From Pseudeuparius sepicola (Eukaryota; Arthropoda; Insecta; Coleoptera; Anthribidae): a stretch of DNA of 64,000 bases. Each line of letters begins with the position of its first letter. Positions within the stretch are counted from its first letter, which is position 1. The position numbers were made by a program, and so were the translations under genes. Under the pieces are notes generated by a model. The model was not told where the DNA came from, ran no database searches, and worked only from the letters and a program-made list of their open reading frames with translations. Location: positions 20,998,501 through 21,062,500 of the forward strand of contig OY987301.1 of NCBI GenBank assembly GCA_963920635.1. The letters are read 5' to 3'. Below, one piece after another: positions 1-64,000 of the stretch.

Positions 1-1870
1 GCGGGAGATGACTGGTTCCGATCGTTTCTACGTCTCAACGGTCGCAATGAGGAACTTTCCATTCGCAAATCAGAAGGTCTCTATGTCGCCAGAGCAAAGG
101 GTATGAACAAAAGCCGGGGAAAATTTTTAATGTTGACAAAACAGTGATCAAAGTCAACAATAAAGCAGGCAAAGTGGTGGCATCAAAAGGTGCCAAAGAT
201 GTTTACTCGATAACCAGTGCGGAAAGAGGAGAAAATATGTCTGTAGTTATCTGTTGCAATACAGAAGGTTATTTTATGCCACCTCTTTGGATTTTCAAGA
301 GCAAAAACAAAAAAGATGAATTCGCTGACGGTCTTCCGACTGGGTCCAAGATATTATTTATGAACCCCATATCTTCTTACATAAACAGTGAATTATTTTT
401 AAAATGGCTTAAAACCCATTTTCTGCCTAAAAAAGGTGAAGGTATAACACTGCTGATTTGAGACGGTCACGAGTCCCACTGTAATGCAACAGATTTATTA
501 TAGATACTGCTGCAGAAAACGATGAGGTGTTATTGTGCTTCCCGAGCAACACCACACAAGCTCTTCAGTCACTTGATAGAGCTTTCTTTAGCCTGTTAAC
601 AACCTATTTTTTTGAAAGAAGCCAATAATTGGATGACACAACACAAAAAAGGAAGCTCTAGTGATTTCCACGATTGGCAGCACATAATAATATGGGGTAA
701 AGCAGCCAATGTAGCTATTGCAGTATCAGGCTTTAGGGCTTGCGGAATATTTCACTACAATCCACATGCAGCGGAGGCAGCGGCAAATGAAGAAGCTGCT
801 GAAATAGTCCCACCTGCCCCTGCCCCTGAGCCCCTGCGAACCCCTAATAAAATTAAGAAGAAGCATGAAACTCCGCCAGGTGTAGATAACAACGAGGAAG
901 GTAAAACTCCGTCATAATTTCTTCAAAAAAATAATCCAATTCCGCATATCTCGTTGGAAACGTCGAAACACAAGCAGCGGGCGCTAGAATTAACATACCC
1001 AATACATCGAGCAAATAAGCGCCTAGTAGGAGAGAACAACAAGACTAATTTACTTGTACCTATATACCTTTGAGATTATTGAATCTTTGCATATCCACAC
1101 TGTGAGTGGTCCTGTTCATACCCGCCAGATGCCTTTAAAATTCCTATTTTGCTCAACTTTTGTACTCTGTAGAATGGAACTCCCTGTATATTTTTTGTTC
1201 AAATTTGGTATGTGAGGGTTAAATGATTTTCTTAATTTTTTAATAGAACAAAAATTCGTAGTAGGTCTTAAAAATTAACATTAAGACCTGAAATTTTGCA
1301 CTAACGTAAAAAAGTGTTTTTTGTAGACTTTCTTAAAAAAAAACGGCGAAAATCGGATGAAAAATACAAATTTTACGGGGGTAAAAACCCTGTATACCGT
1401 TTTTTAATATAGGGGACGCAAAGCTGATTCCGCAACGGAAATAACAAGTACGCCCTATAAAGACTAATTGGAAGCTAATGTTAAAGAACGACAACGAAAA
1501 GAATGCCTTAAAAATAAAAGAAAATTGCCAAAACCAGAATTCTCGTATACCTAAAACTAAAAATAGGACGATTAGTAAAATTAAGAAAATAAAGAAGAGT
1601 CAAAAGGTTGAAAAAGGAAGTGACCCCTCTGACTCCTCACCAGATCTTCCTTATGATGATGACTCAGATATGGACGCAGGTGAAAATGGAGAAGCTTGGG
1701 TACAGTGTTCAATTTGCTTCCGATGGGCATACAAGACTGTGCTGGTAGTGAGAAAGCAAAAGCTTATGTGTGTGATTTTTGCTTTGAAAAATAGGTTCCC
1801 AATTTTGGATAGGGAATCCAATATTGGGAACCCTTTTTTAAAATTTGAAAAAGTGTTCAATTTGTTAATG
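1..1870 (+). pseudogene. pogo/Tigger-type DDE transposase remnant
   Basis: The reading frame enters from the left edge with a DNA-binding-domain tail (AGDDWFRSFL, then SIRKSEG and ARAKGMNK), matching CENP-B/Tigger-type transposases. A DDE-endonuclease block follows at 144-461 (CCNTEGYFMPPLWIFK). The conserved DGHESH block is still readable after an in-frame TGA at 459-461, so the catalytic domain is broken. The C-terminal part runs through 612-1040. Coding resumes at about 1412 with ITSTPYK and ends in a cysteine-rich tail (WVQCSICFRW) that needs a one-base frame change near 1735 to continue as DCAGSEKAKAYVCDFC. The gap between about 1050 and 1410 is filled by another repeat. Stops, shifts and the insertion show a dead mobile-element gene. 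The N-terminus lies outside the window. Confidence 0.85.
1050..1405 (+). mobile_element. Palindromic-element right-arm fragment inside the transposase
   Basis: Bases about 1064-1400 resemble the right arm of the complete palindromic element at 4288-5541, including GCCTTTAAAATTCCTATTTT, GGAACTCCCTGTATA and the terminal AACCCTGTATA. Transposase coding stops just before it and resumes just after it, so this copy inserted into, or was recombined into, the older transposase. Only one arm is present. Confidence 0.7.
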
Positions 1871-1879
1871 TTAAAATAA

Positions 1880-3270
1880 ATACGTTTGTGAGCGTAGGTA
1901 TCCCATTTTTATTGAGGTAATAACATATTTTAGGTATAGTCCAATAAGCACGAAAGAAAACGTTTCTAAAGAATGAGGGCAGCGTTGCTAGATTTCCTAT
2001 ACGAGTAGTCCTTATTTATTGGCGAATACAAGTTTTATCACATTGAAGCCGAATTTCTGAACTCTGTTATACCGAAAAAATAACGCTCGCATCACGGGAC
2101 CACTTACCCATTTTTGTTTATAATTTATTTTTAACGCGGTGTGATAAAACACCTATTATATTTTTTTCAACATCGTCGCGTCTACCATCGTCTTTGAAAT
2201 ACGGCAACAATGCACTTCTGCCAAGGAGTCGGCTAACACAAATAGTTAGCCAACGCGTTTTGTGCCTGTTTCTATAGTACGTAAAGTTAACTGCGTATTT
2301 GGGCACCAAACAGCGCTCATTTTTTAGTCCGCTGGCAAGTTTTTTCCGCCGGCTCAGAGAACTCAGTGGCGTTTCGTATGTTTGGGAGTTAACGTGTGGA
2401 AACGGAGTAAACAGGGAAGAACGTTGCATTCTCAAGCACGAGAAATAATTGCCAATGTTATAAGGGTTTGCCTTCCTCCATAGTCTAAGGCATCATCGTT
2501 AAGAATAATATTAATATTAAATTAAATAACAATTATATGAAAATTGAGCTACGGCCCTGAACTGTGACTAATTCTATAATATTTGCGACTTCTTCCCCCT
2601 TACGTCGCACGCGTTCTGCCGTAAGGAGGACTATACAGAAGAATTAATAATTTTTTTCACACAAAAAAAGTTGAATAAAAAAACTGACAAAAATTAGGCG
2701 ACTTTTCTCTACCTATCACATAAATTATGCAACAACCGCAATTAAAAATCGAAGGGGTGAACTTGCAGAAGAGTTAAATTAAAAACACAATACGATATCG
2801 TAGATCGTCCGGCAAAAATGTAGATTATTATCGAATAAAATATTGAATTAAGGTGGACACCAAAGATGCGTCGTCGACACAAAGTCTTCTAAACATAAGA
2901 ATCTATCCCTAAATGAGATCACACCAAATGTGGGGCAATTTTTCGCTGCGCCTAAAGCCGGGATATTCTTGTTTTGTCAAACAAAACAAAAATAAAAAAA
3001 AATGAAAAATGTGCAAAACTATAGAGGACCTATGATAGGCCGGGAAATTACGGTAAAAAATAACGAAACCTAGACAATAGTATATTACACACCGAGGTGG
3101 GAAGTGTTTCATTACTGTCGAGAGATTAACTTTATCTCGAGACAGTAATGAAACACGTCACCGAGGTTTGTATACTATTTTATTTACAACCATCAATACT
3201 TTGTAATTTCAAAATTTTATCTCCGTTTACTTCCCGCCCTCCCGCCCGGGTGGAAAGTAAAAAAACTGAC
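1880..3270. other. AT-rich spacer with no recognised gene
   Basis: Only short open frames without recognisable motifs occur here. The one structured piece is the hairpin at 3091-3167, listed separately. Confidence 0.5.
3091..3167. repeat. Hairpin bounded by ACCGAGGT direct repeats
   Basis: GTGTTTCATTACTGTC on the left pairs with GACAGTAATGAAACAC on the right, and the match extends towards the loop through CGAGA/TCTCG with a small offset. ACCGAGGT occurs immediately outside on both sides (3091-3098 and 3160-3167), as an 8-bp target duplication would. Short unpaired stretches (GGGAA and GTC) separate the hairpin from the direct repeats. Confidence 0.6.
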
Positions 3271-3859
3271 ACTTTCAAACTTCTAAAAAGTCAGAAATGT
3301 CAACATTACATACATGGTTGTAAATAAAATTCATAACCGCATTTTTATAATGCCATGACCAAATATTGGTAATAAATGAACGCCAGAATTGTTTTTTATA
3401 CAAAATAAACATACGCGTGTGGACGTTTTTTAGAAAAATACATTTTCTTGTTGTAATAAAGACGGCATAAATATTAACTGCGAATTTTAAGCTGCATTTA
3501 TTAGTAAGTAAGGTATATAAAGTTGAGATTGATAAATTAAACAGATTAAGTTTGCGCAAGTATTCGAATGATGTAAAAATGACATTTTGCGAAATATTTT
3601 GTTGGGCAAAAATATTAACTGCGTTTTTATTATTTATAATTACCTTAAAAATCAAGTATTAACAGTTTGTTCTGAAATTAAACATATTGTTTAGCCGGAA
3701 ATCGCATGTTAAAGAAATTTGAAGCTGTCTTTGAGAGCAAAATTATTTATTACCTGGCTGATTTTTGTTAAACTTTGTAAGTGGATACTAAGTCTTGTTG
3801 AATTTTTTGAAATTAAACAAAAATTGGTAACGGAAGTATTTTTTTCTTTAAAAATAAAT

Positions 3860-5760
3860 ATTAATCGATTGACCTACATGCGCCCTAAATAAATGTTTAA
3901 TTTCGCTATATTGTAAAAAGTTAAACAAAAAAAAAACAGTTAATATTTTTGCTTTTCCTAAACAAATGACAAGTGACAGTTGACCTATATGCGCCGTAAA
4001 TAAATGTTTAATTTCGCTATATATGATTCAATATAGTTATATTCTAAAAAACAGTTTATATTTTTGCCTATTCTATACCAATAAGAAGTGACAGCTGACG
4101 TACATGCGGGTCAGGTAAATGTTTAATTTTGTATAAGTTACATTCTATTTGTAAAAGGGAATGATCATCTGCAATAAAAACGTAGCTAATATTTTTGCTT
4201 TTGCCGAAATAGAAAATTATCCGATTTTTATCTCTCTTTGTCGCTCTAAGTTGTTTCCATATTCTTAAAATGTTTAATTTCTTAATATACAGTGTGACCC
4301 ATTCTGATGTTGGACACCCTCATAAAATCTCTAATTTGTGGCCGATTTTAGCCGGCTTTTTTTCTAAAAATAGATCACAAAAAGCTCTATTTTGGCGCAA
4401 AGTTTCAGATCTTAATCTCAATTTTCAAGGCCTACTATGAATTTTTTTCTAGTAAAAAAAAGACGAAAACCCTTTAGCGATTTTTTTATTTAAAATTTGA
4501 CAACACAGCGTTAATCAGGACACCCTGAAACCCCCATATACCAAATTAGAACAAAAAATATACAGGGAGTTCCATTCTGCAGGGTGTCAAAGTTGAGCAA
4601 AACAGGAATTTTACAGGCATCTGGCGAGTCAAGTGTGCCATGGAATTACTTCTAAACAGTTGGATGGTCAACAGGACCGCTCACAGTGTTGGTGTACAAA
4701 GATTCAATACAAAAATATACAGGGTATTTTTCTTTGGAACATCTCAAAATGCTGAATTTTTATGAAACTTTATACTGGTCATGAGTGCTCTGGAATTATT
4801 GAAAAAACATTGACAAACACAAAAGTAATTTATTTCTTTAGAAAATACCAACCAACAAATAAAAAAACCATTTAAATTATCGGACCCCACTCAATAAAGT
4901 CACTGTCTAAGATGATACATTTTTGTGTGTTTCCTGTTGTGGCACACCAGCCACCTTAACGCATATGGACTTACTGACTGGTAGGCTTCTGTATTTTTTA
5001 GATTTAGTTCGTTTATAGTGTGTGGAGCGGTTTTGATTTACTCGATTCTTGACCCGTATAAAGTTCCAAAAATTCAGTAATTTGAGATGGCACAGATAAG
5101 AAGAATACTCTGTATATTTTGTATTGAACCTTTGCACGCCAACACCTTGAGTGGTCCTATCGACCTTTCAACTATTTTGAGGGGATTCCATGGCACACTT
5201 GACTTGGCAGATGACTTTAAAATTCCTATTTTGCTCAACTTTGACACCCTGCAGAATGGAACTCCCTGTGTATTTTTTGTTCAAATTTGGTATATGGGGG
5301 TTTCAGGGTGTCCTAATTAACGCTGTGTTGTCAGATTTTAAATAAAAAAACGCTAAAGGGTTTTCGTCTTTTTTTACTAGAAAAAAATTCATAGTAGGCC
5401 TTGAAAATTGAGATTAAGATCTGAAACTTTGCGTCAAAATAGAGTTTTTTGTGATCTATTTTTAGAAAAAAAGCCGGCTAAAATCGGACAAAAATTACAA
5501 ATTTTATGAGGGTGTCCAACATCAGAATGGGTCACACTGTATGTTAGCAAGGGAAGTTTTTTACCTAGAGTCTAAAAAAATCCAGTTAACATTTTTGCTC
5601 GAAATTTCTAACGAAAAATACCTAGGTGTTTTTTGAGGTAACTCAAGGTTCCGTTTTTTCAAAATGTTTAATTTTTCGTTTCTACCAACGTATTTACTTA
5701 TAACTTTGATATGGTAAAACAAAATTGCAGTTTATATTTTTGTCTTGGTCAAATTCTATT
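3860..5760. repeat. Diverged tandem repeat of about 113 bp, split by an insertion
   Basis: Units start near 3870, 3982 and 4097 with GACCTACATGCG-like text. Each then contains TAAATGTTTAATTTCGCTAT and AACAGTTAATATTTTTGC. Similar pieces (CAGTTAACATTTTTGC, AAAATGTTTAATTTTTCG, GCAGTTTATATTTTTG) continue from 5545 to 5755. The block 4288-5541 is a later insertion. Unit boundaries are approximate because the copies are diverged. Confidence 0.6.
4288..5541. mobile_element. Long palindromic transposon, complete copy, TA target
   Basis: The left end TACAGTGTGACCCATTCTGA is the reverse complement of the right end at 5522-5541. The two arms match for roughly 500 bp each around a central spacer at about 4800-5040. 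TA at both tips fits a Tc1/mariner-like TA duplication. No transposase is encoded. Short open frames inside are by-products. Related arms or fragments occur at 1050-1405, 6885-7690, 8940-9135 and 28566-31515, so this is a dispersed non-autonomous family. Confidence 0.85.
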
Positions 5761-5807
5761 TTCCCTGGCCTATGATGGGAGTCCCGCGGGCGACCAGTCG
5801 TACTTAC

Positions 5808-6011
5808 GTCATCGTCGGGCAGCGTGCCGTGCACGTCCAGCTTGTCGATCCGGATGGTGCCCTGGAAGGGGTAGCAGAGCGCGCCCTGCGCGACGCCCGC
5901 GTTCGACCACACCGACACCTCGGGCTCGCCGGCCGCCGCCGCCGCCCCCGCGCCGCCGCCGGCTCGCACGCACAGGCTGAACTCCTGCGGGATGAGCACG
6001 CACGTCTCCAT
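5808..6011 (-). CDS. First coding exon of a possible PR-domain regulator
   Basis: This is a GC-rich minus-strand exon in AT-rich surroundings. It reads METCVLIPQEFSLCVRAG, a Gly/Ala-rich insert, then EVSVWSNAGVAQGALCYPFQ and GTIRIDKLDVHGTLPDDD. It ends at a good donor (GAC then GTAAGTA, boundary 5808/5807) in phase 0. The Met at 6011 was chosen because conserved-looking sequence starts there; an in-frame Met at 6101 would add 30 residues. The pattern (hydrophobic strand, VWS..GVAQGALCYPFQG) resembles the start of a PR/SET domain of a PRDM zinc-finger protein, but I could not confirm the family. The next exons should lie further left; none was recognised, so the intron is long or the gene leaves the window. 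The CpG-rich context suggests a developmental promoter region (inference). Confidence 0.5.
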
Positions 6012-6884
6012 GCCGCCCCGCGCCGCCGCCGCCGCCGCCGTGACTCGATCGCGCTGACCGCAGCCTTGTGCCGGTGGCTTTGAACTAGCACCGGCTAGCA
6101 TTGACCCTCGTGGTGCCGCGAGCGGCGGGCGGCGGGCCGGCACCGCCGCGGCAGGGGTGGGGCGGCACGTGGTGCGCAGGTAGCGCGCAGGTTGGTGGGG
6201 GCCGGTGCATGGGCGAGACAGGTGGACGAGGCGCCGCGGCCGGGCCGGGGAGAAGGAGACGGGGTGCGACGGGCGCGTATGAGACCGACGCGTATTTGAT
6301 AGACGTTTGGAACTGGTGAACGCTCGCCGAGCCGTGTGGTACTTGTATAGTTGCGCATACACGATAATTTTTATATTTGACCGTTGAGAGATGTGCGGGC
6401 GAAAGGTTGAGTAGGTGTAAATGCCGCAAACGCCTTGTATGTGGCTCGAAAATTGATAGATCGGACAACAGATTTTGTCAGATCTGGACCGACTATATGA
6501 AAGACCCGAGCACAACCTTCTCAAGCTTACAAGTCCTGTGCAGTGGCGTAGCTACCATACCGCGAAACCCCGCGGTCGCGGGGGGGCCCTGCCGTCAAGG
6601 GGGCCCCCTCGAACCCTCGACGGCTTCCCCTCGACCGGGCCTATACTCCGTGTGCTGTTCTATTTTGATATTATATTTTTGACCCGTCCTGTTTGAGAAA
6701 TTGTTGTTCCCAAGACAGAATAAGCAATTCAGAATTACTTTCTATACAAGCTGAAGAAGCCGCAGCAATGGATAAAAGCGAACTAATTAAAGTTCACCGA
6801 TGTCTCCTACACTAAAGACTATGATATCATCTAGGTATATTAAGCACTTTTTGTACGTTAGGGTAGCAAACTCATTGTGCATCA

Positions 6885-7690
6885 ATCGCCTTGAAAGGCC
6901 TTCAAAAACCGCTTCTTTTGAATTTTCTACCGAAAACCTTTTCGCGATTTATTTATTTAAAACCTGAGACCACAGGGTTAATCATAACACCGCAAACCCC
7001 CCATATACCAAATTTGAACAAAATACATAGGTACAAGGAGTTCCATTCTGCAATCTGCAGGGTGTCGAAGTTGAGCAAATTAGGAATTTTAAAGGCATCT
7101 GGCGAGTCAAGTGTGATATGAAATCCCATCAAAACAGTTGAATAACCAACAGGACCACTCAAAATGTTGTTTCGCAAAGGTTTAATACAAATATGTAGGT
7201 ACAGGCTGTTTTTCTCTGGGCCATCTCAAAATGTTGAAATTTTAAAAAAACTTTATACGGATCAAGAATGCTTTGGAATCATTGAAAAAATATTAATAAA
7301 TACAAAAGTACCTAATTTACAAATAAAAACGATTTAAATTATTGGACCTTTCTCAACAAAGTCACTGGTCTAAGACAAAGACGATACATTTTCTGTGCGT
7401 TTCCTGTTGTGGCACACCAGCCACTTAAACTGATATGGACTTACTGACTGGCAGGCTTCTGTACTTTTTGACTTAGTTCGTTCATTTATAGTGTCTGGGG
7501 CAGTTTTGATATACTCTTTTTTTGGCCCGTACTAAGTTCCAAAAATTCATTACTTCGAGCTGACATTGATAATAGCACCCTGTATATTTTGTATTGGATC
7601 TTTACACACCAACACTTTGAGTGGTTCTCTTGACCATTCGACTGTTTTGAAGGGATTCCATGGCACACTTCACTTGAACAAAAAAAAGTT
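6885..7690. mobile_element. Truncated copy of the long palindromic element, nested
   Basis: It contains the arm text AAAGGCATCTGGCGAGTCAA and TGAACAAAATACATAGG, then the central-spacer text TTTCCTGTTGTGGCACACCA also seen at 4929 and 30860. It then starts the opposite arm (GGGATTCCATGGCACACTT) and stops at about 7680, so the second arm is truncated. Confidence 0.75.
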
Positions 7691-7719
7691 CCGGCGATTA
7701 TCTTCAAAATGAAGATTTC

Positions 7720-7736
7720 ATATATTTTTATATATT

Positions 7737-7788
<52 letters not shown>

Positions 7789-7802
7789 ATATATATATAT
7801 TT
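7720..7802. repeat. TA dinucleotide microsatellite
   Basis: A run of alternating T and A of about 60 bp lies inside the hAT-like element at 6541-7930. Confidence 0.95.
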
Positions 7803-7939
7803 TTGTTTTAAAAACTTTTTGTTGTTTGTGATATTTTCACCTCCGTCTATGTTTTTTTTATTTTCCAGTTTGAGGGGGCCCAAATTTAATTTGGCGGGGG
7901 GGGGGTCCAAAATTTGAAGCTACGTCACTGGTGCTGTGC

Positions 7940-9930
7940 AAACAAATGGCAACACCGCAGCGGGACGGTTCAACTTGGTCTATGCAGTATAGAGCAGTCT
8001 GCACTTTGGCTTGTAGTTTATCTTATGTAATAAATGTTCAACCCTCTTTTTAATTATAATTAGATGCATTTGTGAACTTTGTTTCAATAATTGGGTACTA
8101 AGTAAGTATCTTGGTACGTTTGTTTAACAGACAATAAAAGCAGTAACAAGTAACAAAATAAACACAGAAGTATAAGTATTTATAATAAGTACGATTCCTG
8201 GTATATGTATATGTGGATGGGTACATTTTCGACAAATAATATGGTAAATTTGGGCAAATAGAGCGGACTACATTTTGTTGCAAGTCGAATTTTTGTGAGA
8301 ACTTTTCGCAAAGTGCGCCATCAGGCAAATGATGATTACCTATCTTCCCTTATGGTTAAATTTTCATAAAAATACAAACAACAAGCGAACAGAGAATGGC
8401 ATGTTGTGATTGAAATGGCAGTTAGGGTCAATTTCTTAATACATTATTTAACTAAAATACTAATTATCTTTTGACTTTATTATAGGTAAAGAAACTTTTG
8501 CAACAATACTAAACAATGGTTGGATTGTTAGAAAGCTCCTTTAATTTTAAAGGGTACTTTAGTTCGCCTATGCAATTGGCCCTTAATCATTTTATTCTTA
8601 AATTTTAGTCCTTTGGAAAGCCCAAAATGAATACAAGTTGACCGCTTGTCGTCTAGCAAAGAAAACCTAGCTACTTCGAGTTATTATTACGATTTGACTT
8701 ACAACCAGGTATATAACTAAGTTTTAGCTTCCCTTGACGGTTCTAGGCATCTTGAGGCTTGAAATTGTAAAGGAAAGATTCTTCACTTCGAACTTTTATA
8801 GAAATGTTTCACTTTTGCACAAACAAAACAAATTTATAAAAAAGCTGTCGCCAGCACTTCGTGCTGTCTGTTTCCACCCAGAGACACACTCCCTCGTCGT
8901 AGCAATCTGGCGACGATAGCATTACCACACTACACAGATTAATTCATGGCACACTTTACTCGCCAGATGCCTTTAAAATTCCTATTTTGCTCAACTTTTG
9001 TACTCTGAAGAATGGAACTCCTTGTATACTTTTTTGTTCAAATTTGGTATGTAAGGGTTTTGGTGTGTCCTAATTAACGCTGCGGTGTCATATTTTAAAT
9101 AAAGAAAATTCTAAATGATTTTCTTAAAGTTTTAATAGAACATATACAATCCAAATTTAATATACCTATAGGTACCTACAACCTGTTGATGTAGTAAACA
9201 ACTCAATTTAAAACAATAATTCTATGGTGCCAGGGAAAATAAGTAGAAGTAAAAAATTAACAACTTAAAACGAACGCGTATGAACGTTCGATTAAATTTT
9301 CATGTCAAAATTTTGTAATTGTGGATAAAAAAACATAAAAACAAATTTCTCAATGTTTTACTCTTTATTAAAAAGTCAAGGACACATTATCTCGTTTCAT
9401 CGCCAACTAGGAATTCTACCGAAAAATAAATTAAAATAATTAATATTAAATATTAAATTTAAATTTTAATAACTTCCAGAGGAATATTGTATTAGATTGT
9501 TAAAAACCCTTTTTTGGAAACTTCAAAATGAGTTTAAAATATACGAGGTGTTCTATTTAAAAAACACAAGTAGGTATAGTTAGCCACACTTAAGTGGAAA
9601 ACGCTTTAGAAGTTTTCACATTATGATGGTTAAAAAGTACCTATACCTACGGGTCTTCAGGCGAAAACTCCTGTACTAAATTTACAAAAGAAATCATTTA
9701 AAAGATCGCAGTTAGCCTTGAACTTAAGGCGGATTTTTGATAGTTACGCAAGATTATCTCTAACTTACTTTATAGTAAATCAAAATAATAATTTAATATC
9801 AATAAACATTAAAAAAAATCCTACCAGTTTACAAGTACCTATACCTACATCGCTTTTAGACGAAAAAGTAAAAATGATGGATATTGATGAACAAATAAAA
9901 AATTTAAGGGGTAAAGAATACTTAACTTTA
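7940..9930. other. Spacer with a palindromic-element fragment
   Basis: No gene is recognised. Bases about 8945-9135 are one arm of the long palindromic family (CATGGCACACTTTACTCGCC, GCCTTTAAAATTCCTATTTT). An open frame at 9718-10005 runs straight into the transposon starting at 9939, so its end is not native. Confidence 0.5.
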
Positions 9931-9938
9931 AACACCCG

Positions 9939-12900
9939 CATGGGCGCCCATAGGGGGGGGGGCAAGGGGGGGCACGTGCAATGGTGCAAACGGTTCATTA
10001 AATAAAACAATATGGACAAAAGAACGAAAGCAGTTTCAGTACTACTAACAGCATATCATAACAATGATGATGTTATTGCGTATACCTGTGCCCCCGATGG
10101 ACTAATTTTCCCCACTTTAGGCAGTCTTGAAATGTAGAGTAAGACCAGTTTTATTTACTCTTTGCATTGGTTGCATTATTCCGGTATTTTTGTTCCTATG
10201 AATCATCCAAAAAAAGGCTAAATTTAAATATCGCCGCAATGTTGGATTTACGAAAATCTATCACTGTGAAGCTTTCGGTCCGCTCTTTCTGCAAGCAGCG
10301 ATGATACGTTTTAAAAGGCGCATAATTTTTCGGCCTACCCGGTTTGGGCATCCGTAGACACACTGTACACGCTCAATATCTTTTGACAAATTGGCACTCG
10401 CCAAGATAATAATATAATACAAACAATATTACTAGAGCTGTCAAAACTTGCTGCCCAATCTCTTCTAGAACTAATAACTGTTCTTTTTCTGTCAATCTAC
10501 TACACCTCAAAATTGAGGACTATTGTCTTAAAATTACCTAATCAAAGAAGCCCTTTTCGCCATTACGTGATTGAAGACCCTGTCCTATATTTCCTAGCAG
10601 ATGCTTTTTATTTCCATTTGAGCTAATTCGTCGGACCGCGTTCCGTGGGCGCAAAAAGTGTCGGACATTCCGTTAATTGCCAGGGAAAGCTAAGCGTCAG
10701 CTAGATTTTTTCCATGTCGCATAATCTCATTCGGACGGACCGAATTGGAGCACAAAGGCGACCGGTTAATCCATTTTTTGTCAGATGCGGACCGGTGGCA
10801 CGTGCCCCCCCTGGAGATTGCCAAAATCCCTTCGCGTTATATTTTATATTATTATAGTTGAGGAAAAGATTATTTTCATATCCTTCCAGGTATACAGGGT
10901 GTCCCGAAATTAGCCTGCCATAATTTACCAGCGTGTTCTACGACCTAAAAATGAAAAAAGTTCCTATAAACATGGCCTTAAAAATTCCCCCTAATGGGGC
11001 TATAGCCCGCTATAGCCCCGAAAAGGGGCAGTTTCACAAACGGTTTTTTCCAAATTTTTCCAGAACGAACAAAGGTAACATTCTGAAATTTGGTATGTGA
11101 TCATAGGCGTCCTAAATGGGGGGTTAAGGGGTTAAAAATATCCTAAATATTTTGTGTGTGCTTTTTCTCAAAATTTATTGCGAAATTATAAAATTTCAGG
11201 GTATTCTACGAAAAAATGGTGCTCTTGTTGAACTTTGATAGCGTGCACCGTTTTCGAGTAAAATCGTATTGAAATTTTTTTGCAGAGGGCCATGAAAATG
11301 CGTATTAGAAATTAGCCTGCCATAATCTACCACCACGTTTTTTGATACAAAAAAAATGAAAAAAGTTCCTATAAACATGGCCTCAAACAAGAGCACCTTT
11401 TCTTCGTAGAATACCTTCAACTTTCATAATTTTGCCAGAAATCTGGAAAAAGTAAAAAAAATTGGGGTAATTTTGCCACGTAATTTTTTACGGTCGAAAG
11501 ACGGGTTTATTTATTTATTTTTAAGTTAATAAACTCAAGAGGTACTTCCCGATTTTGGCCTACCCAGCTAACTCACTCCACGGCAGAGTGGCGTGGGTTA
11601 ACTTACAAACAAAATAAGGGACTTATAAAATGGCGCCACCCGTTTTCTCTAACATGGCCTTAGAAACAGGAGAGTACTTTTGATGTTCAATTCAAAACGG
11701 GAAATGCAGTTATCAACAAAATAAAAAAAAAGGTCTATAAGTTTAACAATATGAAGTAATAATTTATTTAAACAAGCAGGAATAGTAATTGCACAGCCAA
11801 CAAATTATGATAAAAAAAAAAGGTAAATATCACAGCCTCCCAAAGATAGAAATAATTATTATCGATCTTAAATCAAGCATTAAATGGGAAAACTCTTATA
11901 CGAATGTTAAAAATATTAATATATGGAAAAAAGGGGTAGGTACGTGGTATAATATTATACTCCGCTTACAGGTTTTTGGTATCAAAACCAGAGTTACGTA
12001 ATTAAATTGAGATCGTTACAGTGCGGCTCAAAAAAAAAACGTTAAAGAGATAATAATAATTGGAATGGACTTGCCAATTGATAGATTCTCCACCAGGCGA
12101 ATCAGGCTCCACCGAAGGTGTTGCGTAATTGTCCAGTTACCAGGAGTAGCGGGTAAGGTGATGACTCTCGCAAATCGCCGTCGCAGATGGTGAGTTACTC
12201 CCACGGAGTACTCCGTAACGTACTAATTATTTAAGGTAAAAGTACGACCACGTGGTGGTTGGGACACACTGTACAAGTGGTTTGGTTTTTGTTGTACAAT
12301 AAAAAAAAAGGCCTAAAACAAAACCAAAAGGACCCGAATTAGATACTCGCCTTGGCCCTTGGGAAAAACACATCTTTAAGTGCATAACATGAATAAGGTC
12401 GCTTACCGTGGGTGGTGATGGCCTTTGATGGTTGATGATTAGGAACTCGAACCCCCTTTGTTTGTTTGCAAACTACCTTCTAAAAGAACCGACAAAATCG
12501 TCGCTGGATCACAAAATCAGAATTTGAAGGGTTTGCTAGGGGTTTCTTTAAAAATCGGCAAAAATGCCATAAGCTTAAAAAATGGCTCCTCAGCCAGCAA
12601 GCGTAGAACGAAGAGTGACAGAGTCAGGAACAAGTCCATGTATAAAAAAAACCACCTCAAGCCAAAAACGCGGGATCACGATTTAGGGACTTTTAATGCG
12701 GAACCGGAACCATGAGTGGTACCGTGAACATGGTTTTGACTTCTGAAAGTGACAGTGAAGGCTGTCATATGTCAATCAAAGTTATTGACATATAAGTTAC
12801 AGCTTATTTATTTATATTTTCCATCGGTTCCGGGAAATCCTACAAGAAAATCGTGATCCATAGCATGCTTGCACAAAAGATATGTGATGATTTTAGAAAA

Positions 12901-13908
12901 GAAGTATGCTTTGCCAAGGTAAGCACCCAGAGGTATCCTTTTGCCTTTCTATAATTACTTAGGTATGCACAGGAGATGGCTTTTGTATGAATGTTGTGTG
13001 AATTTAAGTTAAGTTGATATTACAAAAGGAGACTGCGTATATATTTAGATAGTAATAGCTTGATATAGATATTCATCATATATATATTTTTCTAATAAAA
13101 TTATGATTTGTTTTTAAGTTGGCCGATGTTCGACGAGGTTCCAAGGCAGCGATAGAAAACAAGCACAGTAGGCAACCCAAACTACACTAAAACATGATTT
13201 GGATATGCAGCGCAAAGCGTCCCCAAACCGCGCCAGTGAATATTGTGAATACAACAGATGGTAAGCAAGGGCAAAATAGCAGATTTTGGAGGTATTGTTT
13301 TATTGTTTTCTCTTTCTTTCCAGATACGGATTTACTAAGGATCGGATGGTACAATAATTATTGTAAGAATAATCTAGAATTGTAGATAATTGATTTTAAA
13401 TAAATAGCCATCTGTTTATTCACTAGAAAAAGAAGATACTCTGTTTTGAAATTTTTAAGTACGTTACAATTTTAACTCCTGAACATTTGGGACGCCTTTG
13501 ATTAAGAATGTATAACTATCGCTACCTCGGAAAATGTCAAATCTCCCAGGAACATCACAACAAATTTCAGAATTTTATCTTTGTTCGTTCTGGAAATATT
13601 TATAGAAACCCGTTTGTGAAACTGCCCCTTTCGGGGGCTATAGCCCCATTAGGGGGCATTTTTGAGGCCATGTTTATAGGAACTTTTTTCATTTTTTTAG
13701 GCCGTAGAACACGCTGGTAAATTCTGGCAGGCTAATTTCGGGACACCCTATATAAAACAAAAACCTGAAATATTTTATACAAAATTTAACTGGGCCACAA
13801 TCACATAAACCGATTATCGATTCAGAGCTAGGTCGTTCTAAAAAGAACAAGGTTAGATGAGATAATTTTGCCCCCCCCCCCCTAAAATATTTTCTATGGG
13901 CGCCCTTG
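9939..13908. mobile_element. hAT-like element with perfect AACACCCG duplication
   Basis: The left end is CATGGGCGCCCATAG followed by a G run. The reverse complement of the right end is CAAGGGCGCCCATAG, later also followed by a G run. AACACCCG flanks both sides exactly (9931-9938 and 13909-13916). The 4-kb interior holds the palindromic insertion at 10893-13752 and no recognisable transposase, so it is a dead or non-autonomous copy. Confidence 0.8.
10893..13752. mobile_element. Palindromic element with TACAGGGTGTCCCG ends
   Basis: The left end TACAGGGTGTCCCGAAATTA faces the right end GCTAATTTCGGGACACCCTA. Inside, GTGTTCTACG, AAAAAAGTTCCTATAAACAT and GGGGCTATAGCCC have inverted partners near 13530-13740. 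A partial internal repeat of the same text lies at 11320-11380. About 11430-13430 is unrelated spacer or further insertion, including weak open frames such as 12458-12715. The whole lies inside the hAT-like element at 9939-13908. Confidence 0.7.
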
Positions 13909-13919
13909 AACACCCGGTA

Positions 13920-15670
13920 CAATAATCTTTATATTTTTATTTTTGGTACTGCGGCAAAAAAGTAATAAAGCAACTAAGAAACTAATCACAAACCTCTCAG
14001 ACATTAACTTGGACGATCGTGATTGATTTCAGATTCGCCAAGTTTGCCTATAGCAGATATCACAGATCAAATTTTATCAAATTAAGCCCGGCTTTTATAT
14101 ACAGAGAAAATTTTCACAATACCGATATATTCTTTTGAAGTGACGCATTCTTCATTTATTATGCAGTGTGTGTCACGTTAATTAGAAAACAATATAGAAA
14201 ACAATAATGTATTACCTACTTTTTAAGGGATTGAGCTATTCTCAAAATTATTTTTTCTATAATATAGTGGCCCACACTCCCAAAGGCGTACATTCTGATC
14301 TCTAAAAACTTAAATGGATACCAACTTCAATTATTTTAATTTAGAAACAAACATTCAGGAGCGTCTAATTTCGAAAACTAATTAGGTACCACGTTTTTAT
14401 TAACTCGCTTTCGTGCCCTGTTTGTCTGTTCGTCAAATTTTGCAATCGATTTTAAACTAATTTCCCGATACGCTATACATATTATTATATAGAGACTTGA
14501 AACTTTAAACGTAGCTCAAAACTGAATGACAATGTAATATTAAATTGCTATATACTTATTATTATGTTATTTGTTATTATAAAAAAATCATTAATATTAA
14601 ATAAAAATATTTGACTAGTGGAAATTTATGAACAGATAAACACATGACATAATATATATGCTGTTAATAAATAAAAAATAACATGTTAAAAACGCGTTAA
14701 GAAGAAATGATGACAAATAAACAGACAGACAAAAAAGCGACTTATTTAACAGTTAAAAAAAAATGCGACAACTATAGAACCTCCGCCAACACGGAACTAA
14801 GAAGGATCTGGAATTAATTTGTTTTACTATTGAAATAAAAAATCTTATGACAATAATTTTGATTAATTAATTCTTTATTTTATTTTTCAGGGAAATATAA
14901 CAATTAAACAGATTGATAATTGGTATGTAGAGAAACTGAAATCAATCTTAAATTTGCCAGATGTCTGTTATAATCTCATCAAGGTGTTTAAAATCGATTG
15001 AAAAATTTCAAACACAAAACTAAAAACCAGAAAATAATAAAATTTAAATAAAAAAATTGTTTAATACACCACGTTTTTATAAATTACAAAAAGTATAATA
15101 TAATAATATAAAAAACGGTCTAAAAAGTATAAAATATTTTTGCCTAGCCCCATAAAGTTTTGAAAAACGTCGGGCTCATGCAACATATAACTGACGCATA
15201 TACTTAAGTCACTAAAAATTATTATGTTGCACTGCAAATGTTTTATCAACGACAGCTACTCCTCTACACTCCTTACTATTATCTGTATTGCATGCGTTCC
15301 ATATTATTTATCGAATCTTTATTTGCCTAGGAAAAATTATTTCTTACTATTTTTGGTCCGTTTTTTATATTATTATATTAGTTTATTATACTTTTAGTCA
15401 TTTTTAAAAAGTGGCATATTTAAAAAAATATTTAAATTTTATTACTTTGTACAAAAGGATGCTGAAAATTTTTATTAATTTTGCACATAACTCTAAAAAC
15501 AAAAAATATGCCCTGATTTAACAAAGCCATAAAATCATTTGCAAATCTTTGTGTGTCATGTTCAAAATATCAAAAAAGAGGCTAATGGTGTCAATCGTCA
15601 CAATATGGAATAATGCACTAAAGAACTTTATCAATTTAACACAAATCGTCAAACCACAGATCCCAATAAG
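13920..15670. other. AT-rich spacer with no recognised gene
   Basis: It is very AT-rich with homopolymer stretches. Only short open frames without motifs were found on either strand. Confidence 0.5.
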
Positions 15671-15671
15671 A

Positions 15672-16787
15672 CACGGGCGTAGCCAGGATTTAGTTTTGGG
15701 GGGGGGGTTTAGTTTGAGAAGTAAATAAAACAACAAAAATATACTTACATGAAATTTAATATCTATATATATTCATCCGAAAAACTACGACATATTTATA
15801 AAGTTCTTAACTTTAAATGAAATGGATAAATTAATTTCGTTCCTCTGCGCTAAATCTAAAACCATTAAAGAAGAAATCTTCGGCTTTTTCTTTTAAATAT
15901 ATCCACTACTTCATCTGCATGAATTTCTGTTCCATAGTGAATGTTCATTAGAGCCAAACCATTAAGTCTGTTTTCACTTGTAGTGTTTCGTAAATAGTTT
16001 TTCAGTCTCCTTAGGCTCGAGAAAGACCTTTCTGGGGTAGCAGTGGATACAGGAATGGTAGCCAAGATTTGTAGTAATGTGTAAATATTAGGATAAAGGT
16101 TTTTATCGCACATATCTAGGCATTCCAAACTAGATTTCGGGGTAGGCAGTCTTCTTATCAGCATGCAAGGTAGCTGAAGCTTTGATAGCTAAGTCCAAAT
16201 TTGTTTCTTTATTAGAAACTCCTTGACCTTGACTACACCACTTTTCCAGTAGTCCATACCTTTAAGTTTATCACCCTTCCTTTTTTTCCCCTCCATTTTT
16301 CGACAGTAATAATGATTCACGTATCTATCCTTAACAAGGTCATCGAATAACAGCGCACTAAAATTACTCACTTACACGGTACACTTAATTCTCTTCACTA
16401 TTCGTTCACCACTTTTCACTTTTATTCGCTTCGAGTTCGCATGGAACAATACTGCCGTAAGCGCGGTCACGCGCCGCGGCGCCGCTTATATAGCAGCCCA
16501 GTAGCCGTCCAGAAACTTCCACAAAGTTCCGCTCATTTCGACCGAGGGGCGTGGCGAATAATCGAGAAACAACGCAAAGTGTCCCTACAATACAAAATAG
16601 TTCGGCTGCAACTGCGTCTGTCTCTCGTCAAAAGATGGCGCTAGGCGCTACTATTACTACATATATTCAAACGTAATAATAATTTAACTCTTCACTCCTC
16701 GTATTTTTTCAGTATAATATTAGGTAATATTTTGTTTATTTCGGGGGGGTTTGAACCCCCGAAACCCCCCCCTTGGCTACGCCCGTG
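15672..16787 (-). mobile_element. Internally deleted hAT transposon with transposase tail
   Basis: The left end CACGGGCGTAGCCAGG and right end CCTTGGCTACGCCCGTG are inverted repeats, each followed inward by G or C runs. The minus strand carries the transposase C-terminus (15865-16164) and a short upstream open frame (16189-16371). Beyond these lies a GC-rich stretch (16430-16640) with a TATATA word, which could be its promoter. No clear 8-bp duplication flanks it. It abuts the next element at 16797. Confidence 0.75.
15865..16164 (-). pseudogene. hAT transposase C-terminal dimerisation domain
   Basis: This 99-residue frame contains the motif ILATIPVSTATPERSFSSLR followed by RLKNYLRNTTSENRLNGLAL and MNIHYG. 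This is the hAT C-terminal dimerisation signature, closest in style to ZMYM1-like/52-kDa repressor-like transposases. The catalytic DDE core is missing, so it cannot act alone. It is coded on the minus strand within the element at 15672-16787, and upstream coding is reduced to a short unrelated-looking frame. Confidence 0.85.
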
Positions 16788-16796
16788 GATCTAACC

Positions 16797-17387
16797 CTTT
16801 GAATAAAGATAAAGATAATAAATAAAAATAATAAATAAATAATAAAGATGAAGAGCATGTTTGAGATTACGCGCGACCGAGGTAGTTTCTGCATATGGCG
16901 GGATGATGTTTCCGTTTTTACAGTCGAGCGCACCTTTGAGTTGTTTCGACAAACTGATCGAGGCAAAAATCCTCATTTTTCGTGAAATCAGTATCTACAA
17001 TACAGGCAAAAAATTATAAGGCGCGTTTATGTCTTTAATTTTAAATTTCCAATTATTAGGAAGTAGGTACTTACACACAAACGCCTATGCCACTTTGGTG
17101 CATGACCTCAAAAGTTAATTTAAATTACAAAATTACTTACTGGTGAATTATTATTGTCCTCGAACATTTAGTTTTGGCGACCAGGGAAGAACCACAAGCC
17201 GCATACAGCCATAAGCATAATAACTCGAAAAAGTTTTTAAGTACCTATCACATACTGGCACCTATCACCGTGTCAGATATCAAAATATTGTGTCAAAACT
17301 TGGCTCCTACACAGGGCGATTTCCGTCTCACGTATTTTATACTGCCTATAGAACTTTGACTCCTTCCTGTGATTCTTTTATTCAAAG
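16797..17387 (+). mobile_element. Family-B repeat (CTTTGAATAAAG ends), copy 1
   Basis: The ends CTTTGAATAAAG and CTTTTATTCAAAG are inverted repeats. Flanks ATCTAACC (16789-16796) and ATCTATCC (17388-17395) are an 8-bp duplication with one change. The interior includes TGCATATGGCGGGATG and AACGCCTATGCCACTTTGGT, shared with 39311-39910 (same strand), 48648-49219 and 36480-36900 (opposite strand). No transposase is present. Confidence 0.8.
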
Positions 17388-18354
17388 ATCTATCCAGATA
17401 TTTAGCAACGACATAGTTATTTTTAAGTTTTTTCAAAGATTTTAAATTTTATTACGTCCACTAGGAAAATGTGGTTAGAGCACAGCAATATTTTGACTGA
17501 TCGTAATATCTGGAATACTAAAACATCATTCAAGAATGCAACATTGGAAGAACTGCCTGCTGTTTAATGACATAGGCATTGGGCTTACTGAGGACTGCAC
17601 AGTCTAATTACTCGTAAGTATGTAGTTAAGTATAGGTGTATAGGTATACGCCTTCCGATGACAATGATAATAAACTATTTCATGGTGGTTTCGTTTAGGA
17701 AATGTCACGAGTTATATTACTCTTGACACAAATTTAAAGCACCGCGAGCGCGTATTATGGTAATTTATGTGTTTGCAATTAATTTTATATACGTCCAAAG
17801 ACATACACCGGCGGTACCGCCCAAAGCCTTATGACAATGACTTCGCGCCATATCGGTAGCAGTGTATATACAAAGTAAGTAACGCGCGGCATTTGTTATG
17901 CAAATTTTGAGCTGTTGAGAGTGGCATGCAAATCGCCGCGGCAACAAATGATTGTTGTTAAGGTGTTATAAATAACAATTATTTAATTTGGTGGGTATTT
18001 CGTTAATGGATGGGTTACTTGAAAATTAAAATAAATAATATTCCCAACGTGGAACTAATTAAAATAAAAAACTTTTGACATTTTCTTTTTAGTAAAACTT
18101 GTCGGGCCGTACATAGGTACCAAAAAATAATTCTGTACTAATTTTGTACTGCGGGTTATGGCGGGCTGATGCAAGCACTACATTTATCGGCAAATAAACT
18201 GTTGATAGTTGAGATTCTTTTAAACACAAGATTCTAACCTACAAATTCAAAAGTCGGAGGATAAAAATTTAAACAATTATATTTTTAACAAATAGATGAT
18301 GCCATAGTAAATGTATAGAACACGGGGACACAATTTTTTACACAAACTGCACAT

Positions 18355-19005
18355 AGCTGCAAGAAATCCCAAGTATTTAAATCATTTTTTGGTTTAAATC
18401 AATTTTTCGATTTAAATCATATTATCTTAAACCTTTTTCTTAAGTGGTGATTTTTGATTTATGATTTAAAACTTTTCTTCGGTGATTTGATCTTATAGGT
18501 GTTATGTATTTTTGATTTACTTCAAGATTTAAATCTTTTCCCAAGATTTAAATCATTTACCAAGGATTTAAATATTTCAAAACTATCTTAAATCAATTCG
18601 GAAAACTTAAATCTTTAAAAACGGCTTAAATATTTTGTCTGTGTTCGATTTAAATCGTTTAGAATGATTTAAATCGTTTATAATGATTCAAATCGTCTAT
18701 AATGATTTAAATTGTTTAGAATGATGTAAATCGTTAAGAATGATTTAAGTCGTTCAGAATGATTCATATAATGTAGTTTCGAATAATATTCTTTAGATTT
18801 AACAGATTTTATGTTAGGTATACCTACCTATATAAATATTACTACATATAGGTAGGTATTGTTTTTTTATTGGTCGCCGAGTCCCCCCCTATCGATTACG
18901 GAGACTAGCCAATTTGTCAGTAAACGCAAAATTTTGAACACTTAGTTTTATTAAATGCAAACAAGGTCTAAAAATACAATAATATACTTATTAATACATT
19001 TTATT

Positions 19006-19039
<34 letters not shown>

Positions 19040-19400
19040 TGATGATTTTAAATCATTACGAAGGATTTAAATTATTATGATGGATTTAAATCTTAAAACA
19101 TTCATAATGATTTAAATGATTTCAATGATTTTAAATCATTAATAATGACTTAAATCCTTTATAATGATTTAAATCCTTCGTACTGATTTAAATCGTTTAG
19201 AAAGATTTAAATCCTTTTCAAGTTCATAAATCTTTGGGAAAATGATTTACTGTAGGATAAATCATTTGAACACACAAAGTAGGTATCTTTGATTTAAATC
19301 ACTAGATATGCCAAAATTGATCTTGATCGTATTTAAATCATTTGAAACTAAATAAATGATCTTTGATCTTTGATTTAAATACGTAGGTGTGTATGTAAGA
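18355..19400. repeat. Field of GATTTAAATC palindromic words
   Basis: The self-complementary word GATTTAAATC and variants recur dozens of times on no strict period. At 18640-18770 there is a true tandem run with a 19-bp unit (AATGATTTAAATCGTTTAG), about six copies. A TAA trinucleotide run follows at about 19000-19035. The terminal text AGCTGCAAGAAA on the left and GCTCAGCTCTG near 19655 on the right may be the ends of a larger element. It codes for nothing recognisable. Confidence 0.75.
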
Positions 19401-22110
19401 TATCAAAATTTTTTAAGCACGTATCTACATCTAACTCATCAAAAGCAACAACTTTTTAATTTTTTTTTTTCGAAAAGCTCTTAAGTACCTAATAACATAC
19501 GTAATAATAAAAAGCACAAAGAATGGGGACGAATTAGGCTGTAAAATTCCAATTTACATTTTAATTGAAATTTAAATTAAATTAAATTTAAATACTTTTA
19601 TAAATATTTATATTATTCATTATTCGGTATTTAAATATTTTTAAAAAGTATTTTGCTCAGCTCTGTTTATCGTTAAGCTATTGAAAACATTATATACTTA
19701 TAATTATTAGCGGCATAGCCTTCCGCCACATTTTTAACAATTTTATTCAGCTGTATCCTTAATAGAGATGGTAAATAGCGACATTTAGCTAACGATATGT
19801 TTGCTTAATAATATTGCACTTTGCAGGTTGTCAATAACCAGTGACAAAAAAAACAGAACAATGCGCGGCAATTTGTTGTTTAATAATAGCCAGCGGCTGG
19901 AAATAGCGTTAAGCATTCATTATTCACTTAACATACATACAAATGGCTTTAATCCGACGCCACACCCATTATCGTATTGCTTATTATCTATAATTATTAA
20001 TTAGTTATTAATTTGACATTATTAATTTGACTCCCACAGGCGTAGTTCATATTCCAACATAATATAGAACGTATTTAGTAAGTAAGGAAACCTGGGTAAT
20101 ATTGAGACATGGGAAATTCAAAATAGCCCTATACTCCTGTAAATGGTTCGTAGATGGTGCCAGGTGAGGTGTAGATGTTAGCAAGACCCATAGACGTAAC
20201 TAGGTCGTATTTTTAGGGGGGCTGATCAGGACCGGCTCAAGATTTTGCGGGGCCGGGTGCCGCATGAAAATGCGGGGCCCCGACAAGGAATTATTTAATC
20301 CATTAAGAAGAAATTTTTGAAAGTCGGTACGCTACTTACAAAGGTATATTTTTTACATGTCATTCTGTAAAATGGTATAGGCCGAGGCTACGAGTTTGGA
20401 TCACTTCTGTGACGTATAGTATAGGAATTAATTTGGTGGAGGGACAGTTTTTGTGTCTTTTTTTAAACAAGGGCATTTAAAATAATCCTAAAAAATGCGC
20501 CGCAGGCGAAATTTTTTAAAAATTTGAAGAAAAATTACATAAAATTAGTCTTGGGAAATCCCAATATCTTCAAATTTACAAGCTGGAGTGAATATTTTCA
20601 AATTCCGAAATGGGTTCGGTCCCGCCCTTCTAAATAACGTTACTGATTGGATCACCCTGTACCACCCTTGAGTTGCCACACCCAAAAACGTTTATTTTAA
20701 GGCTTCAAAAAATAATGTACCTATAGGTCTATCTACTGGTAATTTTGAATCATCTTTAATTCATTTAAGAAAAAACATTATGAAAAAGTAGAGGTTTCCG
20801 AGTAGAAACCAGAGAAAAAATGTTGAGAATGTCTGCTATTTTGTGATGCAAGATTATTTACGCATAGTAGATATTAGGTATAACGAAACAACAATACACT
20901 GGACGAATAACAAAATAAAAGTCTGGAGTCTGGCACAGCAAAAGTACCTACATTCTCCGACGCCCGTCTCGTCTATCTTTCTCTCGGCAGCAGGCACGGT
21001 GTGTTCGGTCTCGCTTGCGCGTTTAAATTTCAGTCGGATTTTGTGGGGGCACAAGGCGCAAGATTCCGCAAGAGCAAGCGATTCATCGAAACTGGTGAAT
21101 TTAAAAAGGCGCGTGCGGTGTTCGGCGTGTTGCGTAACGTTACGTTGTCAGAATGTTAGATCTATTCTGTTTACGAGAAGCATATCTTCGCACATCCTTT
21201 ACATTTTAGGGAGGGCTAATAGAAATGTAGGTTTCAAGGTTCCCGCCTATTCGGTTTACAAGTTGTGATGCTGGTGTGAAGTTTGCACGCCATACTAATT
21301 TTTTAACGGTTAGATAATTGAGCTTGTGAAGAACTGTGAGACAACTGCTTTATTAAATAAGTAGGGGATGTATATCCTATATAGTGTTGAACAGTGCTTG
21401 GTGCATGTACATAATTAAAATTCAAAAATAATATTTGAGATTATAGTACTAGATCTACCTAATGTTTTCATTTTGCAGTATAGGTACCTTGGGTAACAGA
21501 CAATTTCAATAGGGGAACAGTGGGACGTGTAACTGTTACCCATGTCTCAGTGTTCTTCATATAATAATAGAACAATATCGCTTACATTTGTATACCAACA
21601 ATGTGCGAAAAATGTAAAGGTTTTCAATTTTGTTTCAGATATAAACCCATAAAATTGCATAGATATATTCTGTACATATTTTCCCTAAAAATAAACAGAG
21701 GTACACCTACTTTCAGACAATGTCTTACTGTTTCCCTTGACTGGGTAACAGTGAGACAAATAATGTGAAGTGTAGGTGGGTACCTACTTGTATAAAAGTG
21801 GTGTATGCCGTGCCGTGAAAGTATTATTGCGTAAAAAGTGGAACAAATTAGGTACCTAGTGAAGTGGTAAATGTGATTATTAGGTATTAAGTTATGGTAA
21901 GTGCTTGAAGCACATAGCTTGAAGCACTGTGCTTCTGTACTACACTATGTTCAACGAATGTTCATACCTATACGTCACAACTCCCGTCCTTGTCTGACTC
22001 GTATATATTCATGAGTAAGACAAGGACAGGAGTTGTGACATATAGGTATGAACATTCGTTGAACAGAGTTTAAGTGAGTCTTAATAGGTATTATTCTTTA
22101 TGCGGGATAT
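19400..22110. other. Spacer with transposon-end fragments and a GC-rich patch
   Basis: Around 20190-20290 are end fragments of hAT-like elements (ATAGACGTAACTAGG, a G run, then CAGGACCGGCTCAAG). A more GC-rich patch at about 20930-21150 holds one open frame (20843-21268) with no recognisable motif. It could be a promoter or a transposon piece. Confidence 0.4.
21948..22065. repeat. Inverted repeat with arms of about 48 bp
   Basis: TGTTCAACGAATGTTCATAC pairs with GTATGAACATTCGTTGAACA, and the match continues through ACAACTC/GAGTTGT and GTCCTTGTCT/AGACAAGGAC to a loop of about 20 nt. No direct repeat flanks it, unlike the tiny palindromes elsewhere. Confidence 0.85.
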
Positions 22111-22115
22111 AGGGC

Positions 22116-23365
22116 TACAGGCGAATATGAGTTCCGCTATAGATGGGGATCTTGGAACCCGTACCAGATACGAAGTCTGCGTCAAATGGAGGCAATCTTG
22201 CGCCTTTAGGCGCCTAACAATAGGTGTGCCCTTGGGAAAGATAAAATATTTTAATGAGCTGCTGCGATGAGATATTTAAGAAAAACCGAATTTTTGAAAA
22301 TTGGATTTTATTTTTTCTGACGCCATTTGCGATAATATTGAAAAATAAATTATATGTTCCCATTGCAATTTTTTCTGGTGTTTTTAGATTTTCGGGGCGA
22401 CATTTTTAGTTTTTGAGAGGGATCATCATAATTGTTTTAAATACGGACCTGGATTTTTTATTCCGTATTTTGAAATGAATCGTTGTTCTGAATACAACGA
22501 TGTATGACATACAGCTAGGTACATATTTTTTCCCGTTTTGGCCGCTAAAATGCACATTTACTACGAAAAAAATTTATACGGTCCTGGACTATGCATATTT
22601 CTTTTTTTAAGCTATTCCAATAATAACAGGTCATCATTATTTTAATACCTACTGGATTAATTAAACCCCATGTTTGTCATAATTTGAAATTCTTTTTTAT
22701 ACTTTGGGTAAAAAGTATTCCACTACTGTTAATAATTATTGTTGTTATTTATCTAACGTATTTATAAGAAAAAATTCAAAATATGACATACATGGAGTTT
22801 AATTAATCTAGTAGGCATTAAAATAATGATCACCTGTTATAAATTGGAATATCTTTGAAAAAAAAAGAGAAAAATGCGCAGAGTCCAGGACCGTATTTGT
22901 TCTTATAGTAAATATGTGCATGTTAGCGGCTAAAACGAAAAAAATATGTATGTGTCATACATCGTTGTACCTACTCAGGACAACGATTCATTTCGAAATA
23001 TGCAATAAAAAAAAACAAGTTCGTATTTAAATAAATGAAGATGATCCCTCTATCTCAAAAACGAAACGTCGCCCCGAAAATCTAAAAATACCAAGACATA
23101 GTCCAGAAAAACTTGCAATGAAAAAGTAGATATATTTATTTTTCAATATTACCTATCGCAAATGGCGCCAGAAAAAAATTAAATCTATAATTTTCAATAT
23201 TCGGTTTTTCTTAAATATCTCAGCAACCCATCAAAATATTTTAAATTTCTTAACGGCATATTGTTAGGTATATACCCAAATGCGCAACTTTGCCTCCATT
23301 TGACCGACTTTGTGTTACGGTTTCCGAGATCCCCATGTTGAGCACCGGAACTGAATCACCCTGTA
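22116..23365. mobile_element. Long palindromic transposon, second family
   Basis: The left end TACAGGCGAATATGAGTTCC and right end GGAACTGAATCACCCTGTA are inverted. Arms of about 550 bp match by eye through GGGGATCT, TCAAATGGAGGCAA, GGGGCGAC and TGTATGACA to a centre near 22735. The total of about 1250 bp is close to that of 4288-5541, but the sequence is unrelated except for the end style. A single-arm relative with TACAGGGTGAG and GGGGATCTCGGAAAC begins at 25815. Confidence 0.8.
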
Positions 23366-23379
23366 CACCTACCCCATGG

Positions 23380-26300
23380 TTGGTGCGTGGAAATTTGCAA
23401 ATTCTTACAGATATTTTTATACAGATATACAATTCCTCGGGACATTCTTTTAAGTTGGGCATGTTATTGCTTCAAACTATTGAAACTCGAAAACGCTTTG
23501 TCCAATAATTGTTTTTTGGGTTATCTCATCTTAATCAGCGTTAAAAAAAAGTTTGCTTATTTACCTGGATCTGTAGGTATATTTATAATAACAATGAAGT
23601 TACAATTTTGCGCACTTCATTTGGAATCCCCTGTATGTAGGATGTAGGTATCTATTGAACTCTCTTACTTCCACAGAGAATCCAATGAGCGGTTATGCAA
23701 CGAACTTTATAAAAGGCCTATGTTGAATTCTTTGGGGGGGGGGGGGGCGGGGGGATAATAGTCCTTTTCTTTCTACTTATAAAAAGAGTAGAAAACGTCT
23801 TCCTTGCACAAAAATCATTACGCCTCATAGTTCACAATGAAAAATTACCAACATAGTGGATTTAAGTATACTTAATATTTTATGTTCATAAACTGTATCC
23901 GCATGGACGGAGTTTCGACAAGAGTAGAACATTGCAATTATCTATTAAGTCATTCTTTGTAAAAAATTCTACTTGTCGAGGAAATAAGATTACTATATTA
24001 AAATCTTAAGTCAGATGTACAGGATGTTAATAAATTAAGAAAACATGAAAGTTCCAAGAGATAAACAAGGTACCTAGGTATCTACCATTATTTCATATTT
24101 ATAGTTTGGGGTAGATATTGTGGTGTCACGTTTAGGCCACGCCCCCTTTTACCGTCATCGAACCTACCCTATGTGTTTTATAGCCCCCCCGTCTTTTGCC
24201 TTCATAGAGGTCCGGTTTTGCCTTCCGGAAGCAGACAAAATGGACCAAACGAGTTATTTTTTCTTTTATTTTTTTGCCTGGTGTGATTTAGCCGATTTGA
24301 GGTATACGTGAGAGAATATGTTATGTTATCAAAGACTTAATTTTATTTTGCAAATAAAGTTCAAATAGTTTAAAAAATTGACTAACTTTCTTTTACCTCC
24401 CTTTCCCCTATCAAAGATCATAATATTCAATTATCGAATTATCAACTATCGAATATCATATGATCTTTGCCAATATTTAGTTTGGTGAATAATTTAATAA
24501 CCTCCAACTCTGCCACTTTTAGCCAATCAATTTCAAATTTTCTTCCGTTACCCCTCCCCCTCTCAAATATGATCTAGTGCGACCATGTCTACCGCGATTT
24601 ATAAAAAAAACACGACAAATCTGGGTAGCATCTGCCTCCAGAAACAACCGCGTAGAACCATGAATGAAACCTATGCCCAGCCGACGCGCCGGCGGCTCCG
24701 TACTGCCGGCATTCCACCTTGAACTCGTAACTGACTGTGCGACACCTGCGGGCTGGTAGGAGCGGTGGGAGGGCCTTAGCCCAAGCCTCGGCCAATCAGA
24801 AACTGATCTGGCTGGTGGTACCGTCCAATCTGCAGCGGTTCGACCGCTCACGCATGGGCGTCCCGCGCCGAGCGCGTCCGGAAAAATCGATAATCTCCAA
24901 TACTTAATAATCGATATTTTATTATTTATTGGATTATTATTCATGGGTTTTATGCAGATTGGGAGGTAAGGAGAGCGTATATGGCGGGCCGGGTAAGTAG
25001 TGGATGCGCGGAGCGCGTGTCGCGCATCTCGAGATGAGATATGGTGGTTGGTAATTTATATAGGGGCTCGTAGATCTTAGCTATCGTCGGCTGATTACAC
25101 GGCGTGATAAATAGTTTCCATAAATGTTTATTTTTAGTTTTAGCAATGAGCTATGCCTCAACGAACGATTTGTTTGAAGAAAATACAAGGTAGGTATGCG
25201 TCAAGAAATGAAACGATCATACTTAAGCAGGGCCGATTTATCCATTAGGCAAGAAAGGCAGCTGACTAATTTTAAAAACCTGGCATCGTTGCTTGTAGAA
25301 AAGATCGAGTAGGTAGTTACCTACTGACAGAAAACTTAGATATGGCCGAATTTGTTCAAATCCAACATGGCGTCAATCATAGGCGTAGCTAGCCTTTTTT
25401 CTCCGGGGGGGCTTAAGCCCCTGAAGGAGATGAGATTCAGTAACGCGCAAAAGCGCCGGAGCGCCGCATATAAACACTTTGGTGTATATGTATGTATGTG
25501 TTTACCTAACTCACTATAAAAGGACTAAAATTTCCGTTTAAAAATAAAAGTAAGCCATGATTGTGTCGAATAAGCGTCACCGTTTACGTCACAGCACCTG
25601 CGCGCGGGCATACCGTTTTCTGTGTATCGTGGGTTACTGCTCGGATGAGTGAATAGTCAATTGTCAATTAATTAGGTACTTAGGTACTTATTTGTAAATG
25701 AACTTACTGAACTAAATGAAGAAAATTAAAGTACTTACATAAACTATAGCAGAGCTTATTTACTTATTAATCGGCGCAACGTTATTAATTTAAATACACA
25801 CAACTTTACTACATACAGGGTGAGTTTTTTTCGATGCCCACTATGGGGATCTCGGAAACTAGCAGAGCTAGAACAAAGGTTAAATGAGGAAAGTATTGCA
25901 GTTTTGAATGCTAAATCTAATGCTCCTTTTGGATTTTTAAAAAAGTTCATGGCTCAGTAGATACTTTGAAAAGAGTGATTTTTTGCTATTTCATCAGATC
26001 TCTGTAGCTCCGTTATTTCTGATTATATACAGAAAAACTGTTGAGACAAAAATTGTAGATAATTTTCGGATTAATAAGATAATCTAATCCAATTTTTTAT
26101 GTTGTTTGTAATTTTTGAGATATTACATAAACTTTTGTTTTTTAAATGTAAATCATAGTTGGCTGTGGCCTTATCAAATCGGCCAATTTTTGAGCTTAAC
26201 TCGTTTAAATGATTAAATAACATTCAATTTAAACAGTACTTGGACATGCGCGAAAGGTATGCCATCCTTTTTTCAGCATTTTCATAATAAGAACTTACAT

Positions 26301-26640
26301 AGGTACTTCTCATTGACAGCGTGTTCAGAAACGTGGAAAAATTAATTATTAAAATACAAGATCACGTGGCAATAATAGCCCTTTGGACCCACCCTAACGG
26401 TATGCCTATGGTTTTTCGAGGAATTTTCTATTTGAACTTCATTATAAAAAACATGGCAGCCTGTATAAAATCATATCAAAACGCATAATTTTCGAAAAAT
26501 TGAAAACTCAGTTTTTCACATAAAAAACCCAGGATAACTCTCTGATTCATACCTTATTATTGTGAGAATATGTGCCACATAATGCCCTTTGCAAGGCATA
26601 CTGAGTAAAATCACATCCAAAAATCTGTCACTATCTCCCG
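23380..26640. other. Repeat-rich spacer with one GC-rich stretch
   Basis: 23385-23640 ends in CCCTGTA and looks like a solo arm of a palindromic element. A G run lies at 23735-23753. Bases 24560-25040 are GC-rich, with CCAATCAG words and no convincing frame; this could be an unannotated promoter or transposon part. At 25380 the hAT-like end ATAGGCGTAGCTAGCC and a G run appear without a partner end. No gene is recognised. Confidence 0.4.
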
Positions 26641-26653
26641 GTCTACTACCTAT

Positions 26654-27640
26654 CAGGGCCGACGAGAGGGGGGGGGGGTAGATGGGACAAATTTCCGGGG
26701 CCCGTAGGCTCTGGGGGCCCGGGCAGGGTTGGCATTTCGTCTATTTGTTAGTTTTTAAATAAAATCGTAATCATTACGTTAGTTACGTATCGTATATTTA
26801 CAAGGTGATTGGTTATATTTTCCGTTTCCTTATAACTTTTCAGGATTAAGCTATAGAAAAAAGTTTAAATTCAAAAGTTGTCTGAAATTAAATAGAGTAT
26901 AATTTTGTATATACAAGGTGCTCCATTTTTCGCAAAGTTTTTCGATTTTAATGTAGGTAAGTTTATTCGAAAGGGTATATAAGGTTTGGGATATAACATA
27001 TATAATATATATGAAAGTTGCTTAGAATTTTGCGTAGAATTAAAATCGGTATAAAAATATCGGGTGTTCCATTAAAAAAAAAAGTTTGGTCCGCGAAAAA
27101 TGGAGCACCCTGTATATGCAACAAATACACAAAATTATACTCTATTTAATTTCAAACAACTTTTGTATTTAAACTTTTTTTCTATCTCTTAATCCTGAAA
27201 AGTTATAAAGAACCGGAAAAATCACCCTGTAGGTACATGAACGTGAACTAGTGAATTCGTGAACCGTGACTGCACAGTTCACAGCACAGATGAACCGATT
27301 ACAGTTTACAGGTTACAGACACTACAGGAGGGTACGTTTTTTCTTCTAAGTATCTTTTTTTGCCATTAGGTATGTAGGTAAATATGATTATTAAAAATGA
27401 ATCATTTAATTAAACTTTCACCTCATTTATTTTGTTTTTTCCTTATGTTGTTTCTATTCTATTATATCGTTATAATGTGAATAAAACTATAATTATTATT
27501 CATGTTGTATATTTATCCTACAACTGAACTAGGTACCCCTTATTATTATTCATTAGCATGGCATACCCTAGTTTAAATAGAAAGTATAGGGGCCCAAAAA
27601 GCTGAAGTCTCAGGGCCCGTTTCGGCTCTCGGCGGCCCTA
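26654..27640. mobile_element. hAT-like element with perfect CTACCTAT duplication
   Basis: The left end CAGGGCCGACGAGAG and right end CTCTCGGCGGCCCTA are inverted with small differences. CTACCTAT flanks it exactly at 26646-26653 and 27641-27648. G runs lie inside the left end. It encodes nothing and contains a nested palindromic element at 26799-27231. Confidence 0.85.
26799..27231. mobile_element. Short palindromic element nested in the hAT-like copy
   Basis: The left end TACAAGGTGATT and right end AATCACCCTGTA are inverted, and the arms continue through TTTTCAGGATTAAG, CTATAGAAAAAAGTTTAAA and GGTGCTCCATTTTTCGC. The centre lies near 27010. Its 433 bp make it a smaller member of the palindromic class. 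Confidence 0.8.
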
Positions 27641-28136
27641 CTACCTATAGGTACCTTATAGCATAACAATGATAAAAATGACACTTCCTATTATTACGTA
27701 AAGCGCCGACCCATGGACCGATTTTGCTTTCTTTAAAATGCAGAAGGCACGTTTTATTGATTTTTTGTTTTGGTTGAATTATTCCGGCATTTTTTCTTCA
27801 AAGGGAATTTGCCCAAACAACAGCCTTGCTTGTTTTGAACTTAATTAACTTGTGACATAATTTTAGTTTCGAAAAATCACGTACCAATGCCTTGAAAATT
27901 TTGAGCCCAGTATATGTAAAGTGCTCTATAGGATTTACGACAAAATGTTATTGAGAAAACTTGTTCATGATGAAAACCTGGGTATGGGTAGGTGTCGCCT
28001 AGGTAAGCCGACTTTGATTTTTATGCGTTGTAAATCTTTTAGCAGAAACAAATCAAAGTAGGCCTAGGCTTTTGAAATTGTTCACACCTATCCAGTCTTT
28101 CATCACGAACAAGTTACATAGGGAAGCAGTGGCGTC

Positions 28137-28399
28137 GCGTGACTTCAGAAACAGGGGCACATTCATTTTTTACTCAAGACAATAATGAACAACATTTAAA
28201 TATTTTTTATGGCAATTTCATTTTACCTGAAACAAAAATGGTATAAAAAGGAAACAATTATTTTTTCTTTTCATATTTTTAATAAACCAACGAGACAAAT
28301 AATATATGAAACAAAAAAACACCTCTGAAATAAAACAACTTGTACTGTCACTGCCAGGAGGGCCCGTGCCCCCCTGGCCCACCCTACGCAACGCCATTG
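28137..28399. mobile_element. Short hAT-like MITE
   Basis: The left end CAGTGGCGTCGCGTGAC and right end CTACGCAACGCCATTG are imperfect inverted repeats. Flanks ATAGGGAAG and ATAGGGAGG look like a decayed 8- to 9-bp duplication. A G/C-rich block lies inside the right end. It is non-coding. Confidence 0.65.
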
Positions 28400-29204
28400 A
28401 TAGGGAGGGGGAGGGATACATACAAGAGAGGGGGTAAGATGGAAACATCCTTTTTTGGGCAGTACCTACATCTACCTAATTTTTGTTGAAAGTATATACA
28501 AAATGTGTGATGGAAATTGTGGAAATACTTTATTTAGATATTATATAAGGGAATATACATACAGGGGTCCAACTTTAAAACTGTACAAATCCGTAAAATA
28601 TTCATTTTTGGAGATAATCGCCTAAACTTTTTTTTGTTTGAAAGGCCTTCAAAACCCGCTTCTTTGGACCTTCCTGCCATTTTCAAAATGCAAATCCAGG
28701 GCCGGCTGCGATTTTCTTTATACACCCGATTTTCACGAAAACCATCATTTAGCGATTGTTTTATTTAAAGTCTGACCCCACAACGTTAATAAGAACCCCC
28801 CAAAACCCTTAAATACCAAATTTGAATAAAAAATTTACAGGAAGTTCCATTCTGCAGGGTGTCAAAGTTGAGCAAAATAGAAATTTTAAAGGCATCTGCC
28901 AAGTCAAGTGTGCTGTGGAATCCCCTAAAAACAGTTGAATGGTCAATAGCACCACTCAAGGTGTGCAAAGGTCCAATACAAAGTATACAGAGTGTTCTTA
29001 TCTGTGCCATATCAAATTACTGAATTTTTGGAACTTTATACGGGTCAAAAATCATGTATACCTATCAAAACCGCTCCACACACTATAAGTACCTAAACAA
29101 ACTAAATCTAAAAAATACAGAAGCCTGCCAGCAGTGGCGTAACTATTGCTGTATCGGCTGTATCAATGATACAGGGCCCACTGACCTGGGGGCCCACCGA
29201 CCAA

Positions 29205-29690
29205 TAAAAAAAAACAAAAAAAATCAAAATTTGATTTGGTTACTACTTTAAACTTAAAATTAAATTATTTTCTTTTAACACTACGGGTGACTTCAGATTT
29301 ACATTTACTTACAGTAAGTAGGTATCTAATTACAGTCATAACTCACAAGACCCCTGTTATCTTTTTATTTTTCGGATTTAAAAATCGGCCGGCAGTTTGT
29401 TGAAAATAATGTTAATTTTATTTCTGTAGGTATTATTTATAAATAATGGTATGCTGTTCTGGAGTATGCAGTGGCGGACCAATAAAAAAAAATCAAAAAA
29501 ATTAAAATTTGATTTGGTTACTACTTCAAACTTAAAATTAAATTATTTTCTTTTAACACTACGGGTGCCTTCAGATTTGTATGCATCTATGCATCTCATA
29601 GACATAATAAAACGGCAGTTTGTTGAAAATAATGTTAATTTTATTTCTGTAGGTATTATTTATAAATAATGGTATGCTGTTCTGGAGTAT
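29205..29690. repeat. Tandem duplication with a 277-bp step
   Basis: ATTTGATTTGGTTACTACTT and the text up to GCAGTGGCGGA are present twice, the second copy starting about 277 bp later. The first copy ends after the first ten or so bases of the neighbouring transposon (CAGTGGCGGA) before the unit restarts. The duplication therefore happened after that transposon had inserted. Confidence 0.75.
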
Positions 29691-29691
29691 G

Positions 29692-30732
29692 CAGTGGCGG
29701 ATACAGGGGGGGCGACCGCCCCCCCTCTTTCTACAACCATTATTACAACCGGAGTATTATTAAGTAATCTAAAAACGCTCTTTATAACTAGAAATGACAT
29801 TTCTTAATTTGGTAATACAAGGTTGGCAGCAATGTTTTGGGCGCCTACAGGGACGTATTTAGCATGTCCGGCAGAAATGTCATAATTTGTGACAGATGCG
29901 TAACTTTATCCTTAATATTCGATCTCTGTGTCTATATGGCTATAACCTAACAAACTATAACTATAGTATTTTTCTATGCTTCAAAGAACAGAGTTTAATG
30001 TTAATTTCTATCTATTTAAATTTAGGATTTGTGTGTGTAAAATGTAAATTCTGTTTTCTGATGATTACTGCCCTGTCCTCCGTCACCTATCAATAATATC
30101 AATATGGCCGCCTTTTACGGAATTCTAGGGACATGAAATATTTTTACCTGTCACAATCTAGTGTACAATTAAAGAGCGTTTTTAGTATATTTTTCTCAGT
30201 TTCTCAATGACACCAGTACGAAGTCGCATCGCGACAACGGCAAGAAAATTTTTGAGCATATATACTTGCCACTTTCCCGATAAGCAATGCATCGGCGGAA
30301 ATATATTTTCTTGTTTCACTTAAAAGAATTATAACTTGGTTACATACCAATATATGGTCCAAGACAGACTAAGTAATTTAACCCCATTAAATATAGAGAC
30401 CATAGACCGCAGTGTACCCATAAATGAAGAAAATATCAGTTTGCGGAAGAAGAGAAAATAAAATTTTATTTTGTGATAAGTATATTATTTTTTAAATCTA
30501 AAGAATTATTGTTTCTTTTGTGATTTTGTTTTGTTATGTTTATTATTTAAGTAAGTTTGTTTTTTATTTTGTTTGGGTAAACATTTTTTTGTTTTTGTTT
30601 TTCTAGAGAAATAAAATATTTTATTTTTCACAAAAATGCATATTATATTCTACAAATTTTCCTTACCGGCCCCTCAGGAATTTTTTTTACTACGCCGCCC
30701 CCCGTTTTGATTTGCCTGGACCCGCCTCTCTG
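29692..30732. mobile_element. hAT-like element with perfect GGAGTATG duplication
   Basis: The left end CAGTGGCGGATACAGG is followed by a G run. The reverse complement of the right end is CAGAGAGGCGGGTCCAGG. GGAGTATG flanks both sides exactly (29684-29691 and 30733-30740). It is the innermost level of a three-deep nest and encodes nothing recognisable. Confidence 0.85.
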
Positions 30733-33330
30733 GGAGTATGTAGATTTTATTTTACCCCCCCCCCCCCGGCTCAGGGGCCCTCGGCTTAGCCTTTGATACA
30801 GGGCCCACTCAAAGCTAGCTACGCCACTGCCTGCCAGTGAGTAAGTCCATATCAGTTAAGGTGGCTGGTGTGCCACAACAGGAAACGCACAGAAAATGTA
30901 TCATCTTAGACAGTGACTTTGTTGAGAAAGATCCAATAATTTAAATTGTTTCTATTTGTTGGTTGGCATTTTGTAAAGAAATAAATTACTTTTGTGTTTA
31001 TTAATATTTTTTCAATGATTCCAGAGCACTCCTGACCAGTATAAAGTTTAATAAGAATTCAGAATTTTGAGATGGCTCAGAGAAAAATACCCTGTATATT
31101 TTTGTAGTAAATCTTTTCACACCAACATTTTGTGTGGTCCTGTTGACCATTCCACTGTTTTGAAGGGATTCCATGGCACATTTGACTCGCCAGATGTCTT
31201 TAAAATTCCTATTTTGCTCAACAACTATATGACACAATACAGAATGAAACTCCCTGTATATATTTTGTTCAAATTTGGTATATGGAGGTTTTGGGGTGTT
31301 TTGATTAACGCTGTGGGGTCAGATTTTAAATAAAAAAAACGCTAAATGGTTTTCGTGAAAATCGGGGGTATACAAAAATTGCAGCCGGCCCTGGATTTGC
31401 ATGGCAGAAAAATCAAAAGAAGCGATTTTTGAAGGCCTTTCAAACAAAAATATGTTTAGGCGATTTTCTCCAAAAATGAAGAATTTACGGATTTGTACAG
31501 TTTTAAAGTTGGACAAAAAAATGCAGGTCTTCTGCGGACTGTGTGGGTGCGCGTGCACACGCACTGCCTGCATAAATTAACCGAAAAGTTAAATTCTCGA
31601 TTCAATTAAAATTTCCTTCCTGCATAACATCTTATCGCCCAAGTCATTCTGTCGCTATCCTGGATCCCGTGCGTAAACTTTAACTTTGTATGGATTTTTA
31701 TATAGGTATGATTAGCATGGATATAGTGTCATAGTGTGAGTTTGTATACTTATGACTGTTCCAAAGGTGGACATGATGTACCTAAATTCGGTGGAAAACT
31801 GGAAAATGTTACATAATAAGGTACTATACGAACACACATTTCCAATAACTTTTTCTGATATTCTCAGGGCAACCCCGAATTATCCTAATTTTTAATTTTA
31901 AATGTCATATTTGACAGGCATGGGACTGTGACGTCACGACTTTCTTAGGCGCAATAGTGTGGCAAAAACATGCACCAATATAGCCCAAAATCAGATTTCC
32001 AAAAAATCTATTATAATAATAAATTTACCGTTTGGTGCAAACTTTATCAATAGCAGTGCGGGTGACCGACAGAATATACAGTGTGGTCATTTAAGTGTGC
32101 AACATATGGGACTTTTTCCTTCGTTCAGAATTAAAACAGGACAAAAAACGGAATATTCTGGAATACTGGTTAAAGGAATTTGTGCAGGTAAAAAAATAAG
32201 ATTTTATTATTTTGCAAAAAATGATTTTTGGCGATAACTTTTTTATAGACTCTTGTATACAAAATCCGATGACACCCTTGAATTCCTCTTAATTTTTACT
32301 ACAAATTCATTTTTTGAATTGAGCGTAATAGTGGAAAGAAACATTATCGATTAACAAAACAATTCATATAGGTATATTCGCCGATTTTGGGCATTATAGA
32401 AATATCTAGATATTTTTTTATCTTTTGCCCCACAAAAATTTTAGATTTTTCCATAGCTGTATGTCAAATTGAGGTTTTTGTATTAGTACCATAGTACCTA
32501 TGATTTATTGTCAAATTAAAGGAAAATGATGGCGCGGAGTATTTTTTAAATTGGAAACTGAATGTCTGGTTGCCCTCAATAACAAAAAATACGAGTATTA
32601 AACATTGCGTAGGAAAATAGTAACCGCATGTTGCTCCTTACGAGCCGAAGGGAGCGGTAATCGTTAGGAGGCCATGATTAAAAAATATCTATATGTATAA
32701 TTAGGTATACTATAGGTACCTACATAATTACAAAAAAATAATATTATTATGCAGAGAACATATAATTTTATATAAAATGAATATATATAGGGATCAAAAA
32801 ATAGTTTTTGCTGTAAAACCACAGAAAACTCCAAAACTTTAGAGAGGTATTGTCAGTTTCTTAGTTTCTTGGGAGCATGATTTTTTATTAGGATATAGGA
32901 GCTAGGTAAGGTAACCTCCTATAGATTCTGAATTCGACTTAAAGACGTCTTTTATATAGTTTCTTGCTGATCTTTTCACTGGGTATACCTGGGCAATTTG
33001 GAAGAACTACGGATTTTCTAAATCATATTCCAAAAATCAAAAATTGATATCTTTCTCTCAAGGTTTGCAATGTTTAAACGGAGATTATTATTTCCTCTGC
33101 AGGGATGATGTTTTAATTTAAATACATCTGGTCGGAAAATAGCAATAATAGCTTTAGGGTAAGTTTCATTTCAAAACCACTCTCATCAGGAAAGTCAACC
33201 TGCAAAATATTATTAAATTCACCTACAAATAATGTTCCTGGCATTTTCTTCAAAATGTTGATATTTTAACAGCAAATGAAATTATTCTTTATTATGAGAC
33301 ATGGTTTATATATTTTTATGAAGCATCAAC

Positions 33331-33361
33331 CAATGACGTCAAATAGGTTCTGACGTCATTG
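33331..33361. mobile_element. Tiny palindrome with perfect GCATCAAC duplication
   Basis: CAATGACGTCA, a short loop and TGACGTCATTG form a 31-bp insert. GCATCAAC lies directly on both sides (33323-33330 and 33362-33369). Confidence 0.8.
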
Positions 33362-34149
33362 GCATCAACACATTTTTTCGTAGCTCACGTAGGTACACTA
33401 CATAAAACAGCCGCTTGTAGCGAAGATAAACGTAAATAAAATAATGACTCGTGGAATTTAGTTGCCGAGGTCTCTATTTTTTTAAAATCGAAAAATATCT
33501 AAAAAGGAAATCGCCCGTCCATGAGCCGACCGGTGCACCGTGTCTTGACCTGAACGATCACTCTACCTTGATCAAACACGTACCTACCATGACCATGAGC
33601 AACTTACATAGAAATAATATTGATGTTCAAACAGACCAAAATACTATTATACTGAAAGATTGCATTGTTATAGATTATAGATAACGATTCCGCAATGAGT
33701 CTGAAACGTTAAATGATACTTTATTGGACAGGTTGTAAATATCTGGCCATATTTTACGGGTGGTGAACGACTCTGACGTTTGGTTCTTTTACATCTCACC
33801 AAGGCCAACTGAAAAAAAAAGAGTACCTACTATAATGGCTCACATTAGTGCCGCATTTTGAGCTTTTAATAACTAGTTTGAGGCTTTTTAATGTCGATTT
33901 CAAAAAAAATAACTACCAATCCAGGCCAGGGACTCTATAGTTAGGTACCTTCATTTGTAGTGCCAAAGCCAAATTATTCAAATAATCAACCTACATAATA
34001 CATTTTAAGAAATTTGCCCTTCAGAACAAGAGATGTTTTGATTTAGTGTGGCCCAATAACATTTTTTTGCATTAAATCATATATTACTAATAGATCCAAA
34101 GATCAATATGTAGCGTCATGCCCGAAATTATCTCCTAAACACTAATACC

Positions 34150-34181
34150 ACAGACCTATATAGCTTCGATATAGGTCTGTG
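34150..34181. mobile_element. Tiny palindrome with perfect CTAATACC duplication
   Basis: CAGACCTATAT, the loop AGCTTCG and ATATAGGTCTG form the insert. CTAATACC flanks it exactly (34142-34149 and 34182-34189). Confidence 0.85.
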
Positions 34182-34739
34182 CTAATACCTATGCACCCAG
34201 GTTAAAATTTCAAGGGCCAAAGTCAAGGCAATATATAAAATGTTATTAACTTATCACTACTTAAAAATATACACTTTGGATACTTTAAAACTCAAGGCAA
34301 TATATAAAATGTTATCAACTTATCACTATTTAAAAATAGGCCTTTGAATACTTAATAATTATTGTTATTATGTTAGGTACTGATTAACTGCGCTATCATT
34401 TTTGGTATACCTACTTCAGACTGTATTAAAAAACTAAAAAAATAAGTAGGTACTGAATATTTTTATAACTACTGGGCCCTTTTGAAGCAAATACAGGCAG
34501 TATGTGAAAATAGTGTATTAACTTACCCACAAAATATTAAACATATATAAAAGAAACTATTTAGAGTCTAGATAATTATTTGTACGAGATAAGAATGTGT
34601 AAGAACTATAATAACCCAACTCAGTTTTTTTATTAATACATATTAAACCTCTTTAAAAATATACAAAAAAAAATCGGTACAGATGATAACAAACATTGGT
34701 CTAAAAGTAGTTAATAAAACAATTAAAATATACAACAAT

Positions 34740-35548
34740 TTACTTCGATTTTTTCTTATCCTGTGAGACTTGCTGTTGCCTTCTCTTGTTGGCAATGTAG
34801 ATTGTCCAGAAGAACCCAATTAAATTGATTACAAGAACTCTTAACTGAAAGATGGTAACTAAACAAAGGAGTACAAATGAAAATATCAAGAACTTACCAT
34901 GGGTGGCACAACACTCAAATTCAACAGGTGTAGCAATGTTAAGTATTTCCAACTCGAAGTCAAGACTGTCCAGTACAGTGCTTGCAATTGTTTAATAGCT
35001 GTTCTGTGGTCTTTACCCTCAAGCCGAGCTAAGGTATACAATGTAAATGCTTGGTAAAGGGGTGAATATATCAGTCTTTCGAATATGAGCTTTTTGATAA
35101 CCACAAAAGAAGCTTCTTCTGGCACCCAGTGTTCTAGCACTGAATAGAAATAGTGTGGAATTGTACCGCCAAAAAGAAGACTAGAAATATAAAAAAAAAT
35201 GAGTATTAAATTATCATGTAACCTTTGGCCCCTATTATTTAATATACCTACAATACTATAGCAATAATATCAATATCACACCTACCCAAATGCAGAATAT
35301 GCAATCAAACTTTGGATGTCCAGTACTTTTCCTCCGGCGGCAATCCTCTGGGATGCATAGTTACCAGCAGTTGCTATCACACAACTTAAATCAGAATATA
35401 TAATTTATGAAATAAAAATTTACCAACAACTTAAAAAAATACTTTAAAAATGTCCTTACCAGCTAATTGCTTTGGTTCTTATTGGATGTTCGTACAACTG
35501 ACCGAAATAAAAGGTCATAGCATTAATAAGTGGCTTTGAAAGAATCAT
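34740..35548 (-). CDS. PXMP2: Peroxisomal membrane protein 2-like (Mpv17/PMP22 family)
   Basis: Four minus-strand exons join in phase: 35548-35460, 35384-35286, 35180-34898 and 34844-34740, giving 191 residues. All introns are GT-AG. The protein starts MILSKPLINAMTFYFGQLYE, contains RTKAISCCVIATAGNYASQR and the strongly family-like SVLEHWVPEEASFVV and ARLEGKDHRTA, and ends with the helix RVLVINLIGFFWTIYIANK and a Lys-rich tail. Length and four hydrophobic segments fit Mpv17/PXMP2 proteins; EHWVP and LEGKD point to PXMP2 rather than Mpv17. In animals this protein forms channels in the peroxisomal membrane. The Met was chosen as the only one upstream of the conserved part. A possible poly(A) signal lies at 34629-34634 (AATAAA on the minus strand). 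Confidence 0.88.
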
Positions 35549-35739
35549 TTTTTGTTGATTTTAATCGTAGCGTAATGGTAAAGTGCGGTTCAACTAAAAG
35601 TGATAATAAATCGCAATATCATATATGAGATATAAAAAATATTATAAAGATGAAAGATTATAAAGCACTCACAAAAAAATAAAATTTGCACAGAAAAAAC
35701 AAACTGGTTAGGTAGACGGGTAATTATTCACTTCGTCAA

Positions 35740-35870
35740 GTCATCGGGTTTGTTCCAACAGCAGTTCGAAACCGATTCTCGGCGAACTGATTGGTTGAAA
35801 ACAGTTCTGGAATCACTTTTCTTTTCTGCAATCTGATTCGCTAGAACAGGTTCAGAACTGTGTGTTGGAT
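35740..35870. repeat. Dispersed repeat also found inverted at 60150-60275
   Basis: CAGAACTGTTTTCAACCAAT and related text (GATTCGCTAGAACAGG, GAACTGATTGGTTGAAAAC) occur here and, as the reverse complement, in a rotatin intron at about 60150-60275. It lies just upstream of the PXMP2-like gene. No coding is seen. Confidence 0.65.
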
Positions 35871-35871
35871 C

Positions 35872-35899
35872 CACTGAACTATATACGGAGAGTTCAGTG
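35872..35899. mobile_element. Tiny palindrome with perfect GTTGGATC duplication
   Basis: CACTGAACTATATACGGAG then AGTTCAGTG makes a 28-bp insert. GTTGGATC flanks it exactly (35864-35871 and 35900-35907). Its arm CACTGAACT is shared with the insert at 44619. Confidence 0.85.
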
Positions 35900-36159
35900 G
35901 TTGGATCAAAGCTTATATTATGTTCCCGTTTCGTTTATGAATTTTGGATTTATTCCTTTACTCAATGATTAGACGCATTTGCAAACGCATCATGTCGAGT
36001 TGCTGATGCTTTTATTCAACATGAGTTGAAAATACTAATATAATAGGGTCTGCTAATACCTTTGTATTTTATTTTTTATCAAAAAAGAATTGGCCGTTTA
36101 ACAGCGACAATCGTCGTAAAAGACGGTCTTCTTTAGTTCAAGTGGTTCAGGTGGTTCAG

Positions 36160-38270
36160 GTCACTTAATTTCAAGAGAAATTCGGAACGAACCTTCGAAA
36201 TTTACTGGCATGGTCCAAGATCCGTAAAACGATTCTTGAGCATGGTCCAACGGCTCTCGTAAAATAAACTGGACCGCGATTGGGCCCCTACTCCCTCCAC
36301 CAATTTTTAGCCATCCGGCAGAGGGCGCTGGAGCCCACCTGGATAGCCGCCATATTGTGTGCATTCTAGGGGAAAAGAGAAATTTGTGGTGGCAACAGAA
36401 AATGACATTTGACAACGGCCAACCACGGCCCTCGTACATTTGACAGCCAATGACGTGTGCGCCCAATATGGCCGACATAGGTATATATGTGTATAATATA
36501 TAGGTGGGACAAAAATTTAGAAACTTTTTCGAGTTATTATGCTTAGCCGAGCGGCTTGTGGTATTTTCCTGGCGGCCAAAACTAAAATTTTTGAGGATAA
36601 TAATCCATCGGTAAGTAATTTTGCAATTTAAATTAACTTTTGAGGCCATGCACTAAAATGGCATAGGCGTTTGTTTAGGTACCCACTTCTTCATAATTGA
36701 ATATTTCTGCGTCGATTAGTTTTTCGAAACAACTCAAAAGTGCGCGCCACAGTAAAAACGGAATCGTCATCCCGCCATACTTATACAGAGACTGTCCCGG
36801 ACCAAATTTGCTCCTGGGCAGTTCTTTTTTGGCTGTATGAGAGATATTACAGTGCCGTGGAGTGTGCCTTTTGCTAGTATCTTTAAATAAAGAATCCCAG
36901 GAAGGAGTAACAGCTGCTTGTGCTTACCACACACTATATACTTTAAATATTACTCTGTATTTCTGAATTGATTTTCCAGACTACACCTCTGACTTCTATT
37001 CCACCAATAGGTATGGGTCAAGGTCATTGAATTTGCGGATGATTTCTCAAGAGTAAGTTATCGCGCCTTCTCAATCAACGGTTATCGTTATCCTGCTGGC
37101 CTGCTGGTTCAGCTGGTTGTTTTATATGCTTTGTTTCTGTTATTGGTAAAGCACTGCGGCAAAACACTAGTTGCAGAATTTTTTTTATAAAATAAAAGCA
37201 TGCGAGTATTTTCGTTTGAAATGAAGTCCATGACTAGTATAATATATGGCTAGTGTAGTGTACCTAAGAGATAACTAGGTATAGAACGCATTAGATTTTT
37301 CAGTTTCTGTATAGTGGACCAATTGGTTCGCTTTGGGGCTATAAACAAAATTTTCTATTTTCATTCTTGCATACGTTACAAAATACTGTTCCAAAATATA
37401 ATATCCAGAATTCTAGCTTCTTCAACTGATTGAACAGATCATCCCTTAATTCCAAAATAGGTTTATTCTTCTGCAATTCACATAATGGTCTGTGCATATG
37501 ATTTTCTTCATGAGCATGGAAATGTGACATTTCCATGAAATGTCATGTTAGGTATCACAAACAAATCTACCTATACTAAAAGCTTTGTTAATATGACAAA
37601 ACTGCGAAATATTGAACGCAGAGAGAATTCGTAAACGTAAAAAGGGCGGAAATGGTAATAAAGCATCGAATTGATAAGTACAATGGAAGTCGCACAGGTA
37701 CCACTTTCATTGTTGTTTGGGGCAGCCAACTCTAGAGAGAGATAGGTTTTAAATGGCAATAAGTAAGACAAGGACGCCTAATGAACGTGTCAGCTGATTC
37801 AGGCAAAGGAGGTATATAGTGATGTTGCATATTAATGAGATAATTTAATGGGCATGTTCCGTAATTCTCTTTATTGTATGATCTGTATTCCGAAATTCGG
37901 GGCTTGTTTGTAGGAATGAGAATTTTTCTATATAACCACAATTATGTAAATATTGCACAGAAAAAAGTAGTGAATTGATTAAGAAAACACCTACATGGCA
38001 ATTGTATGTACCTGGAAGTAAATTGAGACAAATAAAATACAAAATACAAAATAAAAGTTTATTTTAAAATAAAGGCGACAAAATATCTAGGATAAGGTAT
38101 ACATTTTCAACTTTAATTACTTATCTTAATTGATTTATTAATTTTAAAATTAAATTTAATAGGAAAAGCATGTAAGACAGGTAGCTTTTACATATTTTTA
38201 TATATATTTTATATTGTTTAGGCATCTAACAAAAAGAATTACAAATAATTACCTTATTAAAGGGACCAGA
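36160..38270. other. Mosaic of dispersed repeats without an intact gene
   Basis: 36480-36800 is a reverse-strand family-B fragment. 36800-37140 matches, reversed, the two sides of the palindrome insertion near 43.4-44.4 kb, so it is an uninterrupted relative of that site. 37320-37560 matches 60740-60990 in reverse; its open frame 37339-37536 is broken in the other copy, so it is repeat-derived. At 37515-37537 CATGGAAATG and CATTTCCATG form a small hairpin not seen in the other copy. Confidence 0.5.
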
Positions 38271-38279
38271 ACCTCAAGA

Positions 38280-38655
38280 TTAATTCCATATTTGACTACG
38301 AAGAGCTAGGTTCATTAGCACAATATTTTGCCAGTTGTTCCCTTCATAGGGACTTGGAAAATAAAAAACTGTAGTAATTACATACTTTTTAAGTTTGCGC
38401 TGCCCAAAATTCTCTATGAAATAATTGCTCTCAATAAATTGTTGACTACAAATGCAAGTAAATACTTGGTAGACTACAAAATTTTTCCTTTTTATTGCTG
38501 CAATCCACTTGTCTCTAATATCACCTTATCTCTTGGAAAACTGCAAAGTTATTAGCATAAGACTTACGAATGAAAAGAAACCCCACTATTCTTATTCTTT
38601 CCGCCCCGTTTGGTAGGTACATCCAAATACACAACAGTAGTTGGCCCTCTTTTTT
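38280..38655 (-). pseudogene. Broken THAP zinc-finger gene, two exons
   Basis: Exon 1 (about 38655-38568) reads YCCVFGCTYQT, then after a frame change KNKNSGVSFHS, ending in phase 2 at the donor GTAAGTC. Exon 2 (38540-38280) begins FPRDKV, then after another frame change reads RDKWIAAIKRKNF, CICSQQF and LKKYVITTVFYFPSPYEGN before TAA. This follows the THAP plan (Cys-x-Cys near the start, FP, Trp, then ICSxHF), but the final zinc-binding His is Gln here. Two frame changes and no clear start codon indicate a pseudogene. A second THAP first exon at 44761-44976 has its donor at the same place. Confidence 0.65.
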
Positions 38656-39222
38656 GTAATTTACAACTTAAACAGAAAGAATATAGCCACATAGCTAAAT
38701 CAAATTTTCTCTCCGATCTAAAACTATAATATTAAACCAAACACCAACTAAGAAAACTCAACGCCGTTTTATTCGAAATTGCCACCACGACACGAACTCA
38801 AATCAAATATAAATAATACAATAATTACTCCTATTCGTATTGGGACTTGGGACTTTGGGACAGAAGGAAAATTAAAATGACGTTTGACAACGGAACTCGT
38901 TTGAAGCACAGGACACAAAATTATAAAGTTAGGACAAACACCTATTTTGTGTTATGTGGTTTTTGCCGGAATCAGCTGATTTATTTACTATTTCACTTAC
39001 TCAAGTTTGGCTGCCAGTTTCTCTCTCTACACTCCTTCCATCTACTTGTCATTTCAATGTAATAAAGCTGAATATTTAAAATAGGTATGGGACATATTCA
39101 AAACGTCAGAAACTGACATATCTGTAACCACAGAATGCCCTTTTATGTTATAACCTATAATAAGTCCGCAAACAATAATGAAATATGATGTTATGCTCGA
39201 ATCTTTAATATAGTGTCAGTCC

Positions 39223-39242
39223 CCATATATAAATTATATATG
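39223..39242. mobile_element. Tiny palindrome with near-perfect 8-bp duplication
   Basis: CCATATATAAATTATATATG is nearly self-complementary. Flanks are GTCAGTCC (39215-39222) and GTCGGTCC (39243-39250), one difference. The AT content makes this example weaker than the others. Confidence 0.55.
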
Positions 39243-39310
39243 GTCGGTCCAGACGGTCTGTGGGACTGTGGTGGAACCAGAGCCATATAAAAAAACAGAA
39301 ATTAGGATCT

Positions 39311-39910
39311 TCCTTTGAATAAAGAACCCCGCAGGAATGAGGAAGGATCAAATTTGAGCGTAACGCTAGACCGGGACAGTCTCTGCATATGGCGGGATGC
39401 CGTTCCCGGTTTCACAGTGGTGTGCACCTTTGAGTGGTTTCAACAAACTACTCGAGGCAGAAATGTTTATTTTTCGTAAAATCAGTACCTACAATACAGG
39501 CCATTATAAGGCACATTTATGTCTTTAAGTTTAGGAATCCTTGATAATACGGCAATTCTAATTTTAAATTTCTAATTATAAAGAAGTAGGTACCTACACA
39601 AACGCCTATGACACTTTGGTGCATGGCCTCAAAAGTCAATTTAAATTACAAAATTACTTACCGATAGATTATTATCTTCAAACATTTAGTTTTGTAGGCC
39701 AGGAAAGAGCCACAAGCCACACAGCTAAGCATAAAAGTATCGAAACGCACCACATACTGCCACCTATCAATATATTATATATCAAAATATTGTGTTAAAA
39801 CTTTGTTTCTAGTGTAGGCACTGCCTACACCGGGCGATTTCCGTCTCACGTATTTTATAATATTTATAGAGCTTTGACTCCTTCCTGGACTTTTTTATTT
39901 ATAGGCCCAT
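39311..39910 (+). mobile_element. Family-B repeat, copy 2
   Basis: It starts CTTTGAATAAAGAACCCC and ends near CTCCTTCCTGGACTTTTTTA, and shares TGCATATGGCGGGATG and AACGCCTATG with the copy at 16797-17387. The right end is decayed and no target duplication is clear. Confidence 0.7.
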
Positions 39911-39919
39911 ACATACCAC

Positions 39920-41000
39920 AGATTATGATACATACTTCGCATAAGTTTGTCTCTATACCTGACAGACGCCAATGGGCCGGCCAAAATGTCAGCCAATAGC
40001 TTGCTGTATAATTTCAAATTCGATTACCAAATGTTTTGGCAGGCTATTATTTCAACAGAACCAATGCTGCATTTTCTGGAAATGCTGTCTCTGGAAATAC
40101 AGCATTGCTATTGCTTCTGTTGAAAGGACCGTGGACGACCTTTCCTCTAATTGAATCTGCAGCCCGCGAAAACTTTGAGTATTTGAATTGAACAGGCGCA
40201 CTTATTGAATTCGCAAAAGTATTATACCAAAAGAGAAATTATAGCTGTCAAATTGAAGTAGATGATTTAAAACTTACTATTTTAATTTTATCTCATACGA
40301 GCATAAAAAACCCATGAACATTTGTCCAGCGCTCTTGGCCATCAGTGGTGTTTTCCTAAACATGAGCATGCAGTCTACCTCGACCTTGATTTGAACCAAT
40401 GTCGATCGAAGGAAGAAAAACATGCAGTTAAATAGTTAGCAATGCTCCGAACATCACCACCGCAGCCTCGAATCTTTCAATCCAATCAGGTAAAACAATA
40501 ATAACCATAATAACTAATGGAATGTTAACATTTTTAAAGCACAAATATATGATGGGTGCAAATGTATGAGTCCAGATGAGGTCCCTTGTGTTAAAAATTA
40601 TTTGCTCCTCTGCTTGGTTCTTTGAAGCTGATTAGCAGACCCTTCCACTGCTCCCAGAGACGGTGCTCTTTTTTATTGTCGATATTGACTTGCAATTCTA
40701 GCACTGGCTAATGACATGCATATTACGTCACATGTCACATCAAATCACTGTTTAGATGCACTTAAGGTGGATTTATATGAAGGTCACCGTCAACTTCGGA
40801 ACGCCAACGCAAACGTCGAGTCTATAAATCCACCTTTAATCTTGGAAACGAACTACTTATTTTACTTCACTACCCCCAGTCTGGTCATAATGGGTTTTTC
40901 TTGCAGCTTTTAAATAAGGGGGTTTTATTTAATTGAGCCATGTTCCAAAACACATACTTATACATCCTCTAAAATTCTGGGAAACCAGAAGGTAGTAGGT
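39920..41000. other. Spacer with no recognised gene
   Basis: An imperfect hairpin at about 40050-40125 pairs TTTCAACAGAA with TTCTGTTGAAA. Text at 40395-40475 (GAAAAACATGCAGT, GCAATGCTCCGAACATC) resembles 58855-58940 in a rotatin intron, so it is a dispersed repeat. Confidence 0.4.
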
Positions 41001-41172
41001 ATATCTGAAATTTATTCACAATAAAATTTGTACCTACCTATAATATATAATTAAAAGAAAAACATATTCAACTTTCATTAATTTTACACAATCAGATTGC
41101 AGTCCCCTTCCATTCCCTATTTCCTTAAATCTAAAACTATATACCTATAATAATATCGAATAATTTATCTAT

Positions 41173-41433
41173 TTATGAAAGTTTTTCTTTATTATTATCT
41201 GTATTATTTGATATTTCGGTGACATTTTTCTGATCTACAACTTTTTCCTTCTTATTCCAAGCACATTCACATGAAAATGAACATGCCTCTTTATTTTCTT
41301 CACCAGATTTTTTTAATTTCCTATTTTCCCAGGCCTTCCATGGATCCCAAATCGATAGTAAAATTGGTTGAATATATCTGTGGAAAATGAATAGCAGCAA
41401 GGGAATTACAAAACAGGGAACACAGCCTGCCAT
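41173..41433 (-). CDS. C18orf32/UPF0729 family small protein
   Basis: An uninterrupted 86-residue frame begins MAGCVPCFVIPLLLFIFHRY and continues IQPILLSIWDPWKAW, followed by a polar Lys/Glu/Asn-rich tail. The Cys-Val/Ile-Pro-Cys-x-Val-Ile-Pro start, single hydrophobic segment and short length match the UPF0729 (human C18orf32) family. Human members associate with the ER and lipid droplets; the biochemical role is not settled. An acceptor just upstream (boundary 41442/41443) and a donor at 41530/41529 suggest an 85- to 90-nt intron in the 5' untranslated region. A possible poly(A) signal lies at 41011-41016. Confidence 0.85.
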   Translation of the reverse strand: MAGCVPCFVIPLLLFIFHRYIQPILLSIWDPWKAWENRKLKKSGEENKEACSFSCECAWNKKEKVVDQKNVTEISNNTDNNKEKLS

Positions 41434-41539
41434 ATTATTAGACTAAAATATAATAATTATTGTTATTAACAACTATCAATAAGCTTTAATTTATTAATGT
41501 AAATTAAAAACATTTCAGAATGTCTTTACCTTCTTCCCT

Positions 41540-43430
41540 GCTGGAAGCCACAAAATCAAAATATTGTTGCAGGTTGCAGCATCGAACTGACAAACGAATG
41601 TCAGTTAGGTACAGAACAGAGTGAACAAACTGGACCTCTAAAGCTGTTTTCGATAATTTACACTAAATTTTTTGTCAATGTTAACACCATTGCATGTGAA
41701 CTGCCCGGTGCAGTACAATTGGTGCGCCCTCCATATGCTCCGGGTTTAACCACAGTTTATTTGTTTCACGTAAGTTTCTTACATTGCTTTGGCTATTTTC
41801 TCTCTTGAAATGTTTCGATATTTTTTTTTCGACTTTCGGTAACTGCAAGGTTATTATGATGAGGAGGTATGGGCATTGTCGCCATATTTAGAAGCTACCC
41901 CCACCATTTTTTACTTCTATTACATTTCAATATTTCAAAAACAGAGGCGTATGAAATGTGTAGAGTGTACCTACCTACTACTATTTTTTATTTTCCCTGC
42001 TTTCTTTACGCAGCTAGTTACTGCATAATTGGTACCACCAGGCATAGCTTTTTCTTTGCAATAGGTACTGATAGATAATATAACAAAGAGAAAATCGAAT
42101 AAAATCAAGTAAAACACGCGGCACGCTACTGACTCCACTATGAACTAAAAATGTCTAGGGATTTACTAAATCAATCACGAACTTGAAGGTGGTGGGCGGC
42201 CAAGAACGTTAAAGTTTAACGTTCTTGATGGGCGGCATTGAGGTAGTATGGGGGGAGGCGCCATAACATTACTTTGTCGCATATAGCAAACGGGTTCAGT
42301 GTGGTTAAGTCTGTGATCAATATGGCTGACACACCAGGGTCTGATTAAACAGTATTCCTAGTAAAATTATAAAAAACCTACGAAAGAAAATATGGGGTTA
42401 TTTTGAATCGAAGGAAGAAACACCCTGTAGGCAATCCTTGAAAATACATACCTAGAGTAGTTATAAAGGTAATATTTTTCTTTTCATAAAGTACCAAAGT
42501 AGATATTATAAATTATATTGATACGGCTCTGTCTATTGTTTACATTACCTGTGAAATGTAATTCCTGTGAATTTCTTTTTGTCCACTTTGGAATTGCTAC
42601 TGCAACAACGTACAGCACATGACATATTTATTTCCAGAGGTCAATAGCTCGCAATAACAAGGAAAACTGCACTTTTAGCCACTTTTAATGCACTTTTAGC
42701 ACTGAGTCAACAAATTGACGTTGGTCTGGTAATCTCTGACGTAGTTGAACCCGTTTTGGGTCAGGTGACAGCTCTCCCCTCCATACTCCCTCAATGGTGG
42801 GCGGCTACTTTTGGTTTTGTTTAAGAGGGGGGGACTGTCCTAACCTTCCTATAAAGTAACTTTGGTTTACACCAAGGTTAGTTTGGTTTACACTACAAAA
42901 TGCAGAAATGTATTGCTGCTTCTTTCAAAATTGTTTCCCTGGTCGTCTAGGCAGAAACAATACAATAATATAGATTGGTTTCGTTTCCTTTCGACTTTTT
43001 GCAAACGCCCGAAAATTCAGCTTACCCAATACGCCATGTTCCCGGTTTTTCGCCACGCGCAAATGTCAAATGAACTGTCAACGTCAGTGGTAGGAGGTGT
43101 AGGTAGAAATATATAGGTTAGGTAGTAGTAGCAGACTTGACCAGACTCAGCTGTTCTTTCCTTGGTTATTATTCTATGAGCTGAGCATATAAAACAACCA
43201 GCAGTAATTCTCCCCATGGCGAGAACATTCTGCGCACCTGTTCGCGCAGCCGCCGTTGGGGAATAGACCAGCTCATATAAAACAACCAGCAGTACAACTA
43301 ACTCTTGAGAAATCTTCGGCAAATTCAATGACCTTGAGCCATAATGGGGGAATAGAAGTCAGAGGTGTAGTCGGGAAAATCAATTCAGAAATACAGAGTA
43401 GTCCTATTAGTAAACTATATTATATAGTGT
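41540..43430. other. Spacer with dispersed repeats
   Basis: No gene is recognised; the frame at 41869-42078 has no motif. ATATAAAACAACCAGCAGTA occurs twice (about 43187 and 43274), a local duplication. 43140-43430 matches 36960-37140 in reverse. Confidence 0.4.
42201..42228. mobile_element. Tiny palindrome with perfect TGGGCGGC duplication
   Basis: CAAGAACGTTAAA, G, then TTTAACGTTCTTG plus one A form the insert. TGGGCGGC flanks it exactly (42193-42200 and 42229-42236). Confidence 0.8.
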
Positions 43431-43491
43431 TAATGTAGAAATGTAAAAGAAATTATAATGTCTTTATTATCCTATAAGAACCTTTTTATGT

Positions 43492-43537
43492 GGATTACCG
43501 GTTTCGCAAACAACAACCGTTTTGCATCATCAGATCC
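43492..43537 (-). ncRNA. Hammerhead-ribozyme-like motif, near-complete core
   Basis: Read on the minus strand from 43537: GGAU (stem I), CUGAUGA, one extra U, GCAAAAC-loop-GUUUGC (stem II with one bulged A), GAAA, then ACC/GGU as a very short self-complementary stem III, A, and AUCC closing stem I. Predicted self-cleavage would fall between 43496 and 43495. This is the type I layout with minimal stem III known from Penelope-like elements. The extra U before stem II departs from the usual core, so activity is uncertain. Confidence 0.65.
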
Positions 43538-44215
43538 TTCAAAACTACAATTAACGAAAAACACTAAAGTACCACGTCTATATAAAAGGTTAAAAAACAG
43601 CATAAAACTTACATTTAAGATAAAAATCAGAGAGTTGTCAATCCATGGGGTGAGGGTGTACATTCTCCGGTTACTTTATGTCAAAAACGTCAAACAGAAT
43701 CAAAAATATTAATTACACCACAATTATGTAGATTCCAAGGTGGTTAGTATTATCTCAACTCAACCATATAGTTATTTTTTATTTGTTTAAATATTGTAGA
43801 AAATTAACCTCAAATTTTTATTTTCATCTATTTGGTTACATAAAACCATTATAATGGTCCAATATACATTCAGGTCAACTGGTTTTATGTAACCAAGTAG
43901 ATGAAAATAAAAAATTTGAGGTTAATTTTCTACAATATTTAAACAAATAAAAAATACAACTATATGGTTGAATTGAGATAATACTAACCACCTTAGAATC
44001 TACATAATTGTGGTGTAATTAATATTTTTGATTCTGTTTGACGTTTTTGACATAAAGTAACCGGAGAATGTACACCCTCACCCCATGGATTGACAACTCT
44101 CTGATTTTTATCTTAAATGTAAGTTTTATGCTGTTTTTTAACCTTTTATATAGAGGTGGTACTTTAGTGTTATTAAAGTTGTTAACGTATGTTTTTCGTT
44201 AATTGTAGTTTCGAA

Positions 44216-44261
44216 GGATCTGATGATGCAAAACGGTTGTTTTTTGCCAAACCGGTAATCC
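44216..44261 (+). ncRNA. Hammerhead-like motif, damaged core
   Basis: This is the inverted partner of the motif at 43492-43537. GGAT, CTGATGA, GCAAAA/TTTTGC and ACCGGT with ATCC are all kept. However, the core G of GAAA is C (base 44248, reading CAAA). In known hammerheads that G is needed for catalysis, so this copy is expected to be inactive. Confidence 0.6.
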
Positions 44262-44339
44262 ACATAAAAAGGTTTTTATAGGATAATAAAGACATTATAA
44301 TTTCTTTTACATTTCTACATTAATATCTTCCTATAATGG

Positions 44340-44500
44340 ACACCCCCATCAACTATTATATATAGTGTGTGGTAAGCACAAGCAGCTCTGACCCCTTCCT
44401 GGGATTCTTTATTTAAAAATACTAGCACAAAGCTCAATTTACAAAAAAAGCACACTCCACGGCACTGTAATATATCCCTCATAGAGCCAAAAAAGAACTG
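44340..44500. repeat. Dispersed repeat, right side of the split locus
   Basis: GTGTGGTAAGCACAAGCAGC, CCTTCCTGGGATTCTTTATT and AAAAAAGAACTGCCCA match 36815-36950 in reverse complement. The left side of the same repeat is at 43140-43430, so the palindrome lies between two halves of one repeat. Confidence 0.7.
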
Positions 44501-44618
44501 CCCAATCGCCCCGACACTGCATCCATTTGACAGAATCTATTCCCAAATGGCGGCTGCGTGAACAGGTGCGCGGAATTTTCCCGCCATGGAGACTACTACT
44601 ACTACTACTGGGCGCATC

Positions 44619-44641
44619 CACTGAACTATAATAGTTCAGTG
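44619..44641. mobile_element. Tiny palindrome with perfect GGCGCATC duplication
   Basis: CACTGAACTAT, A, then ATAGTTCAGTG is a 23-bp palindrome. GGCGCATC flanks it exactly (44611-44618 and 44642-44649). It shares the arm CACTGAACTAT with the insert at 35872. Confidence 0.85.
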
Positions 44642-44760
44642 GGCGCATCCTATTTCCAGGCAAAAGTAATGTCCGGCATATTGTCCCCAGTTTGACGTTT
44701 GCAGTTTGTTTTCAGCGATAGTTGTATTTTCAGCAGAGAAATGGTCAGTGTTTTTGGAAA

Positions 44761-44976
44761 ATGTCGTGTGCAGTACCAAGCTGTAAAGGCCGCTCCACAT
44801 TCGCGGCGCGAAACCCCGCGAAGAGGCGCGAACGTGAGTGTGGAGGTTGTCGGCTTTCGCGTAGTTTTCACGGCTTCACGTTCGCGCTTTCCGGTGTTCC
44901 CCGATCGGAGTCGGTTTTTTGTCCCGCGACAAATGAATTATAAGTCTAGGAGACCTCCGGGAGTATCATTTTTTCG
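44761..44976 (+). pseudogene. THAP zinc-finger first exon split by a GC-rich insert
   Basis: It starts MSCAVPSCK, the usual beginning of a THAP domain, and after about 145 GC-rich bases continues NYKSRRPPGVSFFR up to the donor CG/GTAAGTTT in phase 2. Joining the two parts gives a normal-looking THAP first exon. The insert (beginning GGCCGCTCCACATTCGCGGC) breaks the frame. No second exon was found downstream, so this is an orphan or dead copy. Confidence 0.55.
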
Positions 44977-45129
44977 GTAAGTTTAGTAAAGTTGTAGTAA
45001 AGTTGGTTTAATATGGCAGCCACTTTTATTAGGCAGTTCGCGCAGCTTGTAACCTGTTCTCCCTACTCCATTTCTCTGGTCGCAAGCGACGGTGCCGCTC
45101 GCACATGACTCAGGTTCCACCGTCCAAGG

Positions 45130-45155
45130 CATAGAGATCGCAGATGATCTCTATG
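45130..45155. mobile_element. Tiny palindrome beside a second one
   Basis: CATAGAGATC, GCAGAT, GATCTCTATG. Flanks are GTCCAAGG (45122-45129) and GTCCAACC (45156-45163), six of eight identical. The next insert begins at 45163. Confidence 0.7.
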
Positions 45156-45162
45156 GTCCAAC

Positions 45163-45196
45163 CACAGAAAATAGTGAAACTAGTATATTTTCTGTG
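45163..45196. mobile_element. Tiny palindrome, CACAGAAAATA type, copy 1
   Basis: CACAGAAAATA, a short loop and TATTTTCTGTG. GTCCAAC flanks it on both sides (45156-45162 and 45197-45203), extendable to 8 bp if the outermost G is counted. The same arm occurs at 58794. Confidence 0.75.
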
Positions 45197-45655
45197 GTCC
45201 AACGTCCAATGATCAATAAATTACAGAGGGCTGTTCGGATTCGGATAATTAACCGATTCAAAAAAAATTGGTGACACTGGAGTACTGGAGAACGGACAGT
45301 CAGTGGTTTTGTTTAAAGTAAACAGTTTTAAAATACTAAAAATAAAAAGCAAAAATTAAAAATGAAGTAATAAGAATATTTATAATTTTCTGTTGGCGAT
45401 GTGGAAACGAAAACATTTCCTGAATTATTTTTGACTGGTGATTTATAGTTGATACTTTGCAGTTGAGATATTTATTAATAAGGAACCACACAGGAAACGG
45501 ATTGTTTAGGTGTATTGTTCTAAATATATTCTAATATTTTGATAAAACAAGGAACAGGATTTATTAATAGCCTGTATTATACTTAATGCCCTTATTTTCT
45601 TGGCATCAATGAAGTCTTTGTTGTATTCACTCAGTACACTTTCTTATAATTGAAG

Positions 45656-48600
45656 ATGATCTTACCACAGGAAATTATTGAAACTATACTATCCAAATGT
45701 GACGGAAAAACTTTGCTAACTGCTCGAAAAGTTGACGAAGATTGGAAGGACATTATAGATTATTTAACAAAGGTAAGTATGTTTTTTATTTAATAAACTA
45801 TTATGATGACTAAAACCTAACATCTCTAGAAAACTCGAATCTGGGAATGGTGTTGCAAAGAAGAAATTCCCAAGAATGAACTGAATGATTACCTATTAAA
45901 TTACAATGAAAATGATGTTGAGAAATGGCTGTCAATTTATATCAACTGGAGCTCCTGGGAAAATATCCAAAATGTTATGTGCGATATTGTGCTCTGCCCT
46001 GTTGAATTTGATATGCCTCGAATATCATGTCTAGCTGTGTCAAGTATGGTTCAACTACTTGATCTTTTGTTTCCCATTCAATATCTTTTGTTTTAGACAA
46101 TCACATAGCACTGGGCTCGGAGGACGGAAGGCTAAGAATTTATAATCGGAATTGGGATGTTCTGTTTATCAGTCGTATAGCTGCAGTAAAAATTACTGCA
46201 TTGACGTTTATTGAATGTAGGTATAATAATAGGGAATAGGGATTCTCAATTCTAAAGTCAGTTGTCATTCATGCAAAGTTTGCTAACATTTACAATTTTT
46301 GCGATCGATTACCAGGGTCTGACTAATATAAGATTCCCAGTGGCTTGTAATTCTAAACTAATTCTTTTAGAAGTTATAAAAATTGTGTTTTTACCTTTCG
46401 TGGATCTTTATAAATGTCCTTAAATTAAGTAGCAAAATAAATTAACAGAATATACTGCTCCCGATCCGATCTAAACTATGCAGGAAACTCGACTGAGGGA
46501 AGAGCCGGCCCTGCATTCTGCTTGCCGCGTAAACACTTGACATTTTATGACGGCCAGATCAATAAGAATAAGTCACGTGATGGCCAATGTTTTGATCCAC
46601 TGCCTCAGTAACTTGGATAGACTTTAGTGCTATTCTGCTAATGTTGTAGTACCTACCGCCAGTACCGGTGTTACAATCAAGTAAAGGACTTCTAACGTAC
46701 TCCACATGAAATATCTATAACTTGTTTCAAATTATGCACAAAAATTGTCTTGATGGCAAGTTCATGCTTGTATTGATCAACTGACCAATGAATGTTCATA
46801 GCTCATCGTGGTCCACTTCATCTTTACCGGCATAAACAAGATGGTATAGACACATTTTCCTTTTTACTTTTTAGTTACAAATAATTTTGATGAGCTTCAC
46901 ATTTACGTAATTGTTTCGTATGCAAAAGGACTGTACATTTTTCATTTCGATGGCATTTTTAGAAGCCAAATGGAAATATTAGATGTAAAGTCTCACAGGT
47001 AAACAATAATTTTAGTTTTCAAATCCCTGTGTGGCTTTATTAATGGATTTTTTTTTAGTGTTTATAAGAACTACATTTGCTATGAGAAACTGGGTGGTCG
47101 ATTAAACATCTGCAAAATTGTCAACGACAATGGCAGAACTGAACTACAAGAAATATGGTTTACTCGAATATATTCTCCAAGTTGTATCACAACTTTTAAG
47201 ATGTGGAATGGTGTTTGCACAGTTTTAATAAATGGCCACATCAAAGTTTTAAACTATAGCAAAAAAATCAGTCCCGTCAAAGATATGAAGGACAAAACAT
47301 ACGTAAAATTCAATTTTCCATTATTTATAGATGGTACAAATACTCAGATTTTAAGAGATGATGTCATCATTAGTTTGTGTAAGTATTAAATAATAATCAT
47401 GATACTAATATAGCGTTGACCGACGTATTTATAAAGACTTCTCACGGCTATAGCTTTATGTCCTGGAAAACAGATGGCTCTGATGGCTAACAATGTATTC
47501 TTCATTGTATTTTATCTCTGGAAAGCGCATGGTGAGCCAAAAATGTGTCAGACGTGACAACTATGAGCAGTCTTTAATAATATATCAGTCAACGAATATA
47601 GCTTAAGAGATAATCTCACTCTCATTTGACGTACCAGTTTGAAACTAAGCCAGGCATGATGTCACTTGGTGCTAATCAAAATGGGCTAATACCTTATACC
47701 TATAGCAACCTATACCCCGCAAAAGAAATGTCCGACCGGGGGAATAATTTGGCGGCCATTTTTAACCCTAAATGAGGCGGGAAATTTGAAATAATTTATG
47801 TGGGTGGGTTCCAAAGATAATGTAATGTCTTGGTTGTCGTTTTGTGTAAAATCGAAAGTATTTTAGTTCAAAGTACAACATACATAGGTCCAAGATTTTT
47901 CTTGGTTTTAAATTTAAAGTAATGCATTCGGGAAACGAAGCAGCTAACTGGTTGAGAGATTATACAACTTAATCAAAACAACATATTTTAATCATCAGAA
48001 ATAATATAGTTATTATTATTGTACATTATACCTTATACAATAGCTGCATTATAAATAATTACTTATAAAAAATATGAAAATATTTTTAATTACCTAACAT
48101 TTTCTTACAATATTTAAGTGAAGTTATTTCTAATTACGCTCTTTTTCGATACGCTTCAGTAATTTTGCTGGTGGTGATCTGCACTTAACAGGTTTACTTG
48201 CTGCTGCTGTTTTCATTTCTTCGGTTAATTCTATTTGCTCCAGAAATGAGGTTCTCTTCGTCATATCGATCATTACAATGTCTCCATTTTCCTCATCTCC
48301 AAGAGTTACTTCTTGAACCGGAATGAATTTCTTTGGTGGTCTTACCAATTTTGACTCCACTGCTTCTTCGGTTAGGTTTCTGGTTTCTATATTATGGTAG
48401 AGCGCCACTTTTCGCGTTCTTTTGTATTAAAAAATCCTGTTCAACAAAATGAATAGAACACGCATACATAGAATTCTTCCAGGGAATATTATTGTATATA
48501 CCACCTTAGAATACTTAAGCCACTTTTTAAATTTAGTTAATTCTCTTGAAAACCTAAAAATCGGCAAGAAATCAGAAAATATCAATGAAAATTGCTATTA

Positions 48601-49736
48601 TTTGGACTATTAATAATTGGGACGACATCCTGTAATGCATTGCAAGCTTTGAAGAATCCCAGGAAGGAGTCAAAGCTCTATGTATATTATAAATTACGTG
48701 AGATGGAAATCGCCCTGAATACTAACCAAGTTTGGCACAATATTTTGATATCTGACATGGTGATAGGTGTCAGTATGTGGTATTTAGATACTTTTTCGAG
48801 TTTTTATGCCTATGTGGCAGTTTCCTGACCGCCAAAACTAAATGCTTCAGGAAAATAATCCATAGGTAAGTATTTTTGTAATCTAAATTAACTTTTGAAG
48901 CCATGCACTAAAGTGGCATAGGCGTTTGTGTAGATAGATACTTCTTTATAATTGTAAATTTAAAATTAGAATTGCTATGTAGGTATTATCAAGGATTCCT
49001 AAACTTAAAGACATAAACGTGCCTTATAATGTTTTGCCTGCATTGTAGGTACTGATTTCACGAAAAATGATGATTTCTGCCTCGATTAGTTTGTCGAAAC
49101 AACTCGAAAGGTGCACGCCACTGTAAAAACGGAAACTTCATCCCGCCATATGCAGAGGCTATCCGGGTCCAGCGTTAAGCCCAAATTTGCTCCTTCGCCT
49201 GGGGTTCGTTATTCAAAGATTGCAAGCATTCATTCCCAGAACTAAATATACAAATAACTTTTCATTATTTGCACTGAAACTATAACAAAGTAACCAACAT
49301 TTCGTTGTTTTAAATTTGCAGATCGAAACAATGAGGTAGTCAAAAATGACTTTATCGAGTTCATAATTCTCGGGGAGAAAAAGAAATACAGTAAAAAACT
49401 TTTCAACGCCTGGGAAATATTAGAGTGTCATATTACATGCCTTTACGTTTATGGAAATACTTTAGTTATTGGAGTAGATGTAGGAAATGTAAGTATTTGC
49501 ATTACACTTTTCTAAAAGAAATTATCTACACTTAACAACAATTGCAGGTATATTTGTATCATGTGTCATCGTGGAAAAATTTGGATCTAAGGAACTACGA
49601 TCATAAGTTTATTATTGGTCGACATCCAATAATAAGCGTTGTAGTAAAGGAGGTGCGAGGAGAAAGAAAATTTTTTGTAGCCTCTACATTCAACATACAC
49701 ATTTTATCTGGATTTTTACCTAATGTTTTTATTTGA
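45656..49736 (+). CDS. F-box protein with beta-propeller-like C-terminus
   Basis: Seven exons join in phase: 45656-45772, 45830-46043, 46097-46216, 46875-46998, 47059-47378, 49322-49488 and 49548-49736, giving 416 residues. All borders are GT-AG. Residues 2-38 (LPQEIIETILSKCDGKTLLT, then RKVDEDWKDIIDYL) are an F-box, which binds Skp1 in SCF ubiquitin ligases. The rest holds repeat-like stretches such as HIALGSEDGRLRIYNRNWDV and NTLVIGVDVGNVYLYHVSSW, typical of WD-type blades though strongly diverged, so a substrate-binding propeller is inferred. The exact orthologue was not recognised. Intron 5 (47379-49321) holds an antisense ORF and a family-B transposon. Confidence 0.8.
48130..48408 (-). 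CDS. Unrecognised small ORF nested in an F-box gene intron
   Basis: The minus-strand frame reads (V)ALYHNIETRNLTEEAVESKL, RPPKKFIPVQEVTLGDEENG and TKRTSFLEQIELTEEMK, ending KRIEKERN. It is charged, soluble-looking, without signal peptide or membrane segment. Base 48408 begins a GTG, not ATG. The frame stays open for only six more codons upstream (YKRTRK) before a stop, and TACAAAAG just before AACGCG could be a splice acceptor, so the real start may lie in an upstream exon. The composition looks coding rather than random. The family was not recognised; a decayed gene copy is the alternative. Confidence 0.45.
   Translation of the reverse strand: MALYHNIETRNLTEEAVESKLVRPPKKFIPVQEVTLGDEENGDIVMIDMTKRTSFLEQIELTEEMKTAAASKPVKCRSPPAKLLKRIEKERN
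48648..49219 (-). mobile_element. Family-B repeat, copy 3, with TTGCAAGC duplication
   Basis: The ends TTTGAAGAATCCCAGGAAGG and GGGTTCGTTATTCAAAGA are inverted. TTGCAAGC flanks both sides exactly (48640-48647 and 49220-49227). It lies in intron 5 of the F-box gene, on the opposite strand to the copies at 16797 and 39311. It is non-coding. Confidence 0.8.
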
Positions 49737-49739
49737 ATG

Positions 49740-51130
49740 TAAACTTAAGTAGGTACATAATGTATTATGTATACCTACAACATATATTGTCTACTCTCAA
49801 AGTAGGTAATATTAAATTATTAATTAATATGTTTAGTGATAAAGTTAAATGCATATAATTAATGATTGATTTTTCTCGGATTTCAGATTCTATATACTTA
49901 TTTTGTTTACCAAAGTGGAAAAGTACTATTTTTATAATATTATGTTTTAGATGTGTCGTTCTCGTATTTTTAGATAGCTATTTGGAATTATACTCTGTTG
50001 CATCACTGATACTCTGTTGTATCACTGTATTTTAAATGTCTCTAAATCTTGATACTGCCTTTTAGGTTAATTAATAATTTAGTCAATGTTCGCATTATTT
50101 CCAGTACCTATTTTATTTTAGTCGAGTAACTAAATTTTTTCGTCTGAGAGTTTCTTAAAAAGGATATTTAAAAGAACAATCAATCATTCCACATTTTTTG
50201 TATTATAAATCACTTCTTTCAAATTCAAAATCTAAGATATATTTAATTAAGTCTAGAATCATTTAGACCATAATTACAATAATTATATATACTGGCAAAA
50301 ATGTGGATATTGGTACGGGAAGGCTAGACATTTTAATTTTTTCATAAGTACCTATTTTAAGTTGTAATAAGGTTTGTGATACATAAAAATAAATTAATTT
50401 CTCGCTCAATAGTTAACATAGATATTTGTTTACGGAAACTAATATAAATAATTTAGCATTTTTTGTCTTATAAAAAGTTCAGAGTAGAAATGTAAGAATG
50501 TTTTTTAATGGTGTTTGATCACTATAAGTTGTCGCTACGTACTATTTACTTAAGAAAGTATACATATTTGGAAAATGGGAACATGCATTTTTCGTATTTA
50601 TTTAATTTGTTCAATCCCATTTTTCCCAATTTTTTATCTACTCCTACATGGATATTTTGTCATATTCCTTCCTCCATCGACGGTCACAGTCTACAGTTAT
50701 TACAGTTAACTGAACAGATATGATCCTATATATCCACCTAAGGTAAGTATGGTTTGAAATCAATCGCAGTTACGTTGACGTGTTTGCAAAATCAACATAG
50801 TTTCATAAATGTTTAAACTTAACCCCTTTTCAACGATACGGCACTGGCTGTGTAAAAACGATCTTTCTCTACCTTTCTACTCGGAGGCAGTTTTCTGAAC
50901 GCCGCCCTTGTATGTTTACATTTCTGCTGTCTCTTTCACAAAATATCCAAGTTAGGTTTATGATCCTAACCTAACTTTCTTGTTTTGTGGTGGAAATGTG
51001 AGGATGTTTTGATTTGAATTTTTCAAAATGAACGTCTGTCATTATTATCTCTGATGTTGTTATTATCAGGTCCAGGTCTATCAAAATAAGCAAATAATTG
51101 AGACTTTGGAGAAGAACCATAATTTAAAAT
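49740..51130. other. Intergenic region between F-box and rotatin genes
   Basis: It is AT-rich with no coding signal; the frame at 50508-50723 has no motif. AAGTTAGGTT and AACCTAACTT at about 50949-50977 form a small inverted repeat. The rotatin promoter should lie near its right end, but no TATA or initiator element can be defended. Confidence 0.4.
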
Positions 51131-51131
51131 A

Positions 51132-54100
51132 ATGACCGATAAATATATTTCAGCGAATCACATCGAAAAACTTGGTAGGTAGCTGAACAGAGTAATTGAA
51201 AAATAAAACTATACATTTGTGTTTTAAATATAATTACTGGCATTTTTTAGGACATCCAATTACAGAAATACGGCAGAGAGCTTTATTCAACATTGTTTCA
51301 AAAATAGAGAACGGTATACCTTTTGACAACGATCTAGCTCGCACAAAAGAGCTTTGCATCAAACTGTTCCATTGGTTTCTTTTTGAACCATGCTCACATG
51401 AAAATATTGTGTTTTCCTTGCTCCAATGTCTTATAAAGTCCGAAATAGGTCAGACTGTAATAAATCATTATGGAAAACAATTTGTACTAACCGAACTGGA
51501 TAAAATCGAGCGCTACATCGAACCGAAATATTATCATTATTTGAGAGAAATGCGTGCCATATTAAAATCACAAAAAGAAGTAGTAGTGCCTCCATTAGAA
51601 AGTTCTGTTCCTCTTAGTTATAGATCTGATGAGTCTTATAAGTATACTCCTTGTGTAGGAAGTACAGCTAGTGTTATAGAAGGTTACATCCAGAAAGAAC
51701 ATTCCGAAGATCAGCGTGATGGGTAAGAAATAGTATTTTTTTACTACTAACCTGAGTAATCACCATTATTTACCTCATTCCTCTAATGAGAAGTAATATT
51801 TCTCTCCCTAGGTAAATAATGATAATAAAAAAATACCTACCTAGGTAAATAATGAAAAATTTTCTATATGACATTTAAAAATTAGTTTCATTTTATCAGC
51901 TTGACAACTGAACTCAAATCTAATCAAATATGTAAAATATGGCAATATTTTAATGTTAGTAGTAAAAAAAATTCTCTATACACTTTGGTTGAGCAGATCA
52001 TTACTTACCTCGCACATTATATCCTCCGGCGCTACCCGCCTCAGGATATAAAAATGCTCGGTATAGATAATGGCTCACTTCTCAACCTTAGTGTATAATA
52101 TACTATTTTATGGGTAATTTTTTTTACTAGGTTATTTTTGAGCACTGCAAATATTTTTTCCCTCTAACGGATTATTCCCAATAATTGAGGGTTAAAACTG
52201 AGTTGGGTTTTTTCCTTGGATTGATTTTTGTTTTTCAAACGATTAGGCAGAATCATATCTGGTTTAAATGATTAAATGGTTAGGTAAGTATATAAAAATC
52301 TTAAAATTTATCTTTTAGGAAAATTTGCCTCCAAACTACATTCTTATTGACATTTTAAATTTCCATTAAATCTTTTTAATCTATAAATAAGTATTGCTTT
52401 TTTTTCTTACATTATATAGTGGGACCCATTAGGTCACCCTATAAAACTGATGAACTGCATTTTTTGAGCAAAAATTACATATTTTATACAAAATCCAAGG
52501 CAGCTATGCCAGTTTCTAGGAGCAAAATTGTAATAAACCACTAACGATCTTTTTGGTACAAATCTGTGCACGCCACTGACAAAATTTAGTAGTTTTTGTG
52601 ATGGAATTTTAATTTTTTGTTTTCATTTGTTCTTTATAAGCATAAGGCCAATATGTCCAATAAGTATCACCAAGTTGTTAAGAGTTTAATTTTATTTGTT
52701 TTTCATGGCTAACTGAATTTTTGAAAATAAATTAATGTCTAATGTGAATTTTTAATTTTTCTTCAAAATCGTCATTACTTGAAATTTTTTGGTAAAATTT
52801 GGTACAGGCCCATTTTGAGGGTGCCGAATCCAATGGCGTGCACAGTTTTTTTTCTAAAAAATCACCAATGTGATTTAATAAAATTTTGATCCTAGAAACT
52901 GGCATAGTACACTGTATGTAAGATCTTATTCACACATGTGATGCGACATGTATCTAAATAATAAAAACAGCAATATTCCAAAAGTGCAAAGATGACTGAA
53001 AGACCCAATTAAAAATTAAATATATAAGTTCCATTTCTTTATAAGCATATTCCTTGTTAAAATGAACTTATACCCGTTGGTGTAATAAATAACATCATGC
53101 AACTCCAACAAAGATTGATTATTGGATGACGAAAGGTTGACACAATTTGATTTGTCAGCACTTAAGTTTGGAAGGCTGCATGCTACAAAATTTTCTTTTT
53201 CTTGTTGTTTTCCAAGCAGTAGTGGCAGTAATGTTTTTGACCTCGAATTACTTCATTCTATCAACCTCACAAACTCAGATAATTGCACTTTGTCCGTCAA
53301 AAATATTAAGAGATAAGATCTCACTTACCTCCATTTGAAATACATAAATGATATGAAACAAAACTATAGTGATAGTGACATGCCACAGCTGTCTAGTCTT
53401 TGACTTATACCTGGTTCACCATTTAAAACCCTACAAAAATTGTAAAATCGTCTTACAAGTAAGCTTTTGTAAGTCGTGCATTTTTTATGAATATTTTTCC
53501 AGTACGAGAAAATTGGGATTAAAAATTACATTATTATTGTTTACCTAGTTTGATCTTTTCTCATTTTTCAAAACTATCAGTGGGAGGAGATGCACAAGAT
53601 GCACTTCCCTTCCTATAGTAAAGCAGATAGGAAACGACATTGAAACAGTCCTTTACATACCTATAGGCATTTCAATTTTTTTTATGTCTGAAGATATTTC
53701 AGAAAACAAGAAAGCCCAAATATTTACAAGGAAGAAGCCAATGGTGAAAGCCAATCAACGTCACTTTTGGGAGAACATAACTTTATTGACTGTCTTCCAA
53801 ACTATACTTTAAAATTTCAACCATTAATTGAATCAGATAGACATGTTTTGGAATCTATTGAAAACTCATTAGGGAATGTTGAATCTTCTGCAATAATGCA
53901 CTCTTGTGAATTCTTCGTAAATGTCTTGCTACATGATTTTCCTGCAGAAATATTTTTGCAGCGGCCGAAAATTATTTATGTAAGTAAGCGAGTATCTTTT
54001 ATACATTAAGTATCATACTATTTTTGGAAATATCTGCTACTATAATATACTCGCAAATTAAGTTTGCTTATTTTGTTTTAGAAATTTCAAAACCTAATAG

Positions 54101-56772
54101 CAACAAATATATCTTCAAAAATTACAAATACGATATTGGACTGTCTGTGCCATTTTACCAGAAGTCTCCAAGTTCGAATAAATTATAGCAACGATCCAAC
54201 AATGATAAACTCGAAATCAGAGGTAAGGACTCACTCTGTTTTTAAGGGAATACTTAATGCATTTATAACTACTCTTTCAGATTTTATCAAAATTACATTG
54301 GAACTCATGTTCACCATCTCATTCTGAAGAAAATTCAGACAGGATAGAAATGTTTGAAAGTAAAGAGTGTGTAAGAACATTAATACAAAATCAGTTGTCC
54401 ACTCCAAATTACTGCACTTTATTTTTAATAACATTGTTAAAAATTATGAATGGCAAAGAACCGTTAACAGAAAATTATACAAAATTAAATAAGGTACATT
54501 TATTTCTTGATATTCTATTCTGCTGAAAAAGTGTGTCATCTAGTATTTTTGTAGATTGGATACAATGCATCTCTTAAGTTATTAACAGAACTACAGAAAC
54601 TATTAAGTTTGTCAATGAAAAAACAAATTCATAGCACACGTCAAACACCAAGGACCTCAGAGGTAACAAAACTTTTTAATGAAGTTCTTCTGGAATATGG
54701 TGATACGTTAGAATATTTTCGAGTAGAATCTTCAATATTGGAAAAAAGTTTACACCTACGAGCTATTTATTTACACATATTGCATGACATTACGAATATA
54801 CTTGAAACTTTTGTTCCTATTGATATGGCAAAAGCCGTATTGCCTAGGAATTTGAAAAGTGCACTAGCAACTAGTTTAGTTGATCTAAGTTTGAACAGAT
54901 TGTATCCAAAAACATATGATGTTCTTATCAAATATGTAGAGGTAAATAATTTTAGAATATATTTTCTTTTTAAACTGACAAGATCTTGTAGAGTTTTAGT
55001 TATGAAGATGAAGATCTGCGCAAGTATAAACTAGTAAAAAATATATGTAATGGAATTTCGGCAACAATTAAGCTGTTAAAAGATTACAAATCTATAAAAT
55101 TCATTGAATGTCTTGAATTAATGCAAACAGCATTACCCAGTTTTTCACTTCACTTGAGCATCGAATTGGTTCTTTTGTTTGTTAACATTTGTTCGGATCG
55201 CCTTGTAAATTATTTTGAAGATTCAAATATCACATTGAAAGTAGAAATACTTATACTCAATTTGTTGTCGCATTATTCAGCCAGCATCCAAGAAGAAATG
55301 TACAAAATTTGCCAAAAGAAAATAATTGACTATGTTAGTACAAAAAATGGATCTGCAAGATCAGCAATAATGGGTTCGGAGATATTATTTGTGTTGAGTA
55401 CAAAGGTGTTTAATGAAATAGCTTTGTTTGGTTTGACTTCTAATAACACTGTGGTAAGTTGTAACAATTTCTACTCGTATAATATTATCTCAGTTCTGTA
55501 CACATTAGTTTATTGAATGGGAATTTTTAGTTAAAAAAATATCCTGTGAATGTTCTAAGGCTAAGGTACCTAGTCTTGAAGGCTCTTATTTTATGCATTG
55601 GGTGCCTCTGCTTCTTAGACTACTTAAACCATTTGTAGAATAATAGATGCACCATTTAACAAATTTTAGATACAAAACTGCGCAGAGGATATTTTAATTT
55701 ATATTTTAAAATGTAAAGACCTAGTAGCTGAAGTGGTGTGGAACAAAATTATTCAATGCCTCATTCCATCTCTTCCCATAATATGTTGCCATGCAAATAG
55801 AACTACTTCATTGGGAAGGTGCATTATAAATTTTATGGATCCAGATACAGCAAACTTCAACCTCATTCCAAGTATTGTTGTAATAAAATGCAACATTCAA
55901 TTTCTTTTTTCCAAAGACTCTTATTTAAGGTAAGCTAAATTTTATTTTTATTTAGAAATATCCTAGTTTTTTTTTAGGGAAGAAGGGTTCTCACGTTTGT
56001 GCTGGTTTATGGCAAATCAGGATAATTCGAGAGATTTATTACCTAGATTGAATACTTTGTATGACAAAAGTTTAGCAAACGCTTGCCAGATATCACAAAC
56101 CATTGATCTTAATAAACTTAGACACACAGAACATTTTTATCAGGTAGGTACCTAACAAATTAGTTATTTTTCTTAACTGTTTCAATAAATTGAATTACTT
56201 TTTATCAGCCGAGCAGCCTTCAACAAGTTTTGGAAGTGCTAAAATCAAAAAATGTAGAGCCAGTAATTAGAAGATCTGCCTTAAATCAAATAAGTGTTAT
56301 GATGGAAGACAGTATACTCCACCAAATATTTTTCGACTTAAATGGCGTTGATCTATTATTAGACATTATGAGATCTGCTTTAATAGAACGTGATTATGGA
56401 AATTATCCAGATTCTATAATCCCCATTGTTTCGATATTCAAAAACATGTGCCTTTACAATTCTACTCTTCGAGAAGATCTTAGTAAGGATATAAATGTGT
56501 TTTATCATATTTTGAGAGGTAATTTTTGTTTTGTTTTTTAAATAGAGTATTTAGAAATATTCTTGCAGGATTATTTTTATTTTTTACGGAAGAAAGAATG
56601 AAACAAGAAGTGACAATGATGCTGTTTTTGCTTATTTTTAAAGATTTTCTGAGAGGATCTCCAACAAAATCTGATTTTTCAATACCAGGACTGATTTTTA
56701 AGAATATCAATGTTCCATTTACTTGTATAGCACATTTACAAAGTAGCGTATATGCAACTGAGGATTTAAAGG
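51132..56772 (+). CDS. RTTN: Rotatin (Ana3), exons 1-11
   Basis: Exons: 51132-51174, 51251-51722, 53703-53979, 54082-54222, 54281-54493, 54555-54941, 54992-55453, 55670-55929, 55978-56143, 56209-56518, 56569-56772. All have GT-AG borders and consistent phases. The N-terminus KLGHPITEIRQRALFNIVSK is the armadillo-like start typical of rotatin (vertebrate form: LGH..AEIRERAL...I), followed by helical-repeat sequence throughout. Rotatin, Drosophila Ana3, is a centriole/basal-body protein needed for centriole integrity and cilia. The start ATG has no upstream in-frame alternative nearby. Exon 11 ends at AAGG/GTATTT in phase 1, matching exon 12. Reading on past that donor would enter a transposon at 56796 and stop at 56888. 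Confidence 0.85.
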
Positions 56773-56795
56773 GTATTTTTGAAATAAAATTAACA

Positions 56796-58071
56796 TACAG
56801 TGAACACGCGAAGGTTGGAGTAAATTCAATAAAATCTTTATTGGCGAGAGAAAAAAGTCGCTTGGACACGTCAACCTTAAAAATATAATGCTCATATTTT
56901 GATATAAATGTGTCATATGATGTCATCGGTGTCGCACATATGACATCATCGTCATTTTTTAAATTGTAAATTCCACTTTAGATAGCGACATTTTAAAGAT
57001 CTCATTCTTCTTATTTTTGGTATAGGTTACATAACACTTTTTTGAGAATTTTTACAATTTTTTATTTACTTTGTTATATGTATTTGTCAATTTATTTAAT
57101 TCTAACAAGAACAGTAGTTAAAGTAAATACACCAACAAAAGGTTGCGAATAGTGTAAATAAAACTTAAGAAACGCTCCAATAACAAATAAGTTTTTTCGC
57201 TAATTAATTTTTTTTAAGTAGTTGGTAGGCACTTTGAATATCTACTTTCATTACCTTTTCTCATTTGCAACCATTTGTTGGCATATTTACTTTAACTGTT
57301 CTTGTTAGAATTGAGAATAAATTGACAAATGCGTAAGAAAGTAAATCAATTGTAAAAATAATAGTTATTTATGTACCAAGGCACTGAAGTTCAACTTTTT
57401 ATTACTCATGTGGAATTTAGTTGCCGAGGCCTCTGGCTGAGGCAAATAAACCACATGAGTCATAAAAAGAACTTCAGTGCCGAGGTACATATTATATTTT
57501 TTTTGAAATCGGAAAAAATGTTTTATTAGGCAAGAAAATAATCATATGGGATCACCCGTCCATGAACCAACTGCGCGCGGCGTTGCTTGACTTTGACGAT
57601 CGCTCTACCTAGGTCAAGTATCATAAGACCTTCGAACAGAAAAACCAAACTGCTGCTTGTTGTGCAGCCTCCATAACAAATCTATTGATATTCAAACGTA
57701 CTAAAATATTTATACTGAAAGATTGCGGTGCTATAGGTAACAATTTCGCAATATGTACGAAAAGGCCGGGACACCCCACTGCCGATTTCAAGAAAAAAAT
57801 ATTTTTTTCGCGAAAAAAGAAAGTTATATGTAACCTATATGAAAAATCATCGTTTTGTATGTAGAAAAATGAGATGTTTCAAATGGCTCTATCAAAAGTG
57901 GGGCTTACAATTTAGAAAATGACAATGAAATCATATCTGCAACTTCACATGACGCATTTATATTCAAAAATTCGCGCATTACAAAATTAAGGTTGACGTG
58001 TCCGAACGATTTTTTTTCTTTGCCCATAGAGATTTTATTGAATTTGTTCCAACCTTCGTGTGCTCACTGTA
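56796..58071. mobile_element. TA-flanked element in rotatin intron 11
   Basis: The left end TACAGTGAACACGCGAAGG and the right end CCTTCGTGTGCTCACTGTA are inverted; arms match for roughly 150 bp, including TTGGACACGTCAACCTTA. TA is present at both tips. Inside are a foldback at 57085-57333 (TTCTAACAAGAACAGT against ACTGTTCTTGTTAGAA) and the repeat shared with 33425-33700. It begins only 24 bp after the exon 11 donor. Confidence 0.8.
57375..57490. repeat. Inverted repeat within the intronic element
   Basis: GGCACTGAAGTTC and ACTCATGTGG on the left pair with CCACATGAGT and GAACTTCAGTGCC on the right, around GTTGCCGAGGCCTCTGGCTG. The loop text is shared with 33465. Confidence 0.75.
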
Positions 58072-58793
58072 TAGATATATATAATATGGTTGTGCTAGGG
58101 TTCCTGTATTAGAAGAGTTGATACAGGTAGATTTTCGTATATAGATTCCTCAACAAATCACATCAGAATGTTGACATAATATTAAAAACCATTGTAGATG
58201 TCTTTTTGGGTTTTAATTTTTAATTGAAGTTAGCAGACCAATTAGGACTTTGAATGAAAGCCACTCATGTATGAACGGTTCTGCAGTGTCCAGGCTTTTT
58301 AATATGTCTCACAGAATTGAGGCCGAAATGCATTATGGACTTCGTCTGCTGAACTAGTTCCATACAAAACACATGGACTGTATAATCCATTTCAAATCAC
58401 AAAGAGTATTTTACACAAGTTCTTCACGCAAAAATTAATAACGCTTTAACTTACACAGAGAAAAAAAATCGCAAAATGATACATTTATGTAAAGAGATTT
58501 GGTGACAGGAGCCTACTTGGCAGTAATCAAAGATGAAAAATCGTGGCCAAATCATGGAATAATTATTCTATCAGTTACTTCGTTTGTATTTTAGCGAATA
58601 TTAAAATCAGTACTTTAATATGGGCAATCGTATACATACAAGGTATTTATAGGTATTTGCTTATTTTTGCAACTGGAATAAAATTATGAAGACGATAGAA
58701 ATCAAATAAATTACCAAGAAAATTGTAAATACTTACAGGTTGTATGCAATTACTATTTTCTCGGCATCTTGGAAAAGACATGAATATGTGAGC

Positions 58794-58838
58794 CACAGAA
58801 AATATACGCGTATATACGCGTAGCGTATATTTTCTGTG
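58794..58838. mobile_element. Tiny palindrome, CACAGAAAATA type, copy 2
   Basis: CACAGAAAATATACGC, a short centre, then GCGTATATTTTCTGTG, 45 bp in all. ATGTGAGC flanks it exactly (58786-58793 and 58839-58846). It lies in rotatin intron 11. Confidence 0.85.
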
Positions 58839-59288
58839 ATGTGAGCTATCGCCTGGAATCTAGCCAGAAATCGATTGAAGGCGAAAAACATGCAGTATTG
58901 TTTGCGAAGCTACAATGCTGCAAACATCGCCACTGTGGCACCTATACTCTATGTAAAATACGTCTTTGAGTGCTGAAGTTCAATACTCAAAGGATACATT
59001 TAGAACAAATTGTACCTACTTCGATAGCATTCAACATAAGTAATGAAACTGTATTTCCCTTAGTTGAACCACATTAGTTTTTAACCCAAAAAAACAATTT
59101 TGGCATTATTTGTCACAAATTTCTAACCAACAAATTATAATTGCACGGTATTTACCTGGATACGATTGAAACCTTTTGCCAGTAAAGGACAGGTGATATA
59201 TTATATATCCTGGACGACACTTCTAGTATACAAGGACTCTAGGTAGGTCTAAGACCTAGTCATAAGACTAACAATTACAATTTTTTAG

Positions 59289-62200
59289 AGTCTTCTCTTT
59301 TGGATAAATGGTGTTTAAATGCAATTCAAATTCAGTGGAATGCAGAAACTTTTGGCGGTTTTGATAAACTCATTGAATGGAGAAATGTAAACTATGAAAA
59401 TATGGGAATAAAAATGGAAAAAATTCTTCAAATGGATCAGTATTCGTTACAACTTATAAAAACGTCTTCTATACAATTTTGTGTGGGCAACAGTTTAATT
59501 TCTATTCAGAACGGCACAAGTCACAGCATTGTTATGGAAGCGATTGATAATTTAGCATTGTACGCAAAATTTTACCTTGCTAGCAATACTAAAATTATTA
59601 CAAACTTTTTTTTATAGATATGTTAGTTTATATTATGTGTCTAAACAAAATTTTGACGAAAATATTATGCCTTCACAACCATGGGAACAGTCATTTTCTA
59701 AATTTTTAAAAACATTACCATCAAGTTCAGATGATGCCACATTATTGCGAAAAGTTATTACGTTTTTATCGACTATAATACCACTTTATAATATTTCAAG
59801 TAAGAGATTCTTCTACACAACAACTTAAAATGATGTAACAAAAGTTGTTTTTAGATGAATGTTGGATAATAACGTTATTAAAAGACCCTCGGCAGGTAAT
59901 CTTGGACATCCTTTGCGAAGATAAAACGAAAGATGAACTTGTTCAAGACTTTCTTCATTTAATAACTGTCTGCGTAACTCAGGAACAGAAATATTTAGAC
60001 TGTTATAGTTTATCAAAATTTGTTCAAAACCAAGTGGAATCGTGGGAACATGTGATCAAAACACTTGCTGAAAATTTGAGATCAAACAACAGCCAACATT
60101 TTTATAAGTTAGGTATGAGCACCTTATGAGATGTGCAGGCAAAAATAGCTTTGTTCCAAAACTCTGAACGAGTTTTATAGCAAATCAGAATGCAGAAAAG
60201 TAATTCCAGAACTGTTTTCAACCAATTAGATCGCTGAGAAATGGTTCAGAACTGTTGTTGAAACAAGCCTATTGTTGTCTCCAAAAAATCTTAAAAGTAT
60301 TCCTAGTCTTTGAATGTTCATTTTATATTCCCAGTAAGTTTGTCGTTTGTTAGCCATGCGATAAGTTTCATAAAAGTTGAACTGCCCTCATTGAAAGTCC
60401 ATATTAAAAAAATATTACATTTTGACCTGGGGCACAGAAAATAAACTTCACAGCAGAATGCTCCTTAAGGACAGTTGTCAAATGGACTTTTAAGATTAAT
60501 TATACCTGGGCCAAGGCCCAAGCATGACAACATAATTTCATTGTTGTTTGCGATCTGGCATAGCACTAGTATATGAAAAAATGGCGACATAGGTTTAAGG
60601 AGGTATTTTGTGGTTTATAGGTATAAAGTGCCATATTTTAATTATCCAGATTTATTACGATTTACATTCTTTTTATGGTAACGAATTCTCCTCGTGGTCA
60701 GTATTTCGCAGTTTTGTCATATTAACACAGTTTTTATAGATGTAAATTTGTGTGTGATAACATGAAATTACCACGCACATGAAGAAAATCATATGGACAG
60801 ACCATTACGTGAATTACAGAAGAATCGACACTATTTTGGAATTATGGGATGATCTGTTCAACCAGTTGAAGAAGCAAGAGTTCTAGATATTATATTTTGG
60901 AAGAGTATTTTGTAACATATGCAAGAATGGAAATAGAAAAATTTGTTTTAAGCCCCAAAGCAAACCAATAGTCCACTATATAAAGAAGAAACTGAAAAAT
61001 CTTATGCTTTCTGTGCTTAGGTTTCAAACCAAAATGTATCAAAATAGTTTTGGCCACATAAACTTGTCAAAGGGACATAGCAAACAAACTTTTTATTTTG
61101 GATATTAAATTCGTTGCATCAGACACATTTGCAGGTTTTGGCTTTATAAAAGATTCCGGTGTTTTTAGGATTAAACCACTCTGTCGATTTTTTCAGTCAT
61201 GTTGTGACAGTGGCGATCGCTTGCTATGCACAGGTCTTTAATGTAGTGTTGGTCCAGACATAACTGATGGTGTCATGTTTCTGGAGTCATAAGTTGGAGT
61301 TCCTTTGACAGATGTCATTAAGGAGCCTTCTGTTGTGTTAATTTTATGCGCCTGGAGGTATACCTCAATACCATAAAAGTAGGTTATCTTTTTAGCATAT
61401 CTGGATACACTTTTGTTGTGCTTGGTGCACCTCACAGCAACTTTGGGTTGGAGCAATAGCAAACCAGGTGCTCAACCGAAAGGGGTACTAGTACAACTCA
61501 TTGCTGAACTGTGTGAAATGGTCGATACATTTCATTATGGTAAAGGAAATTCAGCATCTGCCTCTGTAATGGGTCTTAGCATTACCAGAAATATAGTTTT
61601 GATTTTGAATCACTTGTTGGCAGAATTACAGTTTTGTAAAGTCAAGGTAAACTTAGACTCATTAACTAATATTTGTAGAGGACAGAGCTGGGGATATCTT
61701 TAAAAAATAGATCGTTTTGAGGATCTAAGGTCAAAGATAGTATCTTTGGTCTTGATCTACACTCTATTCAATCAAAATGCAAGTTGGGCGTAAACATTTA
61801 CATGATGGAAACACGTGAACAATTCTGAGGCCTAATACGGGGCAGGGCCGCATTAAGGACGATCTCTATGAATTTTATAATATAAAATATTAAAATAATA
61901 TGCCCCAGTATTAAGAACTTTAAAAACAAACTTTTATGGCACACCTAGTCATTCACTTACCTGCAAATTTCTACTATTAACACAAATCGTAGCTTGAACA
62001 ATTAATAAACAGCGAAAGAATTATATCGGAAAAAATTAAAAGTTTACTTGCAACTCAATACACCTCTGTAATAAATAATGACTCGCTGAACTCGCCCGCC
62101 GGGAAAAACTTTATTACCAACTAGCCAATAGCAAGCCGATCACGTGCTAGCCATGCAACAACTTTTGTTTATCTTTCACTTGCGTTTAGTTTGAATAGAG

Positions 62201-64000
62201 TTTAGATCGTTTTTACAAGTTTTTATTTAACCTGCCCTGTTAGTATTTTCTTGTGCAGTAAAGATCTGTCATTTTTAAACACTTTGAAAAAGATCTTATT
62301 TCTTATCTAAATTTAAGTATCTTAGATCCTAAAAAGTATTTAAATTCTTTTAAAGATGTAAGATCATTTTAAGAATCTAAAATCATTATTCAAGATGTAA
62401 TACATCTTAAAAAGTATCTAAGATACCCTTCAGATGGTAGGCAGTTTGAACATTTAATTTGATTATTTTTAAAGGGTTTGTAATTTTTGACATAGTGATT
62501 GATTAAGGTAAACTTTTATTATTAGTCAATAAAAAGAAAAAAACTACTTCAAAACTGGCGGTTTTGTACAGACAGAAACATGCTCTTTCAAATGGCGCTA
62601 TCAAAAACCTGGGTTGTGATTTGAAAAAAGAGAGGTGACGTCATATCTGCTTCACAAAACATGTTTGTATGTTAAAATTTACGTCTGAGTGAGAATCTTA
62701 GATAATTAGATTTTAGATTTATGAAAGGATCTAAGTTACTTTTTAAACGATCTTGTATCTAAAATATTTTTTCCCACAAAGTACCTTTTAAAAAGTATTT
62801 TTAGATGTATAAAAAAAGGATCTTGATCTAGATCCTGTTTACTTTCCCAGCTTTGGTAGAGGGCTAATTACTGTCAAGTTAACAAGATGCATATTTTCCA
62901 TAAGGTTGCATATCTAACGATTTTGAAGAATATTACTTGTCTGACTTGCTTGAAAGCCATAAGCACTCTGCAAATAATATTTACTTAATGATAAAATTAA
63001 GTCTCCACAAGAGAGGCTATACACATTGTGTACTTATGGCCTGTCTTGCAGAGACTTCAGGTACAACTTATTTTAAGTAAAAATAAATTTTAGAATTGGG
63101 AATTGTGTTTTTTGGAAGAAGATTCCGCTTTAAAAAAATACTTAGCTTTGTGGACAAGTCGTGATGTGGTTCTTCGAGCAGGTGCATTGCAGTTGTTTAG
63201 TGGATTTCTTAGTTCACTCAGAGCGGCACTGAAAATTATCGACCGTAGGACTTATTATTACCGTAAAGACTTAGTATTACAAACTTATTTTTAGGAGCTA
63301 AAATTGAGAATAGTAATATATGGGAGCTGGTAATGACCATATTAATTGATCATCACGAAGCTAGTATTGTTAGAGAATATGCGGCTCAAATTTTATCAAA
63401 TTTGACGTACCAGATTTATCCAAACACAAACTCGAAGAATATTAAAACTGTGAGTCGGAAACTAAAAAATGTAACTAGTATTGGAATTTAATTTGATTTT
63501 AGGGTAACGCTGTGGAACTTATTAATTTATTGGAAGAATACGACTTTTACAATAATTTACAAAACATGTTAAATTCATTGTTTATTTTAAATTTTTCGAA
63601 AAATGAAAATGGTCAGAGTGATTTAAAATATTTTAAAGACTCTGATTCTGAACATACATCAAACGAAATTAATGACATTGCTACTGCTGGGCTAATAAAA
63701 CATACTTTATTATTTTTATACAATGTCATTAGCATAGCACAAGATGTTATAATATCCAAATTAAATGAACAGGGATTAGTAAAATTAATTTTCAGGTAAA
63801 AAAATGAATCATCGCTGTTTAAGGAAGTATCCTATATTATTATTTTTGATTTCAGAGTTCTATGCAACCCTTCCATTAGTATTGACGATACAAATCAGTT
63901 GTCACTATATTGCGATATACTCGAGATGAACACCAGTGTTTGTATGGTATTAAAAAAATTATCAGAAGTGAATTCTACTTGTATTGGATCAATTTTACAT
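59289..64000 (+). CDS. RTTN: Rotatin (Ana3), exons 12-19, running off the window
   Basis: Exons: 59289-59559, 59618-59799, 59855-60112, 61438-61646, 63094-63244, 63295-63449, 63503-63795 and 63856-64000 (cut by the edge), all in phase with exon 11. With exons 1-11 this gives 1533 codons; vertebrate rotatin is about 2200 residues, so the C-terminus lies beyond the window. The most family-like stretch is exon 15: TLGWSNSKPGAQPKGVLVQL, then AELCEMVDTFHYGKGNSASA and SVMGLSITRNIVL. Exon 16 reads SRDVVLRAGALQLFSGFLSS. Exons 12 and 13 are separated by an intron of only 58 nt. The exon 15 acceptor (CCTCACAG) has a weak pyrimidine tract. A stretch at 62905-63060 could look exonic but contains stops and is left out. 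Confidence 0.83.
60113..61437. other. Rotatin intron 14 with dispersed repeats
   Basis: 60150-60275 matches 35740-35870 in reverse. 60740-60990 matches 37320-37560 in reverse (ATGGGATGATCTGTTCAACC, CATATGCAAGAATGGAAATA). The rest is AT-rich without coding. Confidence 0.6.
61680..62865. mobile_element. Element rich in AGATCT-like words in rotatin intron 15
   Basis: The left text AGAGCTGGGGATATCT and right text TTACTTTCCCAGCTTTGG are imperfect inverted ends. The interior repeats degenerate palindromic words around GATC (AAGATCTTA, TTAGATCCT, GATCTAGATC). Bases 62520-62690 resemble the element at 56796-58071 (CAAATGGCGCTATCAAAA). Its ends recall those around the GATTTAAATC field at 18355. Confidence 0.55.

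Follow-up and report, generated by a model that had tools for sequence, protein, structure and literature searches.

The locus and its hairpin inserts

The window, a stretch of 64,000 nt from the beetle Pseudeuparius sepicola, contains reading frames that match rotatin and Mpv17/PMP22, together with a series of repetitive features (Table 1). A fragment near its left edge matches a transposase-type domain, two longer elements look hAT-like by eye, and a group of large nested inverted repeats is probably a fold-back element. Short hairpin inserts, named scars here after the reading argued below, are flanked by direct repeats of 7 or 8 bp and are grouped by their arms into families A to F; families C, D, E and F are known from the window alone. 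A sequence-only reading of this DNA had listed nine such inserts, all of which were located where it had placed them. As originally cut, six have perfect 8-bp repeats (33331, 34150, 35872, 42201, 44619 and 58794), and the repeats of the other three (39223, 45130 and 45163) are imperfect or 7 bp long. That all lie in the right half is correct for the window and does not extend to the genome, where A and B hairpins are spread across the assembly.

Table 1. Positions of hairpin inserts and other features in the window
Feature	Position	Strand	Description
DDE_1 fragment	51..458	+	match to DDE_1 (PF03184)
Longer elements	29132..30829 and 9939..13908		8-bp duplications (CCTGCCAG, AACACCCG); 14-nt ends matching 13/14
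Scar C	33323..33369	.	insert 33331-33361, arm CAATGACGTCA, 8-bp repeat GCATCAAC
Scar D	34142..34189	.	insert 34149-34181, arm CACAGACCTATAT, 7-bp repeat CTAATAC (8 bp with the first C counted to the repeat); family hairpin motif CACAGACCTA
Repeat	35747..35878		right end interrupted by the scar at 35872; diverged copy at 60147-60269 (-)
Scar B	35864..35907	.	insert 35872-35899, terminal repeat B kept over 18 nt (left) and 9 nt (right), 8-bp repeat GTTGGATC
Weak candidate scar	36208..36247	.	insert 36216-36239, CAAGA arms, repeat GCATGGTC
Weak scar	39215..39250	.	insert 39223-39242, AT-rich arms, repeat GTCAGTCC / GTCGGTCC (one mismatch)
Scar E	42193..42236	.	insert 42201-42228, arm CAAGAACGTTAAA plus trailing A, 8-bp repeat TGGGCGGC
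Nested inverted repeats	43430..44323		large, 97% complementary
Scar B	44611..44649	.	insert 44619-44641, terminal repeat B kept over 12 + 11 nt, blunt join, 8-bp repeat GGCGCATC
Scar F	45122..45163	.	insert 45130-45155, arm CATAGAGATC, repeat GTCCAAGG / GTCCAACC (two mismatches); next scar (A2) adjoins
Scars F and A2	45122..45203		two families sharing one target copy; left copy GTCCAAGG instead of GTCCAACC
Scar A2	45156..45203	.	insert 45163-45196, right arm CACAGAAAATATAC, 7-bp repeat GTCCAAC; placed at the target copy of scar F
Scar A1	58786..58846	.	insert 58794-58838, 16-nt arms plus filler repeating ATATACGC, 8-bp repeat ATGTGAGC
Empty-site paralogue	60147..60269	(-)	diverged copy of the left flank of 35872, without hairpin, single target copy

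The earlier claim that the hairpins exceed chance is borne out by strict scans. Exact arms of at least 8 with an exact 8-bp flanking repeat occur at four window sites (33331, 35872, 44619 and 58794), and an exact 7-bp repeat adds two (34149 and 45163), against 0 sites in 20 dinucleotide shuffles of the window per strict setting. When the arms were relaxed to 6 and the repeat kept at 8 bp, the mean over the shuffles was 0.05 sites, with a maximum of 1. A laxer scan, tolerating one arm mismatch and repeats at 7/8, gave 0–2 sites in six Markov sequences, and its additions in the window are only AT-rich or TTTAAAT-repeat stretches. Taken singly, the inserts at 39223, with its AT-rich arms, and at 45130 are weaker. 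Counting every 8-bp direct repeat with a short spacer is unspecific (178 versus a random mean of 64, mostly local repeats). An Rfam search returned nothing at gathering scores. Scans of IMG/VR with two 16-mers returned 7 and 12 stretches, which were taken for chance.

Two arm types recur in the window. The sites with arm CACTGAACT (family B) have their first 12 nt in common and then diverge; those with arm CACAGAAAATA (family A) share 14 nt, in the right arm at 45163 and the arms at 58794, and diverge thereafter. Common arms with differing middles point to independent joins of the same two ends, not to copies of one small element. The filler at 58794 contains an 8-nt copy from the flank, and the remaining sites have at most 7 nt, so no general claim of flank-templated filler is made.

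Hairpins of families A and B across the assembly

The genome search that the sequence-only reading had proposed covered the whole assembly (769 Mb, 16 contigs) and used both recurrent arm types. It returned 25 B-arm and 996 A-arm hairpins, with 0 in the reversed-pattern control of each. Perfect 8-bp duplications flank 22 of the 25 B hairpins (21 directly, plus L065 around a longer insert of 46 bp), one more has a duplication at 7/8, and two are without a clear duplication (L061, 6/8; L058, 3/8). Two more B scars (L081 and L084), both diverged and both with perfect repeats, were read by eye. For family A, the first 41 of the 996 hairpins listed, in 40 regions, comprise 16 with perfect 8-bp duplications, four at 7/8, ten with perfect 7-bp duplications and 11 with none; 26/41 are perfect at 8 or 7 bp. 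Five A hairpins with the flank gttataac (L112, L119, L120, L131 and L134) seem to derive from a single site that was copied as part of another repeat, and the perfect 8-bp sites drop from 16 to 13 when these copies are counted once. Arms of the type CACAGAAAATATACTACGAA (subfamily A2) are found at many of the 7-bp A sites. By its arm (right arm CACAGAAAATATACTA, 7-bp repeat) the window site 45163 belongs to A2, and 58794, with 8 bp, to A1.

The targets are biased: among 39 duplications listed by hand, with 7-bp and unmatched sites left out, position 1 is G in 25 and position 8 is C in 31. At C5:50872493-50872603 (L063), three B scars lie in tandem, each between copies of the same 8-bp target GTACGGAG, which looks like repeated re-entry into a target copy. 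Among 30 B places, two pairs lie within 150 kb of each other, where 0.17 are expected; one of these pairs is the window itself. Apart from B scars, about 216 kb of genomic loci, many of them picked for B scars or P loci and some overlapping, contain two strict palindromes flanked by 8-bp repeats (L051 and L027) and no others. The window is richer in scars than this set, but it was picked for its hairpins.

One insertion can be compared with an empty site. A diverged paralogue of the flank of 35872, on the opposite strand of the window, is without the hairpin and without one copy of its repeat. A single target copy and no hairpin in the paralogue indicate that 35872 gained the insertion together with the duplication. 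A possible second paralogue, of 39223 at ~61221, scored 51, not above shuffles (maximum 52 in 100), and the search for empty sites at the remaining window positions gave no convincing paralogue. An origin by local template-switch mutation or as chance palindromes deserves next to no credence: a few AT-rich candidates are weak (39223 and part of the list from the laxer scan), but for the main sites this origin is refuted by the shuffles at strict settings, the empty reversed-pattern controls, the arms common to unlinked sites and the paralogue of 35872 with its one target copy. Template switching without gain of the flanking repeat was also what the sequence-only reading had named as fatal to its view, and at 35872 the gain came with the target duplication.

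Full-length elements with the same ends

In both A and B there are full elements with 8-bp duplications whose terminal repeats, 31 bp long, have the scar arms as their outer portion. The earlier argument that recurring arm types mean transposition is right, and the longer elements sharing these arms, for which it had proposed to look, exist. For family B, the pattern CACTGAACTATATACGGAC (at most one mismatch) has 17 matches in the genome, several of which are scars. A B element on C8 is 2478 bp long, with 31-bp terminal repeats and the perfect duplication GGCCTGAG; another, on C2, measures 634 bp and has the perfect 8-bp duplication GCTGGTAT. At L086 a right end (29/31) lies 1.3 kb off, and at L087 a left end is seen. 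For family A, the element end is CACAGAAAATATACGCTACGCGG. Matches to the 23-bp A1 end number 516 + 488 in the genome; among 100 matches listed, many pair head to head at 0.6–10 kb and a few are scars with 24-nt arms. Two A1 copies of 5686 bp (99.86% identical) have a 31-bp terminal repeat and the perfect duplications GTTCTGAT and GAAGAAAC.

Judged from their sequences, the three full copies compared (one B, two A1) look non-autonomous. The B copy of 2478 bp contains no frame of 100 codons; a tblastn comparison of 13 P-type frames of the same genome gave nothing significant against it (one 14-residue match, E 0.5) or against the two A1 copies. These A1 copies (L137 and L138) have no frame above 103 codons and carry many internal tandem repeats. 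An autonomous partner with both A or both B ends was not found among 30 P loci of ~3.2 kb. Since no P-type transposase with A or B ends was found, we do not count the source elements as established members of the P superfamily. A lead is the P-type fragment at L042, which has a B-like end ~195 nt upstream of its domain and no partner end.

The interiors of the hairpins bear on whether these are mobile units in their own right. There are 20 distinct interiors among 23 B hairpins and 34 among 50 A hairpins (the first 50 of 996 listed), and an interior common to the copies, the mark of MITEs, is not seen for A or B hairpins. The sequence-only reading had suggested that the inserts may be the smallest mobilised hAT-type ends. 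Tiny elements of ~20–45 bp, consisting of hAT or P ends only and transposing as such, would agree with the perfect target duplications at many sites and with the recurrence of arms at unrelated sites, but we regard them as very improbable: the idea is strained by the interior diversity and by the full-length elements with the same ends, the inserts that recur with the gttataac flank seem to trace back to a single site within a repeat, and the 31-bp B insert found identically at two different targets (L020 and L057) can also come from end joining. Scars of failed repair after excision, which the earlier reading had put second, fit the later data best, and its interpretation as a whole is partly supported.

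Arm limits and joins

Where the arms stop was measured against the true ends. In the hairpins retrieved, by search patterns that could admit one full-length arm beside a short one but not two full arms, at most 19–20 of 31 nt are kept in B (46 arms, 23 scars) and at most 24 of 31 nt in A (100 arms, from the first 50 of 996 listed hairpins). Each of the four B readings of 20 nt has one base common to the other arm. Joins in both families fall into microhomology, blunt and filler classes. In A, for the first 50 of 996 listed, these number 17, 9 and 24, with copies of one site retained and the filler class inflated because A2 members were scored against A1.

P-type transposases and known excision products

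P-type transposases are present in the genome. The PF12017 profile gave 150 scored matches out of 849 candidates; two P-type frames each contain four P-transposase Pfam domains, and one frame matches PDB 6p5a, a P transposase. One pair of coding copies, each 4597 bp long and 99.98% identical to the other, shares the ends CACAGACTAAACAGACTTGCCG and is flanked by the duplications GACATAAC and GTAAGAAC; two other coding elements, of 5.6 and 6.2 kb, have ends CAGAGAAATGG or CAGAGATATGG and duplications GGACTGGC and GGTTGAAA. The P-type coding elements start with CACAGA or CAGAGA, and the 8-bp duplications around them are perfect. In a third P-type family, with ends CTTAGACAAGG, one of two copies has the duplication GTTCACCC and the other (L024) has none. 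The P-coding families considered for scars were CACAGACTAAA and CAGAGAAATG; the genome search found 0 hairpins of CACAGACTAAA, a family with only four copies at its score among the PF12017 matches listed.

P transposase makes a staggered cut, at the junction for the 3′ end of the element and 17 bp within the 31-bp repeat for the other strand (PMC7776569), and chromosome ends after P excision have 17-nt overhangs (PMC2895639). In Drosophila melanogaster, the P{wa} excision junctions tabulated there (PMC2895639 Table 1) read target copy, stub, join, inverted stub and target copy. Such junctions and the scars described here have in common the 8-bp target copies on both sides, the facing stubs of the repeat, and joins by microhomology, blunt ends or filler. 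They differ in that the Drosophila junctions have a 17-nt tail and were induced in the laboratory, whereas the present scars have arms of up to 19–20 and 24 nt, belong to other families and accumulated naturally. The scars thus accord with the Drosophila scheme if the stubs are taken to be longer. The P superfamily, which includes P, 1360, Galileo and zebrafish THAP9-type elements, is described as having 7- or 8-bp duplications and palindromic G...C targets, with 31-bp repeats in P (PMC7776569, PMC4168063); the Galileo target is GTANTAC (PMC4168063). A and B resemble this superfamily in having terminal repeats of 31 bp, the length found in P, duplications of 7 or 8 bp and G...C targets. They depart from it in that the copies read look non-autonomous and the repeats start with CACWGA.

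With hAT elements the scars share 8-bp duplications and a CANNG start. Footprints of hAT elements keep altered target bases and are not known to retain 10–24 nt of both element ends. Stubs of the terminal repeats lying between both target copies are the outcome described for P elements (PMC2895639), which argues against hAT. Scars left by a non-P superfamily that also cuts inside its terminal repeats, for instance an uncharacterised hAT-like group, are unlikely, though less so than tiny mobile elements. Such a source would suit the A and B elements read, which carry no recognisable transposase, the occurrence of CANNG ends and 8-bp duplications in hAT as well, and the want of hairpins in the P-coding family CACAGACTAAA. 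Set against it are the 31-bp repeats, the 7- or 8-bp G...C targets and the internal cutting, all of which fit P, and the P-coding elements of this genome, which begin likewise with CACAGA or CAGAGA.

Probable excision scars of transposons with P-like ends

Families A and B display duplications at scars and at intact elements, 31-bp repeats, limits to the arms and diversity of joins. In our judgement the hairpins are, with high probability, excision scars of transposons with P-like ends, produced by P-type excision. The transposase is predicted to cut ~19–24 nt inside the 31-bp terminal inverted repeats; both repeat stubs would remain on the chromosome between the two 8-bp (or 7-bp) target copies and would then be joined. 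As the stubs have the same sequence in opposite orientation, joining would give a near-perfect palindrome, and the varied interiors would be explained by trimming, by microhomology and by filler copied in as the stubs were joined. The enzyme making the cuts at the predicted positions would be a P-type transposase, the end-joining route may be polymerase-theta-like, and families C to F presumably work as A and B.

Among the titles listed from an open-access library with few subscription papers, none describes a survey of natural P-type excision scars across a genome, and a string search of the literature for five arms found one unrelated paper. In excerpts of PMC7764229, on P elements in Helicoverpa armigera, footprints are not mentioned. 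Scars of this kind are known from Drosophila laboratory work; as far as these searches show, what is new is that they abound in a natural genome, have longer stubs and occur in tandem. We incline, with some reserve, to regard this genome as a natural archive of P-type excision, with about a thousand scars in one family, families known almost only from their scars, cuts ~19 and ~24 nt inside the ends and not 17, and re-entry into the same target copy building tandem scars (the three on C5, and 45130/45163).

Most knowledge of excision scars comes from laboratory crosses. If the reading as excision scars is true, hundreds of scars from known ends would provide a natural sample of germ-line end joining, including microhomology and templated filler, and would allow past excision events to be counted for families now almost lost. 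They would also make it possible to test whether the 17-nt stagger, an unusual feature of P transposase, differs among families. Each independent scar would represent one germ-line end-joining event, and the genome a natural record of DNA break repair in an animal.
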